Source of the DNA: Bryum argenteum
Taxonomy: Eukaryota; Streptophyta; Bryopsida; Bryales; Bryaceae
Direction of reading: 5' to 3'
Assembly: GCA_037043015.1 (NCBI GenBank)
Contig: CM073324.1
Span: 16,830,597-16,894,596, forward strand
Length of the DNA: 64,000 nucleotides
The position numbers and the translations under genes were made by a program. Below are positions 1-64,000 of the stretch, piece by piece; positions within the stretch are counted from its first letter, which is position 1, and each line of letters starts with the position of its first letter. The notes beneath the pieces are model-generated. The model ran no database searches. It saw only the letters and a list, made by a program, of their open reading frames with translations, and was not told where the DNA came from.

Positions 1-3000
1 CTCCATCAGGTAAACTTGTCGAGTGTACAATCTCTGGTAAAAATTCTGTTTATTCCATCTCCCCACCGGACATTCGTCAATAGTTCCTTGAATCTGTCTA
101 ACGAATGGGTCTATGTAACGCAGGCTGAAGAACAAAGCAGAAATCATGCAAAGGAGAAAGAAAATGAAGCCAAGCTCCTCACAAGATCTGTGCACGAGTT
201 GGAGAGTACAGTCTATGCTCTGGAAAGCCAAGTGAGTTAAATGTTCTCATCCCTTGATTGAGGCTTGAAGCTTCTTTAGCACCTCATCATATTTAGTCAT
301 GGAATCTTGTCGACTTTCGATTCTCTACTGTCATTCATCGTATATACTTTAATCGTGTACACGAGATTTAGAGTTCTTACTTCTGTTGATGTGGTGTGCA
401 GTTGGGGTTACTGAAGAGAGAAGCTGAACGGCAGCGGCTGCTAAGAGAAGATATAGAGATGGAGTCGCAGAAACTGAACAATCACATTTTTGTGACACAA
501 TCTGCTCTTGAAGAATCGAACACTCGTAACGCTGAGGAGTTCAAGGATTATCTTTCTGCTCAGAATGAACTAAGAAGGTGCCTAGCCATTCCTAATCTTC
601 CTTGAGTTCAAGTGATGGAGTAACGTTAAAGAGTGCTTCAATTATATAGCGATCCAGGTTAACTTTGAGTTCCGTATTCTGCTTCAGGAAAGTGGAGGAG
701 AAAGAGGCTGAGATATTGCACTTGCGAAGAAAGCTGGAAAATCTCGAGATTGCGTCGAAAGACAAAGATGTTCAGGTGTGAATCACACGTACATCATTAT
801 GAATCTGGAGTCTGTAGGTCTAGAGTCATTCTGCTACTTGCTGCAATCCACAAATATATCTCACCTTGGATGAAGAGGTCAAGTGTTACTAAGCGGAAGC
901 TCAGAATGTTTTAAGCAGTGCAACAACTTTGTCTTCACTTCATTTTGGTAGTTAAACTCCGAAAATACCAGTGACCAATGCCTGACTTGTGGGTTGGGTG
1001 CAGATTAATGATGCCATGGCGCAAATATCCGACCTCCTGCATGCTGCTGAGATTCAGAGGGTCGACGTTCAGCAGAAGGTACTATTTTGTTATTGATTGC
1101 TCTTTGTATCACAGCATGATTTTAGTTCATAGAAACGTAGTATTCGATAAGCAGTCTTCGACTTCTTTGATGTTAATTCTGTCTGTTCTTGTGAAGCAGC
1201 TGAAACGGATGGGAAATGAAGTAGAGCGATCGAAATCAGTTAACTCGGTAGACCAATTTGGTTGCACTTCGCGAAACTCAAATGAATTGGCGAACGAAAT
1301 TGGGTCATTCAGAGCCAACTTATCGCAGGAGTCATGTTCACGTCGAGACATGGTGCATCTCTCATGCCAACGTCGTATTGAAGAGCTCGAAGAACTTGCT
1401 TCGTCTCGCCAGAAAGAGGTACACTCGCAAATAATTTCGTTCTGCGAAGTGGTACTAATTCCTTTTTAGCCTGAATGAAGGGTGCTCACTCAATGTTAGC
1501 TCAAATCACGTCCAATCTTTGCCTTACAGCGCCTATTACGGGGCAAACTTGATCTTAGGAAGGAACTTCGTTATGCAGCAAAATATTGACTCATACAGTT
1601 AAATGCAGATAGTTCAACACTAACCCGCTCTTTTGTAGGTACACACGCTGCATACAAGATTAGCTGAGGCTGAGAGCATGACTCATGATGTTCTCCGAGA
1701 TCTACTTGGTGTTAAGTCGGACATGAACAACGTCGTGGTACGTGATTTGCTGCATGTGGAATACAATCCACGATGTCGATATATGTGGGAATGTACTCCA
1801 CCATCGTACCAAGCTTCTGGGTCTGATTCTAGCAGCTCTAACAGAAGTAATTGTGTTGTTGTGCAGTCACTGCTTGATCACCAGCAAATCAAGCAGCTGG
1901 CAGAGTCCGCCTGTCGCAAAAACGAAGAAGCTGAAGAAATGGTAGGTCCTTTCACCAAGATTTATTTACTAGCAGGTTTGTTGAATGTTACTCTCGTTCG
2001 CAGATACCTGTGATAACATCTGTGATTATTCCTCACATCATCTTTCTCCACACGCAGGAGACGGAGCTTTCCAGCTTGAGATCACAACTGAATGCCTACA
2101 TTGAGGAAAGGGAAAGGTACGGAATTCGCCTTCTTTTGCTCCCGCTTACGATCTTGATTATAATTTCAGTGGTCAACCATGAAAATCGGAGCTGGTTCAC
2201 ACTCTAATCATTGTTTCTTTCTTTGCAGCTGGGTAGAGGAGATGAATTTGAGACAGTCTGAGATGGTGGCTGCACGTGCGACTGCTGAGAGGTTACGCGA
2301 GAAAGAGCAGTTGCTGACGGATGAGATTGAAAAGTTCAGGGTAGGCTTTCAACACATCAAAGAAAGAAATTGCTCAAAGTTGCTGTACCAGTGCGAGCGT
2401 CAGACGTGCATTTCTGCTATGACCACAATGACTAGATCAATGTGCACTACGAATTCAAACTATGCAGTCTGGAGATCTCGTCAATGTCAAGCTGGTGAAC
2501 TGAACTCATCATAGGCGGACCCTCGTTATGTTCCCCACTGACCTTCGTTATGCCAATTATGCAGGTTGAGAACATCAGTCATCAAGAGAAGATTATGGAG
2601 CTTGAACTGGAGATCCGAAGACTTCCCACCGGACAACAGTCTTTCTATCAACAGATCAACCATCACGCTAAAATAAGAGTATGTCTATATAATAACTTGC
2701 CGTCAGATAGGAAATTCGAGTGATTCTACGAAAGTCGATCTATACTTGGTAGGAGTTAGTCGCTGTTCCTTGAAAGTTCGTGAGCATTGACGGCAGTGTC
2801 TTCTTAGCGAGCAGTTGCTGTCGTTGATTGTTATCTACTGACAATCCCCCCTACATTAGCCAAATTGAACTCGAATTCCTTATACTTGATGGGTCTAAAG
2901 CTTGTCTCTTAAATCCAACTACGCAGGAGGAGAACGAGGCCCTGAAAGTGGCCAAAGATGCATTGAGCAAGGAACTGCGACGCACTGAGCTCCTGTACGC

Positions 3001-3940
3001 GGGGATGCACGAGGAGCTGTTAAAATTCAAATCATCTGAGAGTACATCGCCTGGCTTTGACCAAGAGCGACTGCACCTTCGCCATCTGCTTCAGGTATTG
3101 TTGTTTGTCACGCCTTGAATCTACATCTGGAGCCGGAAATACCATTCCAGTACGTGAGCCCGTACGCTTGAGCGACTCGTGCTTTGGGCCTCATCCGCAG
3201 CTTGCAGAGAAAACCTCTGGGCAGTTAGTGTCACAGAACCTATTGAATCCACTAACTTGGTTTTGATGAGTGATTCACAGGAGGCAGAGAATAGCCGAGC
3301 CCAAGCAGCACAGAAGCTCTCTAGCTTATGCACTGCCATCACGCAGGTAAAACTCCAGCACTTTCTCGGGAACTTCCATGGTTATAAGAATTGTGTGTCA
3401 ATAGCTCTCACCATTGCGTCATTCTCTGTTCTGATGTAACGATTACACATGATTTTCGGTACAACAGTTCTCTTCCTGTTGCTTTTCAATGATATAGACG
3501 AGTTACTGCTTCTACTTTCTTAACTTTGTGGCCACTTTCTGATTCGAATGTCTTCGATCTACAGGCAGCAGGCTTGTCTGTCTCGGGGTCAGTGGATCCA
3601 CCTGTAGCCCTGGACGCCCTTCAGATGCTTGAACACCGTTTACGAACCAGTGAACAAGAGCTTTCAGAGACCAAATTCAAGGTATTTTTCTATCTTTGCA
3701 TCTCAACACATATGCAGCTGAACCTTTCGCGCTAAATCATTGAGTAGATATGATACTCTGGCCTGATATTTAGAGGAAAATTCTAATCCTTCTTTACACA
3801 TTTTGTAGAAAAAAATCACGGGCGAGAGAAGAAGGCGCACGGCCTTTGGGGCGAAGGATTCCCCATTGAGGTCGATCAGTAACTTCACGGAACTGATGCA
3901 AAGAGCTTCCAGCGCCAGTCCCAGCCCTGCACCTCGCTAA
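1..3940 (+). CDS. Kinesin-12 (POK/KIN-12 type) motor protein, C-terminal tail; gene starts upstream
   Basis: This is the coiled-coil tail of a plant kinesin-12, the family of phragmoplast-orienting kinesins that mark the division site and work with microtubules in cytokinesis. The motor domain lies before the window. Fourteen exons read in one phase: 1-9, 124-231, 402-577, 688-775, 1004-1078, 1200-1418, 1639-1737, 1867-1941, 2058-2116, 2229-2340, 2565-2678, 2927-3094, 3281-3346, 3565-3681 and 3809-3940 (counting the 9-base stub as the first makes fifteen pieces), about 538 codons in all. Each junction is GT-AG. Family signatures, recalled from known kinesin-12 tails, include AESMTHDVLRDLLGVKSDM (exon 1639-1737), EERESWVEEMNLRQSEMVAA across the 2116/2229 junction, QQINHHAKIREENEALK across 2678/2927, and a closing FGAKDSPLRSISNFTELM. 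The rest is heptad-rich, Glu/Lys/Arg-rich coiled coil. No frame break was found. Assignment to kinesin-12 is firm from these motifs; which member it is cannot be told without the motor. Confidence 0.8.
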
Positions 3941-5826
3941 GCTGTGGCAGAGTCGCACGTATGTTTGTACCATTGTATACTAGCTCCAAGTGAGTATCAA
4001 TTTTGCAGTTCATGTGAATCTATCAATCGATAGAGTTGTATCATACACAGGCTGAACTTGTGCCATATTATCTTAATCAATCATTTCCGTTCATTGTTCT
4101 CCAGTTTCCTAACCGATCGAAATGGATAAGCTATTTCTTTGTTCGAATGTTCCTTCGTGCTACCAAGCAAGCATAAAGCTATATATTATTTACTTTCATC
4201 GTATGTTTTGTCTGGGCAAAGAAAATGCAGTGAGTCATTTGTAACATATTATGAGAACAATCATACTCGCTTCGAACATAGTACTTTCTGCTTACGTGCT
4301 GCGCACTTAGTGCAAATAGGCAGTGCAAGCTGTCTTGTGCCAACAAGTAGAGCAGACTTTGAGAACAGTTTTAGCTACCATGAGGGTAGCCACAAACTCG
4401 TACGATGTGCCACATCCTTTATACTCTTGCTGATGAAGGCATAGCCCTAAAGATGCCATGTGGGCAAGCACTTCCAGATAAATCAGGTCTACTTCTCGAA
4501 GGTGAGATCATCTTCCCCGCACGTAAAACAAAGCATATTGTGGATCTACTCACTTTCGATGGAATTGTGATTAAGCGCCCTTAAACTGGGTAATCCCATG
4601 TCTTGCGAAGTATACTCGAGCGGGAGTTGTCTAAACAATACGATCCTTGTGGAGAGGCAATTGCAAGTCCCACGCAAAATTGAGATGAAACAATTGGTGG
4701 TCAAGCTGATTGATCGTAAGTGGTGGGATGAGGCATGGAATACAATTGAAAGCAATTTTGCTATTTGCCAGCTACCTTATGGGACGGAAATTGGAGCGAG
4801 GCAATGCACAGAAACATCCAATGATGAAGCGTGCAGAATCGTGACTCCATTGGAACCCCGTTCACGATCCATTGGACGGCTCTTAGGCTGTATAATGGTT
4901 CCCCTTCTGCTGATCGACTAAAGGCTATGAAATTTCCTCCTCGGGATGAGCAACTAAACGATGGGCTTCACACAGAGACCTCATTCTGGACAGTAATGAT
5001 TCGCTGAAGAAGCTACGAAGCGCCCTTGATAAATTAAGCAAATAAGGAGTAGTGGAATCTTAGACGACTGAAATACTGCAACTGTATCAAACTTCGTGCG
5101 ATTGATAGCGGAAGCTTCGAGAAGCTTTCAAGCAGATGCATGCACTAATTCTACTCTATCAATAGCGAACATCAGAGTTTTTAGAACTAAATTTATCCAA
5201 CTTGATTCTCTGTTGCTATGATTGTCTATGACGAACATCTTAGATTATATTCGCTTCACTTTCCAAATTTAAGAGTCATCATCAGTAGCCAGAACTTCCT
5301 CCGATCAGATACATGCAAAAGTACAAGCAACAACGGACGATGCATGTGTGAATCAGCCTGGTCAAATGAGGGATATCCTCGTTTCTCATTCAGGAATTAA
5401 GTTCCAATGAAGCGAACACCTAAAATTTTTATGGCCTAAGCTACAAACTCTCAAAGAACTCACCACCGAGACTCATCACCAACTACTACAGTGCCAAAAT
5501 TGTGCCGAGTTCTCTCGTATACCAACTCGTGTAAAGTAGACCTCGATGTGAACACACGGTGAGCCCTGTATGAATTCCTCCCCCTTCTTCATATCCCACT
5601 CTTCCAACTGTGAACCGTCAGCTTAGTCTTACTAAACCCCTGCAAACCACCTTTGTCCACCTTCAGGATGCCGATCAGGATGGTCCCAACTCTGATAGCT
5701 CAGGCTCGAATAATGCTTCATTAGAACCACTGCCCATCCCTTGAATGGTGACGAGCCAATAATTATGGAGTGGTTGTGCTCCCGAACTGTTTTCTTGTTG
5801 TTGAAAATCGCATTAGAATGGCAATC
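3941..5826. other. Intergenic, between convergent kinesin-12 and BT1 genes
   Basis: This holds the 3' UTR of the kinesin gene and the 3' flank of the BT1 gene. The open frames inside (for example 4598-4921, +) are short and have no recognisable domain or splice context. The stretch around 4640-4800 has slightly coding-like composition with a Trp-Trp-Asp, which could be an old transposase scrap, but I cannot support it. Confidence 0.5.
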
Positions 5827-7978
5827 CTAGCTTTCCGATTTATTCTCTTCAGTCGCCTCTGGTACCTTTGCTTTCTCCTCCTCCACTATCACCTTCGCTT
5901 GTTGTTGTTGCTCATCTACCAAAACTCGTTTACAAGCCTCGTAGCACATGAATGAGATACCCGCTGCTGGGATTATCTTTATGCAACTTGCTCCAAGCCC
6001 CCGGTACAACCCTCCTGGACCTTGCTCTTTCACTATGCTTGACATCGCCTGAAATACATTACTGTACACCTGTCGTCCTCCAATGTTGCCCACCTGCAAA
6101 ACGATGGCAGACATCAGTAGGTTGTTGTGGCTGTTAAGTTGTTGAAGATTATGAGGTTGAGGCAATGGTCATACCTGCATCTGTTTTCGTGCAACTTCTA
6201 ACGGGAACGACGCGGAACTAGCAACAGCCCCTGCGATGGAGCCCATCAAAAGAGTCTCCAAGTTTCCAATATCGTCCCTCTTAGCAATCCGTCTGTAGGT
6301 CTTTCGTAAGCTATCGTAAGTGCAGTAGTTCATGGCTGCGTACGGGATCACTCCAATCAAACTCGGTAGTAGGCCTCTGTAAAGCTCCATAGGACCTTCT
6401 TCCTTACAAATCTTCAAAAACGCGTGCAACAGGTTGTCGTACATGCCATGCTGCAGAAAGAAGAAGAATGAAGGTATAAACAACCTGAAGCATGACTATT
6501 GTCGCAAAGGTAAAAGCACTAAGAGTTGTGGAATGTACCTCGACTGTCAAGCGCGTTTTCAGCAACTCAAGAGGATACATGGTCAATGTGGAGCATACAC
6601 CCGCCGTTGCTCCAGCTATTGTCGAAGCAGGCACTGGGAGACGCGAAGGCTCACCGTTTTTCGGAGTCAGAAAAGTCTTCACAGAGTCATACGCAAGGAG
6701 CTGCACACACAACGACACCAATCAGATTGTGAAACTATCTTCATTTCGGTACACTCTAATACAACTAAAAAGCTCTCACATTAACAACTACTCGACGTAA
6801 TAAGACCCATACAAAGTTAGAGAACTCCAGGAACAGATAAATAAAACCTCGGTGAATACAACACATCAATTAGGGTTTCTCTACTCAGTTAGAGTGGGTC
6901 CCAATTAGAGTTCTGAATGTCATGTTGTAAACAACCTGCTCTAAGACACTACGAGAAATATGAACCAACCTAATGCAACACAGTTAGAAGTGAATTATTT
7001 CTGCACTGAATTGCAGTAACTATTCCACACCCTGTAATGCGGTAGAAAACATTAACAGAGAAGAGGACTGATGGATTTGGCCTTCTCAGGATTTGGAGGA
7101 GTCCCCAATCTACACATCTTCGTCTGAAGTCATTATGATGCATGCAAGACAATCCAAAACAGTGGAATTTCTCAAATTGGCCCGCTTTGTGAAACGGGAG
7201 ACGGAGAGAAGCAAACGGAAGTACAAGCTCACCTCAATAGCTTTACTCGGAGCTACTCGAAGCACATTGACGCCATTCCCTCGGAACAAGCCTTGCCAAC
7301 CATCCCTCTCCATAATAGTATGAAACATGTCCGTAACCGAGGTTTTGCCGCCCGTGCCAACCATCAAATGCGTGCGAATTGTTTCTAATGGCGCCACAGC
7401 AGTTCGCGAAACCGCTCCAGCAAAAGCGCCGCTTATCAATCTCCGGAGAGAAGCATTCCCTACTTTCAGCTTGAAACCCTTGAACTGAAACCTCTTCGGC
7501 TTTTTCTCCTTTTCAACCACCTCCTCCTCTACTACTAACCCTAACACCTCGCTACAATCACAAACACAATCTCAGTCCCTCGAAATGGCGTTAAAAGCGG
7601 CGAATGGCAAAAATTGTGCTAAGGAGCAGCAAATGGCAAGGATTGTGGTGTTACTGACCGGAATTCAGCTTCAGTTGGAAGCAAGGTTTTGAATCCGAAC
7701 TCGGAAACGGGAGCGGACGCAGACGCCATGGCTGCAGCAGGTTTGGCTCTCCCGCGACGATGTTGTTGCACAAGCTCCGCCGTGCGCTCCGAGGTGGAGC
7801 ACACTAAAGCCGGCATATGCGTCGTCACGCTCTCCGCGAAAATTTTCTGCCGCGCCGGCCGCGCCTGTATCCCTGGCGTGCCGGCCCTCGCGGCCGCGCA
7901 CGACGCCAACGATTCAGTGCCGTGACCTCCCATCCGCAATGACGAATCTCCGCCTCCTCCCTCCCCCTCTACCTTCAT
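5827..7978 (-). CDS. BT1: Adenine nucleotide transporter BT1 (Brittle1-type mitochondrial carrier family protein, plastid or dual targeted)
   Basis: A mitochondrial-carrier-family protein of the Brittle1 group, which moves adenine nucleotides or ADP-glucose across the plastid (and sometimes mitochondrial) inner membrane. Five exons on the minus strand: 7978-7659, 7551-7233, 6700-6539, 6450-6175 and 6093-5827; 447 aa, all phases consistent. Three carrier repeats are visible. Their signature PxE/D-x-x-(K/R) motifs are in APLETIRTHLMVG, YPLELLKTRLTVE and FPLEVARKQMQV, each followed by a G-x-x-x-LYRG type motif (GLFRGNGVNVLRVAPSKAIE, ELYRGLLPSLIGVIPY, GLYRGLGASCIKIIPAAG). KLKVGNASLRRLISGAFAGA just before repeat 1 is typical of BT1. 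The start chosen is the upstream Met at 7978, which gives an Ala/Arg/Ser-rich leader of about 83 residues; part of it (RQKIFAESVTTHMPALVC) loosely resembles the leader of maize BT1. A second in-frame Met at 7729 would give 364 aa without that leader. The C-terminus is Glu/Lys-rich. Confidence 0.95.
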
Positions 7979-9546
7979 ACAAATCCGCCTCTCTTACTCC
8001 GCCTCTCCACAAAATGGCTCACAAATGAAAATCTCTCGTACGAATGGGAATCTGGCTCTAAACTAAGAAAGGTTTGCCTTTTTCGCTCGATCAAAAGGGG
8101 GAATCTGCGTCTCTTGCTCAAATCTTGTGCGAAAAAGCTGCTTTTGGAGTCAATGAAAAGGGGAATCTGGAGCGGACGGGTATGGAGGTGTCCGTGGAGG
8201 GGGCACACTCTATGCTCGCCGCGACCGCTCTCTCTGAAGTCTCTCTCTGTGTGTCCTCTCCCCTCTGTCTCTCTTTGTTTCCCTTGTTACACTTGGTGCC
8301 TGCAGCCTCCCCATCTTGATAAGGGTTTCCAAATATTCGTCCTCACTTGCCCGTGTGAATAGGGCTCCCCGCGGTCATGGGTGCGCCTGCCTGCTCTGTA
8401 CTGATCACTCTAGCCCCTAAATTTGGGCTTCCGGAAGACGGTGAATCATTTTCTTCTATGACTTCTTGTGCAAGAAAAGGTCCTTAACTTCTCTTCAATG
8501 GTTTATGAGAATATTTTTTATTCACATTTATTTTGTTTGTTTAAACCCATTTTGGAAAAGGTAAACTTTTGGCATGCCTAAATCACAAATAATTTCTAAA
8601 AGAATTACTTGAAGCAAATTTTGAAAATCAATTGCAATCGACAAATCCTCATTCAAGTATGTATTCTATTTCTTATTAGCCTCTAATCAAAAATTAGATA
8701 TGATTTTTTATGGGCAATTTTGAGGCCATTGTATAAACCAATCAGCATAAAGTATTGGCAATCCATGGGCACCCCCTGGAAGTGCGATTTGGCAGGACAT
8801 CCCCAAGCTGGGACTTACCAGCGTCCCTGCCCCCCAAACCCTTCCCGGCCATATAAAAATTTGGGAGTAAATTTGCCCCCTATTTTTAATTGTTGATGTC
8901 ACCTATGATACCATGGTAAGGTCTCCCGAGGGTGAAATGGGGTCTTAGATCCCATTTCAGAACTCAAAATTTCAAAAGAAGTAGTTGAATGCCTCAAGAA
9001 ACGAAAATAAAATAAAATTGTCATTTTTTGGTTGGGCAGAGAGTAAGGGCAGGCCAACGTTGGGGTAAGTCCCAGCTTGAGAGATGTCCTCTCCACGCCC
9101 GTGAAGTGTCACCATCACAATTTTGCAATATGGGTAATTAGGGTAAGAGGGTATCACTTTGTCAATCCCCATTTCTTTGTAGTCAATAAGGTGGTTCTAA
9201 ATATAATAATGTGTCGAAGGATGACTTGAAAAGGATGTGATATTCATGAATGGTTACGTTTTTTGAGAATATGAAAACTTCATAAGCCTTTGTAAGCTTG
9301 CTAAAAGCATCATTTTTGTTTTGTTAATATGTTAGTGTTATATTCAAAAAAATACTAAATTTAAACCTGTTCGAAGTGCCCTTTTTGGGCTTAAATACTA
9401 AAATTTGCGTAAAAAATTCTTATTTTTGTATGTAGTGTAGGGAGCACCCTATAATTTCAACACCTTCATCTAGGCTGCTCGAAATAGCAAAGCCACTTTT
9501 CACATTCTTGGTTCTTTAGGGATTAAATAATTAGATTGAATGAGAA
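7979..9546. other. BT1 upstream flank and intergenic DNA
   Basis: The first part is the promoter/5' UTR side of BT1 (which reads leftwards). It includes a CT-rich tract at about 8226-8272 (GA-rich on the BT1 sense strand), which may belong to the 5' UTR or core promoter. From 8400 on the DNA becomes AT-rich and I see no gene. Confidence 0.4.
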
Positions 9547-9894
9547 AGGCACAACAAGCCTTGGCTTGGTGGTTAGGGCTCATGCCTCCAATGAGGAGGT
9601 CGTGGGTTCTACACCCCATGCAGGCACGGTGCTCACCACCATAGTCCACTCAACTCTGGTGGAGGGGGGGGGGGGTCTTGGACCTTGTTGTATGGCACCT
9701 CAAAGCCATTTGGGAAGATACCAAGTCGGATATCTCTAAGGCACTAGTGGCTAGGTAGGAACTAGCATAGTGTTCACGCCGAGGGGGGTTAGTAGTTGCG
9801 CCATTTGTGTGATGACCTCAGAGCACACATTCAAGGATAGGTCAAACGAACACTCTATTCACACCAGCCTCTAAAGAGGTTGGAGTTTCTCTTC
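9547..9894 (+). mobile_element. tRNA-derived SINE, full-length copy (copy A)
   Basis: A 348-bp retroposon bounded by an exact 11-bp target-site duplication, TTGAATGAGAA, at 9536-9546 and 9895-9905. The 5' head is tRNA-like: an A-box-like TGGCTTGGTGGTTAG followed about 35 bp later by a B-box-like GGGTTCTACACC. The body continues through a G-run and ends in a TTC-type tail (tttctcttc), not poly(A). Segments of the same body recur at 15.3-15.9, 17.7, 30.1, 30.3-31.2, 49.6 and 50.9 kb, so this is a family. It is the only copy here with the whole head. It has no coding capacity; mobilisation by a LINE is inferred from the target duplications. Confidence 0.88.
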
Positions 9895-10055
9895 TTGAAT
9901 GAGAATAACTTTGGCATACTAGAAGCCCTTGTGTAAACTAAACAACTTTGTGAAAAGCCAATTGAAAGTAGAACATGGAAGTTATCATCTATGTTTTGGA
10001 GGTTTCACATATCATCCAACATATTATCCCTTATAAGAGGATATAATCTGGTAAT

Positions 10056-10366
10056 ATTTGTATGATACTTGGGTGATACTCATATGGTACTTGTGATGTT
10101 CATATGGTACGTGGGTGATACTCATACAATACTAGGGTGATACTCACACGATACTAGGGTGATACTCACACGATACTAGGGTGATACTCACACGATACTA
10201 GGGTGATACTCATACGACACTAGGGTGATACTCATACGATACTAGGGTGATACTCATACGATACTAGGGTGATACTCATATGATACTATGGTAATACTCA
10301 TGCGATACTAGGGTGATACTCATACTATACTAGGGTAATACTCATACGATATTAGGGTGATACTCA
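10056..10366 (+). repeat. 22-bp minisatellite, about 14 units
   Basis: Tandem units of 22 bp close to ACGATACTAGGGTGATACTCAC, with scattered single-base changes and more degenerate edges. Each unit itself contains GATACT twice, so the repeat probably grew from a shorter GATACT-containing word. Confidence 0.92.
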
Positions 10367-11075
10367 TACTTTGAAACCTCCATTCATTACGTTGACTTAC
10401 AACTACAAATGTGCTATGATCTCCCATCATTGATTCTCTCACACATGATTACTAAGGTCGGAGCAGGAAGGAATATTCTCCCACTCGAAGGGGCAAATTA
10501 GGGCATGTGTTGCTCTTTTCTTCTCCGACGCACTTTCTGAGCGAGAGAGAGAAGTGGCGATTGCTGACTGCCCAGGTGCCCAACCACGGCCATAGGTCCC
10601 CATTAATAAAATAAAAGGAGTGGGCAGGGACCATGACCATGACCATCCTATGGCTGCCCTGATAATGATCACCAGCCACAAAAAAGATGCTCCAGACTAC
10701 AGCGCCATTGAACGGAAGCAAGCGAAGGAAGGAAGGAAGGAAGGAATCCTGTCAATTACCGGTATTTGTGGGGGGCCCTCTCGGAACCTTTGGAAACTCA
10801 CCACCACCTCACATAGAGTGCAGCCTCTGAGCTGGGGCCAAGAGGCGCTCCTTCTCTCTCCTTGGTAACCAACCACTTGCTCCTTGCTCCTTGCAAAAGC
10901 GACGACAACATTCCTTTTCTTTTTGCGTACCAGCTGACATCATGTGGTTTGGAATTTTAGGGTTTTGTTGATAGGACTGTGTGTGTGTGAGTGTGTGAAC
11001 TTCTTCTTCAACTTCCTGTTGTTGCAATGCCCCCGGCTCCTTCTGTTGGTACAGTTTGGGTGGGGTATTGAAGTA
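10367..11075. other. Intergenic, simple repeats only
   Basis: Contains a short (AAGG)n run at about 10722-10745 and a GT run near 10978-10998. The open frames on both strands show no domain. No gene seen. Confidence 0.4.
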
Positions 11076-11178
11076 CTCCCTTTGTCCCATTGTAATTTGT
11101 CCGGTAGGTTCTCTTAAATCTATCTCCCAAGGTAGATTTAAGAGAACCCGTTTTACAATAATAATGGGACAGAGGGAG
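11076..11178. mobile_element. Stowaway-type MITE (first of a pair)
   Basis: A 103-bp element with terminal inverted repeats CTCCCTTTGTCCCATT and, at the far end, the complement of GGGACAGAGGGAG, flanked by TA on both sides (11074-11075 and 11179-11180). The CTCCCTCYGTCCC terminus with a TA target is the hallmark of Tc1/mariner-derived Stowaway MITEs in plants. The arms extend inward (GGTTCTCTTAAATCTA pairs with its complement), so the element can fold into a hairpin. Confidence 0.92.
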
Positions 11179-11278
11179 TACTACGAATCTGTTGTAGTCA
11201 ATTGAAGAATCTGGCATCTTTCCGTGGCAAGCGGAGTGGTTGGATTGGGTGAGTTACTGAAAGATGCAGAATCTTTCA

Positions 11279-11458
11279 TCCCTCACCACTACACAAGAGT
11301 TGTCTACTCCCTCTGTGTCATTATAATTGTCCAATAGGTTCTCTCAAATCTACCTTGAGAGGGAGATTTCATTGAACCTATTGGACAATTATAATGGGAC
11401 AAAGGGAGTATTATTTAAGGGAGCCCTCACCATTACACAAGATTTGTTTATTATTTGA
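11279..11458 (+). repeat. Tandem host duplication, first copy split by a MITE
   Basis: A host unit of about 42 bp starting CCCTCACCAYTACACAAGA and ending TTATTTRAGGGAG occurs twice. In the left copy the MITE at 11307-11408 interrupts it at TA; in the right copy (about 11423-11458) the same TA is uninterrupted. Next to it, 11467-11505, lie (TTTTG)n and (GTGA)n runs. Confidence 0.7.
11307..11408. mobile_element. Stowaway-type MITE (second of a pair)
   Basis: A 102-bp element with the same termini (CTCCCTCTGTGTCATTATAA on the left, the complement of GGGACAAAGGGAG on the right) and TA at 11305-11306 and 11409-11410. Its arms (TTGTCCAATAGGTTC) match each other better than those of the neighbour at 11076, so it is likely younger. 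It sits in one of two tandem copies of a host sequence; the other copy shows the empty site. Confidence 0.92.
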
Positions 11459-11980
11459 GGGAGGTAGTTTGTTTTGTTTTGTTTTGTTTTGTGAGTGAGT
11501 GAGTGAGATTATGATCTGGAGCAATGTTGATTGGATCGGGGCTCATGGAGTGTCTTTGGAAGCGGATTTTTCTCGTAGAGGTGTAGGCTACATTCGGATC
11601 ACGAAGTGGGTTGATGGATCCCAAGATGTTAAATTTCGAAGTCTTTATGGCCTCAAAAATATTGGAAATTATTTATGTCAGTGTGGCAACACCATAAGGG
11701 CATACTAGTTGTTAATTAGTGTTACAAATGTTGATTGCAAACCGTAACACTAAATGTCACATGTCACCATAGTGTTAAAACACATTCGTCAAACCATGAC
11801 ACTAAATGAGAGAGCATGCAAACTTTTTTGCGAGTAGAAGAATTTAGTGGAAATGGTGCAATAGGTGGCTTGAAGAAAAGACAAGGGACATTGATTGCAT
11901 TCGCGGCCCAAAATGAGTACCAATCTGGAGAGAGTTGAGAATTATTGTTTTTTACCGAAGTTATCCATTACACTAATCTC

Positions 11981-12170
11981 CATGTAACAGGGACGTTTTA
12001 CATTGGCGAGTCAAGCCATACATGGGGTGGAAGGAGGGAAAGAAATCCTCTCAACATGAGTGGTTCATATTTTGTAGTTCAAAAATTGAACAAATCATGT
12101 TGAGAGGATTGTTGGCCTCCTTCGGCCCATGTACGGCTTGACATCCCATGTAAAGCGGAACATGTAACTC
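11981..12170. mobile_element. Snap-back MITE-like inverted repeat
   Basis: Two arms of roughly 80 bp face each other around a loop of about 35 bp centred near 12078. The left arm holds CATGTAACAGGGACG, AGTCAAGCCATACATGG and ATCCTCTCAACATGA; the right arm holds their near-complements (AACATGTAAC, CCCATGTACGGCTTGAC, TCATGTTGAGAGGAT). No open frame. Family unknown; no clear target duplication was found. Confidence 0.65.
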
Positions 12171-15100
12171 CTTATTAATAACCCTTGTATACTAGTCCAA
12201 AATAAGGTTAAGGATACCCCAAAAATACATCAGAACGTGAGAGGGTATACTTGGTCATGTAGTGGCCCTCCCTTGTGTAGTGACCCCTCCCCTTCGATCC
12301 ACCTAAAATGTGAAAGCTAGCCGTTGTGATTGATCAAGTCTTTACATGTGACATGTGAAAGCATTGTGGAAGGATGTGGATTGAAAGGGGTGTTGTACTT
12401 AACAACTCCTCCCCTAAGCCACATTCAGTCAACTCATTGGGAATGTTCTACTACGTGTGACGTAGTAAACGCCCTCTGTTGAAAACTATGACACATTTTT
12501 TGACTAAGACTATGACACATAGTGAACTATAAAGTGATTAAATGAGAACATGAAGAAAGTTCTGAAAACGCATCTGCTAAGGATTAGAAAAAAAAATTAA
12601 AAAAAATTAAAATAAAAAAAATAAAATAAAAAAAATAAAAAATCATAACAAGATCACTACTTGAGTTCCAAAGTTCTTCAATTTAAAATTTTACCAATTT
12701 TACAAGGGAAGCCTCCAAAATTTACAAGAACAAGTTCTGTAATGTTGCAAAAAAACTTTTGCATCAATTTTGATCGTGACGATCTCACAAATGATAAAGA
12801 TACAACGGTTGAGATTCAACATGGTGTTAGTACACGTAGTTATTTTTAAAACTTTACAGTTGGAAATACCAAAAAAGTAAAAATATTGAATTATACCTCA
12901 ACTTGTACAAAGTGGTAAAAAAATCACGGATTTTAGTTTTTAAGGTTCAAAAACATGCTTTGTCCTTTAGAGGTTAGTTGGTTCAACTGTCCACAATGCG
13001 ATGATTATTCTGATTCATACCATTTAAACATACAAGCGAAAGCCCAGCCTTTTTGTCAAACAATGCCCTAATTTTAACCTTTTAAAACTTCCAACGATGG
13101 GAGGACGAATAACAAGACTTGTTCATAAGAAAGGTCAAATTCTCTGTACCTTCAAAATAACGTTTTACAAACACAGTTTCAAATTTCAATTTTCCACCAA
13201 AATTCTCAACAATTACATGGGTATATTTGAGCCCACATTCAAAAGCATCAGTTGGGCTGCCCTTCCAACTCACAGAAAGGCAAAGTAGTCAAATGAAACA
13301 GCTATAGTAAGGTGCTCAATAATGGCTCAATTTTCACAGCACAAGAAGTCCATATTAATCAATGTTACCAGCATGAGCAATTTTTGTGCATGGGGAAAAG
13401 TAGTAGAAAGACAGAGTAAGTGGAATCATCATTATTGGACTCTTTTACAATGAGTTATGAATTTTCAAAGTTGGATATGTAGGTGTGTCTAAAATGACAC
13501 CCTATAATATCTGCACTGAGTACTGACATGGTACTATTGTATGAGAAAGCTATTATGTACATCTGAGTGAAGATTACTAGAGCTATTATGTACATCTGAG
13601 TGAAGATTACTAAAGCTCCATTATGGAGCTGCTCCATTTGAGACCATTCTACTATAGCTCAACACGAAGACATATTGTAGGAGATGGTGAGAGACATGCT
13701 CAGGCACTCTCTTGCGAGGTCGGCTTCCTCAACAGACTTAGCAAATTCTCAACCTCGAATCCTATAATTGTGCATCAATACTGCAAGCTTATGATCAGAC
13801 TAAAGTCATGAGCGTTTCCTTTCCTTCCATGTTAGCACACTTATTCTTCTTGTGAAGGTGTTTCACTTTCAAACAAACAAACACTCGAATTGCATGTCTG
13901 TGTCACAATTGCGCTGATTCTGGACAGTGGTGAGGAAACGGTGGTGATTAGATGGACTATTCTGCACATTCTGGAAGAAACATAAAACGGTGATGGACTC
14001 GCTATTGCTTCTGCGATCGAGATCCTTGCATGCATCATGGCTGTGTTGCAAATCTTGTCGAATTTGAACCACCATATATTGGCTCAAATTCAATCGGTCC
14101 CTTTGCCATGGAACCGACTTGCTTCTACAGTTTAGAATGGAAAATACAGAACCGGCAAAACTGAACTTAGATCATACTTTTAAGTAGACTGGTGTCTAGC
14201 TGGAGATTGTATGGTCTCAGCTCCTTGCGTTTTTTGCTTCGAGTGCTTCCTTCCGATTAGAAAATAAAATTTCTATGAGCCTCCCAGTTCTTGTCTGGAT
14301 CCTTAAGAGTCAATCTTGAGTTTACAAGGATCGATGGCCTCTAAGAAGTTGTCAACTGCTTACAGTGACTAAGTGCTCAATACCATGTAACTCTGAAGAT
14401 ACAGCCAATTTCACAAGGAAATTATGAGATGGCACAACTTAGTTTTGAGAGTTTAGGAGCAGTATTCGTGTAACTGTGTGAGGATTGAGCACTCCAAACA
14501 AAAAAGTCAGTGATGATCCTGGTGCTTGCAGGAGAAGGCCATAAACCCCATGATTTTAATTTCAAATCAAGTCAACAAAGATAGATAATTAGTTTCAAAT
14601 CTCAACTCGGTTATTTCCATCAAAAATGGTGCAGCAGAAAGAAATGGTGCAGAAAATGGTGCAGTAGACAGAAGCTAAAGACGGTGCATTCTAGAATGTG
14701 AGAGGGAGCAACTGTATGATTTGAAAGTTGACAAAAACAACAACATACTTTTACACTATGTGGAGAAAATCACAAATCAAGGAGAATTTTAAAAGGTATG
14801 TGATAATTCTTCTTGGCCAACTAACTAGTGGTCTTCTTGAATGAAGTATAAACCTACCCTCAATACCAAAATGGCACATGAATGTGTGAATGGCACTGAA
14901 AAGCATGGAAATTGACATGTATGCAATTATTGGAATGTGGGTGGTCCAGCTCGCAAACGAACCAAATTGTCTTCTCACACTCTGCTATTTGGTGTCTATT
15001 CTCACGTGGGGCAACAACGTCAAGGCTCATATGGACCGGACGACGCCAAGCTCACCATCACGAGCAGTAGCTTTCGAGCTCGTCTGGTACGGCAGACATC

Positions 15101-15290
15101 CAACGATATTAGGTCAGTGCAGTACATCACATCCTCACACAGCTCGTGGGCCTTCTGCAATCTGAGCATGAAAATAGCAGCTACGTTATTTGATGGCCAG
15201 TTTGATTAGCAACGTGAAAAATAGCTCTCATGCCATTGTCAGTTCTTGATGGAGATCCAGAATCAGACCTCAGTATGTAAGCTTGCTTGC
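12171..15290. other. Gene-free AT-rich stretch
   Basis: No gene recognised. An A-rich run with degenerate AAATAAAA words lies at about 12585-12645. A dispersed repeat at 13418-13612 is listed separately. Short open frames near 13623, 13869 and 14890 have no domain, no splice partners and no composition shift. Confidence 0.4.
13418..13612 (+). repeat. Dispersed repeat, partner of 54991-55165, with internal 34-bp duplication
   Basis: About 190 bp similar to 54991-55165: shared blocks include GTAAGTGGAAT, CCCTATAATAT, ATGGTA/GGTCTT near ATTGTATG and AGCTATYATGTACATSTGAG. In this copy the 3' block (AGCTATTATGTACATCTGAG plus GTGAAGATTACTA) is present twice in tandem. Probably an old non-autonomous transposon; ends are not defined. 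Confidence 0.6.
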
Positions 15291-15870
15291 ATGTGCTATT
15301 TTGACATGAAAGAAGAAGACCATGAAGAAGAAGCACTACGAACCTATTTTTGAGACCAGCGTGAATGGAGTGTCCGTTTGACCTATCCTTGAATGCATGC
15401 CCAACATGGAAGCAGAAATGTAACCTCACCATGTAACCTTCTTTCCGCTATGTTTAATTGTGCTATTTTGACATGAAAGAAGATGATGAAGAAGAAGTAC
15501 TCCAAATCTATTTTTGAGGCTAGCGTGAATGGAGTGTCGGATTGACCCATCCTTGAATGTATGCCCAACATGGAAACTTACCTCTATTGTTGTATCTTGT
15601 CATAAGATATGAAATTCGTTCTAGTTCTCCTTCCTCTTACATTCTATTCTCCGCATGTCCTTATTGGGAATTCGTTTAACTGACAATTTTGCATGTACTA
15701 TTTTGACATGAAAGAAGAAGAAGGTGATGAAGAAGAAATACTCCAAACCTATTTTGAGGCCAGCGTGAATGAAGTGCCTGTTTGACCTAACCTTGAATGT
15801 ATGCCCAACATGGAAGCATACTGCTATTGTTGTATCTTGTCATAAGATACGAGTTCTCCTTCCTCTATCG
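15291..15870. repeat. Three tandem units, each carrying a SINE 3' end in reverse
   Basis: Units start at about 15291, 15457 and 15688 with GYACTATTTTGACATGAAAG or close variants. Each then has a GAAGAAG-rich segment and the reverse complement of the SINE 3' region (CAGCGTGAATGRAGTG, TTTGACCTATCCTTGAATG), followed by CCCAACATGGAA. Units 2 and 3 also share a CTATTGTTGTATCTTGTCATAAGAT segment. ACATGAAAG before and ACATGGAAG after the SINE piece look like its original target duplication, which implies the SINE fragment inserted once and the block was then triplicated. Confidence 0.75.
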
Positions 15871-17668
15871 GCATGCCCTCTTTGGGAAGTAGTAAAGTGC
15901 CACAACATTTTCTTTATTACTCGAGAATCCGCCATTTTTTTTCCTTTTTTTCATCATGTTGTGCCATTTTTTTTGTTGATTTTATGAAGAGAGGTTTCTT
16001 ACCACATTCTGGGGTTCTGAAATGCACGTGCTGCTTTTTGTGAAAGTGACTGTCATCCTCTTTCTGTTGTTGCCAACATTTTCTACAATCAATGGTATGC
16101 TCAAATAATTTTCTGGTTTTTTTTGGCTGCCTTGTTTGTTTTTGGTATGGCAACTTTTTTCTGCTCTCAACATGCATGCCAGTCTGAGAAAAGATGAACT
16201 TTGGACGCAGAAATTCATTGTTTGTGGAGGTGGCACTTGGCGATATTGGAGACGCTATGTACGTGGGAGTACAACACACCCGAGTAGCCTCACGTGGGTC
16301 AATTGTCAAGGTCGGCGACCCCATCCGTGATATATAACTATGCTCGATCTAATTGGTTTTGAGTATATGATAGTAATTTGGCAACATTGCGTAAGCCATG
16401 GAGTCATGTTGTAGTGAGAATGCTAACTCTTGCCGTAAGGTATATTAAATAAAGATTTGTTTCCCATCCCTAGCTCACTTTCTAGTGTGAATCCATCAAT
16501 GACATTCTTTTCCTATGCCGTTTTTTGGACTAAATTTCTTTCGTCATGTCTACGCAGGGACCAAATGGGCTCTCGGTTCCCGAAGGAGAAAACTACTTGA
16601 ACTTTAAAAATGACCAAAAGGTGTGCAAAAACTTGCAAGAGGAAGTTCATCAACCATGCATGAGGTCATGGCATTTGAATGCACATACAAGGACAACTTG
16701 TTTATTCGAGGATATGCAATCGAAGCAGATGTCCCCCTTGAACCAAAAAAGATGGTTCTCAATTCCACACACACATTCCATTTGGGTAGGCTACTCACAT
16801 GCAAATTAAAAGTTATGTTAATCAAGCATTTTTTTTCAAGAAAGTTCTCCCTCTTAGGAGTTTGCCTCTTGAAGTGTTTTCATAGTTGTGAGTGAAGAGG
16901 AGTGACGAGGAGTGAAGGATTTGATTTCAAATTTGGCAAATGTGTGGGTGTAGTGAAGATGACAACGTAGATGATGAAGACACAGTCGAAGAACAACTGC
17001 TCACGGACGGAATGTTGGTGTAGGGTTGAACCAACCTGCCCGGTAGCTTTCCCTACTTTATCAATCTAGGCATGTCTCGCAGTACAGCTTTTCCTTATGC
17101 TTAGAGCCAAAACGGGGAGACATTTAGCTTGCGCAAATGAGGCATGTAAAGGCATATATGTGCCTCTGACCTTCGGGGGTTTGCTTGAATACAGACGGAG
17201 GAGTCCGATCTTGTGGTGTGATTGCCGTCTATATATTGTATTTTCACCACCTTCCAATTCGGGTAACCAATCACATGCGAGACTAAACCTGTAAAACATT
17301 ATTCACGCGCACGTCACCACCCTTGCTCACTAGGGTGAATCCAAACCACCGTTTGCTTCACAGGAGTGAGTGCTTCATTGTGATGTCAGAAGGGAAAGGG
17401 GGAGATTCCGAGCACATTCCTTGGGCAGTCAAATTGCCTACCCCCTTTCACTCAACAATGGATTTTTTGCTTGCCACATGCCCCCACGTGATTGCATGAT
17501 GAGGGCCCACCATGCCCATTGAGCCAAACAAATTGGCTGCCCATACGCCTCATGTGCACATGATAATTGATCCATTGGCACGCTCATCATCGCTTAGCGT
17601 TTTTAATTACGCAAGCCTTCTGTCAATTGGAAATTTGCTCTTCAAGTTGTTGCTACACTTTGGACACA
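15871..17668. other. Gene-free stretch
   Basis: T-rich and A-rich short runs around 15930-16150; several small open frames on both strands that are mutual shadows. Nothing recognisable. Confidence 0.4.
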
Positions 17669-17776
17669 GATAGATAGAAGATAGATAGAAACTCCGGTTC
17701 CTTTGTAAGGGGCCAGCGTGAATGAAGTGTCCGTTTGTAATGTTAATATCCCGATGGCCACCGGACAAGGGGAAAT
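17669..17776 (-). mobile_element. SINE copy D, 5'-truncated, TATC-type tail
   Basis: A 108-bp 3' fragment of the SINE, in reverse. It is bounded by an exact 15-bp target duplication TACACTTTGGACACA at 17654-17668 and 17777-17791. Read on the minus strand it begins near the CCCCTTGTCCGGTGGCC block, contains the family motif GGACACTTCATTCACGCTGG, and ends in irregular TATC/TTC repeats. The crisp duplication shows that this is one complete insertion truncated at its 5' end, as LINE-type reverse transcription produces. Confidence 0.88.
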
Positions 17777-19250
17777 TACACTTTGGACACACCTTCTTCC
17801 TCAACTCTCCGAGTACACTGGGGCACCAAAGTTCACTTTCCCTTCTTTATCCTCAAAATGCGGGTCTCGGGGTATGGGGTTGGTGATAATAGGGAGGTGA
17901 GGTGCTATTAAGAAACTCGGGATTTATCCCCTATCGTTTGAGAATGCGAGGAGGTGAGAGAATTACATATGTTGGGATTGTGGGCGGCGGGAGAGTTGAA
18001 AGTTTTTTTCACTTACAAGGGCCACGTCGCACCCTCACAAGGGGGTCCATGTGGCATCCCCTACAAGACTTTTATTTATTGATTTATTACTCCTCCTAGT
18101 TTATTACTCCTCCTAGTCACATCATATGGCTATGGGCACACTAACTTTCTCCGAGCACAAGCCTTACAAATGGTTTTTTACACATGAATACATTTCATGT
18201 TGAGGTGGAGAATTGTAAGTGACTTTGTTCCGCTTCTGCAAAGTACCAACAAAAAAGGTTACATTCTTGACTTTGTATGAAGTTGTGATGTTTGGTCAAA
18301 ATCCAATGCCCGAATATTTCTTAAGTGTTAGCTTTGCATCTAATCAGTGCATAATTTCTCCAATGTGCGAGGTGAAAATCTTAAACCATTTTTGTAAAAC
18401 TACTCATCGCTATACTCTACGATATCCTATGGTAAGAATTTAGATCAATTTACAATAAAGAATCAGAATCATTCATGGACTTGCTCATTTGAGAAGAACG
18501 TTGAAAACTCCTAACTCCTTGCAAATTTTTCTCCAAAAGATTCCAATGAGTTCTTTACACAATCAAATAGTGGAACACAACACAATATATGATTGTATTT
18601 GCGCAAGTGTGTAACCGCACTTATACAAAGTTGTATATCCTAAAAAACCACGTTGGTATAGTAAGTTTCTTTTGATACATGTCGTACTCAAATATTTTTA
18701 CGAATGTTCACAAGTATCGACTTGCCACCGTACTCTTTGATTTCCAATATCATAAATAAATAGATGTTCTCTCATTAAATCACCTATAAATATAAACAAC
18801 AAATGAACCACATCTTAGAAGTAAACACTTAAAATGAGTATTGGTGTTAATATTACTCAAATTTAATTCTTAAATTATCTTGGATGATTTGGGTGAAGAT
18901 TGTCAAATATGTATTTCTTGTGAGAGACTTGTTACTCATTGAGCACACATATTAAATTAAATATTTTAAAGGTGATTTGTTGTCTGATCTACAAATACAT
19001 AGATTTTTGTAGAATTGTATTTTTCTTAGCAAGTGTATATATGTGATCATATCTATAAATTATACAACCTATATTTACTTCAAATTTTGTCCTTGGATGA
19101 TATAAATATTAAATCAAAATATGTCAGATTTGAAATCTTTAAAAACTACGAAGGTGAACATTACTTAAACTTTTTAGTTAATTAAAGACTCCAAAGGTTA
19201 TTTAGGTGATATTATAGATAAGTAATTTGGATCACTTGCGGAAAACTTAC
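17777..19250. other. Gene-free AT-rich stretch; 3' side of the aspartic protease
   Basis: A 17-bp duplication TTTATTACTCCTCCTAG sits at about 18081-18116. The end of the protease reading frame and its 3' UTR must lie between about 18900 and 19250, but I could not fix the last exon. Otherwise nothing seen. Confidence 0.4.
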
Positions 19251-22168
19251 CTCCAATAGTTGAGATGAAATTATGGTCTTCAAGGATGTTTACACACACT
19301 TTATTCTCATCAGCCTAATGTAGAAAAAAATAAGCAATTTAAGTTCAAGATTTAATTAAGCGAGTTGTACATACAACCCCAAAGACTCATGTTGATCAAC
19401 AGATTAATCATATAGATGTAAGTCGGACCAAGTTGTTTAAAGGTTTGCTTCAAAGTTATGTTACTACTCAAAAACCATTAAATTTTTACGATTTGAACAC
19501 ACAACACAAATACAGCCATAGATGTAAACTTTTTGAAGTAACAAATATACTTACAATCCAAATCAAGTAATTTCTAGGTAGAACAATCAACTTTTGAACT
19601 GGGGCTTGCTTAGTCATTCCTTCAAATTCAAATTCAAGAGGTGGAAAATCAGAAATTGGTGATGCTCCAGCCTGCATATGAATTTCGTTAATTGAAGAAA
19701 CTATGAAGAGTCATAGAGTTTAAGTTTAACTTTGCGTTTTTCATTAAAAAAAACTTATCTTACTAATACAATAATAATTAATGGCATAAATATACATAAT
19801 AGAAGCTTAAAATAAAAACTTATCAACACAAATTAAATTAAGTAGTTTAAAAGAAGAATTGTTGAATGAAAAATCTATACCATGTTGGATGATGGAGGTT
19901 GGTAACATGCTCTTTGCTCAGTCAATATAAATCTTGAATCATCTTGTACTTTGGCATATTTCCTAGGATATGTATAGTGGTCAATCTGCTTTCTAACCAA
20001 TCAATGAGTACCCTAAGTTAAAGGTTTTCATGGTAGAGCTCCCATTCTAGGTTTGACAACATAGGCTAGAGAAATATATATTAATAAGAGTTAATTGTGT
20101 TGATTTTTGTGAATAGTCACATATAGTAAAATGAACTCACTAAGTTTGCAAGGGGGCCAAAAATGTTTGTGGCTAAAAACGTCAAGTCGCTTCCAGTATC
20201 CAAAAGGGTTTTGGTTTTAAGCTTTATTTTCTTACCATGGAATGATATAGCCAAAATATTTGCAGCAAACGAACACGGAATCCTTCAGAATAGTAACAAA
20301 TTTAGTTTGATAACTTCATTTTATTTTTTAAAAGATAATTTGAAGTATTAATATATAGAATGAAGTTATACTGAGCTCACCTTTTCCCGGGGTTTATTAG
20401 CTTAGACCAAATTGGCATGCTTTGGCCAAATTTTGCTTTGAAGTCCATACCCATTGAAATGTAGCCTACATGTCTTACTGGACTAGGCGGAGTTGTTTCA
20501 ATTTTGTTTGCAAAACAAACAGCAAGTATGCTTTGTTTGATAGCTTTGAATGTTTTCCATTGTTCAGTAAGACTTTGTTTGCAATTACCGAAACCTAGTA
20601 GGCCGTCCGCAGTTAGTGTAGGCTCTTCAGCATATTTCAGCACTTTATTAGTCACACAACTGAAAGCAACATCCAACATAAGTGAGAAGCAATGATCTTA
20701 TGTATTATTTTTAGTACAAACACTAAGTACTTATATCGGTATCATGATCATCAATCAACATCTAATCCATAAGACGAAATAGAAGAATGCTCTAATTTCT
20801 CAATTAGACATTAAAAAAAAGTGTCTAAGAAAATACCCAAATAAGCCATTTACATTCAATTTTGTTTTGTCTTCTAACTCCACCGTAAAACTCTCATTCA
20901 TAAAAACACCCTCATAAGTTGATTGATCCGCATAATTACCATTAAAAAGGCATTGATGATTATGACCACTATCACATGATAGCCTTCTCGGAGCTTGAAG
21001 TTGTTGACATAATTTTTCATCGTCTCCATTACATTTGATGTAAGCATCATCTTTAGGCACAAATAATCCATTGGGGCCCTACATCATGTAGTTGTTCCAA
21101 TATGTTTAAATATAATGTTTTAACCCTCTAAATTTCTAGCATATTGAAATTGTACAATGTGACCCAAATTGAAGAATTAATGACGGGCTATTAGGTTATT
21201 ATGAGTTTAGCGTTCTCAAGAAGAAAATAGTTTTATAACAAGTGATTTATATACAAATAAAAATACCTCAAACCTTTATTTACCTAAATTATGTACTCTT
21301 GTCACAATGCTGACTAGGATGCAAGAAAATGCTCACATAAGTAGCAAGGGTTGATATTGTGTTAAGAGGATTGCAATATATCCACGAAATGCCACTCCCA
21401 GTGTCAATTTGAAAATAGTATTTTTTAGGTGGAACTCCTAATTCTATTTCAATATAGAACATATCACTGCATGGATTCACCAAGAATTTGCTAGTCAACA
21501 ACTTTTAACCTAAAAATATGGTTGCCAATGAAATCAAAACCTTATTTTATCTAAGTACCATTTTACTAATATTTATGACAATTGAGTGTGAATTGGAAAG
21601 AGAAGAGCAATCGAAGATGAACTATCAAAATACATGTCACGATTTTGACGATCGCCACCAAAGACGTTCATTATGATATCTGATCCTTGGATTCTTCTTC
21701 TATTCAATGCCCTCCAAGACCTTACACGCTGCCCCGTTTCACCTCTATCACTAAAGTGATATTGTCGACGATATTGATATAGAGGAAACACAATCCCTAA
21801 GTTGTTTGTTTGACCATGACTCTTTGATTTTTTTAGTTGGATGCTCCATAATAGGATTGGAATGATCATGCTACAAGTTGCAAGTACTATAAAGAATTTC
21901 CAAGTATGCCTTGTATTTGACCAATTAGAATTCCAAAAGCTCTGCACAAATTCATGACACATTTAATTTTTAGAATCATTTGAAACAATAATGTACTTTA
22001 AAGCTTATCAAAACATAATTTTCTTATATATAAATTTCTATATGGTTGAAATTGTGAAGTTATATATTTTTTATAAGAATCATAAATATTATATGCTACC
22101 GGAATAGTCTCATCATCATATTGTCTCTTTGGACATTGTAAGTTGCTTCCACGATTTCCTCGCCTCAT
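19251..22168 (-). CDS. Membrane-anchored A1 aspartic protease, APCB1-like (last exon unresolved)
   Basis: A pepsin-like aspartic endopeptidase of plant type, closest by recall to Arabidopsis APCB1. Nine minus-strand exons fit in phase: 22168-22100, 21941-21580, 21490-21337, 21078-20837, 20659-20381, 20282-20141, 19985-19881, 19671-19555 and 19314-19251, giving 511 codons before the missing C-terminal exon. Residues 30-55 hold a hydrophobic segment (FFIVLATCSMIIPILLWSI) after a basic N-terminus: a type II membrane anchor. Catalytic motif 1 is FQIDTGSGISWIYC. A Cys-rich loop follows, then NGLFGC and DGLLGFG in place of the usual FGCG and DGILGLG. Catalytic motif 2 is LLDTGSDLTFLA. PPLEFEFEG, LPRNYLI and KVCVNILED match the family's C-terminal half. 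Both catalytic Asp residues are present and no stop interrupts the model. The 21580 donor and the 21490 acceptor are the weakest junctions; the exon carrying the final GD...VYD-type segment was not found, so loss of the end is possible. Confidence 0.82.
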
Positions 22169-24105
22169 TCTTACTTGCTACAATAGTTGAATCTTCTTTA
22201 AGGCACTTAGTTTTTTTACACAAGAAACTAAGAAATAAATAATCCATTCACTTTGGCCTATGTTCGTCTCCTCCAGAGTCCCAAAGAGGGCCACATCTTA
22301 TTTTTCATCAATTTGAAAATTGTTGGTTTGTCGTGTTCACTTTTCTTGTATTTTTTGTTTTGTTTCCTTGTTATTTCTTACATTTGAGTTTACCAACAAA
22401 GTCAAAGACTCTATCTACTACAGAGAGGAATCTCATTTGAAATCCTAAGCAACTTCAAAGCACACAAAATTTTATGATAGGTGGATCCTGAACTTTTAAA
22501 ATGTGACCTTTATACCCTCCATTCCAAAATGGTATCATGACCAAGTGTTTACGAAACAATCACCACTTTGACGTGATAAGTTTTTTGTGTTGATTGATGC
22601 CCACTTATGGCAATCATGATAAAATTCGTTAATGGATTATTTGAAGTTGGGCTTGTAGGTATATAGAAAATGACGCACTATAATGTTTACACCAACTACA
22701 ACAAAAATCCAAAGCTATTGTGTAATTCATGCGTAGTCCAACCTAATGGACCATTCATTATTTTTCACCACTATCAAGCAAATTACACTAATGATTATGC
22801 CCTCAATAACTTTTTATCCTTTATTAGAACAATCACTAGCTATATTCACAAACCTGCCCCCTTCCATAACTAGTACAAATAAATCTTATGTTTTGAGTTC
22901 TTCTTTCCCCCATCAAACAAGAAATACCTTTTAAGTAAAAAAGATCATCAAAGAACAAACTCTATTCATATCATGTATAGTGTAGCTACATTAACCCCTA
23001 ATCGTCCCATGGGCCCATCATATACGATGCCATATAAGTGTCATTTGCTACCAACAAAAAGCTTTAAGTTGGAATTTCATCAGCTCACTGTGTAAATTTA
23101 TATTCCAACTTCTCTGTTGAGATCAAACCCAATAAAGGTATAGGTCCATTTCAAATACATTGTATTCTAAGGCACTTTGAGACATTTAGTGTTTAAACAT
23201 AAAATTTTGTGTACCATCAAGACCTTCATTTTTCCAGGAATTCTGAGATCGGGGCTATTTTCCGGAGTGGCCGTCATTGTAACACTATCTAATCACTATC
23301 ACTTAAAATCTTCTCAAATGTACATTAAAATAGTACTATGCCACCAAAGCAAAGGACCTAAATTAATACATTAAATCTCTCAGATTATTATACAATTAGG
23401 GTGTTAAGCCTCCACAAACTTGAATTATGCCCTAAGCACAGTACTCATGGTAATTTATAAATTACTGCTGCTGTACTAATCTTGGGTACAATGTTGTAAT
23501 AATACTTAACTTTTAAATGATTTCTATTTGCCACATCAGCAAATTGTTCCAAATTGTTAAGCTGGGTCCTTGGTTATTGAAGAATTTTTAAATGGAATGT
23601 CAGCTGGGTTATTCCTTCATGTATCATGAGGGATTTTTATTATAAGGGTTTTTCCTTTGAGTTAGGAAAGTATAGTAAGAAGTTTAATCGTAGTTCTATT
23701 TTTGTAGTTTTTAGTTGGGATGGTGTAAATTGTTTTAGATTTTTTTTTGGAGGAAAAAGAGTTTGAAAGGAAAATCTTTTGCACCGAAACGTATGTCGTG
23801 TCTTTGTTGCATCTTGAATTGAGCAAAGATTTCTACTGCATGATCATGGTAAATAGTAAAAATCAAGTTGAAATTATGGAATGTATTAAGGAGAAAAAGC
23901 CCGTCAAGAATTGTGTGTTTATGGATTTTGTAGTTTGGAATGAAGAAACTTTTAACTTTTATGTTCTTGTACTTTATTATTAGATCAGGCTTATGTAAAA
24001 TCGATTTTGATACAAGTCATTTGCTTGCAGTGTGATGCATGTTTCAAAACCCAAAAACATGAACTCTTTGCACAGAACGCATGTAATGTACTCTTCCCAT
24101 ATTAA
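22169..24105. other. Upstream flank of the aspartic protease and gene-free DNA
   Basis: AT-rich. The promoter and 5' UTR of the protease should lie just above 22168. An open frame at 23747-23983 (+, 78 aa) has no domain and no context to support it. Confidence 0.4.
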
Positions 24106-24713
24106 CCCTTAAGCGGGCCGAATGTCGAAAAACGACATTTTGGATGACACCAACTTTGGAGAGCCATACCTTCTTCATCCGGACTCCGTTTTGGACGAAA
24201 TCACTTGGGTTGGGTCCCAAATCAAGTTTAGTTCATGTCATAAAAATCTCAGACCCACACAATGAAGTATGAATTAATGGCATGCATTTCAGTGACAGCA
24301 GCCTAGTTTTAGACATTTTTTCCTTTGTAAAATTTAGGGCAGTTTTCACCATTGCAGGGCCATAATTTGCACAAAGAAATTTTTCTCATGGTTTTTTTTT
24401 TGTTCAAGGATGCTACTGAGATGAAGGTGAACAACATTCTAATTGGTGACTTTTTCATTGCAATAAGTCTAATGGTAGCATTTTCACTTTAAAGTGAAAA
24501 TGATGAAATTATGTGATCATTTTTGAGTATTAATACATTATGATCTCGCAATCTATGAAGCCTCATGATTCAAAATTTGACCCACATGATGTTCAATATG
24601 TCTACAACAAGATTGTACGGTTGAGATTTGGATAACACACTTTTACCTCCACCTATGACAATGCTTTTGAGGATGTGTTCATTTTACTACAAATGAGTCA
24701 AACCATTTAGGGG
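24106..24713. mobile_element. TTAA-bounded inverted-repeat element (608 bp)
   Basis: Starts TTAA-CCCTTAAGCGGGCC at 24102 and ends CATTTAGGGG-TTAA at 24717, so the termini match only over CCCYTAA. The left 200 bp (GAATGTC hairpin, ACATTTTGGATGA, CTTCTTCATC, TGGGTCCCAAATCAAGT) recur at 42225-42420 behind the same TTAACCCTTAA terminus, which confirms the left boundary. No transposase frame: non-autonomous. Confidence 0.6.
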
Positions 24714-27700
24714 TTAAGTAAATTTAAGATTGTTTTAATTAAAAAGGAGGCTTGATTTGGAATACAACTCAACAATTCTTGTGAAAATGGACTTCAAACG
24801 AAGATCTATGGCTACATTTTAGCTTTTCATCCAACTTCATGAATTCTAACATTTTGCACATTTAGAGGTCAAAGTTTGGGTTTGGTATATACACAACTTA
24901 ATACGTGTATTGTACAATATGTCACAAGCTGATTTGGCAAAATCTGAAATATATTTTTATAAATGCCACAAATGATAAGAATTGTATATTGAATGAGATA
25001 TTATCTTCTATACAAATTAATAGATAAAAATTGAATTGTAAGTTTGCCAAAATCTCAATTTCAAAATCGATTGAAAATTCAAAGCTAAGACCTGCGTTAG
25101 TTTGTGATAACCAATATTGAATATGACCTACTAAGTATGGGTGTGTAAAAACTCAATTCTTCACTCAAAGTGATTAGATTGAGTAGGATTGGATTGAGTA
25201 TTAGCACAATCGTACTCTGAAGTTAATTATTTGATTGTGACATCTTACATTAGCCCAAATTTTACTTCAATGTCACTTGATTGTTGAGGTTTGACAATTT
25301 GCACTTCAATTGCAATGATTCTAGCAACGAACAATATCAATTTCATGCATGAGTATATCAAGTTCAATCATGTGTAATTTTAGCTCACACAATTTTGATA
25401 GCAAGTAGAATGATGAGGTCTAAAATGAAGTAAGCATCATTGAGAATAATGCAAATAAGTCAATAGTTTGGAGGCTTATATCCTAGATGAAGGCTCCTAT
25501 TTGCATCCAAATTATATTGAAATTAAACAAAATTAGTATAGTATGATTAAAGTTGAATGGTACATGAAACTTGCAAGAACGAGAGATTCACATCAATGTC
25601 ATTACTGATCAAAATTGAAAACAAAAGAGAATAGTATGTACTAAAAAGTTCAATTTATATATTGGATCTAGTTTTAATAGCTACTAAAAAAACATAAAAA
25701 TGTAGAATTTTCAATACAAGGAGAACAAGGTTTTCTGACTATGGTTTTAATCATATTGTCTGAAGCCACTCATTCAAAATTATTTTGAATATGATTATTG
25801 GTAATTGAAAAAAGAGGGTCCTTGTAGTTTGTAGAAAAGCTAAGGTTGGTCAACTTAGGGAAAGCATAAAAGCAACTACGGGGGATTGGAAAGAGCGGTT
25901 TTGCGTTTGCATCAGTGCCAATTAAACCATTGATCGCGCAATTGGAGGTTGCTAATACTATCATAGAGGAGCTTATCACTCAAGCTTAGACAAAAATTTG
26001 GAATTTAACATCATGCTGCAATAGAAAAAAACAATATAGATTTTTATTTTATTTTCCATTTCATAATCAAAATGATGAGGAGTATTTGATTTAATACAAG
26101 GTTTTCTACATGCCCAAACCCTATATGGATCCTTGTATTCCATAAGACCTGCATGTCTACACTATATAATCTTTAAAAAATAATTAAAAATGATTGAAAC
26201 TTCAAGGCAAAAGAATGCTTCGTATCTTAGTTAAATTTGGCCAACCTCTCTTCTTAAGGATAAATTCCATTCGGACAATCTACCGGTATGCTTTCACCAT
26301 TGTATGTTGACATTTCACGTGATCAAGGAATGCAAAGTATCGCAAAAGGTGAAGAAACGCTCTATTGGATGGGTGTCGTGGCAGAAAGATGGAACACCGA
26401 AGAAGATTGGCGAAGTACCTCAATAATAAGCACATGGCACGAAGCAAGTTGCAGATGCAAAAAAAGGTCCCGGCGATGAGATCTAATGTGTTTACTCACT
26501 AGCTGTCGTCCCCTTTGTACTACTACTCCCCATCCAACACTACTACCTATCATTCCCACAATAGCCAAGATCCCATCAATTTAACATATAATTAAACATT
26601 CAAACAAATTTATATATACCTCAATGTAGTGATAATCAACATAACAAGCATGGGACTTAGAAAAATGGTTTGCATTCTTTATTATAATTCTGAAAAGGTT
26701 GCATTGTGTAGCCCTTATGGTACTCCAAGTCCTTTGAAGTACAAACAATTGTTGTCTCATATGCACATAGGTATCAATTCGGTCTAATCTAAAGCTCCAT
26801 CTTCCACAAGGTCCGGGGATTACAACAAGAGAATTATTTCACAATTAATACAAGTCAAAAGATAATTTTGTATATCATTGACTTATAAGTGGATTTCAAC
26901 AGAAAATTGCATATACCATATGCAACTTTGGTATCGCCTCTTTCTCCTAGTCCTTGAGGTAAATTTAAAATTTGGATATGATTGAAGCTCTTATTTAACA
27001 AAATTCTATAGTCATGCAAAAAAATGTTGTAATGCAAACCTCTTGTTATCGCTCTATATTCTAAAGAGAATGATCTTCCTAAGACATGGAGCAAAAGTGA
27101 TATAAGCTTAACAATACTATTTGTGATATTTGCTATTGAAAGAGAAAGTCGAATCTGTGAACCCTTCATAGCAAAACAAGACCTCTTTCCTCAAAAGTCA
27201 TTAACCCACGAGAGTAATAAACTAGAATTCCAAACACTTTTCTAGATGAGTGCCAAAATAATTTAGATTGACCCATTCGACCTAAAGGATTGAACCTTAA
27301 TAGTAAGAATGATTTTGATTTGTGAAACTCACATAGTTCACAAATTGATAGTTGGCGCTAGCTGATATATTCCAACTTTCCTAAGAGAAATTTGACAACC
27401 CAAAATCTTGGTTAGGGTAATGTTACAAAAAATAATTAAAATAGGAGTAGACTCCACAAACTAAAATCAAATTGCTCTACAAGTGGTCTAAGAAATTCCT
27501 CTAATGCCTTCAATATTTCCATATTTCTAAAACAAAAAGACTACGCTAAGAAAGTGTACTAGAGGACGTACAAAGTCAAGTCGACCGCGATGGTACTAGT
27601 GAAAAATTGAGAGTTTCCACCAAGCTTTCCACCAAGAATGACTTATTGTACCACAAGCTATTATGATAAGTCACTCTAGCTTGGTCGAAGGTGCACACTT

Positions 27701-29008
27701 TTCTTCAAGTGTGGTTACAAAAAAAGAGTTACATAAACTTAACCCCAAATGTGGGTTGCAATACTACAATCTTCTCATATGACTTCAAAATTCTTAGAAT
27801 AAAAAAAGAAGAAAAAAAGAAAAAAACAAAGAAAAAAAGAAAAAAACACTCTTAGTAACCAAGTCTTGATAGAGAGAAGACGATTAGGATAGAAGATTTC
27901 AATACTTGTATAGAATGTTAATCCCTAAAGGTGAGTATAGCCCAAATCGGGTCAATCTGACTTAGGCCAACCTATGATTAACTATTATTAAATCACTTGA
28001 AGTTGAAACTTTTTGCAAGTTGTAGAGTTTTCTATACCTTTCAAAAAAGTCATCTCATGCTTCAAAATTCCTCATGCTCTAAGAGATATTCGCAGTCAAA
28101 GTTTTCAAACACTATTTAAAATTGCCGAAAATTGCGGTATATGCTCATTAATTTTATTCTCTAAATCTACCCAAAGCTAACTAAAGCACAAAAACTTCAA
28201 AAATTCACCAAAAATCAATACTATACTTTCTTTTTTTAGAATATGTAGAAAAGGTAGTAAGGCATGACTATAAAATTTCTATAATTAAAAGAACAATCTT
28301 TTACATGTTTTCTTTTAATGTTGAAAGTCTATGTATTTAAATTCTAGCATACCTCCATATGAAAGATCAAGCATTTCGTCAAGTTTTACAGGTCCTATGA
28401 CGGTAATAGTTACACACACATATTCCATACTCACTTGGAAACAAGAATTTGAACCTCATGTCAACTTTCTCTTCAAGAATGGTTATTTCCGCCCCCAAAA
28501 CATTTGACTATCATTCTACAACATGGATTTTTCATTTATTCTTTTCAAACTTTGAACGATATAATCACACAAATGGTGAGAAAAATCTGGTATACATGTA
28601 CATGTCCAACGTAGGTACTAAATCCCACAGTTAGATACTTTTAAAACTTGTCAAAACTCTAAATTTTGCATCTTGCATCAAAAGAGGGCAGTTTTGATGG
28701 CTTTTGACTATTTTGAGGCTGCACATGTGGATGAACAAGACAAGCGTGTTTAGTGCAAACCATTTAAAAATGAAACATCATTCCATCCCCCATTCATTCA
28801 CTCATTCATTCATAAAAATCCCCTTCAATCAATTAATAATTTTTAATAATTTGAGCACACCGATTGTGTGCTGTTGGCTGCCTGCAATGAATGCCAAGCC
28901 ATATTCTATCAAATCAGGCACTCAAGCAAAGGGACATCCAGTTGATATGGAAATTTGATCCCCGTGACCTAAAACAAGCGTATTACAAAATTGTATGGTT
29001 GAGATCTA
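24714..29008. other. Gene-free AT-rich stretch
   Basis: No gene supported. Small open frames at 25770-25979 and 26855-27169 (both -) and 26288-26479 (+) lack domains and convincing splice partners. An A/G-rich low-complexity run lies at about 27799-27848. Confidence 0.35.
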
Positions 29009-29435
29009 AGGTAGAATGACCTTACACCGCTCAAATAAGAGATTTAGCATGGTTGTGGACCTCGTGTGTATTGTTTGTAATTTTTCTTGGATGGGAAAAC
29101 AGGAGGGAGAGTGAATGCAAAAATTTCGAAAATAAAATAGTAAAAATTGAATTTACTACAAATTTTTTGAAGTCAAAAGTGTACATGACCTTAAAGTGAT
29201 CAATAGACTCTCCTTTTTATCCGGCAGACCAGTACTTTGTGGCGCTCACGCATGTAGCTAAAACCGTGCAAAAAGGTGTTAATGAACCATGAACCAATCA
29301 CCTCCCTACACAATTCCGTATCGAGTCACTATGCACCCTCAGATTTCACAACTGTTGTGGGTGCAATAAGGTCCACGCCATGGGCGGTCTACCCTGCGCT
29401 TCTAGGGGGCCGCGCGGTTTAAGGTCATTCTACCT
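29009..29435. mobile_element. TA-flanked inverted-repeat transposon, non-autonomous (427 bp)
   Basis: Termini AGGTAGAATGACCTTACACC at the left and the complement of GGTTTAAGGTCATTCTACCT at the right pair over about 22 bp. Flanking dinucleotides are TA at 29007-29008 and 29436-29437. The terminal word is itself nearly palindromic (AAGGT-AGAAT-GACCTT). No open frame of note. TA flanks suggest Tc1/mariner-like mobilisation, but the terminus is not Stowaway-like. Confidence 0.65.
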
Positions 29436-29446
29436 TAAGTAGTTAA

Positions 29447-29708
29447 CCCCTAAAGGCCCACGGCCGCCGATTCGGCTTTTACGGTCAAGGCCAAAAAAAA
29501 AATTACAGTCAACTTCAAATGTTATGATCTCACATCCAGTGATGATCCAACGGTTGAAAATTTTCACACTACTACCTATGGTAGTCTACTTCAAGATCCT
29601 ACGGTTGAAGTTATCAAAAATTTCCAAAAATATTGGACGTACCCGCATTAGTACATAGTGGTCAGTGTTGGGATTTCAAGCTCCCAAAACATCATGGGCC
29701 TTTAGGGG
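29447..29708. mobile_element. TTAA-bounded inverted-repeat element (262 bp), best-preserved termini
   Basis: Left end TTAA-CCCCTAAAGGCCCA at 29443, right end TGGGCCTTTAGGGG-TTAA finishing at 29712: perfect inverted repeats of 14 bp inside TTAA. No coding capacity. It starts eight bases from the end of the TA-flanked element at 29009-29435. TTAA targets are known for piggyBac and Kolobok transposons; which applies is not decided by the sequence. Confidence 0.75.
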
Positions 29709-30124
29709 TTAACCATGACACTGAGGAGAGTTTTGTTTTGAGAATAATAAATAAACCAAAGCAAATAAGGGTTTTTTTTTTTTTTTTTTTTGGGACAAAA
29801 AAGAACTTTTGCTCTCAAGCTAGACTCAAAATGGTGTGATCAAATTTGAATTGGGAAACTCCCTAGTCCCTAAAAAGAGAAAGTATTCTTGTTCGTTCAA
29901 AAGTCTTTACAACCTCGGAGTACTCTCATGAGGGTCTCTAATTTAGGACTTCACTTCCCGTTTGGGTCATATTTTAGTAAAAAGAAATAAGTGAATTAAA
30001 TATAGATCATTCCAGGCCTGAACATTGATTGCAAAAGTCCTAACTTTGGAATTGCAGTTTCTTCTTTACCAATTTTGGAATTGAATGGTCTCATTCAATG
30101 GATGTTCTCAAACTTCTTCTTATA

Positions 30125-30236
30125 GATTGATAGATAGATAGATAGGAACTCGGGTCCCTTTCTAAGGGGCCGGCGTGAATGAAGTGTCCTTTCGTAATGC
30201 TAATATCCCGATGGCCACCGGACAAGTTCTTCTTAT
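30125..30236 (-). mobile_element. SINE copy E, 5'-truncated, TATC tail
   Basis: A 112-bp reverse-oriented SINE 3' end with an exact 11-bp target duplication TTCTTCTTATA at 30114-30124 and 30237-30247. On the minus strand it runs from CTTGTCCGGTGGCC through GGACACTTCATTCACGCCGG to a clean TATC tail. It starts within about 10 bp of where copy D starts, so the two short copies share a near-identical 5' end. Confidence 0.88.
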
Positions 30237-30707
30237 ACATGTATGTATGTAGCCTAGGATGTATCTCAATAGGAAGCTCTTCTCCTGTAACTACTGGAGT
30301 TCGTTTTTGGTTGCATTGAAGTATGGTGCTATGGATAGTCCATCCAACTATGATGGGGTTCTTTGGACCTCGTTGTATGGGTAACTTGAAGCTCTTACAT
30401 GGGATATGTGGAGTATCTCTAAGGTACTGACGACTATGCAAGAATTAGTATAGTGCTCACCCCAAGAGGGGTAGTATAGTGGTGAGATGTTGTTGCATAG
30501 TAACCTTCACTATGCAGCAACATTAATTAATTAGTCTCAAGTTTTTTTTTTGCCACATGGACCCCTTGAGGGGATGCCACATGGACGCCATGAGTGATAT
30601 TACATATTATTCACATTTCATTCCTTGAGTGAGCCCCGAGCCCCCAGCCCCAACCCTCTTGTACTTTCCATAGAAGGAGGCAGTTACAAACAATAGGGGA
30701 TAAATGT

Positions 30708-30840
30708 CCTCCCCCAAGATCCCTACTCCCAAGACCCTGCCCAAGACCCCGCACCAAGACCCCTACCCAAGACCCCTCACCAAGACCTCCCGCCCCAAGA
30801 CCCCTAACCAAGACCCCCTGCCCCAAGACCCCCTGCTGGA
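30708..30840 (+). repeat. CCAAGACCCC minisatellite
   Basis: Degenerate tandem words of about 12-14 bp built on CCAAGACCCC(T/G), inside the insertion that splits SINE copy F. The open frames on both strands (Pro-rich on +, Gly-rich on -) are products of the repeat and not genes. Confidence 0.85.
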
Positions 30841-30911
30841 CCCTCTTATCCGAATTTTTCGGCGTGAAATGCGGACCGCATTTCTGGAGTATAAGTGAGA
30901 TTTTGGGAGAT

Positions 30912-31074
30912 AGTGGTGCTTGGATTAGATAAACATTTCCAGACAAAAAAAAAGTTGATCTTATCCAAGCGTTGACTATAACAAAACAATGCCTCTTTGC
31001 ATAATAAAGGGATAGGGACAACGTTCTTAACTAAACGTTGATCCTAACGAGGTTGATCTTATCCAAGTACCACT
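30912..31074. mobile_element. MITE-like element with AGTGGTRCTTGGAT termini
   Basis: Left end AGTGGTGCTTGGATTAGATAA, right end the complement AGTGGTACTTGGATAAGAT; total 163 bp, 15-20 bp imperfect inverted repeats. GTTGATCTTATCCAAG also occurs internally at 30953, a direct repeat of the right end. Its right end coincides with the right end of the 599-bp insertion. No target duplication of its own could be fixed. Confidence 0.55.
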
Positions 31075-31165
31075 GTAGTCCCGCCATTGGTGCGATGACC
31101 TTCGAGCATACATCCAAGGATAGGTCAAACAAAGACTCCTTTGCAGCCTTGAAGCGATGTTAAAT

Positions 31166-32537
31166 GCCTCATTCATGAACGTAGAATATTAATATCGTGT
31201 TGGACATATGAATCATATGGCGGAACATCAACTCTAGAATGATATTGCGATTGTTCACAAACTCAACAAGAAAAGATCTCTATGATCTCTATGAATGCAT
31301 CTCCACAAGGAGAATCCAACATGTAATTTTTTGATTTCTAAACCCTTCAAATATTGATGAAGGTAAAGCATTTACCAAATCACAAAATTCCTATTTCCTC
31401 AGATTTGCTTTGACTTTCAATACAATTTAAATATGATAATAAATAGTTACAGGAGCAATCACTTTGTACCACCTATTTATAGGTATAATCATAGTAAGGA
31501 CATTACACTGCAATGAGCCTTACACGAAGCACCTCGGCTGCATGCCCAATTCAATAAGGAATGAGATGAACTTAGAAATTTCCAAAAACTTATATACTTT
31601 ATTACAATCATTCAATTATCTAAGACTAAATTGCCAAACTAGCCAACACTCCACATGAGTTTCTTACAAATTTGTGTGATGGAACAAAATAGTGCCCATT
31701 GCACATGCAAGACCATTCGTAACAATAAATATGAACATATTCTTTAGACATACCAGTAGATTTGTTTACATAAAAGATACACCGCTTCAAGAAAAAAGAA
31801 GAAAATCATACTCTTACGCCATTTACTTCCACAAAAATATCTAGGCGTAAGTACACTTTACAATCTTAAAATTCTTGTTCCACATGGATTGGCTCTTTCC
31901 AACGCTATGATTGCCAATATAGAACAAAAACATTACACCTAGAGATCATGAATGTTGTTATGACCTCCTCGTAAAGCGAAAAGCGCACCACGTCAGCCCC
32001 ACTAGGTCCCGGGAAGGAGGAACGTACCTCCCAGTCAGCCGCACTCGGTGGGGGGAATGGAAGGTACCTTCCAGTCAGTCTGGAGGGGAATGGAAGGTAC
32101 CTACCCGAGTACCGGTGCCGCCAAATGGAACTTACCAATCAATTACCCCATAAAGTCACTCGTCATGGAGCCGACCCCCCTATTATTACGCCCATTAATA
32201 TTGGAGAGCTCCCGCATACGCATACGGATACAGATACGGATGAGATACGGTATTCAAACCTAGCGGTATACGTCGTCTTCTCCGTCCTCGCCAGAACGAA
32301 GTCCCCCTCCCCCTATTCAGCCATTTGTTGTGTGAGAGTTTCCGGCAAGGTCCCCGTAGCGCGTATTAGCGGACCGGTTTAGTGATAATCCATTTTGAAG
32401 ATTGCTGGTATTGAAATAGATCTCGATTGGGAGTCGCGGAGAGAGATTGAGAAATTTGCTTGTGCGGGGTTTGAGTGTGAGAGATCTGGGATCGTGGATT
32501 TCGTGCAATTTCGTGTTAGGGTGAGGGGAATTGGAAG
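31166..32537. other. Intergenic DNA and 5' flank of the LSD1-type gene
   Basis: Mostly AT-rich to about 31970. At 31995-32105 three imperfect repeats of about 38 bp carry GGAATGGAAGGTACCTTCCAGTCAG-like words with GGTACC palindromes. At 32205-32250 ATACGG is repeated. These lie within 550 bp upstream of the LSD1-type start codon and may be promoter or 5' UTR repeats; role not shown. Confidence 0.4.
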
Positions 32538-33140
32538 ATGCCGTATCAATCGATGCAAGGGCAAGGACAACAGGGGCAGGCTCCGCAGGTGCAACAGCAA
32601 GGGCAGTTGATTTGCAATGGATGTCGGACGCTGCTGGTGTATCCTCACGGCGCGAGCAATGTGCGATGCGCGCTTTGTCACACGGTGACGCAGGTGCCGG
32701 CTCACGGGACGGAGATGGCGCAGCTGGTGTGTGCCGGTTGTCGAACGCTGCTTATGTATATGCGCGGCGCGACGAGTGTGCAGTGCTCTTGCTGCCACAC
32801 CGTCAACCTGGCTATGGAGGCGCCTCAAGTCGCGCACATCAATTGTGGCGGGTGCGGCATGACGCTCATGTACGCGTACGGCGCTCAGAGCGTCAAATGC
32901 GCGCTCTGCCAGTTTGTCACCTCCATCGCGATGCCTGCCACGAGTAACAACAATATGCGTCTGCCGCTTCCTACTCAAAGACTCTCCGCTACCGGGCCTC
33001 CGTCCAACACTCCTGCTTCTTCTACTGCCCCGCCGCCCTCTCATACCAACACCGTCGTGGTGGAGAATCCCATGACCATGGACGAGACCGGCAAGCTCGT
33101 TAGCAATGTGGCTGTCGGAGTTTCCACCGATCGAAGGTAA
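32538..33140 (+). CDS. LOL: LSD1-type zinc-finger protein (LSD1/LOL family)
   Basis: A 200-aa protein with three LSD1 zinc fingers of the form CxxCRxxLMYxxGAxxVxCxxC at about residues 26-47, 65-86 and 103-124: [38 protein letters not shown] and [19 protein letters not shown]. All twelve zinc-binding Cys are present. The N-terminal 22 residues are Gln/Gly-rich and the C-terminal 70 residues are Ser/Thr/Pro-rich and probably disordered. In Arabidopsis LSD1 and LOL proteins are regulators of plant programmed cell death and oxidative-stress responses, acting in nucleus and cytosol by binding partners such as bZIP factors, metacaspases and catalases. The frame is open from ATG to stop in one exon, whereas LSD1-family genes in flowering plants usually have several introns; a retrocopy or old intron loss is possible. 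The gene lies alone in repeat-rich DNA. Confidence 0.95.
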
Positions 33141-33709
33141 CATCGCCGTCATCGTGATCTTTGAGGTTGTGTTGTTGTACTAAGTCTGGAAAACAACAAA
33201 AAAAAATATATAAAAAAGAAGGCTAGGAGGTGGTGGTATTATCGATTATGAGAGCCCGATTTCAAGCAGGTGAAAGAGGACTTCAGCGGTACTTCGGTGG
33301 TGTCTGACGAGCTCCGATTGGGTAGTATGGTGTATGCATAGTGGTGGGTTTAGGAATTGCTGCGGTAGGTTCAATTGTGCACTTCAATGCCAAGTTCCAT
33401 GTTACTTCTACTCTTCTCCTCCGTGTCCACTGCTTTCAGATCTGTTGTAAATCTCCCTTGTGGCTCCATTTTCAATGCGAGTTCTATGATAGCGTTCTCA
33501 TCGTACTTAGGACTCTGTCCTACGTTTTGTTGGAACTTTGCCTCCTGAGGCGGATCAAATTTTGTGATGGCAGCCAATTGAGCTCATATAATTGGTGTAA
33601 CCTGTCTCTGGCATGGGTAATGTAATGATCCATATCACGCCGAAGGCTGTGAGATGTTTTTTGAGTAGCTTTTGTAGTTGTTGAGTCGTTCATGCCTACT
33701 TAAGAGCCT

Positions 33710-34466
33710 ATGTGTGTTTCCGCCTACCGTATGCCTGGAAGAGATTGTGCCAAAATTAGATGTGAGGTAGATCAATTAGAGCAATCTCGAACACAGGATA
33801 AGATGGAACGGCCGCGCAACACCTGTAGCTGTTCGCAACCTGTGACAGGAAAATGGAATACTAGAGAACTCCCGAGTCTTCTGTCACCGGACCCTAAGAG
33901 AACTCGATCGTCGAAACAGAGTGGAACTCGTCCGCTACCGAAGCACATACAGTATAGAAATTTGAGACGGAGAGGACCATGGACACAACGACTGCTGGAA
34001 CAGAGTGGAAGACGTCCGCCGCCGAAAGAACGTTCGAAATCTGTGATAGTCATTTCGAAGCACAGAGTACTCTTTGGGACCGATAGGACCCTGGACATAT
34101 CGATCACGGAAACATAGTGAAAGACGTCTGCCACCGAATCATCGTACCGAATCTGTGAAAACGAAACCGAAATACCGAGAGGTTGTGACACCGAGAGAAC
34201 CTAGGACAAATAGAGTACCGAAACAGAGTGGAAAGCGTCGGCCACAGAAAACACGTTCGGAAGCTGAGGTAAAAGAACCGGAACACAGACAGGTTCTGAC
34301 ATCGAAACAGAGTGGAAAACTCAAAACAACAAGAAAACGAGAAATATCAGACATGTACAATGATCGAAGTGATGAATCTATGGATCATTTTTCCCCGAAA
34401 GAAGAGGGAGAGCTCAGTGATGAATCTATGGATCATTTTCCCCCGAAAGCAGATGAGAGTTCTTAG
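33710..34466 (+). CDS. Hypothetical basic protein made of ~37-residue repeats; reading frame shifts once
   Basis: I do not recognise this. The DNA contains four or five degenerate tandem units of about 110-120 bp, each encoding a core like QSGKRxPxKxRSExV followed by a variable part and an arginine-rich PxTxR segment. Units lie in one frame from about 33890 to 34075 and in another from 34074 to 34466, with periodicity continuing across the change. This means either a frameshift or a short unrecognised intron. The tail has two acidic repeats (SDESMDHF-PK) and ends with a stop at 34466. There is no clear start with upstream context. It follows the LSD1-type gene by about 600 bp on the same strand, and the DNA in between is probably that gene's 3' UTR. 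It could be a fast-evolving nuclear protein or just a repeat with open frames. Confidence 0.35.
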
Positions 34467-35067
34467 TTCGCAATTTTGTTCATGCTTTTCGAGATACTTC
34501 CTCTTCGAAGTGTATAGGTCTGTGTTGCATTCCAATCAGGCAAGGCAATTCGATTGCTTACACACGGACTGGCACCGTTAAGGAATGTCTTTTTAGTTTA
34601 TCTGCCTTTTCTAAAATTGTCCGGAGGGGATTGGAATTGCTATTTACAGACAGGCCTATTGATCTAAAAGTGCGTGTATTGTGGGTTCTAAATCATGAGC
34701 AACACAACTATATCGTGAGTTGGCAGCATGTTCAAACCGTGGAAGAATTTGTGGGCGCCTTGTAGATCTTTGGTGCGGAGAAAAGTGCTTTGTGGTGCCC
34801 ACATTCTGCACTTTTTGGTGCAATGAATGAAAAACTTGAGGTACACCAATCCTCTCTCTCTGTTACTTTGGTTCCGGATAACTCACACGTACATATTTTA
34901 CTCATTTTTCACGTATCCAAGATTGTTGCTGCAAATCCGCTTTTCTTCGATGCAGGTATACATCACATGTGCCATTTTGATGTGGAGTGACATTGGTTGT
35001 GCTTTGCTTGCTTTTGAGATGAGAATAAGTCATGTGGAGTGAAATTGGGAGTAATGAAGCTATGTGG

Positions 35068-35154
35068 AGTGAGATTGGTACTGATTGAGAGTGTCAAGTG
35101 AGATTGGCAGTGATTGAGAGTTTCAAGTGAGATTGGCAATGATTGAGAGTGTCA
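35068..35154 (+). repeat. 29-bp tandem repeat, three units
   Basis: Units of 29 bp close to AGTGAGATTGGCAGTGATTG-AGAGTGTCA. Looser relatives (GTGGAGTGAAATTGGGAGT) extend from about 34980 to 35450. Confidence 0.85.
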
Positions 35155-35910
35155 AGTTTTAGTCATTTGGTGATATGGAATTAGTTTTCCTCAGTTTTAT
35201 CATAAATTGTATTACTTACCTCATCGATCAATCCATATGGATGCTAACTAATTCTCCTTGTGACTAAGATTGTTGGTGCAGAGTTCTCTTTGTAGGTACA
35301 TCACATGGGGTGAGGTGAGAATGGTTGTGTTTTGTTCTTTGCAATGAGACGCTGTCATGTAGAGTAAGAAGTGCTAACTAAGAGATGAAGTCATGTGAAG
35401 TGAAATTGGGAGTGATTGAGAGTGCCAAGTTCCAGTCATGTAAAGTGGAATTTGTTGTGCTCACTTTCACCATAAGCTACCTAAATCACAAATTCGTTTA
35501 TTATTTGAGTCCCTCGCTTACTTTTTACTCTACAACCTACCATGATTCCCTCCTATTACTCCAACAACTCAACAAAATTGAAGTTGTGCTTGTCACATTG
35601 GCTTGGAATCTCCAATTTCATTACATATGTGAATATGTAAACCATCACTTCTAGAATCCTTGTTCATTAAACAAATCCATTATCTCTTGTGTTCCCAGAC
35701 TGCAAGGAATTAACTATCCAAAAAGCTCCCATAACATATAGCTAGTAAATGATTTTCATTGATGAAAATCTAGTAGTGAGATTGATTTTCTTACAAAGCA
35801 AGACGAACTTACATTTGTTGTTACATTTGTTGATAGACTTTCAACTGCGAGTTCTTAAGAACCAGAACTACGGTACCCCATGTGAGTGCTTCTACAGTAC
35901 CGTAATCCAC

Positions 35911-36081
35911 AAGTGGATGAAAAAGTGAGAAATGCCGGCAACCGACTCCAAATGAATGGATGCTTTTACCTTTTCTCTACAAGTGGATGAAAAGGTCCAG
36001 AATGCCAGCATTTCATAAATCATCCTCTCAAATAGATCTGGAAGTGGATGAAAAGGTCCAGAATGCCAGCATTTCATAAAT
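35911..36081 (+). repeat. 61-bp tandem repeat near the transporter 3' end
   Basis: Two nearly identical blocks beginning AAGTGGATGAAAAGGTCCAG (35981 and 36042) and a weaker third at 35911. They lie 250-420 bp beyond the stop codon of the minus-strand transporter gene and may be in or near its 3' UTR. Confidence 0.85.
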
Positions 36082-36333
36082 AGCAGTGCCTTTCAGTTTA
36101 TCAGTTTGTGATAAGTTTTCACCAAGGACTTTTACATACTCCGGCCCTACCTATTCAAGTGCCCAGCTCAATTCAACGAAACTTGCACCCACCCACACTC
36201 ATGTGGAGTATGAGAGCCACTACCTTCATGGCTATGGCTAACAATAATCTAATAGAAGAATAAGCTCCGATCTTTCTAGAACCGGAGCGAATTTGATACA
36301 CAAGGGAATTTTTTCTAGTATGGGGTACTATTA

Positions 36334-39300
36334 TTAATGTAATTGTGGCTCTGCAAAAGAGACTTTCTTGTAATCTTCTTTTGGCTTGGAAAGCTGGCTA
36401 TGGCTCAATCCATAGCAGAAATATACAATCACTCCCAGCACCATCCATACTGACACTCGCAACCATGTGCCCACCCTGCAAACAAACAACCGATAATATT
36501 GATGTTAGGAATGAAGGTTTAAAGATTGAAAAGAAGGAAGTAGTGTAGGAGTATGCAGTGGAAAGAAGGAAACGAGGAACAAAGGTAAAAAAGAGTAATG
36601 GAAAACTTTGTACTGAGCACCAATTTAAAACCTAATTCTATGCACTGTGGTAGATGGCTCAAAATCCGACACAATACCCCCAAATTGTTCATAGGCCAAT
36701 CCAAGTCACGATGTACATTGAAACTTCTAGCTATAAAAATTTTATATACTCACAGTGTAAGCTTCTAGCTGTAGATTTCTATATACTCACTGTGTACATT
36801 TTAGGTTGAGTGGTATTGGGTACACCTACAGGTTTCACTTCCAGAATTTATAACCAGATCAATTTGAATCCAAAATTAATGATTCCACTTGGTTCAATCT
36901 CTTATATACTTTGTCCATCCACGGAAATAAATCACTTTGCCAATCGCCAATGAGCTTGCCAATCTTAAAAGCGATTGGTTTCTGAGCCACTTACTATATG
37001 AACAACAAGTTGAGAGAAAATGGATATAGAAAAATAGAACATGTGACGTACCCTAGATTGACCAGCAGGTAAACGTTCACAAGAATGCTCATTACTGGAA
37101 GCGCCGGAACCCACGGGCAATGGAAACCTGCACAGTAAATAAACATGAGTGCTGCAATCAATCAATTTCACTGGCAAATTGGTTATAAGCTCTGACTTTC
37201 AAATGAAAATCTTGAGGTAAAACAGACCTCCAGGTTGTCCAAACTTGTGCTGCCCTTCATCTTGTTCAATCAAGCACAGAACGGTAGTTGCAGCAACAAA
37301 AAGAGGAATGCCCAAAGTCCCCAAGCCCCACCGCAACATCCTGCATCATCACATCACATGACATCAATCACTCACTACTAGAACATCATGCTGGTTTATA
37401 AAACTGTCAATTGTGACTAAATGCGAAAGAAGAGAAGAAACTCCACCGAAAAAATGGAAAAAATTGTGCATAGACGACATACATTGGGAGAGCAGTGGCT
37501 GCAGTAGCAAGGCTGATGAGGACAACGCCCATCAACAGCCCAGAGATCGCAAACACCGCCGCATGTCGTCTGTGCTCCTCCCGTCTTGCCTCTGGACCCA
37601 CATTCTCTGTCAAAATGCAGCAGTCCATGATCAGTCCATGTTAAAGGTTAGCATTTTAAGTGAAGGATCACCGTTGAGATCAGTTAGAATATGCATTTGA
37701 AGGATCAGCAAGGAAATTGCTTTTTCCTGTTACCATTTGGAGGAATACTGTTGAGATCAGTGCATTCTGGGTTACCATTTAAGAGATTAGTGTTGAGATC
37801 AGAGCGTGGTCTGGTGGAGTGGTATTGGCACGGCATGGTACCAGGGGGGGCGGGTCGAGGCTCAGCAGGAACCAGCAGAGGATTGTGAATATCCAACGGA
37901 GCATCGGCTTCTTCGGCGATGGGCTCCTCAGCATCGGGATCCTCAGCATCGTCGTCGTCGCCACTCGAGCTGCTGCTCCCGACAGACGATGCATAGATGC
38001 TGGGCTCCGGCAACGTGTGCAGAGAGGCTTCGGACAGGATGGTGAGCACGGGTGAGAAGATCGGGTACTGGCTTGTGAAGATCGGCCGCGACGGGGATTT
38101 CGGCACCACGGGCAGACCCTCCCGCGTGCGCGCTTGCACCACCGGTAACGTCCCGTCCAGGGGCGGCACGAATCTCAGGATCAGAAGACAGATGGACACG
38201 ATCGTGAACGCTGATAACGTGCCCACACTCACCTGCACCATCACCGAAAGAGCATAAAAAAAAAAACAATTCTCAGGATTCGGAGAGGTTTTTCTGCAGG
38301 GGGTTTGAGAGCTTACCAGGCCTGAGAGTTGGTCGACGTCCATCATGAACGCCATGAGCGCCGCAACGAAGCCGGCTAATACGGTTCCGTTCACTGGCAC
38401 TGATGTCTTGGGGTGGACTGACGAGAAGAACGGTGGCAGCAAGCCGTCACGCGCCATCGCCATTAAAATTCTGGGCTGGTTACCATTAGCAGAGTTAGGA
38501 ACCCTAATGAACCACGGATGAGAGAGCTCACCAACTCTGTTAGGAACGAACCTGAGGTAACAATGAGCCCATGAGCGTCGTCGCCAAAGCAGCAACAGCA
38601 CCCGCCGCAACAACATACCTGACAAACACCATTCGACCTCACAATTATGAAACAACCTCTAAAGCAATAATCGGTATGAGTGATATGTATGATAGTTGAA
38701 TGGAGCAAGGGTGTGCAAGGAGCATACATGGCCCAGGGCATGCCGTTTTCGGCGAAGGCTGTGGACATGGGCGTGTCCGGGTCCATCATACTGTAAGGCA
38801 CGAGGCCCACAATGACACCGGACACCAAGATGTAGAGGCCTCCACAAATGAAGAGTGCCAGTCCTATGCCCAGGGGAAGGTCACGCTGAGGATTCTTCAC
38901 CTGCGAAACAACACCAGAAAGTCAATACACCTCAACTCGTGAAGAGTCTACAAAGAACTAGATAAAAGTGCGGCACTTTCATAAGCAAACAACGCACACT
39001 GTCTACCAATATCCACTTTGAAAGCTGACAGTAATTCACACTAATCGTCAACATGTTTCCGTTTCAGTTGCTTCCTTCTTTCTCTTTGTGCATTTTGAAC
39101 ACCAAGAAATTGGGTGATAGAGTCGCATCCGTGTTCGAAACAGATACATAAGATTGGTTGATCAATTAGTGCATAAGATGATCTACAAACCTCATGATAT
39201 TCATTTCATGGTTTGATCCCTGAAGTTTACAATCGAAGTAGGAGGAGGAGAGCTTGTGATTTATGTACCTCTTCAGCAGTGCTTGCAACGGTATCAAAGC

Positions 39301-40462
39301 CAATGTAAGCGAAGAAAAGAGTGGCAGCACCACCCAAAACTCCATTTACACCGTACGGCATGTACCTGATGAATAAATGACACACTCAGATTCGTGTTAT
39401 CAGAGCTCGAAACCCTAATTTTCAGAATAAGTGTTAGCTCACGCACCCGTCCGGTTGTTCATAGCCTTTCCAGCCATTGGTGAAGCCTGCGTAGGAGCCG
39501 GCGCCCACCACAAACAGCAGCACTAGTATGTTGAGACACACCATCATCGCTTGCACTCGCGCACTCTGCCATCCATTCAAAACCAATCACAATTCTTGCC
39601 CCTTTCTTATCATCGAAGTTGTGAAGCGAAGCGAAAAGTGATTTACCTCCCGTATGCCGATGCAAAGGAGAGCTGTGACGATCAGCACCAAGAATGCAGC
39701 ACACGGGTCAACAATTATGTCGGTCCCGGGTATTAGTCTCCGAACTAGCAGCCAGTGCAAGTGTTGCTCTCCACCGACAAAAACACCCTGTGTGTCCAAC
39801 CACCCGAAATTAAACAAAAAGCGCACCCTCTTATAAATTAGGTTGAGGGGTACTAGCATTTGTTGGAGAATTGATTAGACTAGAGAGTGGGTACCAGGTT
39901 TGGGGCGATGCCGCGGGCAACTGTGGAGCCACCCACAGTGTATTCTAGAATGAGTCCCCAACCTATGATCCATGCCACTCTGCGAACACCACCATGAAAT
40001 GCATTTAGTCTGGTGAATTTCAATGGAAAAGTGGTAACAATCGAGCAAAGAGTTGGTGCGATACCCTTCGCCGACACAAGTGTAAGCGTAGTGGTACGCG
40101 CTCCCAGCGGACGGACATCTGCTAGAAAGCTCCGCGTAGCAAAGGGCCGCGAGCGCGGCAGCGATTCCCGCGATCAGAAACGAGATCGTGAGCGCAGGTC
40201 CAGCGCGTTCCCTGGCCACCGTGCCCACCAGCACGTACACGCCCGCGCCTATGGTAGATCCTATCCCTGCAACGCCAAACCCAACAACCTCTGAGCCACC
40301 AATCTAGACACCCCACCCCCTGCAACCACTGCAGCGAAAAGACGAACCTATAGAGACGAGCTCAGGCACACGGAGATGCTTGGCAAGTTGTATGCCGCCG
40401 CGAGGTCGCGTCTGATGCACCTGCTTGCGTCGCCATATCGATCCCTGGCCCAGCTTCACCAT
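36334..40462 (-). CDS. CAT: Cationic amino acid transporter, CAT2/CAT4-like (APC superfamily)
   Basis: A multi-spanning amino acid transporter of the plant CAT family; close relatives sit in the tonoplast and move basic and other amino acids. Fourteen minus-strand exons in phase: 40462-40348, 40266-40065, 39979-39895, 39787-39647, 39565-39447, 39365-39269, 38900-38728, 38618-38552, 38475-38317, 38232-37776, 37606-37483, 37340-37228, 37127-37052, 36475-36334; 689 aa. Near-identical family blocks are [87 protein letters not shown] and [14 protein letters not shown]. The C-terminal CAT-specific helices follow (exons from 37606). The hydrophilic loop coded by the exon 38232-37776 is long and rich in Asp, Glu and Pro. 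That exon has two possible donors 42 bp apart (after 37776 and after 37734), both giving an in-frame join, so a 703-aa form is also possible. The start is the first Met before RRKQV, a conserved N-terminal motif. Confidence 0.95.
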
Positions 40463-41133
40463 GGCGATTCTCGGTACCCAAAATCAGCCCTTGTTCCGTC
40501 TCTCAGCCGCTGCCATACGAGCTGGATGCACAATGCAGGCTGTTGGGGGGGCCGGCAGGAACAAAAAGCTGGCGACAGTGACAGGAGAGAGTGTGGCGTG
40601 TGTACACAAGCTGGCTTGGTTATGATGATTTGCTTGATGGGTTGCTTGGTGAGTGAAGGGAGACGAAACTGTTGCGGTGAAGGAAGGGCTGATTGTTGCG
40701 ATTGTTGCGAAGAAGGGCGATGGCGTGTTGGTAGCGCACGGGAGGCAATAGTCATGCGATGATGCGCGTTTGCACGCGACCGCGGCAAAGGCATTGGATG
40801 CTTGTGGCGGTCCGAGTAGTCCAGATTCGCCACTTAGACTGGGAATCTAGCCTATCTTTACGCTCACTTGCAGTAACCCATGCGTTTGAATGATTACCGC
40901 TTTGGAGCACCTGAAGGAATGATACTCTGTTTTGGAATCAGACGGAACCAAGGTTACCTGCTCGAAACCCACACACAGCATGCCGTGCTAATCAGCCAGG
41001 GAATGAGATTCCTTCTTTCCATCCATGAACCTGAATGTACATGCGAGCTAGATTTTAGGAATCTAGAGTGAACGGTTCTTAAAATGCTTGTGAGCTTTTA
41101 CTTTATGAAATTTTGTGTGTATCAAAAAATTCT
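40463..41133. other. Upstream flank of the CAT gene
   Basis: GC-rich to about 40800, fitting a promoter/5' UTR of the leftward gene. The 125-aa and 128-aa open frames on opposite strands here are mutual shadows in GC-rich DNA. Nothing else seen. Confidence 0.45.
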
Positions 41134-41820
41134 CATAAGCGCCCATGGGGTCTGAAACGGGCAGCCAAATATCGGATTACAGCAACTTTTGGACCTGGGC
41201 ATCATGAATGGACCTATCAATGATGAGCTTGCAACCTCCTACAAGGTTAGGTACAACTCCAACCTACCTACCACAATCCTTTCAAAGCACAAAATCACTC
41301 ACACATATTGTAATTTGAATTGTAAATTTTCACTTTTTGAATGGATCATAAGGAGGACACCAGTTTGGTATAAAAACATAAATGAAAGTTGAGTTGAGCG
41401 AGAGGTACAATGCAGATTCTGTCGAGGAAAAGCCCCTTGGACTTGCTTGGGTGTTTAACCCTTAAACGCCCAAGCAAGCCCGGGGGGCTTGATTCCAACG
41501 GAATCTTCCCTGTAGCTCTCACTGTACTCCACTTTTCACTTATATTTTGATGTCAAACTGGTCACCTTCTTATGATGCATACAAAAAGTGAAATTTCACA
41601 ATTCAAATCACAATTTGTATGAATGATTTTGTGCTTTGAAAGGATTGTGGTAGGTAGATTGAGGTTGTACATAACCTTGTAGGAGGTTGCAAGCTCATCA
41701 TTGATTGGTCTATTCATGATGCCCAAGTTCAAAAAGTGTACTATTCATGATGCCCAAGTCCAAAAGATGTTGTGATCCAATTTTGGGTTGCCCGTTTTAG
41801 ACCCCATGGGCGTTTAAGGG
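41134..41820. mobile_element. Large foldback: two TTAA-type elements head to head
   Basis: The right arm is a 362-bp element, TTAA-CCCTTAAACGCCCA (TTAA at 41455-41458) to TGGGCGTTTAAGGG-TTAA (41821-41824). The left arm (41134-41454) is the same sequence inverted. Matching blocks include ACCCCATGGGCG with its complement, CAAGCTCATCATTGAT, CTTGTAGGAGGTTGC, GATTTTGTGCTTTGAAAGG and CCCAAGCAAG. I judge the arms roughly 80-85% alike. The right arm has an extra 32-bp tandem duplication (TATTCATGATGCCCAAGT). The outer left terminus has decayed. A transcript through it would fold into a hairpin of about 330 bp. Confidence 0.8.
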
Positions 41821-42224
41821 TTAAGGGTAAGGGACACCCTCCTTGGTACTATGCCTATGCATGAAGATCGTCACTATGTCAAAAATAGTGAGAGATTCCT
41901 CTATCTGAAAATTGGCTGGTTATTGAACGGGTTACTTTAGCCCTTCTACAGAACTAAGGCCTCAAAATTAAATAGGAATGAGGTTCTATGGGAACCTTTT
42001 GTTATTTTTAGAGAATAACATATATGGGATATAACAAATTTGAAAGTAAGATTCAGGTTTGAATTTTATAAGATTTTTTTAATATAACAGTCGTACATCA
42101 TAGGCCAATTCAACATAGGCCAATTCAACACCCTGTTGTTAAATAATTATAGCTTATTGCTTTCTTGACAGTTCAATTTCCGTATTACTTCTGGTTCTTT
42201 TGAGTACCAATATTGTGTTCTTAA

Positions 42225-42420
42225 CCCTTAACCGGGTGGAATGTCAAAAACAACATTTTGGATGATACTAGCAACTTTAAAGAGCCATAACTTCTTCATC
42301 TAGAGTTTGTTTTGGATGAAATAACTTGATTTGGGTCCCATATCAAGTGTAATTCGTGTGGTACAAATCACACACTCATTTAATGAAGTGTAAATATATA
42401 GCATACATTTTTGTGAAGGT
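42225..42420 (+). mobile_element. TTAA-type element, left end only
   Basis: Begins TTAA-CCCTTAACCGGGTGGAATGTC and is similar over about 200 bp to the left part of the element at 24106-24713. No right end was found; it is probably truncated. Confidence 0.6.
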
Positions 42421-42841
42421 AGCTCTTCTTCTTGAGGTTTCAAACATGGGGCATGTGTTTATCATTGTGAGGCAACTACTAGAAATTATATAGTCATGAT
42501 GGTAAGAAATACACTTATTCCTAAGGTGCAATGCACAATATATTCCTATGTATGTGCTCTAAGAGCATCGCGTATGGTACTAGGGTAAATGTGCACTTCG
42601 AACGTCGTTTTGCGTAGCACTTTCTGAGACCCTAAGCTTGCCGGGACTAGAAAACCTGGCAACTGAGGGTAGAGTTGTAGCAAATGACCAAAAATTTGAC
42701 GAAGACCTCGCGTATTACTAACCAAAGAGTCAAGAAAGGAAGCGACTACTTCGTGTCTAGTTCTCTACTACTAAATATTTCACACGTAATAGAACTAACA
42801 AGGGCTTGTGGTCTTGCTGCTACAAGGAGAACGAGAACTCA

Positions 42842-42928
42842 TGACAAGTGAGGTGATTTTGATGAGATCAGGACAAGTGAGGTGATTTTGATGAGATCAG
42901 GACAAGTGAGGTGATTTTGATGAGATCA
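42842..42928 (+). repeat. 29-bp tandem repeat, three identical units
   Basis: GACAAGTGAGGTGATTTTGA plus TGAGATCAG three times without a visible difference, so the expansion is recent. A GCCGTGAG-type pair follows at about 42940-42965. Confidence 0.93.
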
Positions 42929-45184
42929 GGAGTTGGTTTGCCGTGAGACGGTAAAATGCCGTGAGCCTTGGGGTGATGGTCTGGTTGGGGTACCCAAAAA
43001 GGTTGTCCCATGAACAATTGCACTCTATGCTGGTGTGTCAAACATATCCATTTTTAAACTGTAATACAATAAGACTTCATTAGATGTGGTTTTAGTTGTC
43101 TATACTTATAATGTATCAAGAAAAAAAATTAAAAATTAAAAAAAATATTTTGAAGTAATTTTATTTGATTTTTTAGTTGAAAAAGTAAGTCATGTCCCAA
43201 TAACCTAAAATCCATAGAACCAAGCAAATGGAATATCAACCATTTTTATTTTAATATAATTTTTGAATATGACATACATCTTCTTGTATAGAATACAAAA
43301 TAATTTATTTAATTATAAAAAATTAATTCATTGTGCACTATAATGCCCGCAAATCCCCAAATTCAAGACTTTTTCCCTCATCTATGAATGGATCCAAAAA
43401 AATAAAAATCTAAGAGAAAATCTATAGGCATATATACTTTGATTTCAGTGAGGTGCATGATATTTTATTTTCTATTTTAGGGTCTTTTTACTTGATTAAA
43501 ATGAATAAATTAGACAAACTTTGGAGGCTTTCAATAATAATAACCTAATTAGTGTGTCCAAAAAGTGATACCCCAAGCTTACCATTGCCCCTTGGAGGGT
43601 CACTTTGAGGCGAGGAAAATCAAATGCTACGTGCAACCGTTGGCAGACCTCTTCACGAGTCGCACAATGAATGCACTTATGGTCACCATGTGTACAATGC
43701 ACGGTACCATTGGGCACGGCCCAAGCTACAGCAGTGGTGAAGAACCTTCTTGAGCCGCCGGCTTGTGAGAGGAGGTTCATTGGAGAGCAGGCATTGGGTG
43801 TGGGAAGCTCATTACTGTAGACCCGGAGGGTGGGACAACACCCACTCGCACGCCATCTGGTAAGCTCAACAGGATTCCTTCTGCCCAACTGATAAAAGAA
43901 TATTCGCATCTGTATCACAAATCAATTTGTTGGTACCTAACATACAGATATCATAAAGAAAACAGTAATTCCTGTTATGGAGACTTGGAGAGTAAAGTTT
44001 ACCCATTTATGTACCGAGTAACAATGAAGTACCAAAACTCTGAGAGACTTTTTACAATCTTCAGGAATTAGTCAAAAAGAGAGGGCATCATAATGTCATG
44101 AGGACATGTTAACCAATGATACTCGCTCCATTATGGAGTATAGACGTAGAAGAATGCTACATTTAGGACAAGGACCAATGGGGACATGTGTGCAATCAAA
44201 GAAGAAGCATTAGGTCCTCCGTCTCTGCCTGTCGAACCTTTTTCATGCAACAAGGCAACAGAGTCATCGGGGTAGGCTCCAGTACACACCTTTCGGAGAG
44301 CCCCCACTCAAGGTACAAGCTCTGTCCCGATTGCAAGTTCCTAGATAAATAGTAGAGTAGAACCAAAAAAATCGTTAAGCACATATTATGCTTATGTACG
44401 TACAGAAGTTTTTATCAATATAATGTATGAGCGATATCTTGCCAGAAATATCTCGTCCTCAGATTCCGAGTGGTAGAAATAGTACTACAGTAAAAAGGGC
44501 CATCGTTCAAGCACAATATCCTCCACTTTACAAAACTCAATATTCTACAAAGATCTCAGTCAAAGTCTGCATGAAGTTCCTTCTCTCCTCATGCGATTGG
44601 TGCTACCTTTTCGACAGATTAATTGGAACTGTTCTTAAAAGGATTGAGATTATGTGCAGGTGTGCACCTGACGTGTGCCATTCGAAGGAGGTTGACTGTA
44701 CCAATGCTTCCAATGCTTTAACAGCTGGCTGCCACTGTACTTTAGTGGAGTCCTTTGTACCAATCACTCTGCAAGTTGCAGCAGAAAATAATGGGTTTTG
44801 AGTCCCCTTTTTGATCATAGTGATGCTCAGGTCAATGAAAAACACGAGTGTTCATCTTCAAAAAACACATTCTTTAGTTGTCCTCTCAAGTGCGTAACTG
44901 AATCCAACTGCACGTTGAGTCGATACAATGTTAAGGTTTCATTTGCCTACTAATGAAGAGGGAATTTCTGAGCTGACAAGAATCGGTGGAAGTAGGGCAT
45001 CACAATGATCAACATCCCGGAGCTGATACTGCGGTAATATACAACGAACTCAAAATCAGATCTATGATACAACTCATACTTTTTTGTTAAAGTTACCCCT
45101 CGTTTGCCGATTGAATTACACTCTATGTACGCATCAGTTGTGCTGCAAGATCAACCTGGTCCGCATGAGTTCTATCTCCTTGAT
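42929..45184. other. Intergenic DNA with two exon-like islands
   Basis: AT-rich to about 43495. Two less AT-rich islands, 43496-43905 and 44196-44345, are open on the minus strand and preceded by plausible acceptors (TTTTATCAG and TTTATCTAG). They could be exons of an unrecognised or non-coding transcript, or 3' UTR of the YjbQ gene. The 140-aa frame (43918-43496) is Cys- and His-containing (VHCTHGDHKCIHC), but I know no family for it. Confidence 0.3.
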
Positions 45185-47959
45185 TTACTTGAAACTCCTG
45201 AAACGGCAGAAAACATCATTTAGGAACCTTTAACAGAACAAACTAAAGTCTTTCGTGAAAGGCAAAAGCATGAAAAAAGGACGAAGTAGCATGCATAAAA
45301 GTAGGAGGTCTAATAGTCGTTTTGAGTATTGGGGTGGAGTGCAAAGCATACGAATCTGCATCCTGGAGCTATAAGCTTCAATCACAAGTAACGGAACTTT
45401 GCATCTTAATTCAAATCATGACGGGAAATCTAGAGAGCCTGGCGCTCAATCTGGCTTTTTTTGTCATAGAGATTGGTTAGGCAATAAAGTTGTAACTATT
45501 ACCTGCCATCTGCACGTTTCTCGCCTTGGATGGTGATGCAAATACTTCGAGATCCTCCGTAGTTTCGATGTTCGTTTAGCCATATCCCCTTCCAATCAAG
45601 ACTAGGGTTCAGTTCATTCTTTCAACAGTCTCAAGCTCTTCCGAAACAACGATAGTGAGCAAATTTCTGATGCTTCAGAAGTAAACGTCTCATGATCTGA
45701 GAAGTTGACAATCCACTTACAATTGCGTACTAATCAGTGTCTTATGAAACTGCTGAACAGAAGATCTCAAATATACCTGCCAGATTCCAAGTTTGAAGCG
45801 CCCAGCTGTGATTGGTATAGTTAACGAGCTACCCATCATTGAAGCCTTGACATGTGCTGAGCAAAAAAAAAAGCAACAAAGTCAATCTGAGCACCGATCA
45901 ATGCGTAAAAGCAACAAAGATTCCTAAGTTGTCGGCAAAGACACAGGCTAACTTTCTGAAGTGAAATATGAGAGTCTGACGAATGAACATGTGAGGGCCT
46001 TGACGGTTCACCAGAAACTTAATATGTGTCGAGTAGTAATACTAATAAGATGGCCAAATTACAGAATCTCACCAGGCATGTCATCATATCCTTCATCCAA
46101 GTGACGGTAGTGGTTTCCCTGCAAGAAGTGGATAAACAAAGGGCATTGACATTTATATAACAAGATGTGAAGATTGCTCGGCTACTTGCAACCCTCCAAG
46201 TTGAGAAACTCATTGAGTTACTTAAAGAAGACCTTAGATTAATGATACACATAAAAAACTATAAGACAGTAAACCGTGATACTTCCGATGAAGTGCAAGA
46301 AACAATCCATACATGATACAGCCATCACTAACAGGTATGTACAAACCTCTGGTACAATCCGATTCAACGCGTCTTCCATGTCCAGAGGAACATCAGAACT
46401 CGCATTTTCATTTATCGTCAAACTTGCTGACGTGTGCATTACTGTTTAACGATACAGGCAGTTGTATTATATGACCACAAGACAAGATTGGATCAAGGAA
46501 CATATCTCAGACATATCTCAATGATATTTCTGCTTCTTAATAGCAAAAACACCTATGCTATGAGAATAAACAATATTGCGAGATTCATGATGCATCGGAG
46601 GGTCGAAACCTTTGACATGGGAAAAATCTAAGAGCAACTTGGTACTCTAACAAAAAGAAAAATAACGACACGACATAATCTAAACAAAACATAGCTGTTC
46701 ACTTCAGGAAATATTGGTGAGTGACCATACCAAATATGTGAGCGATGCCGACCCTGAATTCGCTCACTTCTGGAACTGCTTTATATATGTGTTTAGTAAT
46801 GATATGACAGCCCCTACAGAAAGCAAAGCCGTCAAAGCTATATCACGCCCAAAGGATCTTAAAGATACAAAGAGCTTGACTAACTTCTCAGTAGAAACAA
46901 CTTCTGATCATCCGAAGCAACCATTCAAATTTCTGAAGACCCACTCAACAATATTTTCTAGCGTGTATCTCAACCTCCTGAATTGCCACACACTAAAGGG
47001 TGACATACAGAATGAAAGTAGAAGTAAGACCAAAAGAACCTATACCTCTTGAAGTCTGGAAGCTCAAACGTTTTCTGGACCCACACTGTGCCAGGTGAGG
47101 TAGATACTGTACACCACATCCATTCAATGCTTCAGACTTTGCCCATCATCTTGAGTTAGTTCGATAATCCGAGGCAACTTTGCACTTCTAATGCTTATAT
47201 TACCCTCATGATAAGCACGATATCTAGTCCTATACTGTTTGTCCATACAACTTATCTGTAACTCTACATTCCCGCAGCACTCAAGAATAATAACACCAAT
47301 TGTCGTGAGATCTAACGACTTGTAAAGATCAGCCCTGACCTGTTTCAGTGCCAGCCTCGCAAGTCACATCGGAGTGAGTTCGTCGACTGGAAGTGCCAGA
47401 CAACTTCACATCCTGCTGCAAGAAGCCATAATCAACAGCAATTAATCAACCATCATTCATTTTCTGCCTTCACAAACATCGACCAGCTCTCTATCTTGAA
47501 ATCGAGGACTAAAGTAGCACAATGGACTAATTGTTGACACTGGAGTTACCAAAAACCCTAGTATCTCGTTCTGTCAGATTTGCCTTTAAAACTTCGATTC
47601 TCCGAACCCGATCTCATAGACTGTTCTACAGCATGTAAATATCCAGCAACGTAATTGGAGAATGATATGTCAGATCTTCCTCCGCTTCTTCGATTGAACT
47701 GATTAAGTTCATCTCAGAATTAGATTCTTCCACTTCAAAGTCGTATACTAAGCCTCAAATTGTTATTGAGGAACATAATTTTACAGTGAGCGGAAAAATA
47801 ATTTACCTTCTTTAAATCCTCAGCTCCATAAGGGTTTAATAAGCGCGCCGATCCAATACAAGGCAGTCGAAGAGATGCTTGAGATAGATATGATGGAATC
47901 CTGCGCGAAACCGTTGAAGATGGCACCGCAGCGGCGATAGAAGCTGTCACGCACGCCAT
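45185..47959 (-). CDS. YjbQ/UPF0047 family protein, plastid-targeted
   Basis: Nine small minus-strand exons in phase: 47959-47807, 47412-47340, 47085-47046, 46813-46731, 46441-46347, 46118-46073, 45856-45777, 45588-45503 and 45197-45185; 222 aa. The family (E. coli YjbQ, called secondary thiamine-phosphate synthase in databases; its true role is uncertain) is a small trimeric beta-fold with conserved His and Asp residues. Signatures seen: [75 protein letters not shown] and NEHR, matching the bacterial HTSASLTLNEN, DDMPSHIKSS and GTWQGIWLGEHR. The first about 70 residues ([18 protein letters not shown]...) are Ser/Ala/Arg-rich without acids: a plastid transit peptide. An acceptor (TTTGCAG at 47972 region) just upstream of the ATG implies a 5' UTR intron. 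Exon 2 has a tandem CAGCAG acceptor (adds or drops one Gln). The 45588 acceptor is weak. Confidence 0.9.
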
Positions 47960-49478
47960 TGCGTGGATCCCCTGCAAATTGATTAAACACCATCCTCAAC
48001 GACAAGAATGTCGATCATCACATGAAATTTTCTTAAGATTTTCACATACATTTCTCTTATGATTCAAGGATGAATATAAGAAGAGCTGAAACATATCAAT
48101 TTTCTCGAGGATTCCTAAATTTAACGAGCTTTCTAAGAGCACGAACCTGTTTGAGAAATTTCCACCTTTTTCTGAAGACGGAGTGAGACTGACGATGGCA
48201 GATTTCGCAAACCCTTCTCCAAGATTTTTCTGGTGGAATTTGGCTGGAGCTCCTCGTGCCGCTCACACGGGCATCGGTTAGGTGAATCCGCTTCGAGAGC
48301 CTGTGACCGCTGAAGGTCTAGAGCCTGTAGCCGCTAGGGATATTTGATCACGGAATGCAATCTTTGGACACACGGCATTGAGTTGAATGACCATAAGATC
48401 TTCTTTGGAAATTGGTTATTTCATGATAAAATAATATGTTCCTATTATTGACTAGTTAAAGCACATTGTTGGTCCAACCTAGTGTAAGAGTTTGGGTACT
48501 TGAAGTGATGTGCTCTTCATATTATACATTTGAGTCTCCCATAATTTTGTAAGTATTTTTCTAAGAAATGTATATTTTTGAGTTTGTCTGTTTGTATTTT
48601 TTGAGTTTTTAATGAAAAGCTTGTAGCTGAAGTAATTCTTTGATTGGTTTATAAAAGGTTGTGGTAAAGTTTTTTTTGAGAATATGGAGTCACCACGCTT
48701 CTACTATCTTACTTTTATTATTGTGGAAAAAACATTCAAAATAGTAGCAGAATCCACTTGACAAATCTAAAAGCAAGTGTTGATCTTGTATAGAATATGG
48801 TCATTAGTTAGGAGAGATTGAGAGAATTGGTATTACTTTAGAGATCAGCATTGTAGTCATCCTTGCAATTGCATCACGTTGCAAGTCCACTATATCAAGT
48901 GCTTTGAGTATCATGGTGGTACTTTATTCTTCAACATTCCTTTTCCTTGTTATGTTCGAATTGATGATGCATACAACATCTACACCTAAAAGGATAAAAG
49001 TTTATAGTTCTATCTTAATGAAACAATCTTCCTTGACATACAAGATTATTGTAATGTACCAAAGATGTTTTATCAGTGAATGCTAACCATTTTGAGTAGA
49101 TGACATTTCACTAGAGTATAAGCAAAGGATAAGTGGAGTCATACAATCCCAAATTGAGAACATGTGCACTGGAGTGAGAGAACTCCATATTTGGTGCATA
49201 AGATGATAGGAGCTAAACAACTGTAAGATAATTTTATGGGAACTAGAGTTAAAATAACTTCTAGAGATGATTGGAGCTAGACAACCCCACGGGCTAAACA
49301 ACCCTAGATTGAGAATAAGTGAACTAGAGTTATAAAACTCTATTTAAAAAAGTGACTGACTTTGGTTTATTTCAAGGTAGCACTGAAAGTAGTGACTTGG
49401 GGTTAGGCTACAAAGATAGCATACAATCAATTTAAATAAAAATAAGTTCAAGTGTCCACTTAAAAGTAGAACTTATGG
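47960..49478. other. 5' UTR/promoter of the YjbQ gene, then gene-free DNA
   Basis: A leader exon of the YjbQ gene probably lies at about 48150-48300, where composition is less AT-rich. From 48400 on nothing is recognisable except one arm of a diverged inverted repeat (48850-49080). Confidence 0.4.
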
Positions 49479-50390
49479 CCACTACTACACATCCATGTCT
49501 CTTCCATACAACGTGTGGTATGTCAACAATGTGACGACCAACCAAACCTTTACTTTTATACAAACATAATAGCTCACTAGTTTTGGGTCTTTTTTTCACG
49601 TAGTGTTCACCCTGAGAGGGGTTAGTAGTCCTATACCACTGTTGTGAGGTCATGTGGGCATATCATCAAGGGTAGGTCGAACGGACACTATTCACGCCAA
49701 CCCTTACAGGTCTGGTATTCTTCTTCTTCTAGAACTTATGGACCTTATGAAAAGGCATCCGGGGAAGATAGATATATTCTTTTATTCTACTTTCATGTTT
49801 GGATGGTGAGCTCTATTGAACCTTTTTGTATGATTTAAGTTAGTAATTAACGAGATTTGTTACGCTTATATAGTTTTGGTGGTTTAGTATGCAATTTAAG
49901 CAAGATGCTCCTCACATCTATCAATCTAATTAAATGAAGAAATTTGGTTATTATTGAAGAAGTACATTTTGTACTCTATGTGTGCAATACTAGTTTACTT
50001 TTAATTAGAGCACTTTGTGAACATGGAATTACAATTTACTCTAGCTAAAAGTAATCAGTCATTGTTCACATGGAGAAAAAAACTGTACATTTTTAATAAC
50101 TATAATTCTTTTCTCTTCAAGTAGATTGATGAATGTGAGGTGTCTCTTGCCAAACAACGGGTTTGACCACCAAGTCTAGTTTGACCTTTATAGTTTATTG
50201 AGGGTGATTTCATCAAAATTGAACCATTTACTTTTATCCCCTTAGTTGTAGGTGTAAGGTGCAATATTAATTTAAATAGAATAAGGAAGAAGGGAGGTTG
50301 AAAAAGTAAGTACCATATTTCTAGAATGACTTCATGTAGTGGATTTGCAATGTATTGCAAGGATCTTTACCATGTCGATATTTAAAGTAG
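48850..50390. repeat. Diverged inverted pair: 48850-49080 and 50120-50390
   Basis: The left arm on + and the right arm on - share TCCTTGCAATWCAT, CCACTAYATSAAGT, ATGGTACTT, ACACCTAMAA and GGATAAAAGT in the same order, at perhaps 60-65% overall. Probably two old copies of one transposon in opposite orientation, or the ends of one element. SINE chimera 49479-49729 lies between them. Confidence 0.45.
49479..49729 (+). mobile_element. Chimeric SINE (copy B): foreign 5' half joined to the SINE 3' half
   Basis: A 251-bp insertion bounded by an exact 12-bp target duplication TAGAACTTATGG at 49467-49478 and 49730-49741. The 3' part, from about 49604 (AGTGTTCACCCTGAGAGGGG) to the TTCTTCTTC tail, is the ordinary SINE. 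The 5' part (49479-49603) has no A or B box and does not resemble the SINE head; it ends in TCTTTTTTT just before the junction, which looks like an RNA polymerase III terminator. A template switch during reverse transcription from another small RNA onto the SINE RNA would explain this. Confidence 0.78.
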
Positions 50391-50862
50391 TATTCTCGCA
50401 CTCAATATCTTTTACCTATTAAACTTTTTTTCATAAAATTAACACTTTCTTTTTTATTTGTCGATTGGCTTCTTTTCCTCATTTACATTATCTTTTCCTT
50501 GCAAAATGTATCAACAACTTCCTTATTCTTTTGATAAATACATCAACAACGTTTTTATTCTATTTGTGAACCATGTATCATTACGAAACTTGCTAAAGCT
50601 TTGCACAATGCATTAGCACTTAAGTTTCAACCCTTCGTTATTGCTATGTAAGCCTATAGATGCTAGAATCCCTTTTTCTTAATGTATATTTATTTGTGAA
50701 TTCTTAGGTGTGCAAGATGAATTTATTGCATGTGGAAATAATAAGGAGAATGCATTCTTTTTGTGCATCTTTCTAAAGTGTCGTGTTTAAATATTGGAGT
50801 GTTTTTATTTTTCGAACTTCAAATACAAAACATTGAAAGGGTGGAGGAGTTTAGATATCATG
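49742..50862. other. Gene-free AT-rich stretch
   Basis: Apart from the right arm of the inverted pair (50120-50390) nothing is recognised. Confidence 0.4.
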
Positions 50863-51184
50863 GGAGATCGTGGGTTCTATTCCCCATGCCGGCGTGGTGG
50901 TCACCACTATAGTCCACCCAACTATTGTGGGAGGTCCTTGGACCTTGTTGTATGGGTACCTCAAAGCCCTTTGGGGATACTATGTCAAGTATTTTCAAGG
51001 CACTACGATAGTAACTAGGCTAGAAACTAGCGTAGTTATAGTGTCTACCCTCAAGAGGGGGAAGTAGTATTGTTCTAATTTCCCCTTGTGTGGTGGCCAT
51101 CGGGATATTAGCATTTCGAACGGACACTTCATTCACGCTGGCCCCTTAGAAGGACCAAAATTTCTATCTATCTATCTATCTATC
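50863..51184 (+). mobile_element. SINE copy C, nearly full length, TATC tail
   Basis: A 322-bp insertion with an exact 13-bp target duplication TTTAGATATCATG at 50850-50862 and 51185-51197. It begins just before the B box (GGGTTCTATTCCCC), so the A box is lost. The body aligns with copy A (GTCACCACTATAGTCCACCC, CTTGGACCTTGTTGTATGGG) but the 3' third differs: a CCCCTTGTGTGGTGGCC block and a clean TATC tail, as in copies D and E. Confidence 0.9.
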
Positions 51185-52676
51185 TTTAGATATCATGATA
51201 TTAAACTTGTTGCTATACCTACAAAAATTGGCCTTCATACTGACATTTCTTTTATATACATGTCAATAATTTTGAGACAAGGCTCTTGCAAAGTGCTTCA
51301 AAAGCTCTACCACGACATCTAAGGCCACTATATCTCAGATTTGTGAAGATTTAAAAAATAAAAATGAAACAATTTTGGGAATTCCAACCATAGGAAATTG
51401 TTTAGAACTGTCTATTTTTAGTTCACCTATCAATGTTTATCAAATATCACAGCAAGGATCTTGAGTTATATTTAGTCAAAGTTTCAGATTTTGCAAAACA
51501 ACCTACCTTTTCAGGGTCGGTTGCGACTTTAGGAGTTAACAATTACCGTAGAAAGGGCACTCAATGGTATTGGTCAGGTAGAAAACATAAGATACCCAGT
51601 CGAGTTTCTGAAAAGGCGATCCAAGCCACACTACTAAATTCAGCATGGGGGCGACGACCTGGCCCCCACCCCACCTGCCGCGAGCGCGGCGAAGGATCTG
51701 ACCGCCACCCACCCAAACTGCCGCGAGCGCGGCAAGCGACCTGGCCCCCTCCCACACAACTGCCGCGACCGCGGCGAGCAACGCGTCTGCAGACGAACGA
51801 TCAAGCCGGAACCAAGTTTCACCTGCCTGCCTGCCACCCTTCCCAGAGCCTCATGGCCCTCGCACATGGAGAATTTCTCCTCAGCCTGGGCCTCGGCCAG
51901 ACCTCCTAATTTTGGGAGGGGCCCTGGCGTGCCTCGCGGCAGCTGCTGCGGCAGGGGCCGGCAGCTTGCTACTGTACCTGCAGCCATCTGACATTTCCTC
52001 AGTTCCCTCGGATCCCCTGCCACTTTGCCAGCCATCTCCACCCACCGACTTCGTCACCTTACGCTTCATTGTCGGACATCCGATCAGTCCGTCCGCGTCT
52101 CCATCCTATCCCCCTTCAAAGCAATTTCCGACCCCACCCTGCAGTCATTTCAATCCAGACCTTTCTAGCAGTTTCGAAGCTCGCAGAGGTTGTTACTTTG
52201 CGGACCTTGGAGCTTGCAGGGGTGGTTATTTTCCTGGAGCTTGCGAGGGTTGTTATTTTCCAAGCGTTGAAGATCGAGGTTGCGTGAGATTAGCATATTT
52301 TAGCTGATCGTGGAATTGGTGTTCACAAATTTCTTGGGAATTTGTGATATTGACTTGGTACAGCTAGTTGGGTTTGAAATAATCCATTGCTTGGCGTAGC
52401 CGCGCTCCGTCTGGTGGGTTCGATTTTTCTCTTGCGATTTCAGATTGCTGGGTTAGGATTGCTTTTTGCGTGGGAGGATTGTACTAGTTTTTGCGGTTTT
52501 TGGACTTGCTTTTGGAAATTGGGTTTCGGCGATTCGTTACAGCCATGAATCGTGTTTTCAGAGCATCGAAGTAAGAGGTTAGATGATGTATTAGTTGTAG
52601 AGATGGGAGTGGAAGGACTAGTGTGCTGATAAGTGCGTGTGCTGTTTTTGTCAGGCATCCAATTGGGGCGCCGGCG
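51185..52676. other. 5' region of the DUF569 gene
   Basis: AT-rich to about 51600, then GC-rich. It contains a 42-bp minisatellite (51659-51783) and, at about 52170-52260, three imperfect 33-bp repeats with GAGCTTGCRRGGGT and TTATTTTCC. An intron acceptor (TTTTTGTCAG ending 52653) lies 23 bp before the DUF569 start codon, so the 5' UTR is spliced. Confidence 0.5.
51659..51783 (+). repeat. GC-rich 42-bp minisatellite with hairpin cores
   Basis: Three units of 42-43 bp, each holding CTGCCGCGAGCGCGGC (51675, 51718) or CTGCCGCGACCGCGGC (51760). The core is nearly self-complementary (GCCGCG-CGCGGC). Long open frames on both strands here arise from the repeat. Confidence 0.85.
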
Positions 52677-54238
52677 ATGGAATTCTTCAAGGACGTGCAC
52701 TCAGTGCGACTACTAGGGTACAAGGGTCGGTTCCTATGGGCCGACGACGATCGCCGGTCCGTGGCGCAGAAGAAGGGTCAAGACTCCTATGGCGTCATCT
52801 GGCGCGTGGAGCTCGTGCCGGGGAAGAATGCTATTCGGCTCAAGAGCGTGTACGATCTCTACCTGATGGCGTCCGATTACCCGTTCTTGCTGGGCGCCAC
52901 GGGCAAGAAGGTGATGCAGAGCATCGACGCGAAGTCGGAGAATGTGGAGTGGGAGCCTATTAGGGTTGATTCGTTTGTCAAGTTTAGGACTAAGGGCGAC
53001 AAGTTCCTGCGTGCGAATGGAGGTGTGCCTCCTTATCGAAACTCCGTCACGCATGACGTCCCCGTGCTCGCTAGTAACAAACATGTCGTTCTGTGGGAAG
53101 TCGAAATCGTCAAAAAAAAGTCGGACATCGCAGCAGCAGCAGCCCCATCTCCGAAACAGGTCCGCACAACTCCCAACTCTAGTCCTTTAAGAAAGCGAAG
53201 ATTATTTCAACGCACCGCACAATTCAAGACTCAAATATCACATAAAAGTCAGCAGCTCATAGTGTTGATCTGAATAGTGCATACGAAGAATCAATATCTG
53301 CAATCAATACGGAAAGGGAGTAGTCTGCGAGTTTGTTGAATGTTGTTTTGCTGACTTGTGTGTTCTGACAGAGCGTGCCACCGAAGACGTCGTCATTGCC
53401 ACCGCAAGGACCAGAGAGCACATACGATCCAGAGAGTTCAGTGCCACCACCATTGTACACGCGCCGGGCGCCAGAGCCACCGCAAGGACCAGAGAGCTCA
53501 TACGATCCGGAGAGTTCACTGCCACCGCTATACACGCGGCGGGCGCGACAGCGGCGTCACTCAGCACCCACAGAGATAGACTTCCCCTCGGAGAGCTCCT
53601 CACCCACCTCGGAGCGGTTATCACCCATAGCAAGTCCGCCACGGCAGCGACGAAGCTCACCACCGCCGCCACAATCGGCAGGCAACACTCCCCGAAGAGG
53701 TCGTCGTGCCCCAACCTCCGATGACGATGCGCCATTGCAGAGACGACGAGCTCCACTGCGGCACGCCTCGGTCCCCGACGTCCCCTCTCGATTCGTTCCC
53801 CGGAGGAACGACGACGACGACGACGAGACGAGCTCGGGATCGGAGTTATCACCGAAAATGTCAGAGCATGCTTTGATTGATGAGACTTGGCCTGGAATTT
53901 CCCCGAGAGTGAAGTCCCCATCCGATTTTCGCCGCATCTTTTACACTGTTGCCGAGGATAGTGGGGAAGTCTTGGCTCACGACGACGATACTTTTGGGAG
54001 TTTTCTATTCAAGGGGCATACGTTGCAGGAGCTTACTGAGGCGCTTCAACTGGAGACTGGGATTGATGAAGATGTCATTCTGTGTATGAAGAATCCATTG
54101 ACGAACAAGTTGTACAAGATGCGGCTGCAGCTCCCGCCCAACAAAGCTCCCCTTTCCGTCGTGATCGTTCGCCATAACACAGAATGTGCGTCATACTCCC
54201 ACACTCTTTCATTTACTTCGCTTGATTCTATGGCTTAG
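52677..54238 (+). CDS. DUF569 protein (fascin-like beta-trefoil plus C-terminal DUF569 domain)
   Basis: A plant protein of unknown function. Two exons: 52677-53159 and 53372-54238; about 449 aa, phase 0 junction. Residues 1-148 are the DUF569 actin-crosslinking-like trefoil domain: MEFFKDVHSVRLLGYKGRFL, then WADDDRRSV, IRLKSVYDLYLMASDYPFLL and VKFRTKGDKFLRANGGVPPY. Residues 165-340 form a low-complexity Pro/Ser/Arg linker with two copies of a 24-residue repeat (PQGPES-YDPESS-PPLYTRRA). Residues 345-430 carry the second conserved domain seen in family members (RRIFYTVAEDSGEVL, SFLFKGHTLQELTEALQLE, LYKMRLQLPPNKAPLSVVIV). The start has a 5' UTR intron immediately upstream and matches the usual MEFF start. 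A donor-like GTGCGT after residue 433 could allow another terminal exon, but the present frame ends naturally. Confidence 0.9.
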
Positions 54239-54243
54239 TTCTC

Positions 54244-54343
54244 TGCTTGATCAATTGGCTCATCACCCTGCTTGATCAATCGGCTCATTACCCTGCTTGA
54301 CCAATCGGCTCATTACCCTGCTTGATCAATTGGCTCATTACTC
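54244..54343 (+). repeat. 25-bp tandem repeat in the DUF569 3' UTR, four units
   Basis: Units close to TGCTTGATCAATCGGCTCAT-TACCC begin six bases after the stop codon. TGATCA palindromes recur every 25 bp. The neighbouring 54344-54990 shows nothing but 3' UTR-like sequence. Confidence 0.9.
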
Positions 54344-54990
54344 TGTTGATCAATTGTGTGCTGACATGATGTATCGCTGTGATTTACTGCAGTTGGAAGA
54401 ACGTTGTCACTTTCAGGAGCTCGTCGATGAACTTGATTGTTTACTCAGCTCAGCCTTGGCACTGCCCTTGTGTATAATAGTCTGTAAGGTTTTTGATTCC
54501 CTGTAAGAGTAATTTTTGTACACTATGCTAATGGAGAAAGGATACAAGTAGTTTCCAGGTACCCACACCTGGTTTGTAGAGATTATTATTGGTTTCGATG
54601 AGACATGTAGAGAGAACCAACGCTCAGTGTTGGCCTTTGAGGCTTACTTCATGTTTATTTGACCTCACATGTTCAAGTTTTAAGAATTTGAGGTTTCAAT
54701 TTTGACTGTTAGTTGAGTTTTGGTTTTGAGTTCGGAGAGGGTGAGATGGGAACTTCTGAATCTGTCCAAACTGGTTGAATGCACTTTCTGCATCTGAGAT
54801 GTTGAATTTTGAGTGGACAAATTTCCATATTGAACCTGGATGTCGAGTTTTGGATCAAAAGGTCTTCGAACTGCCTCCTAAAAACATAATCTCTGCAAAG
54901 TTGAATTGCAAATGAACCGATTATAATAATGGTGCCATTTGCTACAGAGATGTTACTACTGTGAGCAAGGGGAAATTAGAATAAAGCTAG

Positions 54991-55165
54991 TGTAAGTGGA
55001 ATTATCATTTTTGGATTTTTTTACAGTGATTTATTAATTTTTGAAATTAGAAATATAGTTGTCCTTAAAATGGTGCTCCCAAAAGTGACCCTATAATATT
55101 TGCGGCGGGTACATGGTCTTGTTGTATGCAGAAGCTATCATGTACATGTGAGTAAAGATTATTGA
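54991..55165 (+). repeat. Dispersed repeat, partner of 13418-13612
   Basis: Shares ordered blocks with 13418-13612 (GTAAGTGGAATTATCATT, CCCTATAATATTTGC, GCTATCATGTACATGTGAG). This copy lacks the internal duplication seen in the partner. Confidence 0.6.
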
Positions 55166-55305
55166 CCATTTGGCTGTACCCTGAATAGAATAAGAAGGTT
55201 ATATATACATGTTGGAAGGGTTTGAGTTACTGTCGTGTTTCGCTTGAGATGCTCTTCCGGTCTTTATTTTCTGTCACGAAAAGCTTAACGCATACTCGTT
55301 GTTAA

Positions 55306-55800
55306 CCCCTAAAGGCTCAAGAGACTTGAAGAAAAAGGTAAATGTGTTACAAAATATGTGTTTTTTAACACTTATGAAGAAGTGCTTTAAAGACTATATG
55401 AAGATCTTAATCCCTGCATTACATCAATATGGTTAAATTTCCTGGGAAATAGTAACTGTTTGTTCTACAATGAGATAATAGAGACTAAACCTTTGAAAAT
55501 CAATGTAAAATACGCTTTCTATGATAAGTAACTAGAAATTAATATGATTGGCTCAAATCATATATCATATAATAATATTGAGAGAGGCATTCAATAACCT
55601 GAAAGGAACACCAATAGTTATCCAAAACAATAAGTTTTGTAACAATGAGAAAAGCTTGCCATGTTTGTGTTTGTTTGAAGGCTTGTTGTGAACAATTTCT
55701 GAATCCAAACAAGGTTCAGTAATCGGATGTGGTTCTCAACTCACCAAACTTCGTGAAATTAAAAATAATAAATCCAAAAGAAAACCTTTTTAGCCATAAA
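55306..55800 (+). mobile_element. TTAA-type element, left end and body (subfamily shared with 62135 and 63067)
   Basis: Begins TTAA-CCCCTAAAGGCTCAAG (TTAA at 55302-55305). Body blocks shared with the two copies near 62-63 kb include CTTATGAAGAAGTGCTT, ATATGGTTAAATTTCCT, CTTTGAAAATCAATGTAAAA, GAGAGAGGC, GTTTGTGTTTGTTTGAAGGC and CAACTCACCAAACTTC. No right TTAA end was found; it fades near 55800. An A-rich run follows at 55935-56010. Confidence 0.7.
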
Positions 55801-56288
55801 GTAGTCGACTAGTCTCTTAAGAGGATAAAAGTCATTTAGAAGTTTGGCAATCTAATTGCAATATCGTAGCTTAAAAACAAACATTCGTATGCATGTTTCT
55901 TCTCGTACTCATTGGCACCGAAGAAGAGAACAAAAAAATTAAAAAATTTTAAAAATTTTAAATTAAAAAAAAAAAAAAAAAATTAAAGAAAAAAAGAACA
56001 AAAGAAAAAATTGGTATCACAATGTCCAAATTGTCCTCAAAACTTCTCAAAAGAATACCACGTTCCCACAAGGTCCTTCTCAAATCTCAACTTTGGAGTA
56101 CTCGGAGGCTCCAAGAGCCAGCCCATTTGCTTTGCAAGGCTGAGTGTGGTCATCCCGGAAAGGGACTTTTACTGCAAGGCCGAGTGTTGTCTAGGGACGA
56201 GAGGCACGGAATGGAGAATCACAGAATTGTCGTCACGCGTCACAATGAGAGTGAAGACTAGTAAACGACGCAGACGCTGTTTACAGCC

Positions 56289-59200
56289 ATGAGGATGTTG
56301 CGCTGCAGCAGCAGCTCCACCGTGATCCTTCTCTTGACATCACCCACCATCGCAACTTCCAGTAGAGCTGCACTCATCTCACTGTCAAACCAGTCCTTTT
56401 CATTGTCGCGGAGGGGGGCCCGCTGCCATCACTCCCTCTTGTCCAGGAACAGCATCATCACTCCTCCTGGGAGCGTCATTCGTGAACAACGACGTCCCTG
56501 GCGCAATTCAGCAATTCGCTGCCGCGCCATGGAATCCGCGGGTAGCGCCTTCGACTTCGCTGCGAATGGAGGTAACCCATGCGCTCATTGTACCATTGAA
56601 TTGAAGCTCTGATTCTTTGCTACTGTATCATGATTCGCGACGAGGAATTTGGAGCTCAAGTCGATAGAGAATCGATAGGTGCAGATTTTGATCTTCTGAA
56701 ATTCGAATTGGAGACACTGATAGCCTAGCTAGGGTTCCGAGACACCCCACACTTGAATTGAATACTTCGGAATTAGGATCTTTCTACGGTAGTTCGCTGC
56801 CGCGCTATGGAATTTACCGTTTGCAGCTTCGTCTTCGCAGCAAATGGAGGTAACCTGTACGCTTAATTGTACCACCGAAGCATTCAATCCGCTTGCAGTG
56901 ATCGAATTGTCCCTCTGAAGTCCTGATTCGTAGCTACCGTATCATGATTCGTGACCAGGAACAATTCGGAGCTTAATTGAATTTTAATCGACGACAATCC
57001 TGGAATAGATAGGTGCAGAATCTTGATCCTCTGAAGCGGAGAGACTGGTAATCGAGGGGTGTGAGACACCCCATACTTGAATTGAATATTTCGGAATTAG
57101 GAGTTTAACATCGTCCGACGGTAGTTCGCTGCCGCGCCATGGATTCCACGGTTAAGCAACAACATATCTGCAGACACTGGTAACCTAGGGTTCCAAGACT
57201 CCCCACGATTGAATTGCATACTCCAGAGTTTGAGTCGAACTCATGGATGCTTGGAATTTACGTGCAGGGGGGCAGCAGTCGTGCAAGGTGGCGGTGATAG
57301 GAGCAGGAGCAGCAGGGCTAGTGGCAGCACGGGAGCTTCTCCAAGAGCACCACGACGTGACAGTGTTCGAGCAGACAGAGAGTGTAGGCGGGGTGTGGGT
57401 ATACGACCCAGAGATCGAAAAGGAGGATTTGCTAGGGACTCGTAACGCTCGGAAGCGAGTGCATTCAAGCATGTACGCGTCGTTGCGTACCAATCTGCCT
57501 CGTGAGATCATGGGCTACACTGATTTCCCTTTCCTTCCGAGACCCGGAGGCGATTCTCGTCGCTTTCCAGGCCACGCCGAGGTCGCCTCTTACTTGCAGG
57601 CATTTGCAGAGTATTATGGTCTTTTGAACTTGGTGGAATTCTCCACCGTTGTAGAGTATGTTGGTAGAAATGAGAGTAGAAATTCGTGGAAAGTGAGGAC
57701 GAGACGAAGCGATGAGACCAAGGAGGAGCTTTTTGATGCCGTGGTTGTTTGCAATGGACACTACTCTGAGCCCAAACTTGCCGACATCCCAGGTACCCCC
57801 AATTCCCACCAATGCTTGTTCTTTGTACATGGGTGAGTCAAAACCCTTTTACAAGTGAAAACACTGACGAGAAGCTCAACACTGCAAGCCGATAGTTCAT
57901 CAATATTTCCTAATGAAGAACGAGCTCCTGAAAGATTCAAGTAGATACATGCTTTTTGTCTAAAGCCACTGCTATTAGATCACTTGATTCTCTCAAATTT
58001 GAAACTCCTGAAAAAATATCTTCTATAGAGCTTCAGTCTACGGTGCTTGGAAGTTGATTAAAACCGGTTTGATCAATTTCATGTGCAGGGATAAGCAAAT
58101 GGCCGGGAGTGCAGATGCATAGCCATAATTACAGGGAGCCGAGCATGTTCGCTGATAAGGTAGTGAGAGAATACCAGTGTCATTCTGATAATTTTCGTTC
58201 TTGAGCTGCAATTACTCATACAGAGATTGAAGAACTTGAATTTTTTATTGCATGTCAGATTGTGGTTGTGATAGGGAATGCCGCCAGTGGGGAGGACATT
58301 TCAAGGGAAATAGCTGAAGTGGCGAAAGAGGTACACATAAGCGGACGTTCTTGGAGCTCGTCGATCAACTTCGGTGAGCCTTCAGGAGAGCACAGCAACA
58401 TCTTTCCTCATTCTACGGTACCTTCATCAATCCAACGCTTGTGCACTTTCTAGTAAGAAACTAAAACCTAGTGAATATTTTAATGTGGGATTGTGCTTAC
58501 ACGCAGGTAGAGTGCGCTTGTGAGGACGGAACTGTCAAGTTTAAAAGCGGCGGTTCTGTATCAGCAGATATTATACTATTCTGCACAGGGTGAGCGAAAT
58601 CACTTTTAGTTTCACTATTGTTCGAATCTAAATCTGCTCAGATGATTTCTTACATGGCCGGTGGGTGCTTGTGATTGCAGTTACTTTTATTATTTTCCAT
58701 TCTTGGATACACAAGAAGTGGGTGTGGAAGACAACTGTGTTGGTCCTTTGTATGAGCATGTGTTTCCGCCTTCACGTGCTCCGTCTCTTTCCTTCGTAGG
58801 GTTACCATGGAAGGTACTGTTACGTTTCATGATTTCGATATTCATTATTTGATTGCTTTTTCAAGCTTGTTGTGACTGATGCAGTTTTGGTGCAGCTAGT
58901 ACCATTTCAGCTGTGTGAGCTTCAGTCTCGGTGGATAGCCATGGCGCTTTCAAGGAAGGTCACCTTACCTTCCTCGCAGGAGATGCTCAAGTCGGTTCAC
59001 GACTTTTATGACCGCCTTGAAGCTTCCGGAAAACCAAAACGTCTTGCTCATAACATGGCTACTACTCAGGTAGTAGCATTTTGATTTTAGACCCCTCCGT
59101 CATCTATGTTGAAGTGTTTATAATACAAATAGTGTTATTATCTACTGATCCAGTACTTCTCTTGGTGCAGTACGAGTATGATAACTGGCTTGCAGAACAA

Positions 59201-59398
59201 ACGGGAAGTGCGCATGTAGAGGAGTGGAGGATCAAGATCTATGAAATTACCTCGAGAAACAAACGACAGAACCCGGAGACGTACCGAGATGAATGGCCAG
59301 ACGAGGAGTTGCATCAGAAAGCTAACGCAGTCCTTAAAGAACAAGACCAAATTATCAACTCTGGAAGGTGGGATACTGCTGTTCGATCTTATCGGTAG
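56289..59398 (+). CDS. Flavin-containing monooxygenase, FMO GS-OX-like, with alternative first exons
   Basis: An FAD- and NADPH-dependent monooxygenase of the plant class that S-oxygenates soft nucleophiles such as methylthioalkyl glucosinolates; the substrate here is unknown. Catalytic exons: 57268-57792, 58089-58159, 58259-58417, 58507-58589, 58681-58813, 58896-59069 and 59171-59398. The FAD motif is VIGAGAAGLVAARELL, the FMO signature is WPGVQMHSHNY (FxGxxxHxxxY with Trp for Phe), the NADPH motif is VVIGNAASGEDISREIA, then FCTGYFYYFPFL. Three starts are possible. (a) An ATG at 57243 reads straight through: 465 aa, the usual family length. (b) A first exon 56289-56571 ends in a good donor and joins the acceptor at 57266-57267 in phase: 551 aa with a Ser/Arg-rich leader like a plastid or mitochondrial transit peptide. 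(c) A duplicate exon 56807-56849 (MEFTVCSFVFAAN) joins the same acceptor in phase without the leader. Which is used cannot be told here. Confidence 0.88.
56510..57240 (+). repeat. Tandem triplication of the FMO first-exon end and donor
   Basis: Three diverged units start with TTCGCTGCCGCGCYATGGAWT at about 56516, 56791 and 57124. Each carries an ATG and a GGTAACC donor-like site. Units 1 and 2 also share TACCGTATCATGATTCG-type and ATAGGTGCAGAWTYTTGATC blocks, and CTTGAATTGAATA. Unit 3 is short, and its donor is out of phase. The triplication occupies the first intron of the FMO gene. Confidence 0.85.
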
Positions 59399-60467
59399 TG
59401 CTTCGAATCCATATGAACTGGACAGGTTTTTAACTACAGTTCGTTGCTTGAAAATTGCAGAACACCTTTGAAATCGAGCATATGATGGAGTGCAAGCTCT
59501 GAGTCGAGAGGACTATCAAGTTTTAGGGCAATTGAGGGACTCGAACTGAGCAGACGTGTTATGGATTACAACACAGTTCATCGGCATTGTGCAGGGTTCA
59601 TAATTGTGTATTTTAGTGATTTCGTACATACAAAATCATGTCTTGTGAAGACGGAAATAAAGGATCAACAATGTGCCATTCAATAACTTGTTGCAATTTT
59701 CAGCATGACTTGGTAATATTTCATACCTATGATGAAAGCATTCACTCAGTCACTTAGTATGAAGTAATTAGCAAGTGAGGTGTCATTCCAAAATGGAAAA
59801 TGAGGATGTCCAATTTGAACCTTCATGTATCTAAGGTATCTGAAGTGATACCCCGTGACTAAATTTACTCCATACGACACAAACAGTGTCTCTACTTGGA
59901 CTTCAAGATTTAATATTGAGCATCGAAGGCTTTAATCACTAACAAACATATGAACCACTTCTACTTCCAAGTAAGTACATTCATGTTTCAAAGGACAGGA
60001 AGTGAAAGATTTGGCAAATGAAATGATTTTGTATGAACTGAATGATAACTATTACAATAAATTCTTCGGTGGTGCACCGCAGTAGCAATGACCACGTTTG
60101 AGTTTTAACATTCAAAGCAATACTTGATGATCAGGACAAGTAAGCTGAAGTGCCCGAGGTACTAACACCAACATCTAACTTGAGGAAGATTCAGCATTGG
60201 AAGCCAGTTGCAGAGAAACCCTAAACCTCAAAGCTGAGACTCATCACACAATTAGAATCGACGTTGCCAAATTCAAGATAACTAGACCGATAACTCCATT
60301 GCTAGTGAAGTCGGAAATTGCTCGATACACAGAGGGAAGCACGTAATTGCTGAGAATTACTGTAAAATGAAGAATTCGACGGATAAGGCGATAACAATAC
60401 AGTTGTCCAAGAGAGATTCCTACTGGCAATTGAATTCTTGCAAAACCCTAGGAGAAGAAAAAAAAAA
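59399..60467. other. Intergenic, between convergent FMO and RPS17 genes
   Basis: The FMO 3' UTR probably ends near 59660 (AATAAAGG at about 59648). The rest is AT-rich, and the RPS17 3' UTR comes in from the right. No gene seen. Confidence 0.5.
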
Positions 60468-60920
60468 CTAAGCAGCCACAGCGGGGGTATCACTCTCACT
60501 CTCCAATGGAGGCAAAGTGGGAGCAGCGAGCCTCTCACCGCGGGGGCGCCCGACCTTGCGCTCCACGACAATGAACGACTTGGTCTTGCTAATAGGCTTG
60601 CACTTGACGAGCGTGACAATATCCCCGACGTTGCACTCGTTCTCGGGGTCATGCGCGTGGTACTTCTTGGCGCTCTTGATGCGCTTCAAGTACTTGGAGT
60701 GAGGCGCGATCCTGGTGACTTCCACGGCGATGCTCTTGTCGGCGGAGGAGCACACCACGCGGCCCTGAATCTTCTTCATGGCCTCAATCCGCAACGGGGC
60801 CGGGGCTGCCGCGACTGTTGGCGCATTGGAAGCGTTCAACTTCATTCCGGTGAAGGAAGAGTTGAGCGACAATTGCGTGCCATTGCTCACTGATAGCGAA
60901 GCTCCGGTCATCGACGCCAT
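60468..60920 (-). CDS. RPS17: Plastid 30S ribosomal protein S17 (bS17c), nuclear-encoded
   Basis: An intronless 150-aa frame. The mature S17 domain binds 16S rRNA early in 30S assembly. The first about 45 residues from MASMTGASLSVSNG are Ser/Ala/Asn-rich, fitting a plastid transit peptide. The S17 core follows: KKIQGRVVCSSADKSIAVEV, HSKYLKRIKSAKKYHAHDPE, CNVGDIVTLVKCKPISKTKS, FIVVERKVG; these match the family's VVS-x-KMxKTxxV, Y-x-KxxxxTxKxxAHD and GDxVxIxExRPLSKxKxW pattern. The C-terminal 15 residues (LESESDTPAVAA) are an acidic extension. The start chosen is the Met nearest the transit-like sequence; the frame stays open upstream to 61121 but that part looks like 5' UTR. Codon third positions are more GC-rich than the surroundings, as expected for a well-expressed gene. 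Confidence 0.96.
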   Translation of the reverse strand: MASMTGASLSVSNGTQLSLNSSFTGMKLNASNAPTVAAAPAPLRIEAMKKIQGRVVCSSADKSIAVEVTRIAPHSKYLKRIKSAKKYHAHDPENECNVGDIVTLVKCKPISKTKSFIVVERKVGRPRGERLAAPTLPPLESESDTPAVAA

Positions 60921-62134
60921 TGCTGGAGGATTGTTGCAACGATGAAATGGCAGCAATTCGAAGGGGAGAGAGAGCGTGTTCCTGCTGTTTGGATAAGGAA
61001 GTTGAGACCCGGGGTTCCGATGGGTCGGGTTGCCGATGTGAATGCCTGGTGGGGTTCGGCACCTCATCCACATGGACCCTATCTGTTTTTGGATGAACTG
61101 ATGGGTTCCCGTTTCGTTCATCCAAAAATTGCATCGATGTCACACAAGTCGGGGTTGTGGAAATAGGTCCCTCCTAGGACGAGGAGGGGATTGCAAAAAT
61201 AAAGGTCCTCACTAAGATAACAACGTGAAAATTTGAACACTATTAGGAAGCGACCCGCAGAGGGTCGTCTAGATTGTCAAAGATTAGTTATTAAACTGAC
61301 AAAGATTTGTGTAATTTATGGCTTTACCACCTTGTATAGTCTGAATGGTCATCGGATTGTTTATGGTGTTACTTAAAATTGGTTCTATGATTAAATGCAG
61401 TAAGCACATCAAAGAAAGGAGGCGATTTGGGATGGTGGGGCGATCATGAACGCATACTTGATTGTGTGATTAAAGATGGTGAACTCAATAACTTGAAAAT
61501 CCTCCAAAATTGATATTCAGAACAAGTATACTTGGTATCCCTTGGTATCTTGCATTCAAGAAAGAGGAAGCAATGTGACGTTCTATATAAATGTGAGTCT
61601 AGTGAAATTTGAGAGTTAAAGAAGGAAAAGATGGATCACAACTGGAAAAGAGGTTTGAAGGAAATGGTGCTCGAGGCATTGAGTACAAAGACAAGTGCTA
61701 GTGCATTGCAAGTAAGATGTGAATCAAAATCTGATTAGTCAAGAGGTCAATGTCAAGTATCCACAAGTTTCGAAAGCACCTTAATTCTAGTTCCTAACTG
61801 GTTGCTACTTAAAGTTACTCAAGCTACTCGCTAGGTTCTAAATGACACCGATCTACATCGCTTCATAATTTTTTGAACATCAATCTTAGCAAGGTTGATT
61901 GTAAACTTGTAAAGGACTCAAGGTTTTTACTTGTAAAGATGTGAGGCAAAAAACACTATGGAAATACATAACCCCTTATACACATTGGAGCAATAAAGCA
62001 GATTTACATTGCTTGTGAATAGCAATACTAATCTTGTCTACATATCAATGCCCAAATAAGAATCAATTTCAGCAAGCTTGTTGACGCAATCGCCACGCCA
62101 TGCAACAACACTTCATCAATCGTTGTGATTTTGA
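60921..62134. other. RPS17 promoter side and gene-free DNA
   Basis: The first 250 bp are the upstream region of RPS17. The rest is AT-rich without recognisable genes. Confidence 0.4.
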
Positions 62135-62673
62135 TCCCTAAAGGCCCAAATGGTTGAAGAAAACTTAGATGTGTTATAAAATATGCATTCTTTAACACTT
62201 ATGAAAAACTGCTTAAAAAGGCAATATGAAGAGCTTAAGCCCTGAATTAGATCGATATGGTTAAATTTCCTCAAATAGTAACTATTTGTTTTATAATGAA
62301 TAAAAAAGACCAAATCTTTGAAAATCAATGTAAAATGTACATCCTATCTTTAGTGAGTGGAATTTAATATGATTACCTTAATCACATATTACATGATAAA
62401 ATAGAGAGAGGCCACCAGTAACTTGCAAGGACAACCATTGGTTTTCCATATGATAGAATTTTTAAGACTAAGAAATCCTTACCCCGTTTGTGTTTGAAGG
62501 CTTATTGTGAACAATTTATAAATCCAAACGAGTTTTGATAAATTAAATGTGGATTCCAACTCACCAAACTTCTGGAAAGTAAATAAACCTTTGAAACAAA
62601 GTCTTTTCTTGGTTGGATACAACTCCTCAAGATTTGCAATCGACTATAAAATGGTTGATTGAGCTCGTAGGGG
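62135..62673 (+). mobile_element. TTAA-type element, nearly complete, termini mutated (about 539 bp)
   Basis: Left end TTGA-TCCCTAAAGGCCCAAATGG, right end GAGCTCGTAGGGG-TCAA; both outer TTAAs carry one change, which fits an old insertion. Body shared with 55306-55800 (same orientation) and with 63067-63578 (inverted). No coding frame. Confidence 0.7.
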
Positions 62674-63066
62674 TCAAGCCAATTCTTCTTTTACCATATT
62701 TCATGAATCAATATGTCATTCCACAAATGTTCCACCCTCAGTCAGGAACCTCAGCTTCAGTGATAACGATCGCATGCAACATTAACAAAGTACACTCGGA
62801 TATCAGCCGATAACAAATTCCTCTTGAAAAGGTTTTTTTTCAAAAGTTTAAAAATTAATTGTGAACTCGAAAACAATCGAATTGCCCAGGGTGTAAAAAC
62901 TAAGATTTGCTCTAAAAATTTCAAAATTGGAATTTGACATTGCAACTTTTTTTCCACACACACCTTGTAGTGTAGAAAGTACCATGTACAATTTTCAGGC
63001 AAAATTATTGATATAATACCTTTCTCTAGCATGCCCAAACAACAAATAGCATGTTTGACCTTTTAA

Positions 63067-63578
63067 CCCCTAAGAGCCCAATCAACCATTTTATGATCGA
63101 GCCCCAGTTTTGAGGAGTTATACCCCGAAAAAAAGAGTTTTATTTTGGATTTTTTTTTTGAACATCCCAAAGCTTGGTGAGTTAGGAACAACATCCAATT
63201 TACATAACCTTGTTTGGATTCACAGATTGTTCACAAGAAGCCTTCAAACACAAACAAGGCAAGGTCTCCTTAGAGTAAGAAAACTTACTATTTTGGAAAC
63301 TACTAAGGTTCCTCATAGGTTATTGGTGGCCTCTCTCTATTTTATCATATAACAAATGATTTTAGCAAATTTCCAAATACTAATAATAGAAATATCATTT
63401 TATATCGATTTTCAAATTTTTACTTTTTAAAATTAATCATAAAACAAATATTACTTATTTTAGGAGATTTAACCATAGAGATTCAATTTAGGGTTTAAGG
63501 TCTTTGAAGCGCTACATCACCAAGGTTACAAAATCCATCTATTATAACACAACAAATAATAGATGGGGGCTTTCGGGG
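63067..63578 (-). mobile_element. TTAA-type element, complete, inverted relative to the copy at 62135 (512 bp)
   Basis: TTAA-CCCCTAAGAGCCCA at the left (TTAA 63063-63066) and GGGGGCTTTCGGGG-TTAA at the right (63579-63582). On the minus strand the body aligns with 55306 and 62135 (CTTGTTTGTGTTTGAAGGCTT, GAGAGAGGCCACCA). The copies at 62135 and 63067 face each other about 390 bp apart. Confidence 0.75.
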
Positions 63579-63778
63579 TTAAGGGTTAAGCAAAAAATTT
63601 AAAAAAAGGGTTGGTATGAAGGAGTAATACTTCAAACTCCTTCAAAATATAAACATCCCGCACGTATCCACTAACATCTCTCTGTCTTGCAATTTTGAAC
63701 AATTAATCTTAAAGTCCTCAAACTCAAATGGCATTCTTTATGATTCACTCAACTCCAACCGTCAAAGCGATCTGAAAG

Positions 63779-63965
63779 CAATTGAGGAGCATGACCAGAA
63801 CATCATTACCTGCACTCCACTATCTATCAATCTTTCGACACTTCAAAGTCGGCCGTCAGAGGGAGTTGACAGCAATTGAGGAGTATGACCATAAAATCAT
63901 CACGGTACCTGCATTGCACTATCTATCAAATCTTTCGGTACTTCAAAGTCGGAGGTTACTTAGCT
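63779..63965 (+). repeat. 94-bp direct duplication at the window end
   Basis: AGCAATTGAGGAGYATGACC occurs at 63777 and 63871, each followed by ATCATYA, CACTATCTATCAA and CTTCAAAGTCGG. The 94-bp period is not a multiple of three, so this is not a protein repeat. The right flank (CTTAGCTTACGGGAAGCTC) runs out of the window and could be the edge of a gene. Confidence 0.7.
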
Positions 63966-64000
63966 TACGGGAAGCTCACAATTCGACAGAAGGGTTTTGA

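Follow-up and report, generated by a model that had tools for sequence, protein, structure and literature searches.

The window analyzed here, the whole stretch of 64 kb from the moss Bryum argenteum, lies on a contig of 28.7 Mb (C4) in an assembly of 258.8 Mb and 25 contigs. Among its genes there are matches to the zf-LSD1, DUF569, S17, FMO-like, mitochondrial carrier and amino-acid permease families. In the same window there are 11 exact TTAACCCYTAA sites where 0.14 would be expected, and no shuffle of the sequence reached 11. The swarm of elements with these ends that the first-pass annotation had described is real, and genome-wide the motif is enriched over controls as well. None of the 22 open reading frames of at least 130 aa in the window overlaps one of these elements; they are short and multi-copy, and together these are the features of MITEs. 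The window also has repeats of other kinds. A 22-base unit stands in tandem in 14 copies at 10064-10369, and two neighboring short inverted-repeat elements with TACTCCCTYTGT ends lie at 11072-11182 and 11305-11410; we take these two to resemble plant Stowaway (Tc1/mariner) MITEs.

Element coordinates are counted from TTAA to TTAA, with both TTAAs included. The element at 24102..24717 (+ strand), a non-autonomous element of 616 bp that we assign to group I, begins with TTAACCCTTAAG... and finishes with ...TTTAGGGGTTAA. The left part of a second group I element is found at 42221..42430 (+ strand, end approximate); it is 79% identical to the one at 24102 over 197 aligned columns, and we could see no clear right end for it. 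At 29443..29712 (+ strand) there is a MITE of 270 bp that consists of the left 38 bp and the right ~230 bp of an autonomous piggyBac element. A 431-bp segment at 29007-29437, with 24-nt inverted ends (96%) that read TAAGGTAGAATGACCTTA..., stops 5 bases before it. Group III has three members: one with a single clear end at 55302..55800 (+ strand, right end approximate), 77% identical to the next over 459 aligned columns; one of 547 bp at 62131..62677 (+ strand), in which TTAA and termini have decayed on both sides; and one of 520 bp at 63063..63582 (− strand relative to 62131), which BLAST matches to the other two at 72-73% in opposite orientation. This last element sits at a TTAA beside a GGGTTAA remnant (63583-63589), and removing it on paper regenerates TTAACCCTTAA; it apparently inserted inside another terminus. 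We also find an unpaired terminus, TTAACCCCTAA at 22991..23001 (+ strand), which the first-pass list of elements did not have and for which no good partner was seen.

The first-pass annotation had listed two arms at 41134-41820. A single palindromic element at 41134-41824 does not describe what is there. The arms are really two opposed copies of one family, an intact 370-bp element with TTAACCCTTAAACGCCC at both ends (41455..41824, + strand) inside an older, decayed copy (~41130..41458, − strand) that is 84% identical to it over 275 bp and has left an end piece at ~41825-41831. The younger copy sits at a TTAA in the terminal repeat of the older one, and when 41455-41824 is removed on paper, the joined flanks restore the terminal repeat of the family, apart from one substituted and one missing base. 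For the other elements that had been listed, five are complete once this one is counted (24102, 29443, 41455 and 63063, together with 62131 and its decayed ends), and those at 42221 and 55302 have one clear end each. By BLAST, the elements fall into the groups 24102 with 42221, 41455 with its older neighbor, and 55302 with 62131 and 63063, and the 29443 element has only its end in common with 55302. To this extent, the earlier proposal of at least three internal groups that share only their termini stands.

The termini are not a peculiarity of the window. Counting both strands of the genome, TTAACCCCTAA occurs at 17,696 sites (317 for the reversed-pattern control) and TTAACCCTTAA at 11,206 (428 for its control). 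When collected together with their inverted partners, perfect 12-base ends at a distance of 230-260 bases form 973 pairs genome-wide, and the control forms 0; these pairs represent one size class only, and they are not an exact count of elements because a nested insertion can lie between two paired ends, as happens at L050. The boundaries of the window elements are borne out by sister copies at other sites in the genome. Among the best 40 of 5770 candidates, 24102-24717 is matched over its full length (1-616) in 40 rows at 99-100%, led by the window copy, and 2 further rows are partial; among the best 40 of 1141, 29443-29712 is likewise matched in full (1-270) in 40 rows at 99-100%, again led by the window copy, and one row covers 50 bases; and for 62131-62677 the best 40 of 1134 comprise the window copy and, at 77-79%, 39 further copies, which start at base 1, 6 or 8 and finish at 541-547. 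All of these counts set a minimum for copy number, and the percentages, being those of best matches, are biased upwards. Of the 66 pairs among 12 copies fetched from the 29443 family, 36 are identical; as those copies are the best-scoring ones, they tell us that a young set exists and do not give the average age of the family. The 62131 family is more diverged. Taken together, the identities suggest that some families moved recently.

With regard to the insertion site, the genome has 156 exact copies of the inner left end from the 29443 family, of which 150 are preceded by TTAA and 6 are not. The 12 fetched copies, the one in the window included, differ in the 20 flanking bases displayed on either side. 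At L039 a copy abuts the end of another element, and the TTAA is common to both; L043 has the same arrangement, with one mismatch in the end of the other element. At L050, a 249-bp element (200-448) interrupts another member of the family at a TTAA. Joining its flanks around one TTAA produces a 34-mer that is present uninterrupted 231 times in the genome (control 0). The paralogous empty sites at L050 and at 41455-41824 both indicate that there is one TTAA before insertion and two after it, in agreement with the single-TTAA target of the first-pass annotation.

A candidate source for such movement is present in the same genome. The piggyBac transposase domain PF13843 (DDE_Tnp_1_7) produced 775 first-look candidates, and all 116 that were scored are above the cut-off, with a best E-value of 7.4e-82; the same domain has no match in any of 14 control genomes. 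We read 9.1 kb around each of the 20 best loci. In 14 of them the transposase lies between paired, TTAA-bounded, inverted CCC-rich ends that are 4469-6461 bp apart. Both ends start with TTAACCC in all 14, and with the full TTAACCCYTAA in 12; the two exceptions are L023, with TTAACCCCTCAA, and L024, with TTAACCCCAAAG. Of the two superfamilies proposed earlier from the termini, piggyBac is thus the one that fits the groups tied to transposases, and it now comes with transposases that carry the same termini. The remaining six loci (L018, L020, L022, L028, L030 and L033) have no accepted end pair within ~4 kb. The sole pair at L020 is AT-rich and lacks CCC ends, and we did not accept it; for L020, L022 and L030, a single end with no more than one mismatch is visible when the loci are read at shorter length (L005, L007 and L015).

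Open frames of 885-1125 aa are found at 7 of the 20 loci (L017, L018, L023, L024, L026, L027 and L031), counting from the first Met, and true start codons and introns may differ. Each of the seven proteins scanned matches PF13843, with E-values from 1.3e-82 to 2.8e-78. The L027 protein aligns with the structures PDB 9c0f (E-value 1.2e-26) and PDB 6x67 (5.5e-26). Counted on the alignment, it has a D opposite D268, D346 and D447 of 6x67, which we take to be the catalytic aspartates. By motif, the first aspartate is present in all 20 frames, the second in 19 and the third in 17, and the missing ones fall in short frames (L022, L028 and L035). The predicted catalytic DDD triad is conserved. A Cys/His-rich tail is found in 11 of the 20 frames, and no Pfam zinc-finger family is reported for the seven proteins at an E-value of 0.01. 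In the catalytic region, 19 loci (L018 was left out) form four clades, with identities of 37-47% between and 69-98% within them; the exception is L022, at 56% to its nearest locus. Eight loci from a single clade have 91-96 residues between the first and the second aspartate and L018 has 100, compared with 78-79 at the eight further loci measured. The longer spacing, of 91-100, is that of L018, L019, L021, L026, L027, L029, L032, L033 and L034.

How close is the relationship between the short elements and the long ones? For the MITE at 29443-29712 it extends well into the interior. In BLAST, its bases 40-270 match the final 240 bp of L029 at 89% and the final 244 bp of L021 at 88%, its bases 1-38 match the initial 38 bp of L034 at 92%, and all three of these loci have a PF13843 match. 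These matches to transposase elements at both ends imply that the MITE is an internal-deletion derivative. In 41455-41824, the first 34 bp are 88% identical to one end of L016/L017, and the last 40-43 bp are 79-80% identical to the other end, in the right order. For groups I and III the link is almost entirely by the termini. Only 22 terminal bases of the 63063 element find a match, at 91%, in the right end of L026/L027. Besides the terminal motif, the 24102 element has a single weak match to L021, over 38 bp (E-value 0.003). Apart from that weak match, a BLAST comparison of groups I and III with the 14 transposase elements reports nothing internal beyond the termini. We infer that group I (24102/42221) and group III (55302/62131/63063) are also piggyBac. 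The first-pass annotation had proposed non-autonomous families driven by one transposase. Non-autonomous they are, as the deletion derivative at 29443 exemplifies, and the single transposase gives way to several transposase clades.

We propose that the elements in this window are non-autonomous piggyBac transposons of a land plant, MITEs along with further short derivatives, moved by cut-and-paste with the transposase of their relatives, and we give this reading a probability of about 0.94. In the mechanism that we envisage, longer relatives in the same genome would make a piggyBac transposase, which would bind the CCC-starting ends of the short elements and excise them, presumably seamlessly. 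The excised elements would then be reinserted at TTAA, which would leave a TTAA on both sides. That the transposases of this genome act on the elements of this window, and more generally that these MITEs are mobilized by a related autonomous element, is what the shared ends point to.

The near-terminal nature of the tie is where a different reading of groups I and III could enter. Kolobok, which has a different transposase, inserts at TTAA too, and these groups could belong to it, or to some other TTAA-targeting superfamily that came by chance to have similar short CCC-rich ends. We regard this as improbable, given that the very motif that these groups carry, TTAACCCYTAA, is found at both ends of 12 out of the 14 transposase elements with paired ends, and that the 22 terminal bases of 63063 are shared at 91% with L026/L027. 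A more radical proposal is that the termini are not transposon ends at all, given that CCCTAAA resembles the plant telomere repeat, and that they arose by chance or from telomere-like sequence. Their enrichment over shuffles in the window and over reversed patterns in the genome leads us to reject such an origin, to which we attach a negligible probability. Full-length sister copies keep the same boundaries, the flanks differ between copies, and Tandem Repeats Finder reports no TTTAGGG-type array in its 33 rows for the window.

One could also suspect the host. piggyBac is best known from animals, and its natural range has been described mostly from animals, fungi and protists, so that contaminating animal or fungal DNA could have led to a misidentification of the elements or of the plant. 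The window, however, is part of a 28.7 Mb contig and has the genes named at the outset between its elements, and the genes for light-harvesting proteins and PsaF are found on large contigs of the same genome. A light-harvesting protein of this genome scores 466 bits against PDB 8htu, 464 against 7xqp and 446 against 8c29; 8c29 is outscored as well by 9vfj, of which one chain reaches 543 bits (302 in its best domain) and another 455. These scores point to a land plant, probably a moss. With this gene content between the elements and contigs of this size, we hold contamination to be very unlikely.

In comparison with piggyBac (PDB 6x67/6x68) and piggyBat (9c0f), the elements described here have the same TTAA target, ends that start with CCC, a DDE_Tnp_1_7 domain and three aspartates, and the Cys/His-rich tail of 11 of the 20 frames may be a further likeness to the superfamily; the difference is the plant host. 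They are also larger, at 4.5-6.5 kb with frames of up to 1125 aa, compared to the 2472 bp of a well-defined piggyBac element in PMC10813416, which also gives an aspartate spacing of 78-85 for animal clades, as opposed to 91-96 in one clade here and 100 in L018. Short non-autonomous families assigned to piggyBac are reported for corals (PMC2872659) and for the ciliate Blepharisma (PMC9942856); ours are alike in that respect and differ in host. The plant MITEs of the Tourist, Stowaway, Mutator, hAT and CACTA types are alike in being short, high-copy and bounded by inverted ends in a plant host, and differ in their targets and transposases.

In plants, PiggyBac is one of seven angiosperm MITE superfamilies in PMC10004981, is named within the plant class II superfamilies in PMC10794571, is mentioned in the paper on the Stipa draft genome (PMC8319324), and has 1230 pieces (0.00%) in a C-fern table (PMC6890710). 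A review (PMC12595863) has neither 'piggyBac' nor 'TTAA', and neither 'piggy' nor 'TTAA' occurs in the main text of a survey of 207 plant genomes, four of them bryophytes, that recognizes five MITE superfamilies (PMC12550479). The present finding suggests that plant MITE surveys limited to five superfamilies can miss a class that is abundant in some lineages. In the literature searched, which covered few subscription journals, we found no report of a land-plant piggyBac expansion with transposases. The superfamily is already known, and piggyBac in plants is not unheard of; what is new is the host, the scale and the presence of several transposase clades, and the apparent youth of some families, as judged from their identities, adds to the interest. 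piggyBac is a major genome-engineering tool, and with the numerous open frames for transposases and the near-identical short elements, a native plant piggyBac system would become testable. This genome would permit tests of how plants tolerate or silence piggyBac, and of how piggyBac arrived.

More tentatively, and at somewhat less than even odds, we suggest that this moss harbors a young and perhaps active native radiation, with at least four piggyBac clades, many short derivatives, tens of thousands of ends and long open frames, and that it is strongly under-represented on the largest chromosome, possibly a U or V sex chromosome.

Elements are strongly under-represented on that largest contig (C1, 44.1 Mb, 17.0% of bases). 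The contig has 27 of the 973 paired ends where 166 would be expected, an expectation that, like the binomial test, assumes independent and even insertion. It also has 2 of the 231 34-mers, 1 of the 156 exact left ends, and 5 of the 116 scored transposases. None of 35 light-harvesting matches falls on it, and the contig is perhaps poor in genes, or perhaps a U or V sex chromosome. Clusters of light-harvesting genes, with near-equal scores, are found on C5 (16.2-16.4 Mb) and C6 (9.32-9.37 Mb).
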